A stretch of 64,000 bases of DNA from Tetradesmus obliquus (lineage: Eukaryota > Chlorophyta > Chlorophyceae > Sphaeropleales > Scenedesmaceae): contig CP126193.1 of assembly GCA_030272155.1 (NCBI GenBank), positions 2,976,001 through 3,040,000 of the forward strand. The letters run 5' to 3'. Below the pieces are notes generated by a model, which was not told where the DNA came from, made no database searches, and saw only the letters and a program-made list of their open reading frames with translations. Of the stretch, positions 1-64,000 are shown piece after piece. A program made the translations under genes and the position numbers. Every line of letters begins with the position of its first letter. The first letter of the stretch is position 1.

Positions 1-665
1 GGTGGTTGAGGGAGCAACTGCACGGCAGCAGCCGCTGAGCTATGTGGTGGCGTGCCAGGCGGGTGCGCCCAAAGATGTTACTTCCAGGTGGGCTGCAGGA
101 GGGCCTGGGGCTGAGGCTAGCTGGATCTCTACCTGATCTGATTTCACACCGTTGGGTGATTGTCGCAAAGGATGAAAGCAGCTTGTTTTTGAGTGAGACT
201 TGGGATCGAATGTGGACGCCTTGGCGGCAGTGACGCTTTTGTGTCAGCGCTAGGTTGATGGCAGGTGGCCAGAGGAGTGCGCAGCAAATGCAGCAAATGC
301 AGGTGGGCCTGCTGGAGTGGCAGTGCTGCATGGCTAACCGGCCTTGAATGTTATGATGTCAGCTGTGCTTGCAGCGTTGCTGCATCTAGCAGATTGGTGT
401 GTGGCTGGCTGGTGACATGCACTGCTGCGAGCTCCACTCTGAGTATGCTGAGCACCTTGGCTCTATTGTGTGTAGGTACGCTGCCAACTTCACAGCCACC
501 AAGAAGTGGCGGGATGAGGCGTGGTGGGCAGGCACCATGGCAGCGCTGCGCAGCACAGCAGCACACCTACCACGCCACCTAGCGGCACAGATGGCTGCAC
601 AGCCTGCTGTGGCCCCGGCAGCAGCAGCAGCAGCAGCAGAGGGAAAGACTGCTGCAGCAATACGT

Positions 666-703
<38 letters not shown>

Positions 704-1056
704 GCAGCCAACTGCCAAGCGACGGAAAGCACAGCAACCAAATCAGCAGGCAGACGGGGACACCGCAAAGCAAAACATGCAGCAGCAGTCTAGCTCAGCA
801 CCTGCACCACCAGCAGCAGCAGCAGCTGACACCGCAGCAGCAGGTGGTGATGCTGCGCTGCGTGCTGCGCGTGAGGATGAGGAGCTTGCTGCTGCTGCTG
901 CCAGGCAGGCGGCGCAGCCCCCCAGCACCATAGAGGGCTTCAAGGCACACCCCCTGTACGTGCTGCAGCGGCACATACCACAGAAGCAGGTGTGTGCGCC
1001 GCCAGCCGTTAATGCATTGCTTACAGCATGAAGGCGGTATATACAACATACTCAGC

Positions 1057-1125
<69 letters not shown>

Positions 1126-2342
1126 AATGCTCCCGCTCCTTGTTTGTGCATTGGTTGGCGCCCTCATGCAGTTGCCACGTTGAACTCTTTCTTATCACCT
1201 TGCCGTTGTTGCTGAGATGACAGAACTGCTGCTGCCATGCTATCATATCAATCGCACAGGCGCTGGTGCCTGGTGCCGCCAAGCTAGGCTTGCACAAGGG
1301 CGAGCCTTACTACTCACGCGCAGACCTGCAAGATCTACATACCCGGCCGCACTGGCGTCGCCTAGGCAGGGATGTGAAAGAAGCTGAGCTGGCCCAACCT
1401 GCTAAACTGGCTAAGAAGCGAGCAGTACCAGCAGCAGCAGCAGCAGCTGGCAGGCGTGGCAGTGGTGGCTTCAGAGGAGGCTGGGGCGGCTGGCAGCGCA
1501 GCAGCAGCAGCAGATCTATGGGATCAATGGGATCAATGGGATCCATCGATCTTAATGCAGCAGGGGGTGCAGCAGCAGGTGTAGATGAACCTGATTATGA
1601 TGCAGATGGGGAGCTTCCAGCAGCAGCAGCAGCAGCAGGGGGTGAGGGTGCTGCTGCAGCGCTGCAGCAGCTGTATGGGCTGTGGCAGACAGAGCCATGG
1701 GAGCCGCCACCGGCAGTGGATGGCAAGGTGCCGCGCAATGAGCACGGCAACGTGGAAGTGCCACCTTTTGCCTTACAACTGCCCAAAGGTAATGTCACAT
1801 AACGTTATATGACGCTGGTTGCAGTGGCATGGCCATTTTACTTTGCAAATCTGGTCTGCCAGCTGCCGCATTGTTATCTCACCACCATCAACGATTTGCT
1901 GACATGAGGCTGCTGGTTTCCCTGCTCTGCGTGCTGTTTTGTGTGCAGGCACTCGTCACATCGCGCTGCCTGGTGCTGCTGCTGCATGCCGCAGCCTGGG
2001 CATTGACTATGCGCCAGCGCTTGTGGGCTTTGATGTGCAAGGCGGCCGCAACCTGCCCAAGATTGTCGGCGTGGTCGTGTGCGAGGTGCGCACCTAGCGC
2101 TGCTGCTTCTGCTGCTGCTGCATGCAGCTGCAGTGCAATTGCAGTGCAATCGCCAGTGCCGCGCAGCAGATCGTGTGCTTTGCTATATGGTTACTCCTTC
2201 TGCTGGATTAACTACATGCATGAGGATGCGGCACTTTGTTCACAAAGCGGTGGTATTTGTTGTGTGTTTTCCTGTTTCATTTGTGCACGGGTACTGCACG
2301 CGATGAAGATGCCGTGTAGCTCGTCTCTCATGCTACTGATGC

Positions 2343-2376
<34 letters not shown>

Positions 2377-2986
2377 GCTGCAGGAGTTTGAGGAGGCTGT
2401 GGTGCAGCTGCACCTGCAGCGCCAGGCCGACAAGGCAGCAGCGGAGCAGCAGCGACAGCGGCGCGAGGTGGAGGCAGCTTGGCGGCGGCTGCTGGGCAAC
2501 ATGTGGACGCGGCTGCAGCTGCAGCGCAAGTATGGAGGCGATACAGAGCCTGCTGCTGCTGGTGGTGGTGCTGGTGCAGTAGCGTCGCAGCAGGCAGCTG
2601 GAAGTGCGAAGGATATAGTGAAGGGCTTGCATGCGGCCGAGCAGCGGCAGGCGAGTGCTGCAGCAGCTGCTGCTGCAGTTGGTGCTGCTGCTGGTGCTGC
2701 TGCGGGGCAGCAGGCTGCAAGGGCAGGGGGTGGCAGGGCCGCCAGGAAGCCACCTGGGGTGGCTGGCGCTGTGGCAGCAGCAGCAGCAGCAGCAGGAGGG
2801 TCTGCTGCGGCCGTCCCTTTGCACGGTGATGATAGCGCTGCAGCAGCAGATGCAGCAGCAGCTGACGGCTCTGATCGTGGGCTAAGTGAGGGGGTTGCAG
2901 ATGGGAGTGACATGCTGGACTTGGAGCCGCCACTGGCTCAGCAGCAGCAGCATGAGCTTGAAGGCGTGGAGGTTGAAGAGTTCTGA
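1..2986 (+). CDS. XPC: XPC/RAD4 DNA damage recognition protein, 3' part
   Basis: This is the C-terminal part of the nucleotide-excision-repair damage sensor XPC/Rad4, which acts in the nucleus with centrin and RAD23. Exons are <1-87, 476-989, 1260-1788, 1949-2085 and 2384-2986, and all phases close. Visible family motifs are [18 protein letters not shown] across the first junction, the BHD1 segment [12 protein letters not shown], the [11 protein letters not shown] segment, the BHD2/3 signature [20 protein letters not shown] followed by [10 protein letters not shown], and the BHD3 end [20 protein letters not shown]. Exon 2 contains a poly-Gln/poly-Ala linker coded by a CAG run, and the tail after the last conserved block is Ala/Gln-rich and acidic. 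The N-terminal transglutaminase fold lies outside the window. The family call is secure. The exact length of the low-complexity tail depends only on the stop at 2984-2986. Confidence 0.93.
1059..1124. repeat. (CTG)n microsatellite in XPC intron 2
   Basis: An uninterrupted CTG run of about 22 units lies inside the second visible intron of the XPC gene, in sense orientation. Confidence 0.95.
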
Positions 2987-3024
2987 TGGTTGCTGCTCTG
3001 CGTTGCACCTGTATTAGTGCTGCG

Positions 3025-3029
3025 TGTAA
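3025..3029 (+). terminator. TGTAA polyadenylation motif for XPC
   Basis: TGTAA lies about 40 bases after the XPC stop codon. This pentamer is the usual chlorophyte polyadenylation signal, so it is a likely mRNA 3' end signal. Confidence 0.45.
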
Positions 3030-4108
3030 CTGCTGCATCTGTCTCAATGTCGGCAAGCTGTACGTGCCTTCAGTGCCCATGCGGAAACAAATTACGTTTG
3101 TATCATGATGGCCTTTGGCTGAATTGTGAGTTTCATTTTATCGGGTCAAAGGTTCGGCACAAGTGGTACCGTACCAGTCATTGCTGGTGACAGTTTCGGA
3201 TCTCAGCAGCTGGCCAGCTCATACACTGCAGAGACACGCAGCAGGTCTTCGTGTCACGCAGTTACCGTACCCATGCTGCTGTGCTGTAGCTCCCACTCAA
3301 CACAGCACGCATGCAGGATGGGTACACACGTGTGTACACATGTGTAGCAGAGCAGCGCTCTGCACATTGGCATTACATGGACGCCCTCTTGCTGCACACC
3401 TCGATCGCTGCTGCTGAGGAGCTAGCAGCAAAGCACATGCGGCACATGCCACACAGAGCCATCCTGCAGTCACAAAAGTAAGAGCATTATCTACACGACA
3501 GGGTGCCACAATGCGCAACCCTCCTTCAGCGCAATTCGCCTGCTTGCCACATGCTGATTGGGTGCGATGTGGTTGCCAACCGGGTATCCTTGCTGTCACA
3601 TCTTCACGCAACACTCCACCAACACTAACACCCCGCCTCCTCCACCTCCTCAACCCTCTCCCCGGATGATTAGCAAACCCCGTGCATGCAGCTTGCACAG
3701 CAGATGCACAAACTCAAAACTTTGAACAACAACCTGCCCAACTCATCACATCTTCAAGATGTGAGAGCAGAAGTTCTGCTCGAGCAACCGCACATATGCC
3801 TGCATTACAGCTGCTGGAGCAGCGCCGCCTCCTCGCACAATGTTGCAGCACGTGGAGCCACCTGCTGGTGAACAGTCAGCATCGCACACTGCGCATGGCA
3901 TACATACATGCACGGGCTAGCATCCACAATCGGAACATGCAGCTTCGCTTCGATCATATGCAAAGCATGTTCGGCCGTGCTGCTGTGACAGCTGCTGCGC
4001 CAGCAATGACAAACCTATGCCATGCGGGCAGAGCCATCCCAGGCACACCAACCAACGGGAAGCTCAACCACAACGCTCCGCTTCTGCGTCCCATACACGT
4101 GTACACGT

Positions 4109-4113
4109 TTACA
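4109..4113 (-). terminator. TGTAA polyadenylation motif for LRR gene
   Basis: TTACA on the plus strand reads TGTAA on the minus strand, about 145 bases after the LRR gene stop. Confidence 0.35.
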
Positions 4114-4256
4114 CACATGTGCAGCATCCACTTCCCATCGGCTGCTGGGCCAGGGCCACGTCAACTCACGCCCAGGAGAGGCTACTGACTGCTGTGCTGC
4201 GTGCATTTGCACATCTGCAGCTGCAGCGCAGCTACAACCCACATCACAAACAGCAT

Positions 4257-5318
4257 CTAGCTGCTGGGGCAGGGCTTGCCCAGGTTTGTGTTGCTGGGGT
4301 TGTAGTTCTTTGCGTAGCGCACATTAGCAGGCACCATGCCGCACAGCTTTGGGTTGTCCTGCACCAGCACTGTTGTGAGGTGCCCCGCTAGCAGCATGGA
4401 CAGGTTGCCGCTGAAGTCATTGCCCGCGATGTGGAACTGCGTGAGGTTCTGCGCAGAGCGGCTGCAACAACCACAGCAGCAGCAGCAGCAGCAGGCATAC
4501 GGTGGCAGCAGCAGGGACAGCTGCGTCGGCGGTGTCCATGATGCAGTCGAGACAACCAGGCCAAGCCAAGCATGTTGCTGCAAGGCAGCAGCAGCTGGAG
4601 TGCAGCACGCAGCAGGAAGCACAGCGTGGCAGTGCACGGAATGCTGCTGGTTGATCCTCAAATAAGCTACATAGCATGGCCTTACCGGGCAGTAAACGCT
4701 GTTACAAACGAGAAAGCCGAACAATCAGCAACCGTGATGTTGGCAGGTTCGAGCCCTGAGAACTCGCACAAACCTCAGCAAGCATGCAGCCGTAAGTCCA
4801 GGCCCACTCAAGCAAAAGAGGCGGGTATGGTGCCGCTCACGTGGTCATGACAGCCAGCCAGCCAGCTTGACCTCATAGCACGTACAGTACAGCACACAGC
4901 AAACATGCAACACGCGGCAGCACTACTCACGCTAAGGAGGCGGGTGCCGCTCATGTGGTCGTGACAGCCACATAACCAGCTGGCTGCAGCCAGCTTGAGC
5001 CCAGGACACATACAAAGCAACACACACTGAACATGTGACGCATGGCAGCCCTCACTCACGCGAAGGAGGCTGGTATGGTGCCGCTCATGTGGTTGTGGTC
5101 CACCTGGAAGCGCCGCACGCCCCTGGCCATGGTGCCGTAGGCCTCAGGGATGGTGCCCACAAGGTTGTTGTGCTCAAACTTGGCCTCTGCATGCACAGCA
5201 AAACAGCAGCAGCATGTGGTGGTGAGTCGCAGCAGGTAGTTGCAGGATGGTGCCCACCAGGTTGTTGTGCTCAAACTAGGCCTCTGCATAATGTGTATGA
5301 TGAATGGCAAAGCAGCAG

Positions 5319-5354
<36 letters not shown>

Positions 5355-5436
5355 GTGGTGGTGAGTTGCAGCAGGCGGTTTGCAGGGTGGTGCCCACCAG
5401 GTTGTTGTGCTCAAACTTGGCCTCTGGGGGTGTGAT

Positions 5437-5492
<56 letters not shown>

Positions 5493-6804
5493 TGGCAGTG
5501 AGTCGCAGCAGCTGGTTTGTGGGATGCTGCCCGCCAGTGCGTTGCGCTCGACTTGGCCTCCTGTCAAACAGGTTTGCAGGAACGTTGCAATTGAATCACG
5601 TAATAATGTGGGGTAAACCACTGCAGGCCCCACACCAGCTGCATGCCATGATATTACATGACAGCCTGCTGCAGCTGACACCACCAGCCACTGTAGCACG
5701 CGCTGCAGCTGAGGTTCAAAGAAGATGGGCCACTGGCCTGCTGCAGCTGACACCACTGGTCACAGCAACTCACAGCACAATAGACTGTCCATCTTTACAA
5801 TGGCAGTAACAGCCTGACAGAGCTGGCTTGCTGGCTTGCTGGCTTGTTGGCCGGCTGGCGTGTCCCCACCTGTCAGGCGGGGCATCCTGGCAAGGTATTC
5901 CGGCAGTGTGCCGGTCAGCTGCAGCAAAGCATGACGCACAGGTGGCAGCACACGGCAGCAGGGTAGCATGTTATGCGGGGCAACTTTGCTGGGTACTACG
6001 GCAGTGTGCCGGTGAGCTGCAGCAAAGCAACACAACAGCTTGAAAGTGTGCAGCTTTGCATTTTTCATGCTAGACTGTCCATAGTGACACGCAACACGCT
6101 GGCGGCGCACAAAGAGAACCGCATCACTAAGCAGGTGGGCAGAGCTGCAGGCGCTGAAAAGGCGGTGGCCAGCAGCCTGAAATATGTATCAGGTTTCAAC
6201 AGCACCCAGATCGTCGTGCACCCGTGGCAGCTGTCACACAACTGGAGGCCAGTTATGTACTGCATACAGAACATCACCACACCACTGTGCTGCAGTGCTG
6301 TGCTGCCCCCAGCTGTCCCGCACGCACCCTGTTGTTGCTCAGGTCCAGCTCCTCAATCAGTGGGAAGCAGTTGTCAATCCAGTTGGGGATGGGGCCTGCA
6401 GCAGCAGCAGCAGCAGCAGCTGATGCTTCTGTTCTAGTGCGCCCACCTGCCTTTTCAAACCACCGACTTGCATGTTGGCAGGCCACAAGGGTCTTGCAAC
6501 ACCAAAGTCTCATACACCCACACGATGAGCACTGCCACCGCTCCAACAGTAGGTTGCTAAGCTGTGCGCACACTGTGCAAACAAGCTGGTCACAAGGCTG
6601 AGCATGTCAAGCCGCATCATCACTGCAGTGGCTGCAGCTGTGGCCAGCAGTTGAATTCAAAAAATGTTTCAAGCTGATGCATGCTCAAGGCGGTGTACGG
6701 GCCGGTCCACCGCTGCCCAAAAGGCATGATCTACTTCTGCTGCTGCTGCTGCCTGTGCCGTAAACGGCACGCACGTGTCAGGTTCTGCCCAAATCTCCCG
6801 GCAC

Positions 6805-6835
<31 letters not shown>

Positions 6836-7787
6836 CAGCGGTGGTGTCACCTGTGAGGTAGCCCAGGCCCTCGCGCCCACCAAAGTCAAACTCGCGCAGG
6901 TGGTTCAGCAGGCAGAACTCCTTGGGCACGGGGCCATTCACCTGCATGCATTATGTTGAAGCAGCTGTGTTACTGTATTATTGTAGGACAAGTGCAGACA
7001 CGCGCATCGGTGTGTTTTTTGCCAGAAGCACAGATGCTGCAGTGCAACTGAAGGAAGGAGTTGCAGCTGAACGGATGTTGAGCACATTGTTAACGCAGTG
7101 CAACGCAGTGTTATGCACACCTTCTCGCTTGTGATGTGTGAGCTTGTGACCATGCCGTCGATCACTCCATTGCCAGACTCGCCCCACCCTGCAGCAGCAG
7201 CACACCCAAAAAGATGCGCTCAAAGGCCAGTATCTGTGCTGCGGTGCAATAAGCTACCAGCGTACTATCACAGCAGAGCATGTTGATCACCAACGTTCAT
7301 CGGTTGTGGTGATATGCTGCATTCATGTTGCATACTCGTAGCGCGCTATGAGCACAACGTGTCCCCAGCACACTAAACAGCTAACCACCAAGCTTGCACA
7401 TGATCTCCTCCATTTCACCCCACCTCTCCCCTTCCCTGCCAGCGCCTGTATCCCCTGCAGCACCTTCTCTCACCTGTGCTCTGCCCCCTGCAGTGCATGT
7501 GGTACCAGTTGCCCTCAGTCTCGCGGCCACAGGGGTCGCAGGTGCTGTCGCTGTTGCCTGGTGGCGTGGGGCAGGTCCACTTGCTGGTGGCGGCACGCCA
7601 GTAGGGGCTGCGCGTGTTCATGGCATCCCTCACAGCGATGAACCTGGCCACTGCAGGACGAGGATGGCAGCAGCAGCAGCAGCCAGCAGCAGGTGAGCAG
7701 GTGCAGCAAGGTGTGAGCTCGAGCTGCGCGTGTTCATGGCATCCCTCACAGCGATGAACCTGGCCACTGCAGGGTGAAGCAGGAGAT

Positions 7788-7839
<52 letters not shown>

Positions 7840-8283
7840 TGTGCAGCAGCAGGTGCGGTAAGGGCACACAGAGGTGTCATCTCATGCAGCATGCTCCAAT
7901 TGCTTGTGAGCAACTCCTGCATCCTGGTTTCTTGAGGTGAGTCTGGCTACGAGCAGTGACAGTTAGCCAGCGGCCGCCAAAGAAACACAACCTGCCACTG
8001 CTCATCATCACATATATATGCTCCAGCCAGCACAAATCGCAGGCTGCAGGGCTGACAAGTATCAAGTCCTGCAGGAGCCCAGAACTAATTGCAGGGCTGC
8101 TTTACTCTTGCTGCAGACTGTGTAACAGACTGCATGCAGCTGCTGGCACTGCTGTTCACGCCCGTGCGCACGTTGGTCTGGGTCCGTATATGCCGTTGAC
8201 AGCTGCACATATGCCAGCAGCAGCAGGCTGGCGAGGCTAAGCAACTGCAGCCCCTTCAATGCGACCGCTCTGTGCGCTGCCAT
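4257..8283 (-). CDS. Secreted leucine-rich-repeat protein
   Basis: This predicted 288-residue protein has a cleavable signal peptide (hydrophobic core LQLLSLASLLLLAYVQLS, residues about 11-28) and plant-type LRRs. Exons on the minus strand are 8283-8172, 7650-7474, 7188-7151, 6941-6851, 6395-6328, 5918-5870, 5186-5060 and 4461-4257. Every phase closes. After the signal comes a cysteine-containing LRR cap (residues about 38-110, with CDPCGRETEGNWYHMHCRG). LRR motifs follow, such as NGPVPKEF, GPIPNW, LDLSNNR, LTGTLPEYL, NNLVGTIPEAYG, DHNHMSGTIPASFA and NDFSGNLSMLL, ending in CGMVPANVRYA and a short Cys tail. There is no kinase or membrane anchor, so it resembles only the ectodomain of LRR receptor kinases. 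A cell-wall or extracellular recognition role is inference. Introns carry many decayed copies of neighbouring exon edges. Confidence 0.82.
4811..5093 (-). repeat. Three tandem copies of LRR exon 7 donor junction
   Basis: The end of exon 7 (encoding DHNHMSGTIPASFA, real junction at 5060) recurs in decayed form around 4929-4970 (DHMSGTRLL) and 4811-4855 (DHVSGTIPASFA). The spacing is roughly 118-130 bases and the extra copies sit in the downstream intron. Confidence 0.85.
5150..5560 (-). repeat. Four tandem copies of LRR exon 7 acceptor junction
   Basis: The start of exon 7 (AG followed by AGGCCAAGTTTGAGCACAAC, real start at 5186) recurs upstream in the transcript with acceptor positions near 5283, 5423 and about 5556. 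The copy near 5283 has a stop codon (AGGCCTAGTT). The other two stay open for a short distance. Each ends in or near a CAG tract. Confidence 0.88.
5436..5490. repeat. (CAG)n microsatellite in LRR intron
   Basis: About 18 CAG units on the plus strand, read as CTG in the LRR transcript. Confidence 0.95.
5901..6030 (-). repeat. Duplicated acceptor junction of LRR exon 6
   Basis: The exon 6 start (CTGACCGGCACACTGCCG in sense, real start 5918) has a second copy beginning near 6017, about 99 bases away. The extra copy acquires a stop (CCGTAG) directly after the conserved block. Confidence 0.85.
7608..7772 (-). repeat. Duplicated acceptor junction of LRR exon 2
   Basis: About 50 bases are identical between 7608-7656 and 7723-7771. 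They cover the 3' splice site and the first codons of exon 2 (ARFIAVRDAMNTRS). Only the lower-coordinate copy continues into the full exon, so the other is an intronic relic or an alternative acceptor. Confidence 0.92.
7790..7838. repeat. (CAG)n microsatellite in LRR intron 1
   Basis: About 16 CAG units on the plus strand, CTG in the sense of the LRR transcript, just upstream of the extra exon 2 acceptor. Confidence 0.95.
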
Positions 8284-8692
8284 GTTTGACACTGCAGCAA
8301 GATCTAATTTCGCAAGCTTGATGCTGTTTGGTGAAATCGCGGACACAAATAATAAAAGTGCAGCAGAGAAGCTGCGGTGGTGTGTGTCACGCGAGGCAGT
8401 GAGTGCAGCTGTGTCTGCCTGCGACGGGTGGCACTTTGGACAACAGGTAGCTGCAGGAGTTGCCAGTCAACAAACGCACCAATTTATAATGGATCTAATT
8501 TGCTTTTCATCTATATGCGGACAAAACTTTTACAGTCCGCGCCGAAGCCAACCTTGTACCAGCCGATGCCAACCGAACGTTGGACGACGACGGTTACCAA
8601 CCATTAACACTCTGACCGAACGTACAGCCACAAGCTCAACAGCGGTGCCAGGCATGATCGAAGCCCAGCACACGCCGCTGCTTCTTGCTGCC
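8284..8692. other. Intergenic region between LRR and ABC transporter genes
   Basis: This 409-base gap must contain the LRR promoter and the ABC transporter 3' UTR, since both genes are on the minus strand. No conserved reading frame is visible. Confidence 0.5.
8530..8534 (-). terminator. TGTAA polyadenylation motif for ABC transporter
   Basis: TTACA on the plus strand, about 160 bases after the transporter stop codon. Confidence 0.4.
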
Positions 8693-9360
8693 TCATCCTT
8701 CCAGCCCTGCTGCTAGCCGCTGCTTGTACTCTGCTGCAGTGTACTTCTCCCAGTGACCTGCACCAGGCTGCCCGCAGCACACAAGCACATGGCTGTGCCA
8801 CTCCAGCAGCTGCAACCTGTGCCCTACACTCACGTAGCTGCTGCACGCCTGCCGCACTAAACCATAAACCACAGCCTCACTCTTAGGGTCCAGCGCTGAT
8901 GTGGCTTCATCCAAAAACGCCAGCTGCGGTTTATGGTACAGCAACCGCACCAATGCCACACGCTGCTGCTCACCCAAGCTCAAAACTGCTGACCAGTCTA
9001 GCTCTGTGTCTAGGCCTGAGTCAAACCTAGTCAGCAGGTGACGCAACCGCACGGACTGCAGCAGCTGCTGCAGCTGTGCATCTGTGCTGCTGCCACCATC
9101 GAGCCCTAGGCCGCCCATGTTGATACACGTGCTGCTGCCAACAGCAGCAGCACTTGCAGGCACTGCTGCATGTTTACTGCTGCTGCTGAAGCTGCTGCTT
9201 TGATGCTGGTCAGCCTCTTCACTGCTGCTGTCATGTGTGCTTGCATCCACACCCGCTGCTGCAGCTGAGGTTGCGCTGCTACTGTGTTGCGACCATGCTG
9301 TGGGGAACAGTAGCTGCTGGCGCAGGCTGCCCAAGGGCATGAAGGGCTTCTGCAAGGTAT

Positions 9361-9424
<64 letters not shown>

Positions 9425-12400
9425 GGCCCCGCAGTCAGTCTTGCCAATGCCATTTGTTTCAGACAGCATGTGCGGTTTGAAACGGCAGGTTGGCACAGTA
9501 GCTTGCATGTGGCAGACAGACAGTTCTAGTTACTCAGTTGCAAGCATGCAGTGCTTTATAAATCTACATGCAGCAGTTTGCATGGCCGCACCATCAGCTG
9601 CATCTCAGATCTCCCACCTGAGGCAAGAAGAACAGTGCATTGGGCGGCGGGCCCCGCACCGTGCCGCTGCCAACAGTCCACAGCCCTGCAATGACGCGCA
9701 GCAGGCTGGACTTGCCACAGCCCGAGGGGCCCAGCACCAGCAGCGACTCGCCTGCAGCCATACAGGCAGCACATCAACTATCAGGAGAGTGACTCAAAGT
9801 TTTCCGGTGCATTTGAGGCACAATTGCACCGCTGAACACCACTCAATTGGATGCACTTGATTGCCTTCTCAACCTATCAGGCCATCTCAAGCCGCAGTGT
9901 GGCTGAACCCTGCCCACGCAAGCACCATTGCCATGCTCCTACCACCCTCACCTGGTGCTATGCTGAAGCTCAGCTCAGCGCACACGCAGGTGGGCATGTG
10001 GTGCCGGCCAGGCACCCACGCGCTCAGCTCCTCAGCACAAAACCCTGCATATGCCCCATCCATGAGCCGCAACACACGCGAGGGCCGGCCACCGCCACCG
10101 CCACTGCCAGCGCTGCCAACCTCCCATCGCTCCGCTGCCGCTGCTGACACCGCCGCCCCTGATACCCCTGCTGCTTCTGTGCTGCTGCTACCACGCCTGT
10201 TGCTGGCTTTGTCCGAATGCAGCAGCAGCCCTGTAGCCTCCCCTACCTCCTCATCATCTTCAGCTGCTGCTGCTGCTGCTTCCGCTGCCTTGCCTGCTGC
10301 TGTACCTGCCTCACTCTTCCCCGGGCCCTTCTTCCGCTTGCTGCCCAGCCCACCTGCCCTCAGCCCTGCCCCTAACCCCCCCAGCAGCCCCACTGCCCCA
10401 GCCACAGGTTGCTCAAAGCCCTGCACGCTGCCGCTGCCGCCTGCATCCACGTCTGCTGCTTCTAGAGCTGTCAGCAGGCCGTCCAGGCGAGCTGTCTCTG
10501 CTGCCAGGCTGGAGAACTCGTCAAGCTTTGCGAGGATGAGCCCCAGGGCTCCCTCCAGCACTTGGAAGGCATAGCTGGCCTGCAGCGTTGCAAGTAGGGC
10601 AGCAGAAAGGGGACCGTGCAGCAGTGTGTTTGCGATGCAGCATGTCATGTGGTGGTGGTGTGCGGTGTGGTGAGCAAGCCGGCAGGAAAGGGCGCAGTGC
10701 AGAGGTGGGTGGGCTGTGCAGCATGTGACAGAGCGCAATGATCCCGAGAACCCCAAACATCCTCCTGCGTCAGCATGCTTCAGCATGCTGACCATGCGCA
10801 CCACAGCTACTGCAGCAGCGGCAGCACTAGCAGCAGCAGCAGCAGGGTTCTCGGCACCATGCCCATTGCGCAGCTCACAAGGCAGCCTGCCGCACCTGTG
10901 TTAGCGTGCCGAACGGAATCTTGCCTTGAAAGTACTCCGGGGCCAGCACCAGTGAGGGCAGCAGTATAGTGGCATAGGAGTACGCCGTCACCTGCACAGC
11001 AACAAATAATGTCAGTATAAACAATTGGATGGCAGGTGTGGGTGCAGTTACAGCAAAAGCAGCAGCAGTCGCAAGTTTGTACGTTGACCAGCGTGCAACA
11101 ATCCCTGTGATGCAAAGCCGATGCAACTCTAAAATGTATGCAGTGTGCTGGAATTGGCGGCCTGGTGCAGCTGTAGTAAACATGCACATTCTGTTACGTA
11201 AGTATGTAAAGTACATAAGTACGTAAGTACGTATACCCAACAGTCAGAATACAAGCAAAGCAGCGTGTGGATGTGCATGCACACAAGCACAGCAGCACCC
11301 CACGCACCCACAGCTCGTAGCAGCCCAGCCAGCTGATGCGGCGCAGCAGCACCAGCAGCATGGCAGCCAGCCGCTGCCGCAGGTCTGCCGCCTCGCGCGC
11401 ATCACCGCCATAAAAGGCAATCGCCTCCGCGTTCTCCCTGGCAAGGGGTTTGACAAGCAGGGTGGAGGCAGTTTGGGACGGCTACGGCACAGGCAGCAGG
11501 GGCCAGCAGGTTTCACCACATCTCAACATGCAGCCCTACCGGCGCTAACACCCAACCAATCTTACCACCAGCAGTCTGAGGGTTTATCATCTGCAGCTGC
11601 ATGCAGCAGCTAGGACAACATCGCTTGAAACTCAAGACTGCCTGAAGCGCAGCCGCCCCACCTGAGCCGCACCAGGCCGAAGCGCAGGTCCGCCTCCAGC
11701 TTCAGGATGCACAGCACACCCAGCCATTCTTACCGACAGCAGCCAAGGGTCTTATCAGCTGCAGCCACACGCAGCCGCCCCACCTGATCCGCACCAGGCC
11801 GAAGCGCAGGTCTGCCTCCAGCTTTAGGATGCAAAGCACACCCAGCCGTTCTTACCGACAGCAGCCAAGGGTCTATCGGCTGCAGCCACACGCAGCAGCC
11901 CCACCTGAGCCGCACCAGGCCAAAGCGCAGGTCTGCCTCCAGCTTCAGGATGCGCTGCTGCAGGCTGGTCAGCGCGCGGCCGAAGACAGCGGCAGTGCCA
12001 AACGTGCCCAGGAAGGCATAGCCCAGCAGGAACAGCACCAGGCGGGGCGATATGGACCACAGCACGCCTGCAGGCGGGCGGCGAACACACATTAGTGCAC
12101 AAAAGTGCGAAAGGCAGGTGCTAGACTCAAAACTTGACTCTGAAACGCTTCACACAAGGAACAGCCAGCTGCAACAACACCCACGTCTGCTTCCTGCAGC
12201 TGCTCACCTGCAAACGCTGCGCGAAAAGGTTCACTGCCTCATGCCTGCAGGTCCTCACACATGCGATATGCCAAGCTGCAACAGCATCGCATGCGCCTCC
12301 TGCAGCTGCTCACCTGCAAACGCTGCGCAGTTGAGCGCCTTTTTGCCCAGCAAGGCTACCAGCGTGACACTGGTTGACACGTAGTTGGCCACATCGTTCG

Positions 12401-13384
12401 TGATGCGCTGGTCAGGATTGTCCACGCATGCAGACGCACCACTCAGGCCAGGCACAGGCGCTGGCACACACACATACTCAGGCTTGCTGGGGGTTCCTGC
12501 AAGAGCTCTAGCACGCTCAGCATCGCTGCTTCTATCGCTACTGCTCCTGTCAGCTGCACTAGTAGGGGCGTACTGTGTGGCAGACAGCTCTACTGCTTGC
12601 AGGACAGCTGCAGGCGCTGCTGTACTGCTTGCAGGAACGCTGCCGTCCTGCAAGTACCCTGCTGCGTTGCACTGCTTCAGCTGCTGCTGCTGTGGAGCTG
12701 CACCGCTGCTGTCTGGCGCTCCCTCTGTGCCACGTGCTAGCTGCATGTGGAAGTAGCACCTGTTGCTGGTGTAGGCCATTATGAGTGCTTCGCTGAGCGC
12801 TGCTCTCCATGTCGCAATCATGCGCTTCTCTGTGTAAAAGGCGAGCGCCTTGAGGGGCGCTGCTATGCAGATGATGCCAACAAACTCCCACACAGCAGCC
12901 TTCCAGGCAACTGCTTGCAGGAATCACAGACAGGGAAGCGCCAGGCACAGTAAAGCATTGTGGCAACGGCAGGTACAGGGCAGATAGGGTGAGAGGCGGC
13001 GGCAGCAATGTGGCAATGTGGGATACATGGACAGGCTGTTCCGCAGTGCAACCTCTGCAACCAAGTGTTTCCTAGGCCTGTGAGTAGCACGACTTACTCC
13101 ATACTGAACCAAAAAGTGCAGACACTGGCAGCCGCTGCCGCTGCTTGGAGAACAAAGCCCCTGCAGCCATGCACCTCTTACAGCGAGACCGCAACACAGA
13201 AGTTGCAGCAGCTGCAGTACTCCACTTGCAGGTGGCTCCAGGAGCAGCGCACCTTGGTCTTTCTCTGCCAGCCCAGTGCTGAAATGCTTCTGCGCGTATG
13301 AGATCTGCACAGCCAGCCATGTGGTGAGGCAGGCCAGGACAGCACAGCCCAGCACGTACGCACGCGCCTGCCACTTGGCGCTGC
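8693..13384 (-). CDS. ABC half-transporter, D family (ABCD2-like)
   Basis: This is a membrane domain followed by an ATPase domain, most like the cyanobacterial-type ABCD proteins of plastids (Arabidopsis ABCD2 type). Supported exons on the minus strand are 13384-13253, 12910-12314, 12067-11905, 11437-11308, 10991-10896, 10579-9952, 9751-9618 and 9349-8693, with matching phases. Family marks in order are [45 protein letters not shown] across a junction, [17 protein letters not shown], Walker [26 protein letters not shown], signature [15 protein letters not shown] and Walker [13 protein letters not shown]. Low-complexity insertions interrupt the membrane domain, the linker and the ATPase. The 5' end is unresolved: a phase-compatible exon may lie near 13435-13620, but I found no convincing ATG or transit peptide. 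The substrate cannot be told; fatty acyl-CoA-like or hydrophobic cargo is a family guess. Confidence 0.88.
9362..9421. repeat. (AGC)n microsatellite in ABC transporter intron
   Basis: About 20 triplets on the plus strand. In the sense of the transporter it is CTG and ends about 12 bases before the 3' splice site of the last exon. Confidence 0.95.
11661..11950 (-). repeat. Three tandem copies of ABC transporter donor junction
   Basis: The segment coding [13 protein letters not shown] plus the following 5' splice site and intron start occurs three times. Matching points are at 11661, 11783 and 11904, so the period is 121-122 bases. The copy at 11904 belongs to the full exon; the other two lie downstream in the intron and still have GT donors. 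Confidence 0.93.
12195..12330 (-). repeat. Duplicated donor junction of ABC transporter exon 12910-12314
   Basis: The exon end GCGCAGCGTTTGCAG followed by gtgagcagctgcagga in sense is present at the real junction (12314) and again about 106 bases further into the intron (near 12208). Confidence 0.9.
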
Positions 13385-14556
13385 CTGCAGGATGGCAAGC
13401 ACGTACATGCTGAGTCAGAAAGTACTGCAACTACCCTGCCAGAGCGCGAACGGAGCACGCTCAACAATCGAGTGCTGTTGGCGCAAATGCATGGAAGAGA
13501 ACACTCCAGAAATGACGTGCCGCACGCACAAGGCGCCTCGGTCCTGCGGATGCCTAATTGTGGCGTCTATGCACTGCTGTCGCCGCTGCCATCTGTCCAG
13601 CCTCCTCAGCAGCAACAAGATTGGCCATCACACTGTTGCATCTGCGCAGATCAGCCTGTTCTACTTGGAGAGAGCAGGGTTTTACAGCAATTGAGTTTAT
13701 TGCTTGGCCTAGCGCTATAGCTTCTTGACTGCAGGACGCAGCTGCACGGGGCTAACCGCTAGCGTTGGTGTTGCTGCAGAACATCCATCACCTGTGAACC
13801 ATTGGCGGGCTATCCTCCACCAGATAGGCAGTGCATCCACAAGCTTAAGCTTGGGCTGGTGGCTGACACCCATGCTCTCAAGCAAGGGTTCTGCCCAGCA
13901 CGCCTGCTGGTGCTGCTACTGCTGCTGCTGCTGCTGCTGCTTTGGGCTGCACGGTCACATTCCTTGGATGGGTACATGTGACAGAAGGCATATATGAGGT
14001 TGATGTGTGGCTTTGTTTGGTCTGGTGATGTTGCTAGGGGCGACTGAATGGGGAATGTAAAGCTCAGCCTGTACACTTGCCCTGGCCAGAACTGCAGGAC
14101 AGATACAAGTACAAGTCAGTTGGTTGTGTGTACAGGCACGACTCATCCTAATGCTGCAACGCCCGGCTTTATAATTGAACTTGTTGGGTATCCGACTTGT
14201 TTAACACGGCCGGCATCAGTCACACGTGGCCATCAGGTCTCAAGGTCCCTCCATTACACGCTCTGTTGCGTACCAAACACTCTACAGTCAAACGACTGAC
14301 GTGATAGTGTTCCTTTCTGTTCAGATCAAGCATTTCTAGCTATATATTCGGCTCTTCACAAACACTGGTGCTGAAGACACGCGTCCCTTGTTGCAAGATC
14401 CTTGCATCTGCATCTTCCGTACATTGTTGTACTCCTTACGTATTCTTTTGGTGAACATCAGGCCACTCAGCAGGTGCAAGGCGGGTGGGGCAGCGGTTGG
14501 TGTGCATAATGCAGTAGCATGCAGCAGTAGACCACCTGGCAGGGGGCCTCTGCACC
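13385..14556. other. Divergent region between ABC transporter and AP-4 mu
   Basis: It should hold the missing 5' end of the transporter and the AP-4 mu promoter. A short Ser-rich minus-strand frame near 13810-14076 comes from a CTG run at 13910-13941 and is not convincing as a gene. AT-rich TATA-like stretches occur at 14168 and 14341. Confidence 0.5.
14341..14348 (+). promoter_or_regulatory. TATA-like element upstream of AP-4 mu
   Basis: TATATATT lies about 210 bases before the AP-4 mu start codon in otherwise GC-richer DNA. This is weak evidence, based on position and composition only. Confidence 0.2.
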
Positions 14557-17133
14557 ATGATTTCGCAATTCTTCATCCTCAGCCCAAGAGGAGATGTGAT
14601 AATCAGAAGGGACTACCTAGGAAACGTGCCGAAGGTGAGCAGCAGCAGGTGCAGTGCTCAAGGTTGCATCCTGCAAATGGCCACACAGACTGTGCATGCT
14701 GCTTTTGGGACTCCTTGAATCTGCTGCGTGGATGCATGAGTGCCCCTTGTTGCAGCTGTGGTATTGCAGTACTTGCCACCCTGCGCTGCACCACAATGTT
14801 TTATTGCGCAAGGGAAAGGGCCTGCACATGTTTGCAATTGATGCAGCCACCCAAACCGCCAGTCACCGTGTGCTGCCGTGCTGTGCAGACCAGCACAGAA
14901 ACGTTCTTCCGCACGTCAAAGTTCTACAAAGCAGGGGATGAGGCACCACCCATCTTCCTAGTTGATGGCGTGTCATATCTCAGCGTCAAGGTGATTCAGC
15001 AACAGGAGCAGCAGCACAACAGCAAATATGGTGCCCTGTGGCGTGCATGATTATGCATGCACCAGTTCACACAACAGCCAGCAACCAGCAGCAGCTAGCT
15101 CCTGTGCACGGAGTGATGATTGCGTGTGCTACCGAGCGCTGTCAGTGCTGCTTCAGTAGCTGTTGTGCGCGCTGATTGACCCTACAGCATGGCAGCAGCT
15201 CAGCGCTTGGCCTTGAACGCTCTCATGCTGCAGGATGGCGGCGTGCACCTTGTCGCCACCACACGCAACAATGTGTCGCCCTCATTTGTGCTGGAGTTCT
15301 TGAAGCGCATCAGCATCATCATCAAGGTGTGGCAAGCTACAGCATGTTCAGCAGTAGCTGGAGAGAGGCAAGCAGCAGCAGCAGTGGGGGCTGGCGCTGC
15401 AGCAGCTGGTGGACAGCAGCACGTGCGCAGCAACAGCGCCGGGCAGTGGTGGCAGCTTGTGCAGCATGTGTTGCTGGAGGTCCAGCAGCAGCGGCCGAGG
15501 GCCGTGCGCGCGTTGCAGTTGGCAGACACAGTCCTTGCTTGCTGAATCATTTCACTGGCGTGCAGCAGCGGCTGCTGAGCAACAGCCACGTTGCCTGCAG
15601 CAGCACACCCATCAGCAGCATCATGCGCAAGCAGCCATCCCTCTTGAAATCAACCCACACGCCTGCCACTCTGCGCATCATCAATGCCTGCAGGACTACT
15701 GCGGCAGCATCAGCGAGGAGGCCATCCGCAAGAACTTCCCGCTCATCTACGAACTTCTCGATGAGCTGCTGGACTACGGGCTGCCGCAGAACACCAGCAC
15801 GGAGGCGCTCAAGACCTTTGTGCTCAACGAGCCCACAGTGGTGGCGCCGCCGGTGGGTGGGCGGGGCACAGCAAGCTGAGGCGCGTGGCGTATGCGAGAG
15901 AGGAGGGGGGGGGGGGGCGGGGGTTGAGGTTGGCATGCTGGCAGCAAACGAACTGCTTCTGTTGCAGCTGACTTTGTACACATTGTGCATCGAGCTGGAC
16001 CTGCGGTAGAAGTGTGGACTTTTTGGCTAAAAGTCCCCACGGGGGCGACGTTCAAATCCTAGGGTCCCGAAGTTGACCAGGGTACGCCACCAGTGAGTAG
16101 GGCGAGGGGGCCTTGCTCAAGCCGCTGTTTGGACTGTCCGAGGCTTCTGCGCACAATGCGACACATGCGCATATCAACACCATGTGCTGCAGTGCTACCG
16201 AAAATGTGTCATGGCGTGCATGTGGCTGCGTATCAGCGGCCTTTGTCAACCAGCTGTTTGGGCTGTCAAGGGCCGCTGCTGCAAACTTGCTGCTTCCTGC
16301 GCATGCCTCAAACATATATAGCAGTGCCGCTACTCAATGCGGTCCATGTTGCTCCCGCAGGCCTCGCTCAAGCCGCTGTTTGGGCTGTCTAAGGGCCCCA
16401 CGGGTGTGTTTAAGAGCGTGCTGGACACCAACCGCACCGACGGCAAGCGCCGCGACGAGATCTACGTGGATGTAGTGGAGCGGCTGGCGGTTACGTTCAA
16501 CGCGGCAGGCCACGCCATCAGCAGCCAGATAGACGGCTCGATACAGGTGCGGCCGGGCATGTGTCTTCACCTCCGTGTACGCTGTTTCTGCATGCTTGCT
16601 ATGTTGCTGGGGAACGCTTTAACGCGCACGCCTGTGGAAGCCAAGACGGCGGCATGGTGCAAGCACATGGTCTGCAGCTCTGGTGCGCCCACATGCCCTC
16701 ATAACCTGCTCAATTTTCTATCAAAGCATAACATAACACAAATAACACAACGTAACACAACTGCAGGTCAAGAGCTACCTGGCGGGCAACCCGCCGCTCA
16801 AGATCAAGCTCAACGACGACCTGCTCATCACGCGGCGCGACGGCAGCGGCTACGCCGGCGGCGGCGGCTACGGCGGAGGCAGCGGCTTCAGCGCGGGCGA
16901 CTACGCTGCAGACAGCAGCCTGGTCATCCTGGACGATGTCAACTTCCACGAGGTGTGTTTGGTGCTTCCTGGACAGCATGCGTGCTTTCTGATTTAGATA
17001 TCCTGCTTGCCAGGATATGTTGCTGCTGTTTGTTCCGCTGCTGATTGTGCACTGCTGATGTTTTGTTGTGTTCAAGTATGCACGGTTGCCTCATCATTTG
17101 CAGTTTCCACCCACCCTGGCTCACTCGCTGCCT

Positions 17134-17164
<31 letters not shown>

Positions 17165-18332
17165 GGTCGCTGACCTGTCTGCGTTTGACACGGAGCGCTG
17201 CATCAGCCTGGTGCCGCCGGACGGCGAGTTTGCGCTGGCCAACTACCGCACCAGCCACGCGCTGCGGCTGCCCTTCCGGCTCAGCATCGCCACGGAGGCA
17301 GACCCAGCCAGCGACCACAAGGTGCGCAGCGCTGAAGCAGCTCATCACAGTGTGACATGCCCCTTTTCCCAACTTAATGTTGCTTCAGCATCGCGATGGC
17401 GGCAGACCCAGCCAGCGAACGCAAAGCGCGCGGAGCTGTGCAGTGTGGTATGGCTCGCAAGTGGACAAGCCTTCATCTGGCGACTGTCTGCCTGGTGAAT
17501 GCTTGTCCCATCCGCTGCTTATCATGGTGAGAATTTTCCTCTTCCCTTCAAAATTGGCTGGACTGCTGCTGCTGCAACTGCTGCTGCTGCTGTTGTTGCA
17601 CATCATGATTCCGTGCTGTCGCACAGGCACTGGTGCGGCTGCGGCTGTGGTGTGATGTGCCTGCTGACAAGGCCGCCTCAGGCCTAGAAGTGGAGCTGCC
17701 GCTGCCTGGCCACGTAGCACGCGTGCACTGTGAGGTGGATGCACCAGGCTCGGCAGCGCTGGCGGGCTGGGAGTTCAGTGATAAGACGCACCTGCTGCGC
17801 TGGCGGTTCAAGAAGGTGTCAGGTGCGGCTGCGCTTTAGGGTTGAGTGCTGCTGCGCTGGGCGTAAATTTGTTGCTGGCACAGGTGTATTGCAAATGCGG
17901 CGTAGAGGGCTTGCTGCTGCGTGTACCTGTAGCACCAATGCCGTATGCAACGGCAAGATCAGGTTGCAAGCAGTATATACTGTTCACAGGCGCGCAGCAG
18001 CCTAGCGTGTGCACAATGATGCCATTCGAAGCCGTATGCATGTTTACTGTTTGAGTGTGTAATGTAGATACGGTGTTGACCGGTTGTGTTTACTGCGCTG
18101 TCCAGGCGGCATGGACCTGTCCATGCGGGCGCGCCTCACCCTCACCAAGCCCTTTGGCGCGTCACTTCGCACTGAAGTCGGCCCCGTGAACCTGAAGTTC
18201 ACGATTCCCATGTTCAGCGCCAGCCGCATCAGCCTCAAGTACCTGCAGATAATGCGCAAGGAACGCAACTACAACCCGCAGCGCTGGGTGCGCTACGTCA
18301 CCAGCAGCAACAGCTACACGTTCAGGACTTGA
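14557..18332 (+). CDS. AP4M1: AP-4 complex subunit mu
   Basis: This is the medium subunit of the AP-4 adaptor, which sorts cargo at the trans-Golgi network. Exons are 14557-14634, 14889-14990, 15234-15326, 15694-15852, 16361-16546, 16767-16952, 17166-17321, 17627-17822 and 18106-18332. All phases close, giving 460 residues, close to the plant protein (about 450). The N-terminal longin-like part starts [13 protein letters not shown] and continues with [38 protein letters not shown] and [20 protein letters not shown]. The mu-homology domain begins near [20 protein letters not shown] and ends with [20 protein letters not shown] Gly-rich loop ([10 protein letters not shown]) is inserted near residue 200. 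The donor at 17822 rather than 17815 is needed to keep the [15 protein letters not shown] frame. Introns 4 and 7 carry exon-edge copies. Confidence 0.95.
16012..16040 (+). other. Hairpin in AP-4 mu intron 4
   Basis: GGACTTTT at 16016-16023 pairs perfectly with AAAAGTCC at 16029-16036 across a five-base loop. GTG and CAC extend the stem beyond one mismatch. Function is unknown. Confidence 0.5.
16110..16395 (+). repeat. Three tandem copies of AP-4 mu exon 5 acceptor edge
   Basis: The exon 5 start (GCCTCGCTCAAGCCGCTGTT, real start 16361) has decayed relatives starting at 16110 and 16239 in the intron upstream. Spacings are 129 and 122 bases. The relatives have lost a clean AG acceptor. Confidence 0.88.
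17282..17430 (+). repeat. Duplicated donor edge of AP-4 mu exon 7
   Basis: The exon end coding [16 protein letters not shown] recurs about 104 bases downstream (from 17386), where AGACCCAGCCAGCGA is conserved but the GT donor has become GC. Confidence 0.82.
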
Positions 18333-19532
18333 GGGCATGCTGCTAGCCAGCTGCTGCTGCTGCTGTACATTTGGGCACGTGTGTGGCTTGTAGCATGTGG
18401 CGGCTTCCATTGTGTTGCAAATGCGCCAAATTTTCATGAGGCGGGCCACCCAGTCATGGGAAGTGGGTAGCAGCTGTGACATTGGTACCAAGTAGTACCT
18501 GGGAACCCACCGTTGGGTTGCAACATGAGCTGTGGGGCACAGGCTTGCCACCAGCCTGCAGGGGGTGCTCTCGCATGTTTGCTCACTGCTGGAGCTTGAT
18601 TTGGCCTTCAGAAAGCGACGCAGTTGTTGAGCTGGGAGTGCTGACGAGCTCAACAGTGCTGTGTACTACACTCAGTGCACAACAGGTGCTATTTGATAGG
18701 CCAGTGTGGCTTGTTTCTGGTCGCCTGGCTGCAGCTAGTTCTTCTTGGTGTAGTGCCATGTTGCAACACTGATTGGTGTGGCAGTGGCGCTGGTGGAGGG
18801 ACCTCCAAAAGTTGATCAGGCAGGGCTAAGCATCGCTACACAAAGCATTCACGGCATACTTGTGTATGATGCCTGTGTGCCACTGGCTGCCTGCATCAAG
18901 GCATAGTGTGTATCAAAGGCTATCTCAAGTGCATGTGTTCATTTGCATTGTTCAGTCAATGTCATGTTGGTGATGGCTGGTCTTGCAGTGTGCAGGCCTG
19001 GTCTGTTGGCCAAACTTGTGCACTGCACGTTGGACAGTTACCCGACTCGCAAGCTGCGCCCCGTGCTGCTGGCTTGCATAGCCTTGCCACTCCTGAGATC
19101 GCTCTCCTTATGTAACCATGATTTACACAGCTTCTCGCCGGTTTTTTTCTTTCTCGCCGGTTCCCAGGTACTGTGTACGTGCCATTGCACACTGTAGAAA
19201 GTGCAGCAAATGTCACGCGCCAGATGATTGTGCCACTTGCCTCATGCACCCACAGCCCTGCCAAACCGATCGCAGCTTCCCTGAGCTAACAATGGCAACA
19301 TAATCACAACTCACACATACAGCATTCAATGCCCTGCACTGCCTGCTCTTGTAGCGAGAGTAATGGTGCCAGAAGCTGACAGCTGACAGCTATGCAACAG
19401 CTGCCCTTGAGATCACTTCCTCAAGCTTCCGCCAGTGCCCATTGGGTGTGCCACCTGAGCACTCACATTCTGGCAGAGAAAACAGCAACCCAGGACGGTC
19501 CTTTAAAGGGAAAGGAAAGAAACTACCAGATC
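18333..19532. other. Convergent intergenic region
   Basis: It holds the 3' flanks of AP-4 mu and the next minus-strand gene. A TGTAA on the plus strand (19111-19115) and one on the minus strand (19123-19127) sit back to back and may serve the two genes. No conserved frame is seen. Confidence 0.45.
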
Positions 19533-21370
19533 TCATACTGAAAAGCGTCGCACATAATTGAATAGTGGGTTGTACAGGCACCCAAACAGCGGCGCTGGTT
19601 CAGGGGTCTGGTCCTTGCGCGTCCTCAATCCTTCAAGGTCCAGCGGCCGGCGCTGCTTGCGCTGGCGCATGCGCGCATCAGCAGCAGCCTGCATGTGCGG
19701 AACGTGTGTAGATGAGCATTAGAGTGAGGTGGCAATGGAACCAGCGCAGTTGGTGTGTTGCAGCAATGTGCAGTACATGCTTCCTGCAGGCCTTGTCATA
19801 CAGCTTGGGCGTGTCAAAAAAGGAGGTCACCATGGCCAGGTCTTGGGCAGCATGGCACCAATGCTTGATGAGATCAGCATGCTGCATGCTACACGAACTA
19901 ATCAGCGCAGTTGTAGTAACCAGCTGAGGCATGCTAGCGCTGTGCCTGCAGGATCAGCTACCTTGAATGGAGGCTCGAGCTTCAGGAACAGCCTGAACTC
20001 CTGCAGCGAGTGACCTGGCAGCGAGTCCCTGAACCTGATGCGCTTCTTGGCTGGGCTGCAGGCACCACCCTGAGCACCGCTGCACTGCACGCTGCTGGAG
20101 CTCTCTCCAGGTGCACCAGTGCTGGGTCCACCCGCAGCTGGTTGAATGGCGCTGACCACACTCGCCTGCTGCGTTTCTTTGCGTGCTGCTGTGCAGGCAG
20201 GATTCACACCGGCTGGCTGCTGCTCCCAGTCCCGCTCCCAGCGCTTGCCCAGAACCTGAGGATAGGTGTTGCCTGCAGGAGTGCCATGTCCAGTGGATTC
20301 TTGCATCATTGCAGCAGTGGCTGAGGTGTTTGCTGCCGCCAGTGCTGCTGACAGCGCTGCCGCAGCAATTGCACTGGATGTTGCTCCTGGTGTTCCAGCT
20401 GCAGCTGCTGTTGCAAGCATCTCAGCTATGATGCTGTAGTAGTTCTTTGCTGCTGCACACCTGCGACTGCCGCTGTCGCTGCTGCTCCTGCAGCTTGACT
20501 TGCCTCGGTAGAAAGCTGAGGGTGGTGCCCTTGCTGCGGCTGAGACGCTGGCTGGCGGAGAGCAGGCTTCAGGCAACCTGGCTTGTGCTGAGGGCACTTC
20601 ACTGCACCTGCGTTCTTTTTGATGGTGATCTTGACAGGCTGCACAGCTGCTGGCGTGCTGACTGGCACCTGGCGTGCCACTGCTGCAGCTGCAGGGGCAC
20701 CTGGCACACGTGCTGCTGTCTTAGCTGCTGGGTTGGCATACACTAGCCGGGCAGGGTCACCCTGTGCCAGCTGTGCTACTGCGGCAATGTCCATGAAGGG
20801 TCTGCGTGCAGCTGCCTTCCTGATGAGCTGCGGCAGCCGCTTGTGCACCTTGTTGCTGCCGCTCCAGTGGATGACTTCAGCGATGCCGCTGAACTTGTCA
20901 TCTTCTTCATGGTTTCCTGCAAGCTGGCGCTTGTTGAAGATGGGGGAGGCCTCTGGCACATCAGGCTCCTGGTGCACAATGGGGGTTGATGGCTCAGAGC
21001 CTACGAAGAAGTCATCGTAGTCTGTTGCGGAGTAAGTGGCGTTGTGTGCTGCTGGGAGCTCTGAGAAGAGGTCTGGGAACATGTCTGCCTCTGCGCGCTG
21101 CAGCTCTTCAAGCAGGAGGAGCTCCGCGTTCACACTGTGTGTCTGTGGCTGGCTGCAGAGAGATGCCGGTGGTAGTGCCTTGCCAGACATAGAGCGGCCA
21201 CGGCTAGTTGCAAGAAGGTTGGCAGCTGCTGCACTGCTGTCTGCTGTGCACCACCCAGCTGGTGCAGCTGTAGCGGCATCACTGGAGCCACTGAGCAATG
21301 CTTGCTCGACAATGGCAGATGAAGGTAAACGCATAAGCTTCTCGGTGTTCTCAGACGTGCGGCCGTCCAT
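19533..21370 (-). CDS. Unrecognised 538-residue protein
   Basis: I do not recognise the family. Exons on the minus strand are 21370-20461, 20407-19962, 19881-19777 and 19688-19533, all with canonical junctions and closing phases. Intron 1 is only 53 bases. The ATG at 21370 opens a long frame. The N-terminal half is Ser/Ala-rich with acidic stretches (AEADMFPDLFSELPAAHN) and the middle is Ala/Gln-rich. The C-terminal third looks folded and conserved: PAKKRIRFRDSLPGHSLQEF, FRLFLKLEPPFK, DLAMVTSFFDTPKLYDKA, then basic RMRQRKQRRPLDLEGLR and FGCLYNPLFNYVRRF. The basic clusters could be nuclear-localisation signals. No membrane segment or signal peptide is visible. The exon 3 start at 19881 was chosen by phase and is the least certain junction. 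Confidence 0.72.
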
Positions 21371-22165
21371 CTCTCAAACAAGACTGCACCCGCTGCCTGG
21401 ACGCAGCCTGCAGCCACAGATGCAGACGAGCAGCACAAGTTTCGGGCAGAACAGCCGAGCAGCCATCTCTTGCGCTCGCAGCAACAAGCAGAGCTGTCTT
21501 AAAGACATAAGTTATGCAGGTGCATGTTCTTCGGAGTAAGTGCTGGCCGCTGGGCGTGCAGTGTCCCACTTTCCCGCGTCAACGTTCTCTTTGTCAGCAC
21601 ACCTGGAACCCCTGCTTGGAAATATCCTAACACGCCGTGGTTGTTAATAGGGTCACAGCAAGCCAAGGTGAGTACCGCTGCTCTTCGGAGGAGAAGAACT
21701 GAGTATATCTCGGCACCACCACACCACCAGCCACTTCGCTGCAGCTGCTGTTCCCAGTAGTCAATCAAATAAAGTTGCAACTATCAGTATCAACCGGCTC
21801 AACTAAACATCATGTTTGCTGCATTGCAAGCTTTATAGGGCTGCACTACTGCGACTGGCAAAGGGTTTAGCAGTTACCAGAAAAAGCGTCTCATTGCAGC
21901 TGTAGCATGTTTGTAACGTGTTACCCAAGATCGACACCCCTCTTCAGTCTGCAAGCTGAGCAGACCAAAACGGCAACACATATTACAACAGCGTTCCAGC
22001 TCACTGTACTGGTGTGCAGACGCCACCTTGCAAAGGCGCATAGGGCACCAGCGCTACGACCTGCTGTACGATGCCTTGGTTGCCTTCTCTACTCACGTGC
22101 GCCACAGCACCGCTGCACGGCTGTAACCCCCACTGCAAACGGACAGCAAGCATTGAGCAGATAGC
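21371..22165. other. Intergenic region upstream of the unknown gene
   Basis: It is relatively AT-richer sequence between two minus-strand genes. It should contain the promoter of the 538-residue protein gene and the 3' UTR of the SirB1-like gene. No conserved frame is visible. Confidence 0.5.
21983..21987 (-). terminator. TGTAA polyadenylation motif for SirB1-like gene
   Basis: TTACA on the plus strand, about 180 bases after the SirB1-like stop codon. Confidence 0.4.
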
Positions 22166-23924
22166 TCAACTGGCATCACCATCTTCTTCTGCACTGCCAC
22201 CACTGCTACGAGCAGCAGCAGCTGCTGCTGCCGCTGATGCAACTGCCGCAGCTGCTGCCGCTTCGGCTGCCCGCTCGCGTATCTTCTCGAGCACTGCCGT
22301 CACCACCGCTGCATCTCCGCTGGGTGCGCCCTGCTGCAGGTAATCTCCCAGCACCTCTGCTGCCTCTGCCAGCCTGCCCAGGCCGTACAGACACAGGCCC
22401 TCGTCACGCTGCAGCTCAGGCAGCATGCCTGCAGGGGCAGTCGCGCGCATGTACCTGCAGCAGCATACATATGGTTCAACAGTCAACACCATGCAATACT
22501 ATGGATACAATGATATTTGTTGTGGTAAGGGCGTGAGCTTGAATGAATGACACGCGACGAAGGCTGTCCTGCAGGACCCAGATGTGTCCCTGCCTGTGCT
22601 GCAACTTATGCCTTATTTCTGTGTGAGGCGGCAGCGTGAAACCAAGCATACTGCGATGCAAATGAAGACTGCACCCTCACCCCAGGGCACCGCTGCATGC
22701 CCATACATGACAACAGCAGTGCACTGTCCGCCCAGCTGTGCATGACCTGCCCTACAGCCTGCTTCCAAAACATGCTGCAAGCACACCACTGTTCTCATGC
22801 CCACCCCTATTTCCTGCACTACAACTACCCCAGCCCATCTCCTTACACACAACAGTGAACATAACAATGTATGAACAGTACACCAACCACGCACCGTACA
22901 ATGCCCAACGCGTCCTCCGCCATGTTGAGCGTGAGGTAGATCTGGCGCAGGTTGTTCAGAAGCCTGAGCAGCAGCTGCCGCCCGCTGAAGTAGGGTGTGT
23001 CGCCGCGCACAAAGCGAGGGTCCAGCTTCACCTGCGGCAGAGCACACGAGCAGACGAGCAGACGAGCAGCGAGAACAGGCACAGCAGCATGCAAGCATCA
23101 TTTAGGCCAAAAACAAGCATCCAGCTTCACCTGCGCTTTGCAGCACAGCAGCAGAGACAGCTGGACCAGCAGGGTGTCACAGCAAGCGTAGCTTCCCATG
23201 GCCACAGGCACAGCAGCACGCGCAGCACACAAACTTTCACACCAGCCCAGGAAGTGCAGCAGCAGCAGCAGGCCTGCAGGAAGCAGCCACCTCGCTGCCT
23301 ATGCAGCCAGCCCCACAACCCACCCCGTGCCGCTTGCAACCGCTACGCAGCGCCCATGTTACAAGCTGCTGCCGTTGCCAGTGTAAGCAACCCCTCCCTG
23401 CAGTCCACAGCAGCACACAGCCGCAGCAGCACCTGCAGCCACAATGCGCTGCCGCACTCGGTACAGCATGTCACTGCTGCCATTCTCTGCCTGGCCACAA
23501 CCCCATTGTGAGGAATATCTTTTGGCCAGCCGCCCACCTGGTAGCCCATGAGCTTGCCCAGCACGTCCTCGGCGTCCTGCAACGCCGTCAGCTCCCCTGC
23601 ATTGAAGGCGTCAATCATCAGCTCCATGCCCTCCACCTGGCCAGCAGCAGCAGCAGCAGCGTTCAGCGTAGTGCAGCACTGACGAGGCACCAACAAACAG
23701 CAAACGCACACCTCAACAGTGATGCAAGTTGACGTCTGCGCACCTGCAGACAGCAACGACCGCAGTCACAACAGCAAGACTAGCTTTCTGCTGCTGGCAT
23801 CACAGCGCGGGCCCGCACCTGCGGCCGTATCATGAAGTGTGCGGGCAGGTTGACGCCTGCCATGCGCAGCCCCAGGCGCGCAGCCACCTCCATGTACACG
23901 ATGGACAGGCTGATGGGGATGCCT

Positions 23925-23971
<47 letters not shown>

Positions 23972-25378
23972 GCAGTTGCTATGACCAGCACCACACGAAC
24001 AGCTCGCTTCAATGCATATGCCGATAATATACGTTGCACACTTGAGGGGCATGAGGACTGTATGAGCACAAGGCAAGCCTGATGGGCGCAGGTGCGGCAG
24101 ATACATACAGCAATGTGTTGCGACCCTGAGCAGCATTGCAACTGACCGTCCTCAAGAGTCGACTGCCGATGCTACCGTTTGGCCCGCCCTCACTGACTGA
24201 TTGACATGAAAGCAAAGACATTGACGAAAACAGGCACTTGATTACCAGAAAGAACAGCAGAAGAGATACTGCTTCAGTCCTGATCAGCAATTGCGGCTGC
24301 ACAACAGGACTGCCGCGCCTCACCTTCCTTTGTCTCCAGCACCCGGTTAATGCAGCTGTTGTCAGGGTGATCTGTGGCAGGCGCAGGCGGGCACAGAACA
24401 GGCGACACACCAGTTTCACATGCCTCACCAGCACCATGCTGGGCAGCAGGGGCCAATGCAATGGTTTATTTTGACGCCCAACCCCACAAGCATCAACACA
24501 GACACCATGTCGCTGCACCTCCTGCACCAGCAGCATAGTAGAAGAGAATCGCTGCCTCCATGCTGCTGCTTCTTTACGCTGCACCTCAGCTGAATTAAAC
24601 CATGCGCTGCATACGCTGTTGATACCAAAAGCAGCAGCCCTGCCGCCACTCACAGTAGTCCTCTGTGTTGCCGCCAAAGCCGTGCACCTCATACAGCACC
24701 CGGTTCATCTCCTTGATCACTCGCAGCGGGTAGCGCACGCCAGCCGGCAGCCCAGCCGCCACCTCAGCAGCCAGATCATCCAGCTGCTGCTTCACTGCTG
24801 CTGCATCTAGCTCAGGGTGTGCATGCTTTGCAATCAGCAGCGCAGCATCAAGCACTGGCACATCTGGGGGATCTTCCGGCTGCTCCTGCTGCTGCTGCTG
24901 ATCGCCAGCTGCTGCTGATGGTGTGCTGCGCTGCTTGCTGCTGCTGCTGGTGGTGCTAGGGTACTGCTGCATGAGCTGCTGGTAGTCTTCTAAAGCCTGC
25001 AGCTTCAGCGCTTGGTGCCTCAGGTACTGCAGCTGCAGCTGCTCAGGCGACCGGGAAGACTGCTGCTCTGCTTGCTGCTGCTGCTGCTGGCTACCTTGCT
25101 GCTGCTGTTCCTGCTGTTGTGCCTGCTGCGCAGCCTGTAGCATGTCACCTTGCTGCTGTACTACCTGCTGCTGCTCCTCAGACTGGTTGTCCGAAGCCTG
25201 CAATTCCACATTCGTCTTGCTCACACTGGCAGCTGCACTTTCAATGAGTGCATTGCTGCTGCTGCTGCTGTTGACTTGAGGCTGGTGATCTTCCAGCTCT
25301 TGCTGCTGCTGCTGCTGCTGGCTACCTGGCAGGATCTCAGGCTTGGCCTGCTCTGCGGCTTGCTCTGAGGGCTCTCTA

Positions 25379-25413
<35 letters not shown>

Positions 25414-25692
25414 ATCATTTGTTGCATGGCACACAAAGCACCTGCCGATGCCGCCCCTGCCCCTGCATGCATGCAGCACACAAGGCAGCAGTGGTGCGCA
25501 TGCAGAGCTACAAGCCCCCCGGCCTGAGCTGCAAGCACAGTGCCAGCACACCGCACAACGTATCGCGGCTGAGCTCACAGAACATATAACAGGCAGTGAG
25601 CTGTCATGCAAGCGACGAGCAGATGTCGAGCGAATTGTTAGCAGGACAGCCCCAGGACAGCCCTGGTGCGAAGCATGAGGCGCAGCTGCCAT
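22166..25692 (-). CDS. SirB1/transglutaminase-like protein with TPR-like tail
   Basis: Exons on the minus strand are 25692-24654, 24371-24324, 23922-23819, 23636-23538, 23031-22895 and 22454-22166. All phases close, for 571 residues. The first exon starts with a Ser/Arg/Ala-rich, acid-poor stretch resembling a plastid transit peptide, then a very Gln/Ser-rich linker to about residue 240. The conserved core follows: DAALLIAKHAHPEL, YPLRVIKEMNRVLYEVHGFG, GNTEDYYHPDNSCINRVLE across two junctions, GIPISLSIVYMEVAARLGLR, GVNLPAHFMIRPQ, then DPRFVRGDTPYFSGRQLLLR and a helical TPR-like part (DEGLCLYGLGRLAEAAE). This is the SirB1 N-terminal/transglutaminase-like fold found in bacteria and plants. Its biochemical role is not settled. 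The catalytic Cys of true transglutaminases seems absent at the expected place (GIPISLS). Confidence 0.88.
23010..23130 (-). repeat. Duplicated acceptor edge of SirB1-like exon 5
   Basis: CCAGCTTCACCTGCG occurs at the real exon start (23031) and again about 99 bases away (near 23121) within the intron, with little flanking similarity. Confidence 0.6.
23929..23970. repeat. (CAG)n microsatellite at SirB1-like acceptor
   Basis: Fourteen CAG units on the plus strand. In sense it is a CTG run ending at the exon 3 splice acceptor. Confidence 0.95.
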
Positions 25693-26443
25693 GCAGGTTC
25701 TGCAATTGCACTCTGGCAAGGCTAGAACATGCTATCCAGCCGAGCCAACTGTGAACAGCACCATGTCCACATTCCGCATGCAAGGCACGTGCCTCAGCCT
25801 TGCAAGGCATGCCTCACCTGCTGGTGTGTGGCCTGCAGCTCCTGCTGCTGCAACTGCTGCCTCCAGTGCGGTCAACAGCTGTACCGCACCTGAGGTTTGA
25901 CCGAGACGAATCTAAAGCGAATCTGAAACTAATTGGCCTGTTGCATGTGCGGTTGCTGCTGGCGGGGATGCGGGACACCACAGGCGAGCCAGTAAACAGC
26001 AACATCCTGTACCAAGCGTCTGCAGGAGAAAGCTCAGCGATCTTTGCAGTCTACTGCCGCGAACAGTCAATCTGCATCTCAACCAGACGCAGACGACGTG
26101 TCACCAGCACGTAGTGAGCGTGAGTGACTAATAAGAGGTTGGTGAACGGCGGTACGTTCGATGCCAAACAACCTGCTGAAGCTGCATTACATTGTAAAAG
26201 ATGTTTGTGTAACATGTTGCCCGGCGGCAAGCCCATTCAGCTTCAGGGCCGTGCTTCCAGGGTTTGAAGGAACGCAGGCAGGCCTGACAAGGCCTAGCGG
26301 CGACGCAGCTTCGTCGCAGCACAGAGAAGCATCTAGTATGGCTGAGACACCCATAATGTGCATTGCTAGATGCAGCCTGTGCATGTATGGCAGCAGCGGG
26401 TGCAGCAGCAGAATGCTGCTGCAACAACATGGGAAGCAATTGC

Positions 26444-26448
26444 TTACA
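26444..26448 (-). terminator. TGTAA polyadenylation motif for folate-receptor-like gene
   Basis: TTACA on the plus strand, 57 bases after the proposed stop at 26505. It supports the existence of the last exon of that gene. Confidence 0.5.
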
Positions 26449-26504
26449 GGAATCTAGCTGCCAATCACCAAAAAGCATACACAATATATTGACACCAAGA
26501 TACT

Positions 26505-27878
26505 TCACTTCTTTTTTTGTTGCTGCTGCTGCTGCTGCTGTGCTGCCGAGGCTGCAGGAGCTGCTGCTGCTCTGCTGCCTGCGCCTGCTGCCCGTGACTC
26601 AGCAGCCTGCGCCAGCCTGTCTCTGCTGGCTGCTGCTTGTAACGGCACACCCTGCTGGCCCCTGCCTGCTGCTCTGCCTGCTAATGCAGCAGGCTGCTCA
26701 GTGTGGCGGTGCGACAAGCATTGCCACACCAAAGCCAGGGGAGGCACGGCATGAGACAGACGGAGATGGAAACAGCAGGGCAGAGGCAGGGGTGTGAGCG
26801 CTTGGCATGCTTGCAGGAAGCAGCATGGCATAGCCAGCGGGGACTGCATTTGAGCATGCATTTTGCACTACATCAGCATCTGTAAATTCCTCTTCATGTA
26901 GACATGCAGAGCATTCCAAACCCCGCATGAACTATCTACCGGCTGCTACCTTCCCCTATCCAAAACAGCATTTACGATGTGGCTGACAAGCCAGGCCAGC
27001 CCCTCAATGCACTGCAGCAGCCCACCTGCATGACGCGCTGCAGCAGCAGCACGATGCCAGCAGCAACCAGCGTGGATGTCAGCGCACCAGCTACCAGCTG
27101 GGCCACCTCTGCAACCATACGCTTGTGCCGCCGCTTCAGTTTGTTAAATGGCCATATGCCAGAGCTGCTGCTGCTGCTGGCTTTTTTTGACCGCCGTTTG
27201 CCACTGCTGCTGCTGCTGCTACTGCTGCTTGCTTTGCTGTTGCCTCGCTGCTTCTGCGGTGGGGCTGCTGAGCTGCATTCTTCTGCTGCTACTGCGCTGC
27301 CGTCGAAGCACGCAACACTACCTACACTGCTACTGCTACTACTGCTACTGCTGCTGCTGCTTTCTGATGGTGTGTAGCCTGCAAAATGGAAAGACAGCAG
27401 CAGCAGCAGCAACAGCAGGCGCAAGCAGGCAATAAAGCGAGTGTGCCGACGATTGTCAGCAGTGGGACAAAGTAGGCGCTGTTGACCGCTGGCTGGCCGA
27501 GCTGTCCTTGCAGCAGCGCTTGTCGCCTGCCTGCCCTTAGCATCTGTTGGAGCAGAACTCCCACCAAGGGGTGTGCACGTGCATCTGCCTCTTCCCAGCC
27601 CAGCCAACACACCGTTCCAAAACCACACTGCAAGCTGCCACTTCTACACACAGCCACCACATCTGCAGCACCATCTTCATTTCTGTTTAATCACGTCACA
27701 AATCAGCAGCGCCGCACCTGCTGCCCTGCAGAAGTCAGCGCCGCTGGGCACCTGCTGCTGCAGCTGGCTGCACACCAGGCTGCCGCCCTGCTGCCCGGTG
27801 CAGGGCGTGACAAGGCCGGAGGCCTCGTCAAAGGCAAAGTAGTCCTGCGGCGGTACGTTGATACCATGGGACACAGGA

Positions 27879-27924
<46 letters not shown>

Positions 27925-28254
27925 CAGGCAGCAGGTGCAGATGGGGGCCACTGACACAGATGCCAAGCAGGAAGGTGGTGGCTCGAAGCATCCAGCAGGC
28001 GGGCAGTTGGGGTTTGCTTATAGGGAAGCCTGCAAAAGAACTATGCCTGGCACCCCGCTGATAAAGGCTGCAACAGCTTTGCACATGTATATGCTGTGTG
28101 CTGCTTGACAGGCGCCAGTCATGCACAGTACATGATGTCTATGATGTTGGTGGCTAGACTCGGCACCCACCTCTGAGCAGGCCTCATACACTCTGTCACA
28201 CATTGCCTCACACACGGTGGTCACATTGCCAACACCAACCTGCAAAGCAGCAGT

Positions 28255-28290
<36 letters not shown>

Positions 28291-29457
28291 TGTACTTGGG
28301 AATGCACATTAGCGCTTACGACCAGGCCTGCCTGGCATGGGATCGGCACAGTTGCAGTTGCAAGGTATGCAAAGCTGCACCTCTCAAATCAACTCTAGAA
28401 ACACAGAGCCAGCCCCAGCCTCACAATGCACGGCACCTGCAGGTCGCACAGCCTGTAGGCCAGGCAATACTCAAAATCCCTTTGAACACAGCCTCAACAT
28501 ATGCAAATTTTGAGCCTCAAAATGCGCCAGCCGCACCTGCGGGTCGCACAGCCTGCAGGCCAGGGCCACCAGCCCCGCCTTGCAGGCCAGCCCCAGCTCC
28601 TCGTCAGCCAGCAGGGGGGCCACGCTGCGCTGGATGGCCAGCGCGTGGCTGGCGTTGCAGCAGCTGCAGCGGTACTGCAGCAGTGCGGCGGCAACAGCGA
28701 CAGCAGAGGTTGTTGTGATCGATAGCAACTGTGCGCAGAAGAGCTGGCATGTGGCATGCTGCAGCGGCAACACAGCTACAAGCGTTGACATGGTCATGTT
28801 GTGTTCAGCGCAGCTGCTGCAGAAGACCGTTACTAGAGCTGGTTGATGTGAGCTATGGTGGTTGGCCTGCACTGCTGTGAGCATCAGGGCACCAGCACAC
28901 AGCCAAACAACTGCTGCCCCTGCTACCTGCTGCTGCCAACTGATGCTGCGCTATGCTGCAAACCGAGCAATGTCTGATTGCATGGTGCACCCTCCTGCAT
29001 GGCGGCTGCAGGCAGCTGCACACCTTGTCACAGAACGGCAGGCGCACACGGTACGGTGGGTGCGGGTCATCAAGCATTAGCAAGCCCTGCAGCCAGCAGC
29101 AGCCCCAATCAGCATCAGCAGTTCATCTGTCAAACACACCGCCTGCACAAATGTTTCGTGCAGAAGCAGCTGTATGCTGCTGAGTCTGACTTGGCTGCTT
29201 GGCAGCATGCAAAGCATCTGCGGGATGTAGGGATGACTTTGCAAAAGGACTGCCAACCCTGATGTGGCTGTTTTGGTCCTGATGCACTGCAGGTACCACA
29301 GTTGCTGCTGCTCAGCAGCCAAGTAGCGTGTTACAGCATTACCAAATCGCACCTGCGGCTTGCAGACAGGCTCGGCAGCAGTGATCCAGCAGCAGCATGA
29401 CAGCGCCAGCAGCAGACACAAGCACATATACCTGGCTCGGGCTGCATGCTGTTGCAT
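26505..29457 (-). CDS. Folate-receptor-like cysteine-rich membrane protein
   Basis: Exons on the minus strand are 29457-29353, 29086-29024, 28674-28537, 28239-28171, 27844-27718, 27378-27026 and, less certainly, 26693-26505. Phases close, giving 347 residues. The signal peptide is MCLCLLLALSCCCWITAAE. The Cys-rich domain has PVCKPQ, PFCDKV, CSCCNASHALAIQRSVAPLL, LACKAGLVALACRLCDPQ, VTTVCEAMCDRVYEACSE, DYFAFDEASGLVTPC and SGADFCRAAG. This Cys spacing is that of the folate-receptor/riboflavin-binding fold. A Ser-rich, Lys-rich linker follows, then one membrane helix (LVAGALTSTLVAAGIVLLLQ, residues about 261-280). The tail ends in a Gln run plus KKK if exon 7 is used; without splicing it would stop at 26972. 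Folate binding is not implied by the fold alone. Confidence 0.8.
27881..27923. repeat. (CAG)n microsatellite in folate-receptor-like intron
   Basis: About 14 CAG units on the plus strand, CTG in sense, 36 bases before the exon 5 acceptor. Confidence 0.95.
28256..28289. repeat. (CAG)n microsatellite near folate-receptor-like exon 4
   Basis: About 11 CAG units on the plus strand, CTG in sense, just upstream of the exon 4 acceptor. Confidence 0.93.
28434..28570 (-). repeat. Duplicated donor edge of folate-receptor-like exon 3
   Basis: The exon end coding LACRLCDPQ and its donor (28537) recurs 100 bases further into the intron, starting at 28434, with about 28 of 32 bases matching. Confidence 0.85.
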
Positions 29458-29958
29458 GGCACGATTCCGGCCAGCTGGTTGTATCACAGGTTGACAGCAA
29501 TCTTAGCTGTTAAAGCAGCACTATTTCCTAGGACACTCTGTACAGGTACAAGTGTTGCAGGGAATCTGAAGTATGTCTGTGGCGCGATCCTTGAACTACG
29601 ATGTTAATCGGCAAAACAAACCAAGAGTGGTTGAGGTATGGCTTGCTCAGCTGACTTGAGCTGCGGAGTAGACACGGGAGAAGACAGACGGGCACCGTCA
29701 CAAGTGGGGTTTGGTATTTCCGCCACACCCAGGCACCGCTGCTGGGTTTTGCCTGCCCCAACCGGTTCAATCGCAAGCTTCAGGAACGTCAAAGCATCCA
29801 GCGTCAAACATGCTGCAATTTAGCTTCCCTGCCACAAATTGTACTGTACAACAGTGTAGTGCAAAGTTCAGGCCACATTTCTGGTTATGCTCAGCTCGCT
29901 TATGAGAAGGTGTATTGCTCCCTCTAGAAAACTTACTTCCGCACATCGAAGCAGGACC
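29458..29958. promoter_or_regulatory. Divergent promoter region
   Basis: Five hundred bases separate the start codons of the folate-receptor-like gene (minus) and the HDDC2-like gene (plus), so both promoters must lie here. No clear TATA box is visible. Confidence 0.5.
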
Positions 29959-31645
29959 ATGGCCACCAACAGCCCAAGCAGCAGCAGCAGCAGTAGCATG
30001 CCCACTCCAGCAGCAGCAATTGACTTCTTGACACTGCTGCAGAAGCTCAAGGTAGCATCAACTGGACTGTACACAGCTTTGCTGCAAATCATCTGGACTC
30101 ATGGAACCTGACACCCGTGGCAAAGCAGTTGGCAGTTGTGTTCTAGCCGGCATATCTTCAGCTTGATGCTCAAAGTGTTGTGACAGTGGTCTGACCTGAT
30201 GTCACTGCTGTCGTGTGTGCCCTGTGCAGACTACGAAGCGCACGGGGTGGGTGCGCTGCAATGTGCAGCAACCAGAGAGCATAGCAGGTGCGAGCAGCTG
30301 CCCAGAGGCATGATTGTGCTTGCAGCTCATCAGCATGTGCCCTTCTGGCATCCCAGCCGCTTCAAATTGCAACTCGCAGCGTGACAGCTGTACGCACGAG
30401 CAAGGAACCAGACCTACCTGCAGCATTGCAGCCTTTATCTATACGCAGCAGCAGCTGCAGATCGGCAGGTGCACTTGTGCTGCTGATGCTGCCACCTCAA
30501 CATGCTGTGTGCGGAGTGGCGTTCATCACAGCCACCCCCAATCGCGACGCTCAAGATACCGTAGGCTGCTTACACCCTTCTTGTCTCACGTGGCCAGCAA
30601 GCCACTGCCCGATGCCCATCACACCCTCCCCTGCCAATCTGAACTTTAATTCAGTTAATTCAGATATAATAATTAAGACTTCTCAACTAATCATATTCAA
30701 AATCCTACCGCAGACCACATGTACCGCATGGGCATGATGTCGCTGCTGGCGAGTGACGCCGGCGTGGACGCGGGCCGCTGCATGCGCATGGCGCTGGTGC
30801 ATGACGTGGCGGAGGCCATCGTGGGAGACATCACGCCGTACTGCAACGTCAGCGATGCAGAGAAGCACAAGCTGGAGGCGGATGCAATCCAACAGATGAA
30901 AGCCATGCTCGGGGAGCACACGCATGCAGGTGCGCAGGTCTCTGTGTAAGCTGCATAGCTACCTCAATCTTGCACTAGCTGTACCAGCTGCCGCAGGTAG
31001 AGTAGCTATCTGTGCGTGTATTTAGCGTCTCAGAAGGTACGACATGGCTTTTAAAAGGCCGTGCTGCTTGAAGTGTTGTCTTTTCCTCCCATCATGATGA
31101 CTTGCTACCCGTTGCTGCTGCACAATGCAGCTCAGGAGGTGGATGTGCTGTGGCACGAGTATGAGGCGCAGTCCTCGCCCGAGGCAGCCCTGGTGAAGGA
31201 CTTTGACAAGCTGGAGATGATCCTGCAGGCACACGAGTACGAGCAGGGCCAGGGCCTGGGGCTGCAGCAGTTCTTCGACTCCACGGCCGGCAAGTTCAAG
31301 ACAGACACAGGGTGAGTGCGGTGCTGCTGCTGACACGTGTGATTTGAAAAACCAGCATTCAAAGTACACTGCTCCAGCATTTGTTGCCAGCCACGCCTTT
31401 TCAGGATGTGCTCAGCCACTTGCAACCCTGGAAAGTAATGATGTTGGCAACCTTTTCAGGCAGTGCGTATCAGGATGAATAATTCCTGTGTCCTCTGGAC
31501 CCTCCGCGGCCCGCCATGGTTGTCTGGTGCATGCAGGCGTGCGTGGGCCAACGAGCTCATTCAGAGACGGCAACAAGCAGCAGCAGCAGCAGCAGGTGCT
31601 GGCAGCAGTGAAGCAAAGAGCACAGCAGCAGTAGAAGGCAAGTGA
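29959..31645 (+). CDS. HDDC2: HD-domain 5'-deoxynucleotidase, HDDC2/YfbR type
   Basis: The family hydrolyses deoxynucleoside 5'-monophosphates with a divalent metal. Exons are 29959-30051, 30230-30287, 30714-30929, 31131-31311 and 31537-31645, giving 218 residues with closing phases, close to the usual length of about 200. Motifs are FLTLLQKLK, TKRTGWVRCNVQQPESIADH across two junctions, the metal-binding HD pair in ALVHDVAEAIVGDITPYCNV, ALVKDFDKLEMILQAHEYE, and LQQFFDSTAGKFKTDTGR at the end. The second junction of exon 3 was chosen as 30929/31131. A donor at 30937 with an acceptor at 31138 also keeps frame and would change two residues. An upstream in-frame ATG at 29887 would add a basic 24-residue leader that could be a targeting peptide. 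Confidence 0.92.
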
Positions 31646-32723
31646 TCAAGATCATCATGATGAAAGGCAGGCCTCTTTGTGACGCTGTTTCGGCAGCAAC
31701 GGACCCTGCAGGTAGACTTGTTGACAGAGAGCTTGCGTCGTGCCTGTAATCGTGCAATCTGCTCACGCACACTGTGCATTACTGTGCAAGTGTCCAAAAT
31801 GGTATTGCGTGTGATCCGATCACGTGGCACGTTGAGCATGCCATGCCAATGTGACTGAGCAGGCCGCAAGTTTTGAGCTTCAGCATGACTGAGCATGCCA
31901 ACGTGACTGAGCAGCATGCCCCAGCAGGCCGCAAGTTTGAGCTTCAGCATGAGAGAGCATGAGGCTATGAGGCCATGTCGTAACTCATGTAACACATATG
32001 TTACCTTTGAACAACCTGCCTCTGATATGTCACATGCATGAAGTGCGCACGTCAAGCTTAGAGATGTCACATGGCAGTGTTCCAGCCACTAGGAAGCCAT
32101 CCATGACTGTATGAAAACCAGACAAACGTATCACATGCATCAGGCCTAGGATGATGCACCAAGCGGCTGAGCATGGGGCGCTTAAGCAGAGAGTAGTGCA
32201 CAACACTGCACTACAATGGTTTGCAGTACAAACCCCATGGTACAGGGTACAGACGCTCGCCGCCAACGCACCCGCTGCAAAAGGCAGTTATCACAATGGC
32301 TGGTGCCACCTGAGCACACAGCTGTTGCCAACCGACACAGAAACAAACACACAAACATGCCAACGCCCACTCCGGTAACGTACAGCGTCGTCAGCTGCGG
32401 CATGCAGCCAAGCACACCAACCGGCGCGCTGTCCAGCTGGCTCCCACCTCCACGGTGGGCATGCAGAGCAAGTGTGAACCACCGCTGCACAGGCGGTGGC
32501 ACGGCATCTTCATCCTACAATCCACTGCAAACTGCGCTACACTGCACCACCCCACCCCACCATACCACGCTATACTACACTATACTACACTAGTTGATGC
32601 TATGGCTTGATGGGTAACATGTTGATGACTATAATACACTACACTGAAGGTGCCCAAGGCCACACTCATCCTGCTCATAAATTTCTTCAATTGCCACAAC
32701 TTTCATCAACCATCTCACAGTCC
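31646..32723. other. Convergent intergenic region with short duplications
   Basis: It holds 3' flanks of HDDC2 and MED4. A roughly 55-75 base segment (GCAGGCCGCAAGTTTTGAGCTT-like) is partly duplicated between about 31845 and 31955. Simple repeats of CACTATACTA occur near 32565-32592. No conserved frame is visible. Confidence 0.5.
31745..31749 (+). terminator. TGTAA polyadenylation motif for HDDC2
   Basis: TGTAA about 100 bases after the HDDC2 stop codon. Confidence 0.4.
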
Positions 32724-33536
32724 TCAGTCGTCACTGTATTCCTCCTCGCTCATCTCTTCCTCTGAGGCAGTCTCCAGCTCCTCCTCATCCTCAAGGTCCT
32801 TGTTCAGCTGGAACAGAGACGCCAGCGAAGGCTGCTGCGGCACTGCTGCCTGCTGCTGCTGCTGCGGCTGCGGCTGCTGGGCTGCTGCAGCGCTAGCATC
32901 CTGCTGCTGTACTGCCGGCAGCTGGCCGATTTGCTGCTGCTGCTCAGGGCCGGGCGGCGCCGCCTGCTGCTGCTCTGCTGCCATCTCCATGTGGTATGTG
33001 CGCAGCGTGGAGTGCAGCATGAATGGTAGCTGCGGCGCTGGCGCCACCTGCAACTGACCCTGGGTGCATCCCAGCGGAGCGTAGCCGTAGCGCAGCGTGT
33101 GAGCATAGCGGATGATCTGCTCCGGATCTTCCATGCAAGGCTTTGTTTCCAGCAGCTTGTGGCAGCTGTCCAGCTGGTCGCGCAGGCCTTGCGCGGAGCT
33201 GTCCAGCAGCTGCAGCAAGTTTCCCAGCAGCTGCTCACGGCTGCTGAATGCTTCCTGTGCTTCTTCTAGCTCCTCTGGTGCGCCTGCTTGCTGCTGCTGC
33301 TTGCTGCCTTGGGTTGCTGCGAGTGCACGGCCAAGTGCAGCGTTGGCAAGCGCTAGTGATTGTAAATGCTGCAGAGCTGCCTGCTGCTGCTGCTGCTGCT
33401 GCTGTTGTTGCTCTGAAGCTGTGGAAGTATCAGCAGGAGGTGCTGAGGCAACAGGCCCCAACAGACTTGACAGCTGGGCATGCAGGCCTGCAGCCTGCTG
33501 TTGCGCCGCATGGTTCAGCAATCCCAGGCCGCTCAT
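32724..33536 (-). CDS. MED4: Mediator complex subunit 4
   Basis: A single-exon frame of 270 residues from ATG at 33536 to the stop at 32726-32724. Mediator links transcription factors to RNA polymerase II, and MED4 belongs to the middle module. The N-terminal half is helical and Gln-rich (a CAG-coded run near residues 40-55), with LLGNLLQLLDSSAQGLRDQL. The family signature follows as MEDPEQIIRYAHTLRYGYAP, then LGCTQGQLQVAPAPQLPFML and STLRTYHMEM. The rest is Gln-rich and ends with an acidic tail (LEDEEELETASEEEMSEEEY). The frame extends upstream of the chosen ATG without another ATG, so a short 5' exon cannot be excluded. Confidence 0.85.
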   Translation of the reverse strand: MSGLGLLNHAAQQQAAGLHAQLSSLLGPVASAPPADTSTASEQQQQQQQQQQAALQHLQSLALANAALGRALAATQGSKQQQQAGAPEELEEAQEAFSSREQLLGNLLQLLDSSAQGLRDQLDSCHKLLETKPCMEDPEQIIRYAHTLRYGYAPLGCTQGQLQVAPAPQLPFMLHSTLRTYHMEMAAEQQQAAPPGPEQQQQIGQLPAVQQQDASAAAAQQPQPQQQQQAAVPQQPSLASLFQLNKDLEDEEELETASEEEMSEEEYSDD

Positions 33537-34635
33537 TGCTGCTGCAAGTGACGTGCAGGTTGAACTGCAGGAATAGGAGTAGTGCTTTGTGACGACAGCC
33601 TGTCTGACCTGGTTGGGCTGTACAGTACTGTATGGAAACACTTTTACATCTGTGAATGCCAGCAGTGATTAAGCCCTTCTTATACCGGATACATCGCCAC
33701 GCTGGGTGTTGCAGGCAGGACCAGCCAGCACGAGCTGCACCTTGCCATGTTGCTCGGGTTCTGGGATAGGCAGGCCGCGATCTGTCGCTGAAACTATCTG
33801 GTCAATGCTTACGCTCCAGCATATGCTGAAACGTTGCTCATGCCAGTCTTACAGCAGGCTCTGTCCACGCAGCTAGGCAACAGAGCCTTCCAAGCCACAC
33901 ACTCAAAGTGTTATCAGGCGCTTTAGAGGCTCTCTAGCCGTAAAACGGTGATCATTTTGTCGAGTAAGACATCTGACCAGAGCAGAGGCCAGCTGGTGAT
34001 TGCACGGGGGCCAAGTCATCACTGCTGGGCTGTGCGCCATTAGGCGAGCTCGCATGGAGACAAGGCAGCTTCAAAAGGCAGCTGGTAGTTGCAATCAGCA
34101 TGCGGCTTCGCAAGCCACTTTCAGGCGCAGGTGCGTGTCGATCAGTGGTTCCACTTGCTACTGACCACTCCCTGGCTGTGGACCTCAGTATGTGTCAGCA
34201 GTTCTACACACGTTCAGCTGGCCGTGATGTAACGTTTGCTTCTATGCTTTGTGTCATGTAGGCTGTATCCACGTGCTTTGCTTCACCAGGAGTCTCATGG
34301 CAAGGTGAGGGCCAGACACTAAGCTCTGGTGTGATCACCACATCACACTGTGCTCACTGACAGCTTCCTTGCTTGCCAAAGCATGCTTGCATAGGTATGC
34401 AACAGCAATGTCGTGACAATTATTTATCTTATCATACATCTCAGCACACTTGGTACATGCTACAGTATCAACTGCTACAACCACCATGCTGTCATGTCAG
34501 CACCACACGTTGCAACCACAGTCACTGTGCACTGAGTGCATGCACATGTGGTGTGTTTCTGGCACATACTGCAGCACATGGTATTGATTCCTCTGGCTAC
34601 TAGCATGCTCAACATTCGCAACTGGCAACAACAGC
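33537..34635. other. Divergent region between MED4 and OPR-like gene
   Basis: About 1.1 kb with almost no open frames, notably from 33650 to 34370. It is lower in CAG repeats and less GC-rich than its surroundings. It should include both promoters and may hide a 5' exon of the OPR-like gene. No recognised element is seen. Confidence 0.45.
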
Positions 34636-37001
34636 ATGCGCACTGACATCAAATTCCATGTGTGCTTGCAGGCACGCGTGACAGCACAAGTAGCAGCCGT
34701 GCCAGCTCCATTCACTGATGACAGCCGGGCTTTCAGGCAGCCTGGCATTCAAGTGGCAGTGACTGTGCAGCAGCAGCAGACCCTGCAGCAGCAAAACGGC
34801 TGGCTGCCACAGCCCTGGGGCAGCCAGGGGCAGCAGCAGCAGCAAGGGCCAGGCAGTGTCAGGCAGCAAGCTAGCGCAGCACAGCAGGAACCACAGCAGC
34901 AGCAGCGGCAGCGGGCCGTAAACGGCCACCGGCAGCAACTGGATCCGCTGCTGCAGCAGCTGCAGGAGTGCCGGCACTGGGCACAGGTCGCTGCAGTCGT
35001 ACAGCAGCAACAGCAGCAGCTGAGCTACAGCCACATCACAGCTGCTCTGCAGCAGCTCAGCAGCTGCGTACAGCCTAGGGCACTGCCGCCGGCGCAGCAG
35101 CAGCAGCTAGACACGCTGCTCACTACGCTCGCAGACGCAGCAGCACTCCACTTGCAGGAGCTGCACCACCAGGAGGTAGGCCAGCTGCTTGCTCGGCTGC
35201 AGGTCTTAGGCTTTAAACCCTCTGTACCCTGGGCCAGATCCATGCTGCAGCATGCAGGCACTGAACTGGTGCATTACACACCAGCTGAGCTGGCCCTGCT
35301 GCTGCTGACAGCAACACAGACAGCAGCACGCGTGGCTGGCGCTGCGCCTCCACCCATGCAGCTCACCCGCAGCAGTCCCACTGCAGCGCCTTCAGTGCTG
35401 ATGGGGGCGCAGCAGCAGCCAGCAGCAGAGCAGCTGCCGTACGCCTGCCCGCCGCCTGAGATAGACATGGCAGCAGTGGCGCAGGCTGGCAGCAGCGGCA
35501 GCAGCAGCAGCAACATCACGGCGAGGCGTAGCCCCATTGTGCTGACCACTGCATGGCTGCAGCACTTCATGACCACCTTTGAGCGCTACCTGGAAGCCAG
35601 GGCAGCACACCCGCAGCTGCAGCCGCAGGTGGGTTTTACAGATCGCCAGAGCTGCTGCGAATGGCTTGATACTAATGGTGGAATGCATCTCGCATGCATG
35701 TGTTCTATTGCAGTCTGCCTACGCTGTTTCAACTGTTGTCGTATCCTTGTCGAGCGACATCTGGCATCCCCGCTGTATCTTGACAGTGTCTGCTGCTCTG
35801 CCCACCCCGCTGTTCCGCTTCCCTTCTTTATCATCACTCCTGCTCCCTGCAGCACATGGAGGCAGTCATCACCTGCCTAGCCGCGCTGCGCGTCACGCCG
35901 GACCGCTTCTGGCTGTACCTCTTTGTGCGCCAGATGGCCGCACAGCTGCCCGCCTGCCCACCCGGCAGCGTGGTCCGCATGCTGTCCGCACTCGCCCGTA
36001 TGGGCTACCGCTTACCCGAGCATGTCATTAGCCAGATCGAGCGCCAAGTCGGAGGAGCAGCCCTCGCAGCGCTGCGGCCGCAGGAGTGTGCCGAAGTTGT
36101 GCGCAGCGTAGCAGCGCTGAAGCAGCGGCCAAGCGAGGCTTGGCTGCAGCAGCTGCTGGCAGCAGCAGTGAAAGGCAGCAGCCACCTGAGCAGCAGTGCG
36201 GCGGTGTCACTCGTGGTGGCGTGTGCAGGGCTTGGAATGCAGCTAGACCCTTCCTGGATTGATCTGCTGCTGATGCAGGCTCGGGCCGCGCTGCATGCAC
36301 TGTCAGCACCAGAGCATGTGGGCCTGATCGACGCGCTGTCACAGCAGCAGCATCGGCCGGGGCCCGTGTTCATGTCACTGTTCATGGCGCAGGTGCAGGG
36401 GCACCTGCCTGAGCTTACGCTAGGCCAGCAGGCCGTACTAGTAGCTAGTTTGGCAGCAGTCGGCTACAAGCCTGCGCCTGCGTGGATGAATGCGTTCATG
36501 GGGCAGCTTGCAGGGCAGCAAGTGACAGCAGCAGATGCTCCGGAGCTGGTGCGGCTGCTGGTGGCGCTGCGGCGCATGCAGTATGTGCCGACGCCATCTG
36601 CAGGGAGCCAGATTGAGGGCTTGATTGATGCCATGGCTGTGAGCTTGCCGTACGGGCAGCTGCAGCAGCTGCGGGCGGCACTGGCAGAGCTGCAGTATAA
36701 GCCGGCTGTGGCAGCAGCAGCAGTGGGCACTGTGCGCGGCGCGCGCGAGCGCAGTAGCAGAGCTGCTTCGCCTGCTGCGGCTGCGGCTGCGGCTGCAGCA
36801 GCGGCAGCGCCGGTTGCAGGTGAAGCTGCGGCAGCAGCCCTGGTTGCTGCTGTGGGCATGGATGCTGCAGCTGGACAGGAGCAAGAGCAGGTAGCCACAG
36901 CAGCAGCAGCAGGCGCTGGCGCTGCAAGTGTTGAGCAGCAGCAGCAGGAGTCGCGGAGTGGGTCGCCATCTGTGATGGAGAGCCTGGAGTTGCTTGCATG
37001 A
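34636..37001 (+). CDS. OPR-like helical-repeat protein
   Basis: Exons are 34636-35628 and 35853-37001 (713 residues, phase 0 junction). The protein is built from about 36-40 residue helical repeats. Each has a pattern like Leu-x-x-Leu-x-x-Leu-x-x-Leu-Gly-Tyr-x-Pro followed by Trp-x-x-x-Phe or Leu: LQVLGFKPSVPWARSML, LRVTPDRFWLYLFVRQ, ARMGYRLPEHVISQI, ALKQRPSEAWLQQLL, GLGMQLDPSWIDLLL, AAVGYKPAPAWMNAFM and RRMQYVPTPS. This resembles octotricopeptide (OPR) proteins, which bind specific organelle RNAs in chlorophycean algae. The N-terminus is Gln-rich and shows no obvious transit peptide. A good acceptor at 34672 suggests that the true start may lie in an undetected upstream exon. The C-terminus is Ala/Gln-rich. 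No RAP domain is seen. Confidence 0.75.
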
Positions 37002-38078
37002 GGAGGCTTCGGTGCCTGCTTGCATGCTGCCGTGATTACAAGCCTGCTGTACATTGTGTTGAGTTGTGAGCAAGCTCATGTGCGGGCCAGCTGCCTGCGC
37101 CATGCTGCATGATCATTCTGGCTGCAGTGTTTGTAGGTATCTAGTGGTTGAGAGTTGGCGGTTTGAGAGTTGGCGGTTTGTGGAATCGTGGATTTGTGGA
37201 AGCTGCTGAGCGTGCTTCGTGTGTACATGTACGCAGTGCAGACGCGGGGTGCTGACTAGCACCAGATGGCTCTGCAGGGCTGCTGCGGGCTGTCCTGCAG
37301 CGTCCTGCATGCATTGAACTGCTTTGAACTGCAATGAATGTCGCTGTGCTGGGCTTCAATGCCTGCACACAGGGGCTGTTGGTGCTTGCCTAATTTGAAG
37401 CTGTCGTGGTTGGTTTTAGGATCCCTGTTTGGTTGGGTTGCAGCAAGCAAGGCAGCGGCAAGGTCGTGGTGATTCAGTAAGGGTTTTGTACGGGCTCAGG
37501 TGTTGAGAGTTGCAACGAAAACGAATGGCAGCTGCGCCGTGCAGCAGCCAAGCTGTACCATCATGTTTATCTTGAGTGTGTAGGTAGCTGCAGGAGTGGT
37601 GGTTTTGAATAGCAGTGCATGCTCTGCATGCTCCGGCTGACATTGGGGTGTAGACCGTGAGCGCTTGCTTGGGTTTGATCATCACCACCCATTTCTGTAA
37701 GTCATCTTCCGCGCGTCCTGCATTTGGGCCTTGCAATCCAGACAGTCAATGTGATGCTGTTCTCTGCCAAGCTGGGCTGAGTGCCGCTTGCATGGGGCTT
37801 GACACAGGGCAGCGCGTTGGGCGCTGTCCCAAGGGTTGGCGGCGGAGCTTGAACCCTTCCACCGCGTTACACAGCTTGGTCTAGTTCACAATGTCAACTC
37901 CTGGCAGTGGACAACACTTACAGCACGCGGTGCAACAGCACTAATGTTTGAATAAGTATTCCTGCAAGGCACACCTGCTGACTGCTAACAGAGCCTCGAC
38001 AAGTACTGCATGCCTGTACAAAAGCAGAGCAGATGAACAGGACATTTGCAGCAACCCCATCAGTAGAGTAAACACCAA
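37002..38078. other. Intergenic region between OPR-like gene and RBMX2
   Basis: It contains the OPR 3' UTR and the RBMX2 promoter. A short direct repeat GAGAGTTGGCGGTTT occurs twice at 37149-37178. No conserved frame is visible. Confidence 0.5.
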
Positions 38079-39100
38079 ATGAATCCGCTTACGCAGATCA
38101 AAAATACTCAAAAGGTCACGAAACGGGAGATCGAGCTTGGCCTATTTGAGAAGGTGAGGAGCGAGAGGGATGGCCATGTGTATCCTGGGTCTGTACGGTA
38201 CCTGATACCCTTCTTGTTGCTAAAGTATGTTGTTCATGTTCTTTCAATGTCGAAGGCTGAGGCAGCTTGTCCCCACGACCTGCCGTGATGGTGCTGCTGC
38301 CGTCTGCTGCTGTCTGCTGCTGCTGCTACTGCTGCTGCCTGTGCCCTTGTCTGCAGGCATCATGGCATGCCCGCTTCGCACACAGCGCCTACATCTTCGC
38401 AGGAGGCCTGGACTACGAGCTCACCGAGGGCGACCTGTTGGCAGTGTTTGCGCAGTATGGCGAGCTTGTGGATGTGCACTTGGTGCGTGACAAGGACACA
38501 GGCAGGTCAAAGGGCTTTGCATTCCTGGCATATGAGGACCAGCGCAGCACCGTGCTGGCAGTGGACAACCTGTCTGGCGCTACTGTGGCTGGCAGGAAGA
38601 TCCGCGTCGAGCACGTGGACAACTACAAGAAGCGCAAGGCAGAGGTGCGGCAGCAGCAGCAGCAGTGGCATGGCAGCAGCATTAGCACCAGCACCAGCAG
38701 CAGTGGCACGCAGCAAGTGCCTGGCACTAATCCTTCCTGTACACTGCTCGTTGGGACAGCTTTCCAAACTAGTTGTTGGTTCCTGTGTGCTGCAATTGTT
38801 TGGAAGCCAGAACAACACGGCACGGTAAAACAACTTCCACCTGTTTGGATGCACACACTCGCCTTAGTGCCAGCAGCTTATCGGTATTGCATCGCACAGT
38901 AAACGGCTCCGCTGCTTGATCTTGTTCCTGCTGCTTCTCTTGCCAGTGTGGGCGTGTTGCTGCCGGTTAACATTGCTCAGCACACGTACTGCACCATGTG
39001 CTTCTGATTCACTGCTGCAGCTTGAGGGCGAAGATCCGGACGCAGTGCCTGATGAGCCGCCAGCAAAGCTTCAGCGGCAGCAGCAGCAGCAGGGCAGAGG

Positions 39101-39139
<39 letters not shown>

Positions 39140-40217
39140 GGAGCCTGATGGCGGCGACTCGCCGCCTCAAGTGGCGGAGGCAGGCATGGGAGGCGGCGTT
39201 GGCTCTGGACGGCTAGGGGACAGCTGGCAGGCACCTGGCTCGCTGTTTGCCCTGCTGGCCGAGGCGAAGCCTGCGGCCCCTGCAGGAGCAGCAGCAGCAG
39301 CAGCAGCAGCAGCGCACAAGCACAAGGAGAAGAAGGAGAAGAAGGAGAAGAAGGAGAAGAAGGAGAAGAAGGAGAAGAAGGAGAAGCACAAGCACATAGA
39401 CAAGGTGAGACGAGGATCCGGCTGCAGTGCGCATCGGCAATTTGTTGTCAGTGCATGGGGTGGCAGGTGGGTTTGTGGGCTGCTGGTTGCCTGCATGCTC
39501 ACATACGAACTCTTTTGTATGCTAGCGGCGGTTTACACCTTTTGGTGAGGCTGTAGCAAGCTGCAGGGACATACTGCTACACACCTACAGCCTGCTTGCT
39601 GAAGCCAACGTTGCTGCAGCTGTTCTGGCAGCGTGTGAGATTATGCCACCAGCAGCTCTTCTCCTGATTGCAATGCCTTACCACATGCTTCCTCTGCCGC
39701 CTGCCTTGCTTGGGTCCGTGGTGTGCTGCAGGATCGCAGCCGTAGCAGGAGCGGGAGCAGGAGCAGAAGCCCGGTCAGACAGCAGCAGCAGTTGCCGGGG
39801 CAGCGTGCAGCTGTTGGTCCTCCTCGGCCGCCTGCGCTGCAGCAGCAGCAGCAGCGGCAGCAGCAAGATGTGCGCGGGGCTGATGCAGGCAGGCCTGGCA
39901 GGGAGCAGCAGCAGCAGCAGCGTCTGGAGGAGCGCAGGTCTGACAGGGAGCAGCAGCAGCAGCGTGATGAGGAGCGGAGGCCTGGCAGGGACAGCAGCAG
40001 CCATGACAGTAGAGACAGGGACGGCCATAGGCAGCAGGCCAGGGAGAGGAGCAGAGACAGAGGAGACAGAGGAGACAGGGAGAGGGATGGCCAAAGGGAT
40101 AGGTATGGCAGCGCGGGCAGCAGCAGAGACTACCGCAGGGATGACTACAGGCAGCAAAGCAGCAGGGCCAGGGACGGTGCAAATGACCGCAGGAGAAGCC
40201 GCAGCCGCAGCAGGTGA
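38079..40217 (+). CDS. RBMX2: RNA-binding protein RBMX2/IST3 (RES complex)
   Basis: RBMX2 (yeast Ist3/Snu17) is the RRM subunit of the RES complex in the activated spliceosome. Exons are 38079-38153, 38357-38644, 39021-39404 and 39732-40217, for 410 residues with all junctions in phase 0. The start MNPLTQIKNTQKVTKREIEL is the family hallmark. The RRM follows (YIFAGGLDYELTEGDL, DVHLVRDKDTGRSKGFAFLA, YEDQRSTVLAVDNLSGATV and IRVEHVDNYKK). Exon 3 carries an Ala run coded by CAG and then a perfect (KKE)n repeat coded by AGAAGG units (39331-39387). Exon 4 is an Arg/Ser/Asp/Gln-rich tail typical of splicing factors. The first intron ends in a CTG-rich tract before the acceptor. Confidence 0.94.
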
Positions 40218-40341
40218 CATGCGCCATGTCCTGCAAGCTTAGACGGAGTTGCAGGGTTAGGGTTGAAGACGCTGCCCTGATCCTTGAGCGTGGATTTGTG
40301 TTGCTTGAGACAACGACGTTCGCTTGGTGGTGCTGCTGCAG

Positions 40342-40346
40342 TGTAA
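40342..40346 (+). terminator. TGTAA polyadenylation motif for RBMX2
   Basis: TGTAA about 125 bases after the RBMX2 stop codon. Confidence 0.4.
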
Positions 40347-40377
40347 GTGATGCCAGGATGATCAGGCACACTACTAG

Positions 40378-40455
40378 TACCATAGTAAGGTTGCACGTAC
40401 CATAGTACCATAGTAAGGTTGCACGTACCATAGTACCATAGTAAGGTTGCACGTG
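40378..40455. repeat. 28-bp tandem repeat, three copies
   Basis: CATAGTAAGGTTGCACGT recurs at 40381, 40409 and 40437, an exact 28-base period. The copies are nearly identical and lie between RBMX2 and the IQ-motif gene. Confidence 0.92.
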
Positions 40456-40871
40456 TCAGGTGTTAGCGAGCTATGAGCGATGCTGTACCCGGTTGGTTGC
40501 TTGAGTAACCTGATCGCCACCCTCCGTCCCAACTTCACCGCAGCTTGCACAGACAGAGCCAAAACACCAGCACGAGAAAAGTGCTCATGCAACCTGAGCG
40601 AATTGGCGCGAAGATGTTCAGCGTCGAACCTTCTTCAGAGCTGCAGCCAATCGGCCCCTGACGCACGCTAAAATAATGAATATGAACGCGTCGACCAGTA
40701 TGACGTTGTAAAGGCGACGGTGCTGCAGTGCATGAGCCCTACGGCACTGCCAAGTGCTAGCAGCAGTACCAGCAGATTCTGGGTTAGCAGTGCCTCTGTC
40801 CACCTGGTCAGGTCCACTAATCTGAAGGTCTGCCAAACAAACGTCAATACTCAGAAGCTTCTGCTCTCATA

Positions 40872-41876
40872 ATGGCAAACGCCAGAGGCAGTAACCCAGC
40901 TCTTGACAGCACGTCAGTGGATTACAAGGCAGCGGGCAAAGTGCGATGCAGCACTGAAGCAGCAGCCAACGCCCATTGCACGGAGCGGCCGTTGGCATTC
41001 CCTGCTATTGAAAGGGCGCTGAAGCGCAGAGCAGCTGTTGCAGCCCTTCAGCAGAGGCCTGCAGAAGCCCCAGGCAGCAGCAACAGCAGCACCTACAGCA
41101 AGCTTGCAGTGACAAACAGAGCAGCCACTGCCGACAGCAGCAGCAACAGCACACATGCCCGCTCTGGCCCAATGCCTTGGCCTGATGCGGGCAGTGATGA
41201 GCTTACCGACAGCAGCAAACTACAGCAGGTCAGGGGTGCAGCCAGCCTGCCGGACCAGTTGCCAGCAAAGCCCCGTCTGCAAACTGCACCATCACAGGCT
41301 TGCAGGAAGCATGGCAGCCACACCAGCTCGCAGGAGTCAGCCTCCACACTGGCAGCACCTGCAACGCAGCAGCGATGCAGTTCCGCAGCAGCAGATGCTG
41401 TCATGCCAGCCCCTAGCGCTGCTTGCAGGACATCCACCCCCACAGCGCACAGCACGCGGGGATTCTCTGGTGAAGCGCTTGCCGCTGAGCTGCAGCTGGT
41501 GCGCAGCTGGCGCCTGCGGCGACACGCTGCTGCATGCGTCCTGCAGGCAGCAGTGCGCAGCTGGTTAGCGCGCAAGCACGCGCAGCATCATAGCAGGGCT
41601 AGGCGGCTGCAGCTGCACAAGGCTCGGCGCATACTAACGGCTTGGAGAGAGCAGGTCATGTACAGGCAGAATAGTTGGTCGCTGATTGTGCAGCGGTTGC
41701 GAGGGGGCTGCGCTAGAGGGCAGCAGTTGTGGCTGCAGGTGCAGCAACCATATGCAAGCGAGGGCAGGCACGCATGTGCTGCCGCATTTCACCGGCACAG
41801 AGTACAGTCAGGTGTGTTGCTGGCCTGGGCCAGTGCTACAGCTGGTGCCAGCCACCAGCCAGCTTTGAAAGGTTGA
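40872..41876 (+). CDS. IQ-motif protein, possibly Sfi1-like
   Basis: An uninterrupted frame of 334 residues from an ATG after an in-frame-free leader. The first 200 residues are Ser/Ala/Gln-rich and disordered. Near residues 216-236 there is an IQ-type calmodulin- or centrin-binding motif (ACVLQAAVRSWLARKHAQ). Basic helices with a recurring hydrophobic-Trp pattern follow (ARRILTAWREQVMYRQ, SWSLIVQRLRGG, GVLLAWASAT), similar to the Leu-x-x-x-Trp spacing of Sfi1 and sperm-tail repeat proteins. A role at basal bodies or another calmodulin/centrin-linked function is inference. No catalytic domain is seen. Codon use and length support it as a real gene, but a short downstream exon cannot be excluded. 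Confidence 0.65.
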   Translation: MANARGSNPALDSTSVDYKAAGKVRCSTEAAANAHCTERPLAFPAIERALKRRAAVAALQQRPAEAPGSSNSSTYSKLAVTNRAATADSSSNSTHARSGPMPWPDAGSDELTDSSKLQQVRGAASLPDQLPAKPRLQTAPSQACRKHGSHTSSQESASTLAAPATQQRCSSAAADAVMPAPSAACRTSTPTAHSTRGFSGEALAAELQLVRSWRLRRHAAACVLQAAVRSWLARKHAQHHSRARRLQLHKARRILTAWREQVMYRQNSWSLIVQRLRGGCARGQQLWLQVQQPYASEGRHACAAAFHRHRVQSGVLLAWASATAGASHQPALKG

Positions 41877-43169
41877 CGAACATGGGTGTACATGGGTGGC
41901 TTGAAATTGGTGCGCATGGAATGATGGCAGAATGAGCAGCTAGCAGCTGCATGCTATCATCGACAACCAACTATCGCTTGCACACATGTGAGACTGGGCT
42001 CAAGGTTTGGTTGTTATCATAAGCATCGGAGCAGCGAACGGTTAATGAAGCTTGCATCTGTTGCTGGCTCAGCTTACTGCACTAGCTGGCTTGCAGCATG
42101 AATCGGATCCTTTTTTGATGAGTTGTGCTTGGGTACCGCACCGCAGCAGTGGTCCTGCAAAGCACCCATTATCAGCGTTTGCTCAGGTGTTCTTGCGTGT
42201 GTGCACATCAGCTAGCTGCCTGTGCCGGCTTGAACAGCATCAGGGTCAACACAGCTGATGCCGGTACCACTGGCATGGCCCCTTCAATAGTCATGTCATA
42301 TCAAAGTTTGGTCAGCCGCAGTGCGTGTGTTCAACACACATTGGCAACACGTCACAGAGTGCAAAGTGCTGCGGCTCCAACTTCATGTGATCATCACATG
42401 CCATGTGATCATCAGTTTTGATGCACTGCATGCCGTTGAATGGTTGATCTGCAGTTTGCAGCAGCTATTCCGTCAGTAGCTGACTGCAAGGCGCGGCATA
42501 AGGTAGTCTCAGACGTTACGGGGGTGAGCACTGCCTGGGCTGCTACCCTTGGTGGTCACCAGCCAGCTGCCCATCATGGGGCCCCCATCATGCCATGGCA
42601 TGGCATGCCATGTGGGCAGTGAGCCAGTGGGCCAGTGATCAACATGCTCATGTCGAACTTCTGTAAGTCCAAGTCTGTTACATGCGACTCCACAAAGTAA
42701 ACGATCAGTGCTGGTCGGGTTGGTTTGAGGCGCAACAATCTGTCCGGGGTCCAAACTTCAGACAAGCGCAGCTATGCGTCACTGGGTTGACTAGTCAACG
42801 GCAGTCACAGCCCCGTGCATTTACGTTGTACGGTTTGTACATGATCAAATACATGATTTAATCGAATTTTCAAAATCAGCATTTTGCTACTTGAAGATCG
42901 CACATGTCAGCAGCGCACATGCGTGACAGGGGTGACAAGAAGGCCGCAAACAATAGTCCGTGCAGTAATTTGGCATTTTAATTCGTTCAATTGTACACTT
43001 GAATGCTTTACGTTGAGCTGCACGCGGTTTCGGAACGGCAGTAAAAGTAAATTGTGGGTTGGATCGCGCCTTTTTGGCCTCAAGGCCCCTGCAGCGCTGT
43101 ATATTTGACACCCAAAAAGGGGTCTTGGCCCGGCTTGGGTAGTGATGGTGTTCTTTGCCGTCTGCATCC
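41877..43169. other. Intergenic region upstream of the receptor kinase
   Basis: About 1.3 kb without a convincing gene. It has short palindromes (GTGATCATCAC near 42387, GCCATGGC and GGCATGCC at 42593-42612). The last 130 bases have opposed CTTTTTGG and CCAAAAAGG elements with a TATA-like GTATATTT between them. Confidence 0.5.
43099..43106 (+). promoter_or_regulatory. TATA-like element before receptor kinase start
   Basis: GTATATTT about 65 bases upstream of the start codon, flanked by inverted CTTTTTGG/CCAAAAAGG elements. The call rests on position only. Confidence 0.3.
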
Positions 43170-44201
43170 ATGCTGCGGCTGTTCTTCACTCTCGTGCTGC
43201 TGATTGTCGCCTGTCTAAGCCCCAAGTTCTGTTTAGCAGACCGTGTAGCTTATGTATCGGCGGGAGACAGCAGAGTTGGGTTGGCTCTTGGCGCGGGAAG
43301 CACAACCACGCTGCTCGAAGCCTTGAAGGATCCCAGCATAACGAGTATTGTGCTAACCAGCAATTACACCGTTGGTAGTGAGTTTGATGCGTATCTGGGC
43401 TCGCCTATCCCAATCACAAGGTGGGTGTCACCAGGGTGCATGATCCTGCCTAGTGTATGCAGCCCACCAGATTACATGATGCAGCCCACCTACCCAGTGC
43501 ACCGTGTAGCAGTACCCGCCAGCTGACCATATCAGCCCTTGCTGACTGCATCTGTGTATGCAAAAGCAAGACTAGCGGCATAGACGTGTGTGCATGATCT
43601 CGCAGTCGTGACTGCGGACACCATCCATGATATCATGTGTTGGCTGCAACAATGTCTTCTTGCTGGCCCAGCTACAGCAGCGTACAAGCAAAGCGACTAC
43701 AGCTAAATTCTGCAGCAACGCGGTTCTACGTACGCCTGCTGCCTGAGCTGGTTATGCCTTGGCGCAACAGCCCCTTGCTCAACTTGTTACTTGCAACGAT
43801 TGCTTGCAGGAATGTAACACTCACTGGGCTGCCACAAGTAGAAACCACGCTTGATCTCAAATTCAAATGGGCTGTAGTGGAGCTGTGCCCATCATGCAGC
43901 TTCACGGTGCAGCGCCTCGCAATAGCCAATGAAAGGAGGGGCAATGGCGCGTCCGTGGGTGAGCGCCAAATGCGCAGCCACCAGCATGTTGACAACATCA
44001 AGAGCGCTGCAGCAGCAACACAGCTATGGCACATGCAGGAGTGTCGACCCTGCCAGCCCTGCTACGCACCTAAGCTCTTCAACCCCTGCTGACACAGCAG
44101 CATGATGTGTTGCGCGGCCCAGGGTGTGGAGCCCTCAAATCGCCGGCACACCTTCTAAGCATCATAGTCGTCACCTAGCCTCATCGCTCCTCCTCCTCCT
44201 C

Positions 44202-44265
<64 letters not shown>

Positions 44266-47200
44266 AGACTTTTTCCGCGGGCGGCCCGGCAGTGTGCTGG
44301 CGCTGTACAACACGCAGCGCGTGCGGCCTGCCTGCACCAGCGCCTCCATCTCAACGGAGCTCATCATGACCAGCTACGCACGCAGCAGCAAGTTCCCCAA
44401 CAAGGGCATGCAGCAGCGCGTGCGCTCCATCACCACCACCTTCCAGGTGACTGGTTGATCGTGTTGCTTTTGATGATGGCAGCACCGTGCTGTGTGCGAG
44501 AGTAAGGGGGCTGCAGATGAGGAGACGGCCAGCAGCAGCAGCAGCAGCAGTGCTGAGTTTGCAATCACTCGCCCAGCAGCAGCCGGGCCGGCGACTGCCA
44601 GGACATGGTGCATGTGGCACTGGGCAGCAGCAGCAGCAGCAGCAGCAGCGCTGGCTAGGAGGACATATGGCATTCCTGCTGACGCGTGCCCTGTTGTTCT
44701 GGCGCGGCTGCGTGTTCTGCTCTGTTTGCAGGGCAAGGTGTTCTCCAAGCAGCTGCAGCTGGATGACTTTGCGACTGACCTGCCCTTGGCATACCAGGAA
44801 GGCAGGGGACTGCTTGGAGGCTTCACCATCGTGAGCAGCAGCAGCAGCAGCAGCAGCATGACAGCCTTGCACATGCAGCAGCAGCTGCTTGCCGTTCACC
44901 AGGCTGGCAGTGCGCCGGCAGCAGCTGCATGCTGCGTGCTGACCCTGCACTGCGCACACGATGTGCTCATTCCTCAACTGCACTTCTCAAATATCATCTC
45001 ACGTACGCTTCACCATGCTCACCAAGATTGCATGCGGGTGCTGCTGCTCTGTGCGTGCTGCAGTTGGTGCAGAATACCACGCGCATCTGCGTGGCCACTG
45101 TGTCGGAGGACTGCCTGAAGATCAAGTCATCGGATGCGTGCGTGAACAGCCTGATCGATGAGCAGATGGAGAATGCCAGCCATGAGGCGGCTGCAGCACG
45201 CCAGCAGCCCACCGTGCTGGTGGCAGCAATGGTGGGCTGCGTGGTGGGAGGTGCGCCACCTGCAGCAGCGCAGCACGACAGCATGACAGCATGACAGCAC
45301 AGCAGCATCACAGCATGTTAGCTTCCCTTGCTAAAGATCGGCAACACTGCAGTCAAACGCTGCATGTGTCAGCAGCATGCATGTACATGGGGACGATCCT
45401 GTGCTTCATCGCAGCGGCCGGGAATGCACGTGGGGCTCTTGGAGCCCAGCTGTACGCCACATGTGGCCCCACTGCTGTCCTGCAAGCAGCATTTATGTGT
45501 GTCAGCTCTGAGCCTCAGCCTGTGCTATATCCATTGCTCCTGCCCCTGCCCCTGCTTCAGGTGTACTGTTGGCAGCAGCGGCGGTTGTCTGGTTGGTGCG
45601 AAGGCGGCGGCGTGCCACACAGCAGCAGCAGCAGCGGCAGCTCGACAAGTCGAGTGATGGGAGCGACGGGAGCAGCAGCAGGCATGTGGCAGCTGGAAGT
45701 GGCTCTGGCAGCTCCCCGCATGGCCCTGACATTGAGCAGGGGCTCATAAAGATCAGGTGAGCCAATGTGCAGGGACAGCAGCGGCATGCGGCGCAACCAT
45801 CAGCAGAGCAGGCACTCTTTCGTCGCAACCACACAGTCACACAGCCATGCAGCCCTTCTCCCGGCATCATGCACACCTGCTTGTGTACTCCGCATGCTGC
45901 TGCAGTGCCGCGCCATCTGCAGCAGCAGCTGCTGACGTCAAGAGCAGCGTTGACCAGCCGCAGCCTCAGCTGCTGGATACACGGGGCTGGCAGATGACCA
46001 CAGAGAGCACGGCACCCTCCCTCAGCATTGCAAGGGATGATCATATCCAGTGGGGCGTCATGCTGGGCGCAGGTGTGACGCCGGACCTTGTTGTTATTGT
46101 TATAACACGTCATTTACTCCCCAAGTTGTTTACGTGATGTTACGAACGTCGTCGCTCAACCGGCATCAGCCTGACGTTCAGCAGCACGGCGGTGCTTGAC
46201 TGGATATGGTGGAGGGGCTGTACTTGCATGAAATCCCGTTGAGGAGTGAGACTTAGATGTACATGCATTGCACGAGATGACCACATCCAGTGGGGCGTCA
46301 TGCTGGGCGCAGGTGCGCCGCTGGGCCATGTCATGTTGCTGTGCAGGAAGTTTGTTGTTGCTGGTCTGCAACTTGCTACGTGTCGTAAGACTTCTGTCAC
46401 ATAACTGGCATCTGATGTGTCAAGGGATGTGCTTGCATGTACAGCCTGTTGAGGACTACGGCATGCATGCACATGCATCTAGAATTCTGTCCTTTGAAGC
46501 CGGGCGTGTGTGTCGCTGTCACTGCTGCTGGGGTTCTGATTTGATTCATCGCTGCGCAGGGTCTTTTGGCAAGGTCTACAAAGGGTTCTGGGGTGGCAGG
46601 GAAGTGGCTATAAAGGTAGGTAGCCGATGCTGTCATGGCAGCGGGCTGCTATTGCCAGGCTTGTTGGTGATTCCATGATGATGGCAGCGGCGGGGCTAGC
46701 ATGGCTGCAGGGCAGTGCACTGCAGCAGCAGCTGTGCTAGAAATTGCGGTGGGTGCTGTGGTGCAGCAGCGTCTCAGCAGTGGGCAGGTGCATGCGGTGC
46801 AGCACAGCACAGGCGGTGTGCCGCTCCCCAGCCTGCCTGCATACGTGGACTGCTGTGCTCTGCTGGAACTGGATCAGCACACCAGACAGCACTACCGATG
46901 TTGCATAAACTCGTGATCTGGCATGGTATTGGGATTGTGTTGGTGGTGCTGAGCGACTGGTGCTGCTGCCGCAGGTCATCGAGCATGATTCAGAGACGAC
47001 AGCAGCCGTCGAAAACGAGGTGCGCTAGCAATGGCAGCAGTGGATCACATGCACATGCGCTGCTTAGGGCAGCCCACCGCAGCGCAACACCAGCACATGT
47101 ACTCCACGCAAGCGCACACGCCAGCAGCAATGCAGTACCGCTTACTATCACACTGCTGCTGCCGGTTGCTGCTGCAGGTCACCCTGATGTTGTCCTTCAA

Positions 47201-47785
47201 CCATCCAAACATCGTGCGCGCTTTCCACTTCAGGACTTTCATGCAGAGCCCAGACCACACCGATGAAGGCAGCTTTAGCTCTTGCACTGCCGGCATTGCT
47301 GCAGCCTGCGCAGCCGCCACTGCAGCAAACGCTGCTGCTGCCCTGCGTGACCTGGCAGACGCAAAGGCACAGGCGCAGCAGATCAGCGCTGCTGCTGTCT
47401 GGCCTCATCCTATCGATCACAGCAGCAGCGCCGCTGCAGTCAGTGCGCCTGGCCCTGGCTTGCACAGGGTCAGTGGGTGTGCTGACGATGATAGGGCGCT
47501 GCCATGTGATGCAGTGGTGGGGCAGTGTGGGGTCAGTGCTTCTGCTGCTGCTGATGAAGATGTGCTGCTGCAGCGGCGGGCAGCTGCTGATGCTTGCACG
47601 GAGGATCCGAGCTGCTGTGTGGCTGAAGTTGTGTCAGATGATAGCCAGGTGTCCATTGATATCAGCTTGCCGGCACGTATGGTTGCTGTGCACGACCGCA
47701 AGCACAAGCGGAAAGGGTCGCTGGACAAGCAGCAGCAGCAGCAGCAGCAGCAGCGAAGCAGGGACAGCAGCGGACAGCACCGGCA

Positions 47786-47817
<32 letters not shown>

Positions 47818-47935
47818 TGCAACACAGCAGGCTGCCGGCTGCATTGATACCGCTGCCCAGCGGCCACAACACACCCAGCAGCAGCCCATCAGCAAATGCG
47901 ACGGCAGCAGCAGCAGCCAACATAGCAGCAGCAGC

Positions 47936-47969
<34 letters not shown>

Positions 47970-50139
47970 GCACCTTGGTCATCTGCCAAAGGGGGCGCCC
48001 GGGAGCTGACCACTGATGAAGACACCCCAGTGTACCGCTGGTACCCCGGCATCATCAATTCGAATGATGCGCGCTTCAGCCCGCAAGTCAGTGGCAGCCT
48101 GAAGGAGCTTGCCCGGGCCAAGACGATGCTAGTGCTGGTGAGCCGCCGGCAATTTGGTGCAATCTTGCAGTTTGGCAATTCTCCGTTTGGGTTTTGCTGG
48201 CAGGATCGCAGTGTGCGTCCCGCTAGCCTTGATGTAGTATGTGCCAATCTGTACCCGACGCTGCTCACCTCTCCCTCTCCCACCTCACCCGCGCTGCAGG
48301 AGGAGTTCTGCGGCCAGGGTACGCTGGCCAACCTCGCTGCCACCCAGCGCTGTCAAACGCCCATCACCTGCTTCCATTGTTTCAGGCGCTGTTACATACG
48401 TTGTGGCGTCTTACGTGACATACATCAACTGTGTGTCCGCAGGAGTTCTGCCACCAGGGCATGCTGGCCAACCTCGCTGCCACCAAGTGGCTGCCTCTCA
48501 TTGTTACAAATGTCGTTACGTACATTGTTACATGACATGTTACATCACCAAATGTGTCTGCAGGAGTTCTGCGACCAGGGCACCCTGGCCAACCTGGCTG
48601 CCACCAAGTGGCTGCCTGAGCTGGAAGGAGACGAGCAGATGCTGCGGCGGCTGCTGCTGCTGCGCGACGCGGCGCGCGGGCTGCAGGCGCTGCATGCGGC
48701 ATGTGTGGTGCACGGAGACCTGGTGAGCATGCTGCTGCTGCTGCTGCTGCTGCTTGGCATGAGGCTGATGTTGCGTGAGCGCTGCCTTGCTTTGTGCTTG
48801 CACGCGGCTGGGAGAGTGAGGGGCAGGCCGCATGTCACACTGGCTCTTGCGAGGTGCAACAAACACAATTGCTGCTGCTGCTGCTGCTGCTGCTGCTGTG
48901 TCAGAATGCGCGCAACGTGCTGGTGAGCAGCAGCCGCTGCGCGCCGTACGGCCTGGTGGCGAAGCTGGCCGACCTGGGGCTGAGCCGAGTCATCAAGCAG
49001 CACTCCACACACAGGACCACCAACACGGTGAGCAGCAGCAGCAGCAGCAGCTGGCTGATGCCAGCCATCAAGACCTTGCTGCTGATAGCCCAACAGTACC
49101 CAACTATGCACTGCGCTGGTGTGCATGTGCCAGGCTGTCCCTGAGGTCGCTGTGATCTGTGCCCTGCTGTGCGCTGCCTCGCTGACAACGCATTGCAGGT
49201 TGGCACGCTGAGCCACATGCCTCCTGAGATGCTGCGCTTTGGGCGCATGAGCCCGGCAGCAGACTCGTACGCCTTTGGCATCATGCTGCTTACCCTGTGG
49301 ACAGGACAGGAGCCCTTCAGGTGTGGCTGTTGCACGTTTGACGGGCCCAATTGCTCCACTGTGTGTTCCTTGACATCACTTTACTGTGCTGCACATAAGT
49401 ATCATGCTGCTGACACTGTGGACGGGGCAGGAGGCCTTTAGGTGGGTGGGCTGCTGCATGTTGGCAGCTGAGTTGCTGCTTTTTTGCATTTAATCATGCA
49501 TTACTCCACTTCTTTGGTATCAAGTTGCTGACGCTGTGGACCGGGCGAGTGTCAGGCTGGGAAGGGGCATGCAGCAGCAGCAGCAGGAGTATTATATACG
49601 CCACCTGCCACACACGCTTGCTGCTATTGAACCTTGGTGTTGATCTGTTTCTTTGCTGGCTACAACAGGAAGCTGCACTACGGGCAGTACTTTGAGGCAG
49701 TGGTGCTGCGCAACGAGCGGCCGCCAATCCCACAGCACATGCCGGAGGACTACTCGCTGCTGATGACAACCTGGTGAGTGTTATGTGACATGTTACATAA
49801 CAACATGCACTTGTTGCACACGGGCTTCTCAACGCACTACATGTGCTGGCATCGCCAGTTGCTGCAAACTTGTTGTATACTGCTCCTGCAGTCACGCAGC
49901 TGCGCAAATTACCAACTGCTGGCTTGGCCGCTGCTGCACAAACAACGACCAACTACTCCGTAAGGCAGCACCTTGACTGTACATGTGTGCGGCCCCTGCT
50001 GTTGTCCTTGTGCAGCTGGTCGGTGGACCCTGCTGACCGGCCCTCTGCTGAGCATATCCTGGAGTGCCTGGAGCTCATGATTCGTGACAGGCAGCTAGCA
50101 GTGCAGAAGGCACAGCAGCAGCAGGCAGCGCAGTTCGCC

Positions 50140-50176
<37 letters not shown>

Positions 50177-50688
50177 CGGTGCAGCAGCAGTTGCTGCACC
50201 GCACATGCTCTAGCCATGCGATGGGCTTGCAGACGCCTGCTGCTTCTGCAGAAGGGCTGGCTGCCTGGCAAGCTCGAGGCGGTCAGGCTGTTACGCTGCT
50301 GCCAGCTGCACCACTCGACAGCAACGAGGCATGGGCCAAGCAGCAGCAGCAGCAGCAGCAGCAGCACACGCGGCTCAGCAGCGACGGCGGGCTATCTGGT
50401 GCATGCCACATCAGCACACTCAGCAGCAGCAGCAGCTCAGGGACTTACGCAAGCTCTGCTGCATTGCCGTGCCAGCAGTGCCCGGCCTCTGCACCTGCAT
50501 GCAGCGCTGACAAGCACAGCTCGCCTGGGGTGTGCACGCACCAGCGGGTGCAGATCATGACAGCGCCACTGGTGTTTGAGGAGCAGCAGCAGCAGCAGCG
50601 GATGCCTCGGCAGCAGCCGGAGCGCAGCCGGCAATCATGCATGCACGAGAGCCATCTGGAGCCGTCTGTGTTCATTGAGAGCCTGTGA
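43170..50688 (+). CDS. Receptor-like protein kinase (TKL type)
   Basis: Fifteen exons close in phase to 1156 residues: 43170-43420, 43810-43958, 44268-44446, 44732-44830, 45064-45250, 45561-45756, 45906-46072, 46560-46615, 46975-47019, 47178-48137, 48564-48722, 48905-49027, 49199-49320, 49669-49773, 50016-50688. The signal peptide is MLRLFFTLVLLIVACLSPKF. The ectodomain has no recognised family but conserved Cys. One membrane helix (TVLVAAMVGCVVGG continuing VLLAAAVVWLV, residues about 274-300) is split by an intron and followed by RRRRR. Kinase parts are the Gly loop GAGSFGKVYKGFW (about 406), VAIK Lys 428, alpha-C ENE, catalytic loop VVHGDLNARNVL (non-RD, about 811-822), DLG at 839-841 instead of DFG, PPEML, and DPADRPSAEHILECL. 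About 290 low-complexity residues (about 470-755) are inserted in the N-lobe between NHPNIVRAFHF and LVLEFCDQGTL. The tail is Gln-rich. Ligand and targets are unknown. Confidence 0.9.
44187..44266. repeat. (CTC)n-(CTG)n tract ending at an exon acceptor
   Basis: A CTC run and then about 20 CTG units lead directly into the CAG acceptor of receptor-kinase exon 3. Confidence 0.95.
46028..46312 (+). repeat. Duplicated donor edge of receptor kinase exon 7
   Basis: The exon end coding ARDDHIQWGVMLGAG and its donor (46072) recurs exactly 240 bases later (46312), with CCAGTGGGGCGTCATGCTGG identical and the GT donor kept. Confidence 0.93.
48299..48620 (+). repeat. Three tandem copies of receptor kinase exon 11 acceptor edge
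   Basis: GAGTTCTGCxxCCAGGGxA and the following LANLAAT coding bases start at 48303, 48443 and 48564, each after a CAG acceptor. Spacings are 140 and 121 bases. Only the last copy continues into the full exon. Confidence 0.94.
49270..49560 (+). repeat. Three tandem copies of receptor kinase exon 13 donor edge
   Basis: The exon end coding IMLLTLWTGQEPF (aligned base 49281) recurs at 49402 and 49520, spacings 121 and 118. The second copy keeps a GT donor. The third is frayed. Confidence 0.93.
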
Positions 50689-51000
50689 ATACACGCTGCC
50701 CGCTTTCTCTGCGCTGGTGGTTTTGCAGGCAGGGTGCTGCCAGGCACCGCTGCTGTTGACGGCAGAAAAATCAGGCTGTTGATGCCTTGCAGGCTGCCGT
50801 ACGTGTTCATTGAGAGCCTGTGACGATTTGCAACATGCTGCGCACTCTGAGCTGGTGGTTTGTCAGGCAGGGTGCTGCCAGGCACCGCTGCTGTTGATGG
50901 CAGCACAGTGCAGGCTGTTGATGCCTTGCAGGCTGCTGTCCGTGTTCAGTGAGAGCCTGTGATGATTTGCAACATGCTGCACACTCTGCGCTGGCCTGGG
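50662..51000 (+). repeat. Three tandem copies of the receptor kinase 3' end
   Basis: The last codons and stop (GTTCATTGAGAGCCTGTGA) occur at 50670, 50805 and 50943, each followed by a related block containing CAGGGTGCTGCCAGGCACCG. Periods are 135 and 138 bases. The first stop ends the protein, so the others are in the 3' UTR. Confidence 0.93.
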
Positions 51001-51708
51001 CTTCAGCTCTGCAGCAGTTATGCCGGTGAGCAGCGGGCAATGAAGGCTGCTCTCTACAGGTGTCCGGTGCTGTCACGCACCAAGATGGCTTGGGGACTGA
51101 TCAGATGCTCACCGCAGGTCTACTGCGTGTGCTAGCGCGGGACATCATCCCGTGACTTTTGTGACAATGCACGCGTCAGCACAAGCGGGACAGCTGCCGT
51201 TTCCAACATGCACTGTTGGTGGCAGCTGCCCTTGATGTTGTGCTGTGTTAGTACAGCACTAGTTGGGCGACACGAGTGCATGCAGCTAGCAATGCAGCTG
51301 TGGCGTGTTGAGCATGGGTGGAGGTGCAGCCTTATAGGCTTGTTGCGCCAGATCAAGGACGTTTGCAAACTGTACCATCTGATTACAATGCATGACTGAG
51401 ATGCTTTACTGTTTCTGGACAGATGAGTTTCAAGCATTGAGTACTTGCAGGATTGGTCTGCTGCCTGCTGCTGGCGTGCTTTGGTGACGGCTGCTCACTG
51501 CTCAGTTCAAACACATAGCAAAACACCGTCACTTGTACTATCTTGGTAGCAGCTGTTGCTGGGATTGTCATCCTGCATATGTTGCTGGCCTGCATGCATG
51601 CCTTTAAATGCAATCCCCGTGTCAATAGAGACACCCGGCAGCGTCTGCACCATGGTTCATACGCAGAAGCTTCATGCGTTGAAGGGCCTGATCATCTGTG
51701 GTAGTAGT

Positions 51709-51780
51709 GTCAGGGTGTTCCCAGGCACCTTCTCTGCTGACGGCATAGTTCAGCTGGGCATCATGCCTTGCAGACGGCAG
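51709..51780 (+). repeat. Dispersed copy of the receptor-kinase 3' repeat
   Basis: CAGGGTGTTCCCAGGCACC, CTGCTGACGGCA and CATGCCTTGCAGACGGC line up in the same order with the repeat units at 50730-50800 and 50870-50935, about 0.8 kb downstream. Confidence 0.6.
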
Positions 51781-51868
51781 CATCACACTGCGCTGCTTGC
51801 CGAGGTGTGACTGTCACCTTTGCTGAACGTTCTGAGGAAACTGCCAACTGGGCAGGTGGAGTGACTGT

Positions 51869-51873
<5 letters not shown>

Positions 51874-51943
<70 letters not shown>
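51874..51943. repeat. (TG)n microsatellite
   Basis: About 35 uninterrupted TG units, the only long dinucleotide run in the window. Confidence 0.97.
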
Positions 51944-51944
<1 letters not shown>

Positions 51945-52710
51945 GGAGTCCAGCCACGTACATGGGCCTGGCAGGGGACAGGCAGACAGTTGACGCACTT
52001 TACACACTCTACAAAAAAAAATTTACACTTTGGGGCTCTGGCTCTTGATCTTTGTGCTTCACTCATGTCAGGTCACCAGCTGCTTGCACCTGTGATGCAC
52101 AGCACGTTGCGGGTTTGTCACCAATGCACGCTGCTGCATTGCTATGTGTGCACGGCGGCACCATGCCTAGGTAGCAGCCCGTGCTCTGAAGCATCATCAA
52201 TGCCATACATCGCTGCAGTCCCACTACCTTGCGTTGCAACACCCTGCAATGCATGCTCTGACTTGCTTGTGTGGGCCTTTGCAGTTGACATGTTACTATT
52301 GCATCCGGTAGGTTGTCAAGGTGACTGCTTCGTGCATCTTCTGTTCAAACCAGCTGGCTGCATGGCAGATACTGCAGTGGGTGGCACATGCAATCACTTG
52401 GGCCATCAGCTTGCGTGGCACGATTGTGGGGTGAAACAGGGTTGCAGCTGGGTCGGCAGGTTGCTGTCAGGTACTGCACTGCCTTCATACTGTGCATGCT
52501 GCCACCTGCCATGTGGCGGTGATGCAAGGGCTGGTGCTGCAATGACCTGGCTTAAGCGCACAGCTTTGATGGGAAGGTTGGCTGCAGTTTGCATGCACCA
52601 CACATGTGTAGTGCTCAGTTGCTGCTGGCGCACGACGCTATATGGTCATGGCATGAGCAAGCATGCACTTGCAGCTGCTGCCCTTCCTTCACAGCTTTGC
52701 CCTTTTGCAG

Positions 52711-52800
52711 CTGGCACAACATGTGGTCCTGTGCACACTTGTGTTTGAGCGACAGGATCGCTACATCTTCGTCCAAGAAACCGCACCATTCAAAAACATG
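52711..52800 (+). other. Possible Nudix-like exon fragment
   Basis: After a good TTTTGCAG acceptor the frame reads VVLCTLVFERQDRYIFVQET and then APFKNMYTVP. This resembles the first strands of Nudix hydrolases before the Nudix box. I cannot find a following exon with the diagnostic Gly-x5-Glu-x7-Arg-Glu box, so the gene may be broken or the resemblance fortuitous. Confidence 0.25.
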
Positions 52801-55800
52801 TACACTGTGCCGTGCCGTTTGCAAGCGTACGTGCGCTTGTGGGCCCTTCAGTACGAGCGGTTGTTGAAGGGTCGGTCGGTTTCAAGCCGGCTGTGCGTAT
52901 GGCTGCAGCAGTGCTCAGCTGCATATTCCTAAGATGCAGGCTTGGTACTGTGATGGTCACAGCCATTATACTGCTGCCGCTGCTGCTGCAATTGCTGCGT
53001 GCCAGCTGCGACTGTTTCATTGGTAGAACTGCGTCTACCATTTTAGGCGGCCCTGTCCTGTTCCAGGCAGGCTGCCTTTCTGCATCACTTGTATGTGTGT
53101 CATTTAGTGTTTCAATGCTTTGCACTGCTGAGCGTGCGGCATGTGTGCAGGATGCCAGCCAATCAATATATGCTGGCAACCTTAGGGTTCGCCTGGCAAG
53201 GAAAAGCGTTGTCAAAGGGTGGCCGCTGCGCAGCAGCTGCAGCATGCTTCTGAGGTTTTTGGACAGAACCTGGTGTGCTTTGATGGGGTTAGAAGTACCA
53301 GGGGACCCACAACTGTCATGTATCAGACTGTGTTCTAGCGAACTGCTGCATTGCTCGGCCATGGGTGTGCCTCAGCGCCCCAAACACATACACAGTACTC
53401 AGGAGACGGAGCCCTGGTGCTGACAAGGATCAGGTGGCCAGCTTTGTTGAAGAGGTGTTTCTGCAGGGAGGGCAACATGTAAGCAGGGCTGAAGCTGGCT
53501 CTGGCGCTGAAAGGCTGTTGTGCTGCAGCGGTGTGGTCATGGTTCTGGGTGTCGAATGCAGCTGCTGCTGGGTGACTTGTCCAGGTGCAGTACTTGAAGT
53601 GCTGCTTGCATACCACGTCAGAAATGCTGCCGCCTTGGCAGGTTCAGACAGCGGCCACTAGCGACACAAACATTTCTGTGTGCCAGGCTTGTTGCGCTGG
53701 CTTCGGTGCCATCTATTGCTCTGCAGTTTGCCTCAGGCTGTCATGCACATTGCTGCATGTGCTGCGATGATCTACCTGATGCGCTTAAGCCGCGCCACAG
53801 GCATATCAGTCGTCGCAGCTGCTCAGACAGCAAGACTTGCAGCATCGCACACAGCGTCGTCATGATCACAGCGTGTTGGATCAGAGCTGCATGACGTGGT
53901 AGCTATGCATGCATACCTCTTGTTGCATGCACGCAGTGGCGACTACGGCCTGAACCATAGGTTCATACATGGTCCATTCAGTGTGCATCCTGTAGCGCCT
54001 GACAAGACCGTCGCTTCTTTGCTGCATATTGTACTGCCCGCTCTCTGTAGATTAGCAGCAGGCAGGGTGCTCGCTGCCTCTTGCCTCTGGATATGTGCCG
54101 CTTTGTTGCCCTTCACATCTGTTTGTCAGCAGCATCAGCACTGCAGTCATGTTGTTGCAGACATCCAGGGCCTGCAGGCCCAGCTGGGTTTGCCTGTTGC
54201 ATGCTGGCGGCATACGCCGTGCCACGCAGCTGTCTAGCACAGCGCCTAGCGTCCTTCAGGATCCTGGCTTTGTCTAGAATTCGTCCTTGTACAGCGCCTA
54301 GCGCTGAACTGCAGTTGCTAAGGCCCGGGCCCAGCGCACAGGGCTGAGCGCGCCTGCAGGCGCCGCAGCTAGCAGCGCACCTAGCTGGCTTGGAGCCAAG
54401 CCAATCCGTCCCGACTGCATATGCATGCCATGCCAGTGGCTGTGTGACAAGCGACTGAGTCGATGAGTCAGCAGGATGTTTGGTGCCGCTGTTGCTTGGA
54501 CACACTAAAACTGTCATGTTGCACCCTGCTGCTCATCAGCCTCATTGGTCAGTGAGCAGTTCCATGCTGCATACATTGTTTGAAAGACTTGCAGCTGCAG
54601 TTTCGTGTCTGACATAATCTGTCCTGCTCTGGTCTGTTGCAGTAAGCCTCGCACTGAGTGCTACACTGAGTGTAGCATCAGACGTGGTTTGTGTGTTGAT
54701 GTACAGTCCTATGGCATCACTCTATTGTGGTTTGCTGCTGTTGGTTGTGTGTCAACAGCACCGGTGGCGGCGGTGGCAGCTGTCAAGTGATGTACTCATT
54801 ACGTGTTGGCTCGGCTTACTTTCTGAAACCATGTGCACTGCAACACTGCAAGCATTGAGCAATGCATGCGTCAAAGCATTGTGGAGCTACACCGACTGTG
54901 CGCAGAGCCCTGTGCAGTGTTCATTTTGTGATGTTCCGGAGTGCTGCCGCAGCGGCTGCTTGCGAGGTTGTAGTGTGCTGTTGTAACGCTCTACGCAAGC
55001 ACGTGCCGCCTCAACTGCTGCCGCAACAACTATTAGGTTTATGACAGTGCCGCAATCCTGCTGCTACTGCTTCTGCGCTGCTGTGGGTTTCACATGCTGC
55101 ACTGTGCGATGCAACATGTGCTTCCCCCAGCCCTGTACACCCCGTGTCAATGGCTCTTACTGCACTGCATCGATAACCCACCCCAGCAGCAGCTGCCCGG
55201 CTAGCGACCTTGTCTGTACCTACCCGCACATGCTTGGCTCTGGCCGACTGCCTGCGACGTCTGAGCAGCCACACGTCACAGCTGCAACTGCACCACACAC
55301 TTTCAACTATGCTGTGTCAGCTCACATCCTTGGCTTCAACCTGGGCGTGTGACACATCACCTACACCGTGTACGAGTGGTTACACCATGCTAAGCTGCAG
55401 CACCAGGGTGAGTGGCCACCACCACCTGATAGAACCAGCCACCAGCACACAGCCAGAACAATCGGCAGGCGCTGTGGCTTGTCAGATAGCTCCAAACAGC
55501 AGCTGCTGCTGCTGCTGCAGCCGCCGCTGCTGCCGCTGTCAAGGTCCGCCAGTTGGCCAGCAGGCGCCAGCACTGCACAGCAGCACACGCCCCAGCATTG
55601 CTGCTGCTGCTGCTACTGCTGCTGCCGCTACTGCTGCTGCAGCGCATGGCTGCAAGCGCGCCAAGCTGCTCCGCTTAGTTCCTGCAGCACAGCGACAAGA
55701 GACGGCAACGATAGTAATCAGACACATGCACGCTGTAAAGGAAGAGTTGTCATTCACAACATGCGTGAACGTGCAGCAGCTACGCATTGCACGTCATGAG

Positions 55801-56165
55801 GCACGTGCCGCTATTTGCAAGCAACCTTGAAGCAGCGAATGGCAAGTATAAGCTGTCATGTGCTGTCAACCACCGTGCACTAGTGCTGTTGCAGTGGGCT
55901 GTGTTACTTGCGCTGTTGAGTGCTGTCATGTGCAACGGCAGCTGCTGCCAGCTGCTCCTGCCCCAATGGCAGCGAGTATGCTGCTGCCAGAAAAGCTGTC
56001 TGAAGCAGCGCAGCCAAAGCATTCAACATGCACACACAGCAACATGCGCTGCTGGCAAAGCACGCTGAACTGCTGCAGGCAAGAGCATAGTTGCATCTAC
56101 AGCACAGCTGCACACGCATGAGCAGACTGCTGCAGCATACAGGCTGCTGCTGCTGCTGGCGCTGC

Positions 56166-57761
56166 TCACTTGTTCTTCTTGATACCGCGGATCTTCCTGG
56201 TGCGGTTCTTCTTCTCCTTGAGCTGCTTGCGGCTCCTCTCCACCTTCTTGGCCAGGCCCTGACGCACCAGCCTGGCAGCAGCAGCAGGGGCGGGGGCAGC
56301 AGCAGCAGCAGCAGCACCGTTACGGACGAGAGTTATGGAAACATGCCTGCGGTGCCACACAGGAGAGTGTGCTAACCATCAGCACTGCAAAACACGCAGG
56401 TGCAGATCACAATACACATTGCTCCATCATCGCACATGCTCGCACATGCATGCACACGCATACACACACATGCAACACATGACAGACGCAATCAATCGAA
56501 AATGCTCCCCACAGAACCCCCTGCATTGTTGCCGGCGGCCCCTGCTGCTACTACCCCTGCTGCTGCTGGCTAGCAAGTGACCAGCTGGATGTTGCTTGCC
56601 GGGTCCTTCCGCTGCGAGCTGCCGAAGCAACTGCTGGCGTCTGTGACGCTGCTCAAGCTGTGCTGCTGCTGTGCCGCTGACTGGCACGGCGAGCCCCCGG
56701 CCCCGGCTGCTGCATGTGCCTACACAGAGGCTTGCACTTACTGCTGCACGCCTTGACAGCAGCTGCAAGCGGAGGTTGCAGCTGCTGTCAAGGCGCGCGA
56801 CAGCGCATGCAGCTCCTGAACCGCAGCACGCGGAGCAACTACGCCTGTGCTGCGTGCAAGCATGCTGTGTGGAACGCAGCAGCAGCTGGCTACTGAGCCA
56901 GGCTGGCTGCACAACAAAGCCGTGCTGCTACAGCTGCAGCTGCTGCCTGTGCATCCATGACTGCACAGATGTGCTGGTGCGGCTCAGGTGTTGACACACT
57001 GCAACTGCCAAAACAGTTGCTGGCACTGCTGGTTGAGTGGGGCTGTTTTTCACCAGCTGCTGCTGCCTACTGGCAGCTGCAGAGCATGAGCATACGCTGC
57101 TTTGGTGGAAGCTTCACCAACAGCCAGCGGCCACTGCTGCAGCTGCCCCATCTCAAGCAGCACTGCTCCAGCTGCCAGTGCTGCATTCCAGTCAACAACG
57201 GCGCTGCTGCTGCCACCCAGGCCAAACCGGTGTCGTATTGGCTGTGATGTCTGGCTGTGCAGCTGTACAAACGGGCTGCATTAAACCTGAGCAGCTGCCG
57301 ATGTGCTGCTGAGCTCCTCTCAAACAGCAGCAGCCGCGCCGGCTGCAGCAAGGGCGCTGCGCTGCTGCCAAGAGCCTGCATGCCCTGCCTAGCCATGCTG
57401 CAGTCACAGCACTCTAATACGAACATATCCAACTCCCTGGCTGCTACATGCAGCCACCCAGCCCACCAGCAGTGCCCCTGCCTCACCTGTACTTTGGCTC
57501 AAACTTCTCTGCGGACTTGACGTCGTCATAGATCAGGCCAAAGCCGGTGGACTTGCCACCACCAAAGTTTGTCCTGAAGCCGAACACGAAGATCTGATTG
57601 GGGTCGCGGACATTGTACATGGAGGCGAGCTTGTCCTTGATTTCGCTCTTGGACACATTAGCGCGGCCGGGGTGCAGCACGTCCACGACACACTGGCGCC
57701 TTGCAAGGAGCCTGTTGGTCATGAACTTGCGAGTCCTGATGGTGCAAGACTTGTCTGCCAT
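56166..57761 (-). CDS. RPS24: Small-subunit ribosomal protein eS24
   Basis: Two exons on the minus strand, 57761-57487 and 56271-56166, give 126 residues with closing phase, about 5 fewer than human eS24. The protein starts [20 protein letters not shown] and continues [51 protein letters not shown] and [15 protein letters not shown] across the junction, ending [15 protein letters not shown]. It is a structural protein of the 40S ribosome. The intron is unusually long (1.2 kb) for so short a gene and contains a strong hairpin. The start codon faces that of CFAP119 across 430 bases. Confidence 0.97.
56749..56795. other. 20-bp perfect hairpin in the RPS24 intron
   Basis: CGCCTTGACAGCAGCTGCAA at 56749-56768 is the exact reverse complement of 56776-56795, with a 7-base loop (GCGGAGG). 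It lies in the middle of the RPS24 intron. Confidence 0.85.
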
Positions 57762-58191
57762 GTTTGCTGCTTGGCGGCCTCAGACGCAAGCTGGTGCCAC
57801 ACAGAAGCAAGACTGCACCGTGGTGCTCCGTGCGTTTCAAAAGAGGACGAATCAGACGATGCAGTGTGCTATGAGCAGCAGCAGCAGGAGGAGGACCATG
57901 AACCCTCGGCCTGTCACTTTCGACTGTGTAGGCAATTCCTTGTTTGCAGATGCCTGTGACGATTGTTTTCGAAAACTATTCGTTCTTGACAAGCTTTTCT
58001 GTGCTTTGCGCATGACACCAGCATCCACCCTCCTGTGCAGTTCAGCATCAAAGCAGCATCGCTGAGAGCAGCTGACAAGCAAAACGTGTGTATAGAGTAT
58101 TTTGTGCTGGTAGTGAGTATCTCGGTCACGCATCAGAGCATTGCAAGGCTGGTCAACTACTAGTAGTGTAGGACACACCTGGCAAGCAGAG
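57762..58191. promoter_or_regulatory. Divergent promoter of RPS24 and CFAP119
   Basis: The 430 bases between opposite start codons must carry both promoters and 5' UTRs. A TATA-like TGTATAGAG lies near 58088. No other recognised motif is seen. Confidence 0.5.
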
Positions 58192-60102
58192 ATGACCGCT
58201 GATGTGGCCACAATTCCCCAGCTGTTGCTCACATCAGAACAGCAGGAAGGCTACAACCAGCTGAAAAAGACGCCTACTGATGCTACAAGGTGGGATTGAA
58301 CGACAAGAGTTGATCACTTGTTTTTGCCGCCTGTCAGCTTGGCCTCTTCAGCCTGACATCATGTCAACAGGCATGCAGCGTGCACTCGGTACTCATCTGC
58401 TGTTGACAGAAAGTTTGCATGCTGTGACATGCAGGTTTTTGGCAGAAGCGCTTGACCTGCCGGAGTACAAGCATGATGCACGCAGCGCCATCACTTTGGA
58501 CTTTGCTGCCGCCATGCTAGAGTAGGTGCCTGCTTGTCCTGAAATACGCAGAGTCAGCTTCTGATGTGCTGAGTTGGATGCAAGCCAGTGCTGTCAACAA
58601 TCAGCAGTCATAAGTATTGCATCCCTTTGCAGCCCCATGAACACACAGTCTCCCCTTGCATCATTATCGTGTGGGGCTATGCGTGCTGCTTTGTGCTTGC
58701 AGGCAGTGCCACAAGCTGCACCTGGGGTCAGAACAAACAGCAGCAGTGCTCAGCATTGGACAGCAGCTGCTGCAGGGCTGTGCAGGTAAGAGCAGCCGCT
58801 CTGCTATCAGCTGCTGCCATATGCTGTCAGCATTTCATGCATTCAACAAGCATCATGGTGCATGCAATGGGCATTGATGCTGCTGGCCAGACCCTGCAAG
58901 CATGTCCAGGATCAAACCATGTAGCTTGACACCCACAAACTGGCCCCAAGCACCGCCTCACTGCGCTTGCCTTCGTATGTCCTGCAGATGGCCGCAGCAG
59001 AGAGGAATGCCAGGAGCTGCTGCGCAGCTCCCTGCTGCAGCTGTGCAGCGCAGCGCCAGCAGTAGCAGCAGCAGCAGGCAGTGCCAGCTCGGCATGCTTG
59101 TCCCCTGATGCTGTGTCTGTGCTGGCTGCCAGCTTCACCAAAGGCCTGCTGCAGCACTACAGCCTCTACCAGCTGGTGTTCACGCGGCTCCAGGCACACA
59201 CGCAGCACCAGTTCCACCTGCCGGTAAGGTCTGCCGTGCTTAGCAGCATAATAAGTAAGATTGCTGCCATGCACACAAAAGATATATCTGCCAATCATGC
59301 ACTGTACACTGATACATACAGCGCATACACTGCCGCTTCACAAGCAGCTTGCCACCTGGAAACGCTGCAAGCCACACTGATGGCAACACCAGATGGCTGA
59401 ACTGCGCGCTGTCCTTCCCGCCCTTGCCAGGTGGAGTCAGCTGTGGCGCCGCCTGCACTGGAGCAAGCCCTGCCTGAGGCTGACTGGCAGGCCCACCTGG
59501 CAGCAGAGCAGGCGCAAGCAGCAGCTGAAGCAGCAGCAGCTGAGGCGGCAGCTGCAGCGGCCAGGGAGGCAGAGGAAGCAGCCCTCGTTGCTCAGCGCCA
59601 GGCGGAAGAGGCAGCGGCGCGGCAGGAGCAGCTGCAGCGGGTGAGAACCGAGTTTGAACAGAGATACAGCAGCAAATAGTGTGATCGCTGTACGTTGCGC
59701 TTCTGCCGCTCTTTTTGCATGGCGGAAGCGTGCTGTGCCGATGTCACCAGCTGTCACTGCCAGGCTGGTCTTGATCTGCTGAGACCCATGCTATCGCTCT
59801 TGTTGTGACTGCCGCAGTGAGCTAGCGCTGTTACTAGGATGCATGATCACAATCGATAGCTTGCTGATGCTGCGGAATTTCACTGTTTCTGCCTTCATGT
59901 GAATGCCGCTGCTCTGCAGAAGCCGCAGACACTGGTTGAGGCCGTTGACAAGCTGGTGGCACTGCGCCTGGAGGACATACAGCAGACGCTCAGCGCAGGC
60001 TATGCAGCAAAGGCCGCAGCATTGATGTCACGTGTAGCGCAGATGGAGCAGCAGCAGCAACAGCAGCAGGTGTCACAACAGACCGCACCGCCACACAAAT
60101 GA
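58192..60102 (+). CDS. CFAP119: Cilia- and flagella-associated protein 119 (CCDC189 family)
   Basis: Exons are 58192-58289, 58435-58521, 58703-58785, 58988-59223, 59431-59640 and 59920-60102. All phases close, giving 298 residues (human CFAP119 about 340). Motifs are FLAEALDLPEYKHDARSAIT, LDFAAAMLEQCHKLHLGSEQ, TAAVLSIGQQLLQ, LAASFTKGLLQHYSLYQLVF and VESAVAPPALEQ. An Ala/Glu/Gln coiled-coil stretch (about residues 195-235) and a C-terminal helical part (LVALRLEDIQQTL) ending in a Gln run follow. The family is axonemal, so the organism should make cilia at some stage. The second donor (GTAGGT at 58522) avoids an in-frame TAG and is required by phase. Family recognition rests on the first conserved block. 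Confidence 0.8.
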
Positions 60103-60800
60103 TTGTTGCCGTGGCTGAAGCCTTGCATGCTGCGGCAGTGTCAGGCTTGATGACCATGCACGACTGCTGATCTGAACGGTTGAGTTTGTGTGGTTGCTGA
60201 CACAATCAGGATCGCACACGCATGCAGAAATGCCACGTTGCTAGCTGCAACCACTGCTAGGGTTTTTTTGGGGAAACAGCTGGAAGTCAAAGCCACTGCA
60301 CACAACTTGAATCTGTCACAGCCCATTCAATCCATGCTTTAAAGCATACCGTATCAATTTGTTCTGGCATTTATGCGTACGTCACTCGTCTCACTCGCTG
60401 TGTTGCAATGCATTGGCCTCGTGGCTCACTGCACATGTGCCGGGCACTGCATGCAGCTGTAGCTGGCACTCCAGCCGCAGCATGCGCAATTTCGTGTGTT
60501 GATTCAGCAGAACTTGCAACCCAGTGTTTCTTTATCGTGTTTTTGCCGGCCCTGTCTCCTCGACCGCGACAATAACTTGTTAGCCGGCTATAGCAGCATC
60601 GTTATTTTTGGCAAGCTCTGATGTATGACGCCCCCAAACATGCAGTAGCTTACATATTCGTCATATTTGCATTGCCTCAGGCACTTGACTGCGGGAATCG
60701 GCCATATCCTGCGTAGAGCTGCCTTGCATGATTGGGCGGGACCCGACCGACCACAAAATTTGTCCGCCACATTCGGCCAGAGAGCACTGTAAATAACATA
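60103..60800. other. Intergenic region between CFAP119 and the lactone oxidase
   Basis: The CFAP119 3' UTR and the oxidase promoter. It is AT-richer near 60330-60680. A TGTAA at 60789 is too close to the next start to be assigned. No gene is seen. Confidence 0.45.
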
Positions 60801-61055
60801 ATGGCCTACCATACATGTATAGCAGCTACGCTGCTGCTTTTTGTCGGGTGCTGCGCGATGACTGGACATGGCTTTAGCTTTCAGACCAATGACAAAGATG
60901 GCATCGATCCCTCGAACCCTTTCCCTGCCGGCATACCACGTCTAGACAACCCATTTCTGGACAATTTGAAGGATCCTTGGGCTGAGCCAGAACTGCCAAA
61001 GAACGCATACAGAGGACTGTATGTAAGTGCAGCAGCAGTGACGGCATCACCAGCT

Positions 61056-61111
<56 letters not shown>

Positions 61112-63765
61112 TTAAAGCAATCAACGCACTTGTATCCGCCTGCTACACAACAACACATTGCCTACCTGTGACCATTGTGCAGCCTGACAGCAGCGTGCAT
61201 GTCATGAGCAGGGACGTCAGACAAGCAGAGCCCGCGCCCCTCTACCCCAACCTGCATGCCCAACCCAATCCTGTTGCATGCTGCAGGGCCACACCACGTG
61301 CTCCACTGACGAGCTGGTCAGGCCAGAGTCAACTGAGCAGCTGGCAGCAGCAGTCAAAGACCTCCGCGCGCGTGCGCAGCAGCAGGGGCGCCCGCTGAAG
61401 ATGCGCGCCACCCGGCCTCAGTTTGCCACCATGCACAGCATGCCGTGCGCTGAGCAGCCCACGCTGCTGTCACCCTTCGAGGTCCAGGGCAAGAAGCCCA
61501 TTGTCGTTGGGTAAGCAACAGCTGTGAAACACCGCTGTACCACTCAACATGTGTCACTTGAACACAAGTTGCTGAGCCTTGGGTTGACGTCTTTGTAACA
61601 CCGCATGCTGGCTTGAGCTGTTGCTGCCTGTGTGCAGCACGCCTGTGCTGTGTGTCAAATTTGTCTCTGCTACCGCTGCCATTGAAGCTTGCCATGTTGC
61701 GCCGCAACTGTGTGTTGCTGCAGCATCATGATGGACAAGATGACAAAGGTGCTCAGCGTGGACAGTGCCAAGAAGCAGATGCGTGTGCAGGCGCAGATGA
61801 CGCTCAAGGAGCTGTACGCAGCGGCTGATGCAGCAGACATGTCCACGCCGCGCTCAGCACTGCCCTGGTGGCAGGGCCTCACTCTGGCTGGTGTGTTTGC
61901 CACCAGCAGCCACGGCACTGGCAACAACGTGACATCCATGATCGTGAGTGCTGATGCTTGCAGGATAGCAGGACATGGTGCATGAGCTCGCCAGCAACGT
62001 GATAGTTTGCAACAGCAGCAGCAGCAGCAGCAGCAGTCGGCAGTATGCAATTCTAGAGCTCACTGCGCAGCATACAAACATGGGGCCAGGTAAAAGACAC
62101 GCAGGCAGCTGCTGACCCACGTCAGCTGGGACATGCCTCGATCTAGCTGCAGGATTGTCTGCCTAGCTACATGATCAGATGTCAGAACTTGCCGGTTGCT
62201 GTCACGGCTGCCTCACTGCACTCTATTGCTCGATTGATGCACCTTTCATCACCTTACACACTCAGCTCCTCACACTGTCGTGGCCTGCCTGCAGTGCGAC
62301 TGGTTCGTGGACGTCACCTGGGTGGATGCTCGCGGCGAAGTTCACACCAGTGCCAAAGGAAGTGAGGAAGCTCATGCGCTGTGTGGCGGGCTGGGCCTGC
62401 TGGGAACTCTCACGGAGTTCACACTGCAGCTCACTGAGACCAGCAAGACGCACTTCTTCACTGCTTACTTGAAGGATGATGACAACTTGGCTGATGACAT
62501 CGAGAAGCTGCTCAAGGTGAGCTGACACCAGGCATATGAGCGTCTGCGGTATAGGCGTTAGGGTACAATGGTACAGCACATGTGCTGAGGCCAGTCATGC
62601 CAGCTACATGGCTGATGACATCGAGAAGCTGCTCAAGGTGAGCTGATTCCATGAGGCGGTGCGCTGCACAGCACCTGTGAAGCAACATTTTGCCGATTTA
62701 CATGTAAGTGTGCAAGCGAAGCGGGTGTGGAATGAGCTATAGTTGTGGCTGCTGGGGTACAAGGGTACAGCAAGCGTGCTAATGCCATTCATGCCAGCTA
62801 CAAATGGTGCATGAGTAGGGTGCAGGTATCCATAAGCTTGCAAGTCCAGGCTGGGCAGCTCATGCGGGCATCGCTCTTCAGCTGCAGTGCGCAGTACAGC
62901 TGAGCAGCCTGTTGGTGGATAACCTGCGGCTGTTGGTGAGGTGACTGCCGCTGCTGCTGCTGCTGCCGCCTGCCTGCAACAGATCACACCACACATTGTG
63001 GTGATGTGGAGGCCAGATGTCAAGAAATACACAGGTGCGGGCAGCTAACAGCAGCATATTCAGCAATCCTCTTTGTTCTGATGCGACATGCCTGTTATGC
63101 CATGTCATGATGCTCAGCCCCAGCCACCCGCCTCTGCACCAACCTGCCGTCTGCAACCCTGCCAGCACAGCCTGCTCAGCACACACAAACTGACCAACCC
63201 GTCTGCCTGTTATCACGTGTGTCTGCTGTTCCTGCCACTCCTCGCTGCAGCCCATATGCAGGAGCCCGCGCCAGCGCATGCACCTGCCATCCCTGGCGCC
63301 GTCTGCAACGTCATCCCGCAGGCAGCAGCCATCCAAGCCACTATGGGTGGCCCCCTGCTGCGCGCATGGCAGAAGGACCCTTTCAATCAAGGCACTTACT
63401 ACTACCAGACAGGCTTTGATACTGTGGCTTGCACGCTTGCAAGGGCCAGTGCAGTGGGGGCTCCCTGGGTAACTAAGCCCGGCCCTGGATCTGCACTGGG
63501 CATGCCAACTCCTGTGCTTGAGGGAGTGGCGCTGACAAACCATATTACGAGCACAGAGTGTGGCGACCAGTGTGCATTCACGTCGAAGGCACTCATGGCG
63601 ACTGCCCTGGTAAGCGCATGCCTGCAGCAGCGTGTCAGATTGTCTGTCAGTCATTGTTCCTATGCTGAGCACTGTGAAGGAGGCGCGTGCGAATGAAGCT
63701 CGTATGCGCTGACCTGGCCTGCCTTGTTGGTTGCTGGGTGCCCAGCTGGCATCAAGGGTAAACTA

Positions 63766-63830
<65 letters not shown>

Positions 63831-64000
63831 GTGTTTTTGTTTGTGCAGGATGTTGAGTTTGCGTTTGAGCGCGCCCGGCTCAAGGAGTGGATCGCTGACA
63901 TCAAGCTGCTCATCAAGAAGGACCTGCGGGGAATCCCAGGCTGGGGCGCACACACACGGTGAGGGCTTGTTACTAACACATCTGAATCTTTTATCAACAA
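60801..64000 (+). CDS. FAD-linked L-gulonolactone/aldonolactone oxidase-like, 5' part
   Basis: This looks like a plant-type gulonolactone-oxidase-like enzyme of the vanillyl-alcohol-oxidase superfamily. Exons are 60801-61022, 61287-61510, 61724-61943, 62295-62516, 62888-62935, 62983-63034, 63251-63609 and 63849-63958. Phases close and the gene runs off the window (about 485 residues seen). A signal peptide (ATLLLFVGCCAMTGHGFS) suggests secretion or entry to the endomembrane system. The FAD-binding part has STDELVRPESTEQLAAAVKD, KPIVVGIMMDKMTKVLSVDS, MRVQAQMTLKELYAAADAA, LPWWQGLTLAGVFATSSHGT and ALCGGLGLLGTLTEFTLQL. The substrate part has VVMWRPDVKKYTA, PFNQGTYYYQTGF and VEFAFERARLKEWIADIKLL. 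The usual His-containing covalent flavin site (GHGHS-like) is not seen. The substrate is not decided. Confidence 0.85.
61056..61110. repeat. (CAG)n microsatellite in oxidase intron 1
   Basis: About 18 CAG units in sense orientation, 34 bases after the exon 1 donor. Confidence 0.95.
62489..62820 (+). repeat. Tandem copies of oxidase exon 4 donor edge
   Basis: GGCTGATGACATCGAGAAGC through CTCAAGgtgagctga occurs at 62489-62524 and again 121 bases later (62610-62645). A third unit lacking the exon part resembles the intron section (GGTACAxxGGTACAGCA at 62566 and 62755). Confidence 0.92.
63767..63830. repeat. (CTG)n microsatellite before oxidase exon 8
   Basis: About 21 CTG units in sense orientation, ending 18 bases before the exon 8 acceptor. 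Confidence 0.96.

Follow-up and report, generated by a model that had tools for sequence, protein, structure and literature searches.

The window, by which we mean the whole 64-kb stretch of DNA that was analysed, carries genes in which short segments spanning a coding edge recur close by, the copies being found on the intron side of the edge that is retained. Pfam supports an ABC membrane region, an AP medium subunit, a protein kinase, FAD-binding_4 and a transglutaminase-like domain of SirB1 type. For the fragments named LRR and folate-receptor-like it returned no match at E 0.01, and both names are unconfirmed. Fourteen clusters of near-tandem copies were found, with edges assigned from alignments read by eye together with the predicted exons.

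4799..5097, minus strand: LRR-like gene, donor edge (exon end near 5060), two intron copies at offsets of about 129 and 248
5145..5560, minus strand: LRR-like gene, acceptor edge (outer copy near 5148-5192), copies transcript-upstream at offsets of 97 and about 237; exon missed by the gene finder, edge placed by eye
5871..6029, minus strand: LRR-like gene, acceptor edge copy, offset 98; edge placed by eye
7607..7833, minus strand: LRR-like gene, acceptor edge copy, offset 116, 51 identical bases; edge placed by eye
11648..11953, minus strand: ABC transporter, donor edge, 2.5 copies of a 122-bp unit, about 94% identical; exact donor position placed by eye
12164..12328, minus strand: ABC transporter, donor edge copy, offset 107
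16109..16394, plus strand: AP medium-subunit gene, acceptor edge (exon from 16361), upstream copies at offsets of 122 and 251
17281..17438, plus strand: AP medium-subunit gene, donor edge copy, offset 104
28417..28568, minus strand: folate-receptor-like gene (name unconfirmed), donor edge copy, offset 96-100
46025..46331, plus strand: receptor kinase gene, copy of donor edge (exon end 46072), offset 240
48294..48617, plus strand: receptor kinase gene, acceptor edge (exon from 48564), two upstream copies at offsets of 121 and 261
49280..49462, plus strand: receptor kinase gene, copy of donor edge (exon end 49320), offset 121
50661..50994, plus strand: receptor kinase gene, C-terminal coding end and stop codon, period 135-139, about 2.4 copies
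62479..62660, plus strand: lactone-oxidase-like gene, donor edge copy, offset 121, 40 of 41 core bases identical; donor position placed by eye

The self-diagonal scan of the window used 36-base windows with at least 30 matches and masked low complexity. It returned 23 diagonal segments at offsets of 40-400 and none at 361 control offsets (5,000-5,360). Over offsets of 20-1000 the window held 24 matches forming 15 clusters, one of which is a 28-bp minisatellite, leaving the 14 listed above. At control offsets of 6,000-6,980 there were no matches in the window or in the sampled blocks C1, C2 and C4, and four each in C5 and C10. All 14 clusters touch a coding edge, which is a splice junction in 13 cases and a stop codon in the other (50661-50994); the smallest offset in a cluster is 96-135, except for two clusters at 240 and 251. 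With the distant-offset control empty in the window, the junction-edge copies reported in the preliminary description are real, and its statement that they all lie on the intron side agrees with what we found. Its count of at least 15 places in seven genes is near ours of 14 clusters in six of those seven, the SirB1-like gene having none at the threshold used.

The wider survey covered a main sample of five sampled blocks (264 kb), with a sixth block, C10, held out. Exons and introns are the predictions of a self-trained gene finder working from the DNA sequence alone; introns shorter than 60 nt were excluded, and the final counts bar predicted exons that copy a neighbour, a step by which a genuine repeated exon would be lost. 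A first pass (score threshold 18, unbanned models) gave 42 of 325 introns. In the final counts (score threshold 17), 45 of 301 predicted introns in the five blocks contained copies of their own exon edge, 86 copies in all, and null searches were positive in 3 of 2,730 cases. C10 added 9 of 59 introns, which brings the total for the six blocks to 54 of 360, about one in seven, with 99 copies in 304 kb. The pattern described at the outset extends beyond the window to C1, C4, C5 and C10, but is absent from C2, where none of 60 introns had exon-edge copies.

The narrow unit length also claimed there was recovered: the nearest copy lay at 100-139 bp at 36 of 54 edges in the five blocks. The corresponding offsets in C10 were 106-126 at seven of nine edges, and 176 and 246 at the others. 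Most copy sets are small, and arrays reach about 5.5 copies with fixed periods. Introns with copies were longer (median 449 versus 233.5 nt), as expected if introns grow by such events, although this comparison is partly circular, longer introns offering more room.

The enrichment at junctions raised in the preliminary description is present: 41 of 56 pairs lay at a predicted edge, whereas 300 random placements gave a mean of 23.8 and a maximum of 33. A minisatellite origin was ruled out by this excess and by the mostly low copy number. Among pairs of at least 90% identity outside C2, 15 of 21 were at a predicted edge (expected 9.3, random maximum 16). The other six comprised one exonic, two intron-interior and three intergenic pairs; read by eye, four of them (5148 in the window; 1746, 3229 and 11182 in C5) are edges missed by the gene finder. 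Plain random neutral tandem duplication, with edges favoured by the constrained copy and by units half an intron long, strikes us as unlikely. Random placement alone yields 23.8 of 56 edge calls, exon constraint helps detection, the subset of at least 90% identity stays within its random maximum, decay is visible (a frameshifting gap in 13 of 86 copies and a stop in 4) and the codon pattern of the held-out block fits. However, the full-set count of 41 exceeds every random placement, offsets are narrow, no more than about half of the period is homologous in unarrayed young pairs, and the main sample shows a synonymous bias. The earlier suggestion of near-neutral duplications removed by splicing agrees with the edge excess and the intron-side retention, but neutrality alone is insufficient, because it would predict that intron interiors and intergenic stretches carry such duplications just as densely.

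Use of the outer sites was followed in two genes with orthologues of known structure. ClpR spliced with the outer copies aligns gap-free to 7eko_L over residues 2-185, and the gene finder with copy-exons banned returns the identical four-exon model. Glutamate-cysteine ligase aligns to 9ufc_A in three stretches, one of which spans a duplicated donor edge gap-free. Judged by these alignments, both proteins need the outer copy only. For a COX15-like protein the structure search gave no match. At seven residues where the ClpR exon matches 7eko_L, one inner copy has a different amino acid. For an inner ClpR copy searched across the genome, near-identical matches were confined to its own locus (the exon beside it and sister copies), as was also the case for the ClpR protein. 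In the Rogers model, an intron is said to arise from an AGGT exonic tandem duplication and to equal one unit, with its donor in copy 1 and its acceptor at the same point of copy 2, from which the coding sequence continues; this type of intron birth was rejected for ClpR and glutamate-cysteine ligase, where coding resumes at a different exon and not within copy 2.

We also considered that the inner copies might be functional, as alternative exons, decoy sites or recursive-splicing stops. The synonymous bias and the intact splice dinucleotides (inner GT in 36 of 45 copies, inner AG in 28 of 32) would suit such roles, yet offsets have no preference for multiples of three (remainders 0, 1 and 2 at 13, 21 and 20), donor-edge copies begin mid-exon, some copies carry stops or frameshifts, and the two orthologue-checked proteins need the outer copy only. 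Function of this kind is very improbable, and in-frame isoforms in particular were rejected on the absence of frame preference.

Divergence is far greater on the intron side of the copies than on their exon side. In eight unarrayed pairs of at least 95% identity, homology spans only 0.18-0.54 of the period. Pooled flank similarity on both sides looked near chance (44 pairs, mean z 0.54 and 0.25). When anchored at the junction, the intron-side flanks of 77 outer-inner pairs gave a mean z of 2.6 (median 1.43, 40% above 2) and are homologous on average; the duplicated unit therefore included intron sequence, and pure unrelated filler within an X-S-X anatomy was dropped as an explanation, faster change on the intron side taking its place. 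Among 27 pairs with exon identity of at least 0.94, flank z was below 1 in 10 and above 2 in 14. Flanks with no recognisable match persist in part of the young pairs. The edge copies are not simple recent tandem duplicates, because homology is partial within each period and the young differences are mostly synonymous.

This synonymous character was evident in the main sample, where pairs of at least 90% identity had 61 of 82 differences at third codon positions, with 54 synonymous and 22 nonsynonymous codons and no stops. A neutral inner copy paired with an outer copy changing synonymously predicts a third-position share of 0.46-0.51, a ceiling that takes neutral rates in exon and intron as equal; tested against 0.49, the observed share has P of about 2e-6. 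Mainly synonymous young differences in the main sample need more than a copy that was neutral from birth. Older pairs showed a weaker bias (83 of 139). The prediction for C10, fixed before its sequence was inspected, held for offsets and intron share. Its codon part held only nominally, the bias being weak (6 of 11 differences at third positions; 24 of 47 over all pairs), and the clause that synonymous would outnumber nonsynonymous codons failed (5 versus 5, with one stop). Differences between inner copies fell at third positions in 83 of 147 cases (bootstrap 0.44-0.62), with no clear excess over the simple ceiling.

It is possible, though hardly probable, that the template was a diverged homologue, so that outer and inner copies represent two diverged alleles from a hyperdiverse population or introgression. 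With exons as the only parts that the homologues could still align, synthesis past the exon into a non-matching intron would then fail to anneal and be end-joined, placing the exon edge and intron start of allele B before the exon edge of allele A. The third-position bias above the neutral share and its weakening in older pairs point this way, as do exon parts far more alike than flanks in some young pairs, the edge excess, and the preference of crossovers for exons in hypervariable Schizophyllum commune (PMC4209137). Against it stand the weak bias in C10, the inner-inner differences not clearly above the ceiling, and the seven deviant residues of the inner ClpR copy, which fit decay and not a functional allele. 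That the introns of this alga are a fossil store of diverged alleles, with repair or recombination between homologues of mismatched introns overrunning the exon border and being end-joined, and with allelic divergence driving intron growth, is doubtful in our estimation; if true, the units of intron growth would record old coding alleles. An assembly artefact, with two haplotypes stitched at similar exons, would in principle also yield the synonymous differences and non-matching introns observed. It is highly unlikely given 17 contigs for 104.66 Mb, no N within the sampled blocks, and arrays that keep a fixed period over as many as about 5.5 copies.

The reading that we prefer, and to which we give about an even chance, is that the copies are repair-born duplications of about 120 nt, kept since outer splice sites win. 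Local duplications of approximately 95-165 bp would arise often in this genome: one broken end, copying from a sister or a homologue, would grow by about 120 nt and then be end-joined to the other end instead of annealing, a failure of synthesis-dependent strand annealing (SDSA) that would leave the copied stretch twice. Exon-internal duplications would break the protein and be lost; those spanning an edge would be tolerated, with the outer donor or acceptor still used or the copy falling after the stop codon, and the extra copy would turn into intron or 3' UTR. The intron half would drift fast, and the exon half would stay recognisable through constraint on the real exon and continuing exon recombination. 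More unequal exchange among copies would produce arrays, and introns would lengthen stepwise. The copies themselves, their offsets, the edge bias, the use of outer sites in ClpR and glutamate-cysteine ligase and the quicker divergence of the intron side are observed; we infer the repair route, the role of recombination and this exon-definition rule. In favour of this reading count the copies against their null searches, the offsets and intron share of C10, the edge excess, the two orthologue alignments, the average homology of intron-side flanks, the lack of frame preference, the restriction of an inner ClpR copy to its own locus and a precedent in worms.

Breakpoint microhomology and occasional templated insertions at the junction are hallmarks of tandem duplication by failed SDSA. 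The Pfam POLQ_helical model has matches at two loci, of which one passes the cut-off, and there is therefore no sign of a repair defect. In C. elegans helq-1 mutants, accumulating tandem duplications are explained by end-joined failed SDSA intermediates (PMC8654963). Like the copies described here, these are local and head-to-tail and are attributed to one extended break end; unlike them, they come from a mutant and range from about 100 bp to 10 kb with a median near 1 kb, not 120 bp, and the available text makes no mention of an exon-edge bias (PMC8654963). This size difference counts against the repair route, as does the lower limit near 95 bp, which the route itself does not predict. The lack of events in C2, the often unrecognisable young flanks and the mainly synonymous young differences also count against it.

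Intron growth is usually attributed to transposons and simple repeats. Gao and Lynch in 2009, cited in PMC4974935, reportedly linked internal gene duplication to intron creation, and as in their account, segments within genes are duplicated here and can become intron sequence. Internal gene duplication spanning exon-intron borders was indeed found (86 copies in 45 of 301 introns, with flanks homologous on average). The events seen here differ: they come several to a gene, crowd at the borders of coding sequence and share a narrow period of around 120 bp, and in ClpR and glutamate-cysteine ligase they have lengthened existing introns and made no new ones. In potato RdRp, one recent new intron arose via duplication across an intron-exon boundary (PMC4974935); the duplicated segment likewise crosses one such boundary, but potato offers a single case, whereas the 304 kb sampled here hold 99 copies, and neither ClpR nor glutamate-cysteine ligase shows a new intron. 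Introners, the subject of PMC9860276, resemble our observations in recurrent intron change across many genes, but are dispersed copies of one element, whereas the one ClpR copy tested matches its own locus only.

Local duplication as a source of introns is already known, and the crowding at edges and the narrow period of about 120 bp are the difference here; this pattern was not found described in the titles and abstract openings of the open-licence papers searched. About one in seven introns of the sampled blocks carries legible traces of a frequent, size-restricted duplication process at coding edges, which suggests that a repair accident of a particular kind keeps lengthening introns in this genome. 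The intron-lengthening steps, the rule of outer-splice-site choice and the repair route are all testable within one organism. Besides the stop-codon edge of the receptor kinase gene in the window, a second edge at a stop codon and not at a splice junction was seen in C5 (5402-5589).

Local copies in the window lie almost entirely at coding edges, by which we mean exon borders at splice junctions or coding ends at stop codons. A scan at offsets (spacings between near-tandem copies) of 40 to 400 returned 23 diagonal segments, with none at the control offsets, and a scan at offsets of 20 to 1000 resolved 15 clusters. When the alignments were read by eye, 14 of the 15 touched a coding edge (a splice junction in 13 and a stop codon in one) and the remaining one was a minisatellite. 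Since the last coding codons and the stop were also duplicated into the 3' region, in the window and in a second block (C5), the effect extends beyond splice junctions.

Copies at a stop codon and the exceptional cluster
Window 50661-50994: copies in the 3' region, last coding codons duplicated with the stop
Block C5 5402-5589: copies in the 3' region, last coding codons duplicated with the stop
Window 40375-40454: minisatellite with a 28-bp unit, repeated 2.9 times at 100% matches and lying within a predicted intron (gene at 34636-41868)

The genome, in which the window occupies C3:2976001-3040000, comprises 104.66 Mb in 17 contigs; a published description of Tetradesmus obliquus gives 107.7 Mb, 57% GC and a mean intron of 462 bp (PMC5966456). 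Beyond the window we sampled four 50-kb blocks (C1, C2, C4 and C5; the GC content of C2 is 61.7%) and later one held-out 40-kb block, C10. The distant-offset control of the 20 to 1000 scan gave no matches in the window, C1, C2 or C4, four in C5 and four in C10. Gene models came from a self-trained gene finder, which settled on the splice consensus CAG|GTGAGT for donors and CTGCAG| for acceptors; predicted exons amounting to no more than a copy of a neighbouring exon were excluded before counting, and only predicted introns of at least 60 nt were counted. On this basis, 45 of 301 introns in the five blocks carried copies of their own exon edge, 86 copies in all, against three matches in 2,730 null searches. 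Donor-edge copies occurred in 32 of these introns, acceptor-edge copies in 22 and both in nine.

Predicted introns with exon-edge copies, by block
Window: 8 of 88
C1: 11 of 48
C2: 0 of 60
C4: 7 of 45
C5: 19 of 60

Unlike the other blocks, C2 had no copies in its 60 predicted introns, so density differs between regions. The nearest copy lay at an offset of 100 to 139 at 36 of the 54 edges in the five blocks and below 93 at one; no frame was favoured (remainders 0, 1 and 2 at 13, 21 and 20 edges). In C10, nine of 59 introns held 13 copies, with nearest offsets of 106 to 126 in seven of the nine and of 176 and 246 in the others. If the six blocks are representative, scaling up the 99 copies counted over 304 kb gives an extrapolated figure of approximately 34,000 genome-wide. 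The observed density would be unusual for a eukaryote genome.

The preliminary description had proposed that such duplications are enriched at junctions. With C2 excluded, 41 of 56 pairs at offsets of 90 to 170 overlapped a predicted edge, whereas 300 random placements averaged 23.8 and never exceeded 33, and for the full set the proposal holds. Among the 15 non-edge pairs (seven exonic, four intronic, four intergenic), at least seven were read by eye as edges missed by the gene finder. For the pairs of at least 90% identity taken alone, the automatic count was 15 of 21 (random mean 9.3, maximum 16), which stays within the range of chance unless four further edges identified by eye are included.

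In a first pass over 49 edges, the copied exon part had a median of 56 nt and the intron part of 10 nt. Homology spanned 0.18 to 0.54 of the offset in eight unarrayed pairs of at least 95% identity, and in seven arrays of at least 94% identity the fractional copy number was 0.46 to 0.69 in six and 0.11 in one. Pooled flank tests gave similarity near chance. Anchored at the junction, intron flanks were homologous on average, both between the retained exon edge (outer copy) and its duplicate in the adjoining intron (inner copy; 77 pairs, mean similarity score z 2.6, median 1.43) and between inner copies (42 pairs, mean 2.5, median 1.23); the original units therefore contained the intron start, which has since diverged faster. 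Among 27 pairs with exon identity of at least 0.94, flank z exceeded 2 in 14 and was below 1 in 10.

Two genes bear on which copy is spliced. ClpR is the clearest case; in block C1 its intron at 20893-22372 contains four copies of the donor edge and two of the acceptor edge. Spliced with outer copies, a four-exon model that the gene finder returned identically with copy-exons banned, ClpR aligned gap-free over residues 2-185 to the Clp protease subunit 7eko_L, which we take to be from Chlamydomonas. Glutamate-cysteine ligase (block C5), hand-spliced with outer copies, matched 9ufc_A in three stretches, the first spanning a duplicated donor edge gap-free. In these comparisons, whose queries were the outer-copy versions only, the outer site yields the conserved protein in both genes; outer sites winning at both donors and acceptors would be the expectation under exon definition.

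Differences between nearest copies, counted once per edge with intervals by gene bootstrap, fell at codon positions 1, 2 and 3 in 44, 36 and 145 cases, a third-position share of 0.644 (95% interval 0.543-0.722). Consecutive inner copies differed at 32, 32 and 83 (0.565, interval 0.443-0.619), and this interval contains the share predicted for a neutral inner copy and a purely synonymous outer exon, which ranges with mutation bias from 0.46 to 0.51. Pairs of at least 90% identity had 61 of 82 differences at third positions (54 synonymous and 22 nonsynonymous codon differences, no stop), and older pairs 83 of 139 (61 synonymous, 54 nonsynonymous, two stops). Although the main sample shows a strong synonymous bias, the small C10 sample did not replicate it: third positions there took 24 of 47 differences overall and six of 11 in the younger class (four edges; five synonymous, five nonsynonymous, one stop), which the simple neutral model can accommodate. 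Decay is plain in some inner copies, with a frameshifting gap in 13 of 86 and a stop in four of 86.

A diverged homologue serving as repair template, with annealing failing at the exon border, would jointly account for the edge preference, the non-matching flanks and the synonymous differences, and crossovers are reported to favour exons in hypervariable Schizophyllum commune (PMC4209137). We give this explanation lower odds because of the C10 codon result and because one ClpR copy deviates at seven residues common to the exon and 7eko_L. Searched against the whole genome, an inner ClpR copy gave five matches, all at the ClpR locus, and the ClpR protein had near-identical matches only at its own locus (31-44% identity elsewhere). 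The cheapest account of the duplications would be break repair in which a broken end is extended by approximately 120 nt and then end-joined, as proposed for helq-1 worms, whose tandem duplications of approximately 100 bp to 10 kb (median approximately 1 kb) are ascribed to end-joining of failed SDSA intermediates in a paper that also describes plants as being without HELQ (PMC8654963). The POLQ_helical model matched two loci in the genome, one above the cut-off.

The origin of introns by tandem duplication is established (reviewed in PMC3443670), with a case in potato (PMC4974935). Against what is known, the copy density, narrow period and edge focus seem unusual, and we found no description of the edge-copy pattern in the open-licence literature, screened mostly by title or abstract opening.

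Other repeats were also seen. The window contains 35 perfect tandem GT dinucleotides (51874-51943), many CAG/GCT trinucleotide runs throughout, and seven perfect 9-bp repeats (39324-39386) encoding a lysine/glutamate-rich stretch of a predicted protein. Tandem arrays of other periods, approximately 191 bp at C4 1-1135 and 220/25 bp at C5 47520-48828, lie outside genes or within doubtful gene models.
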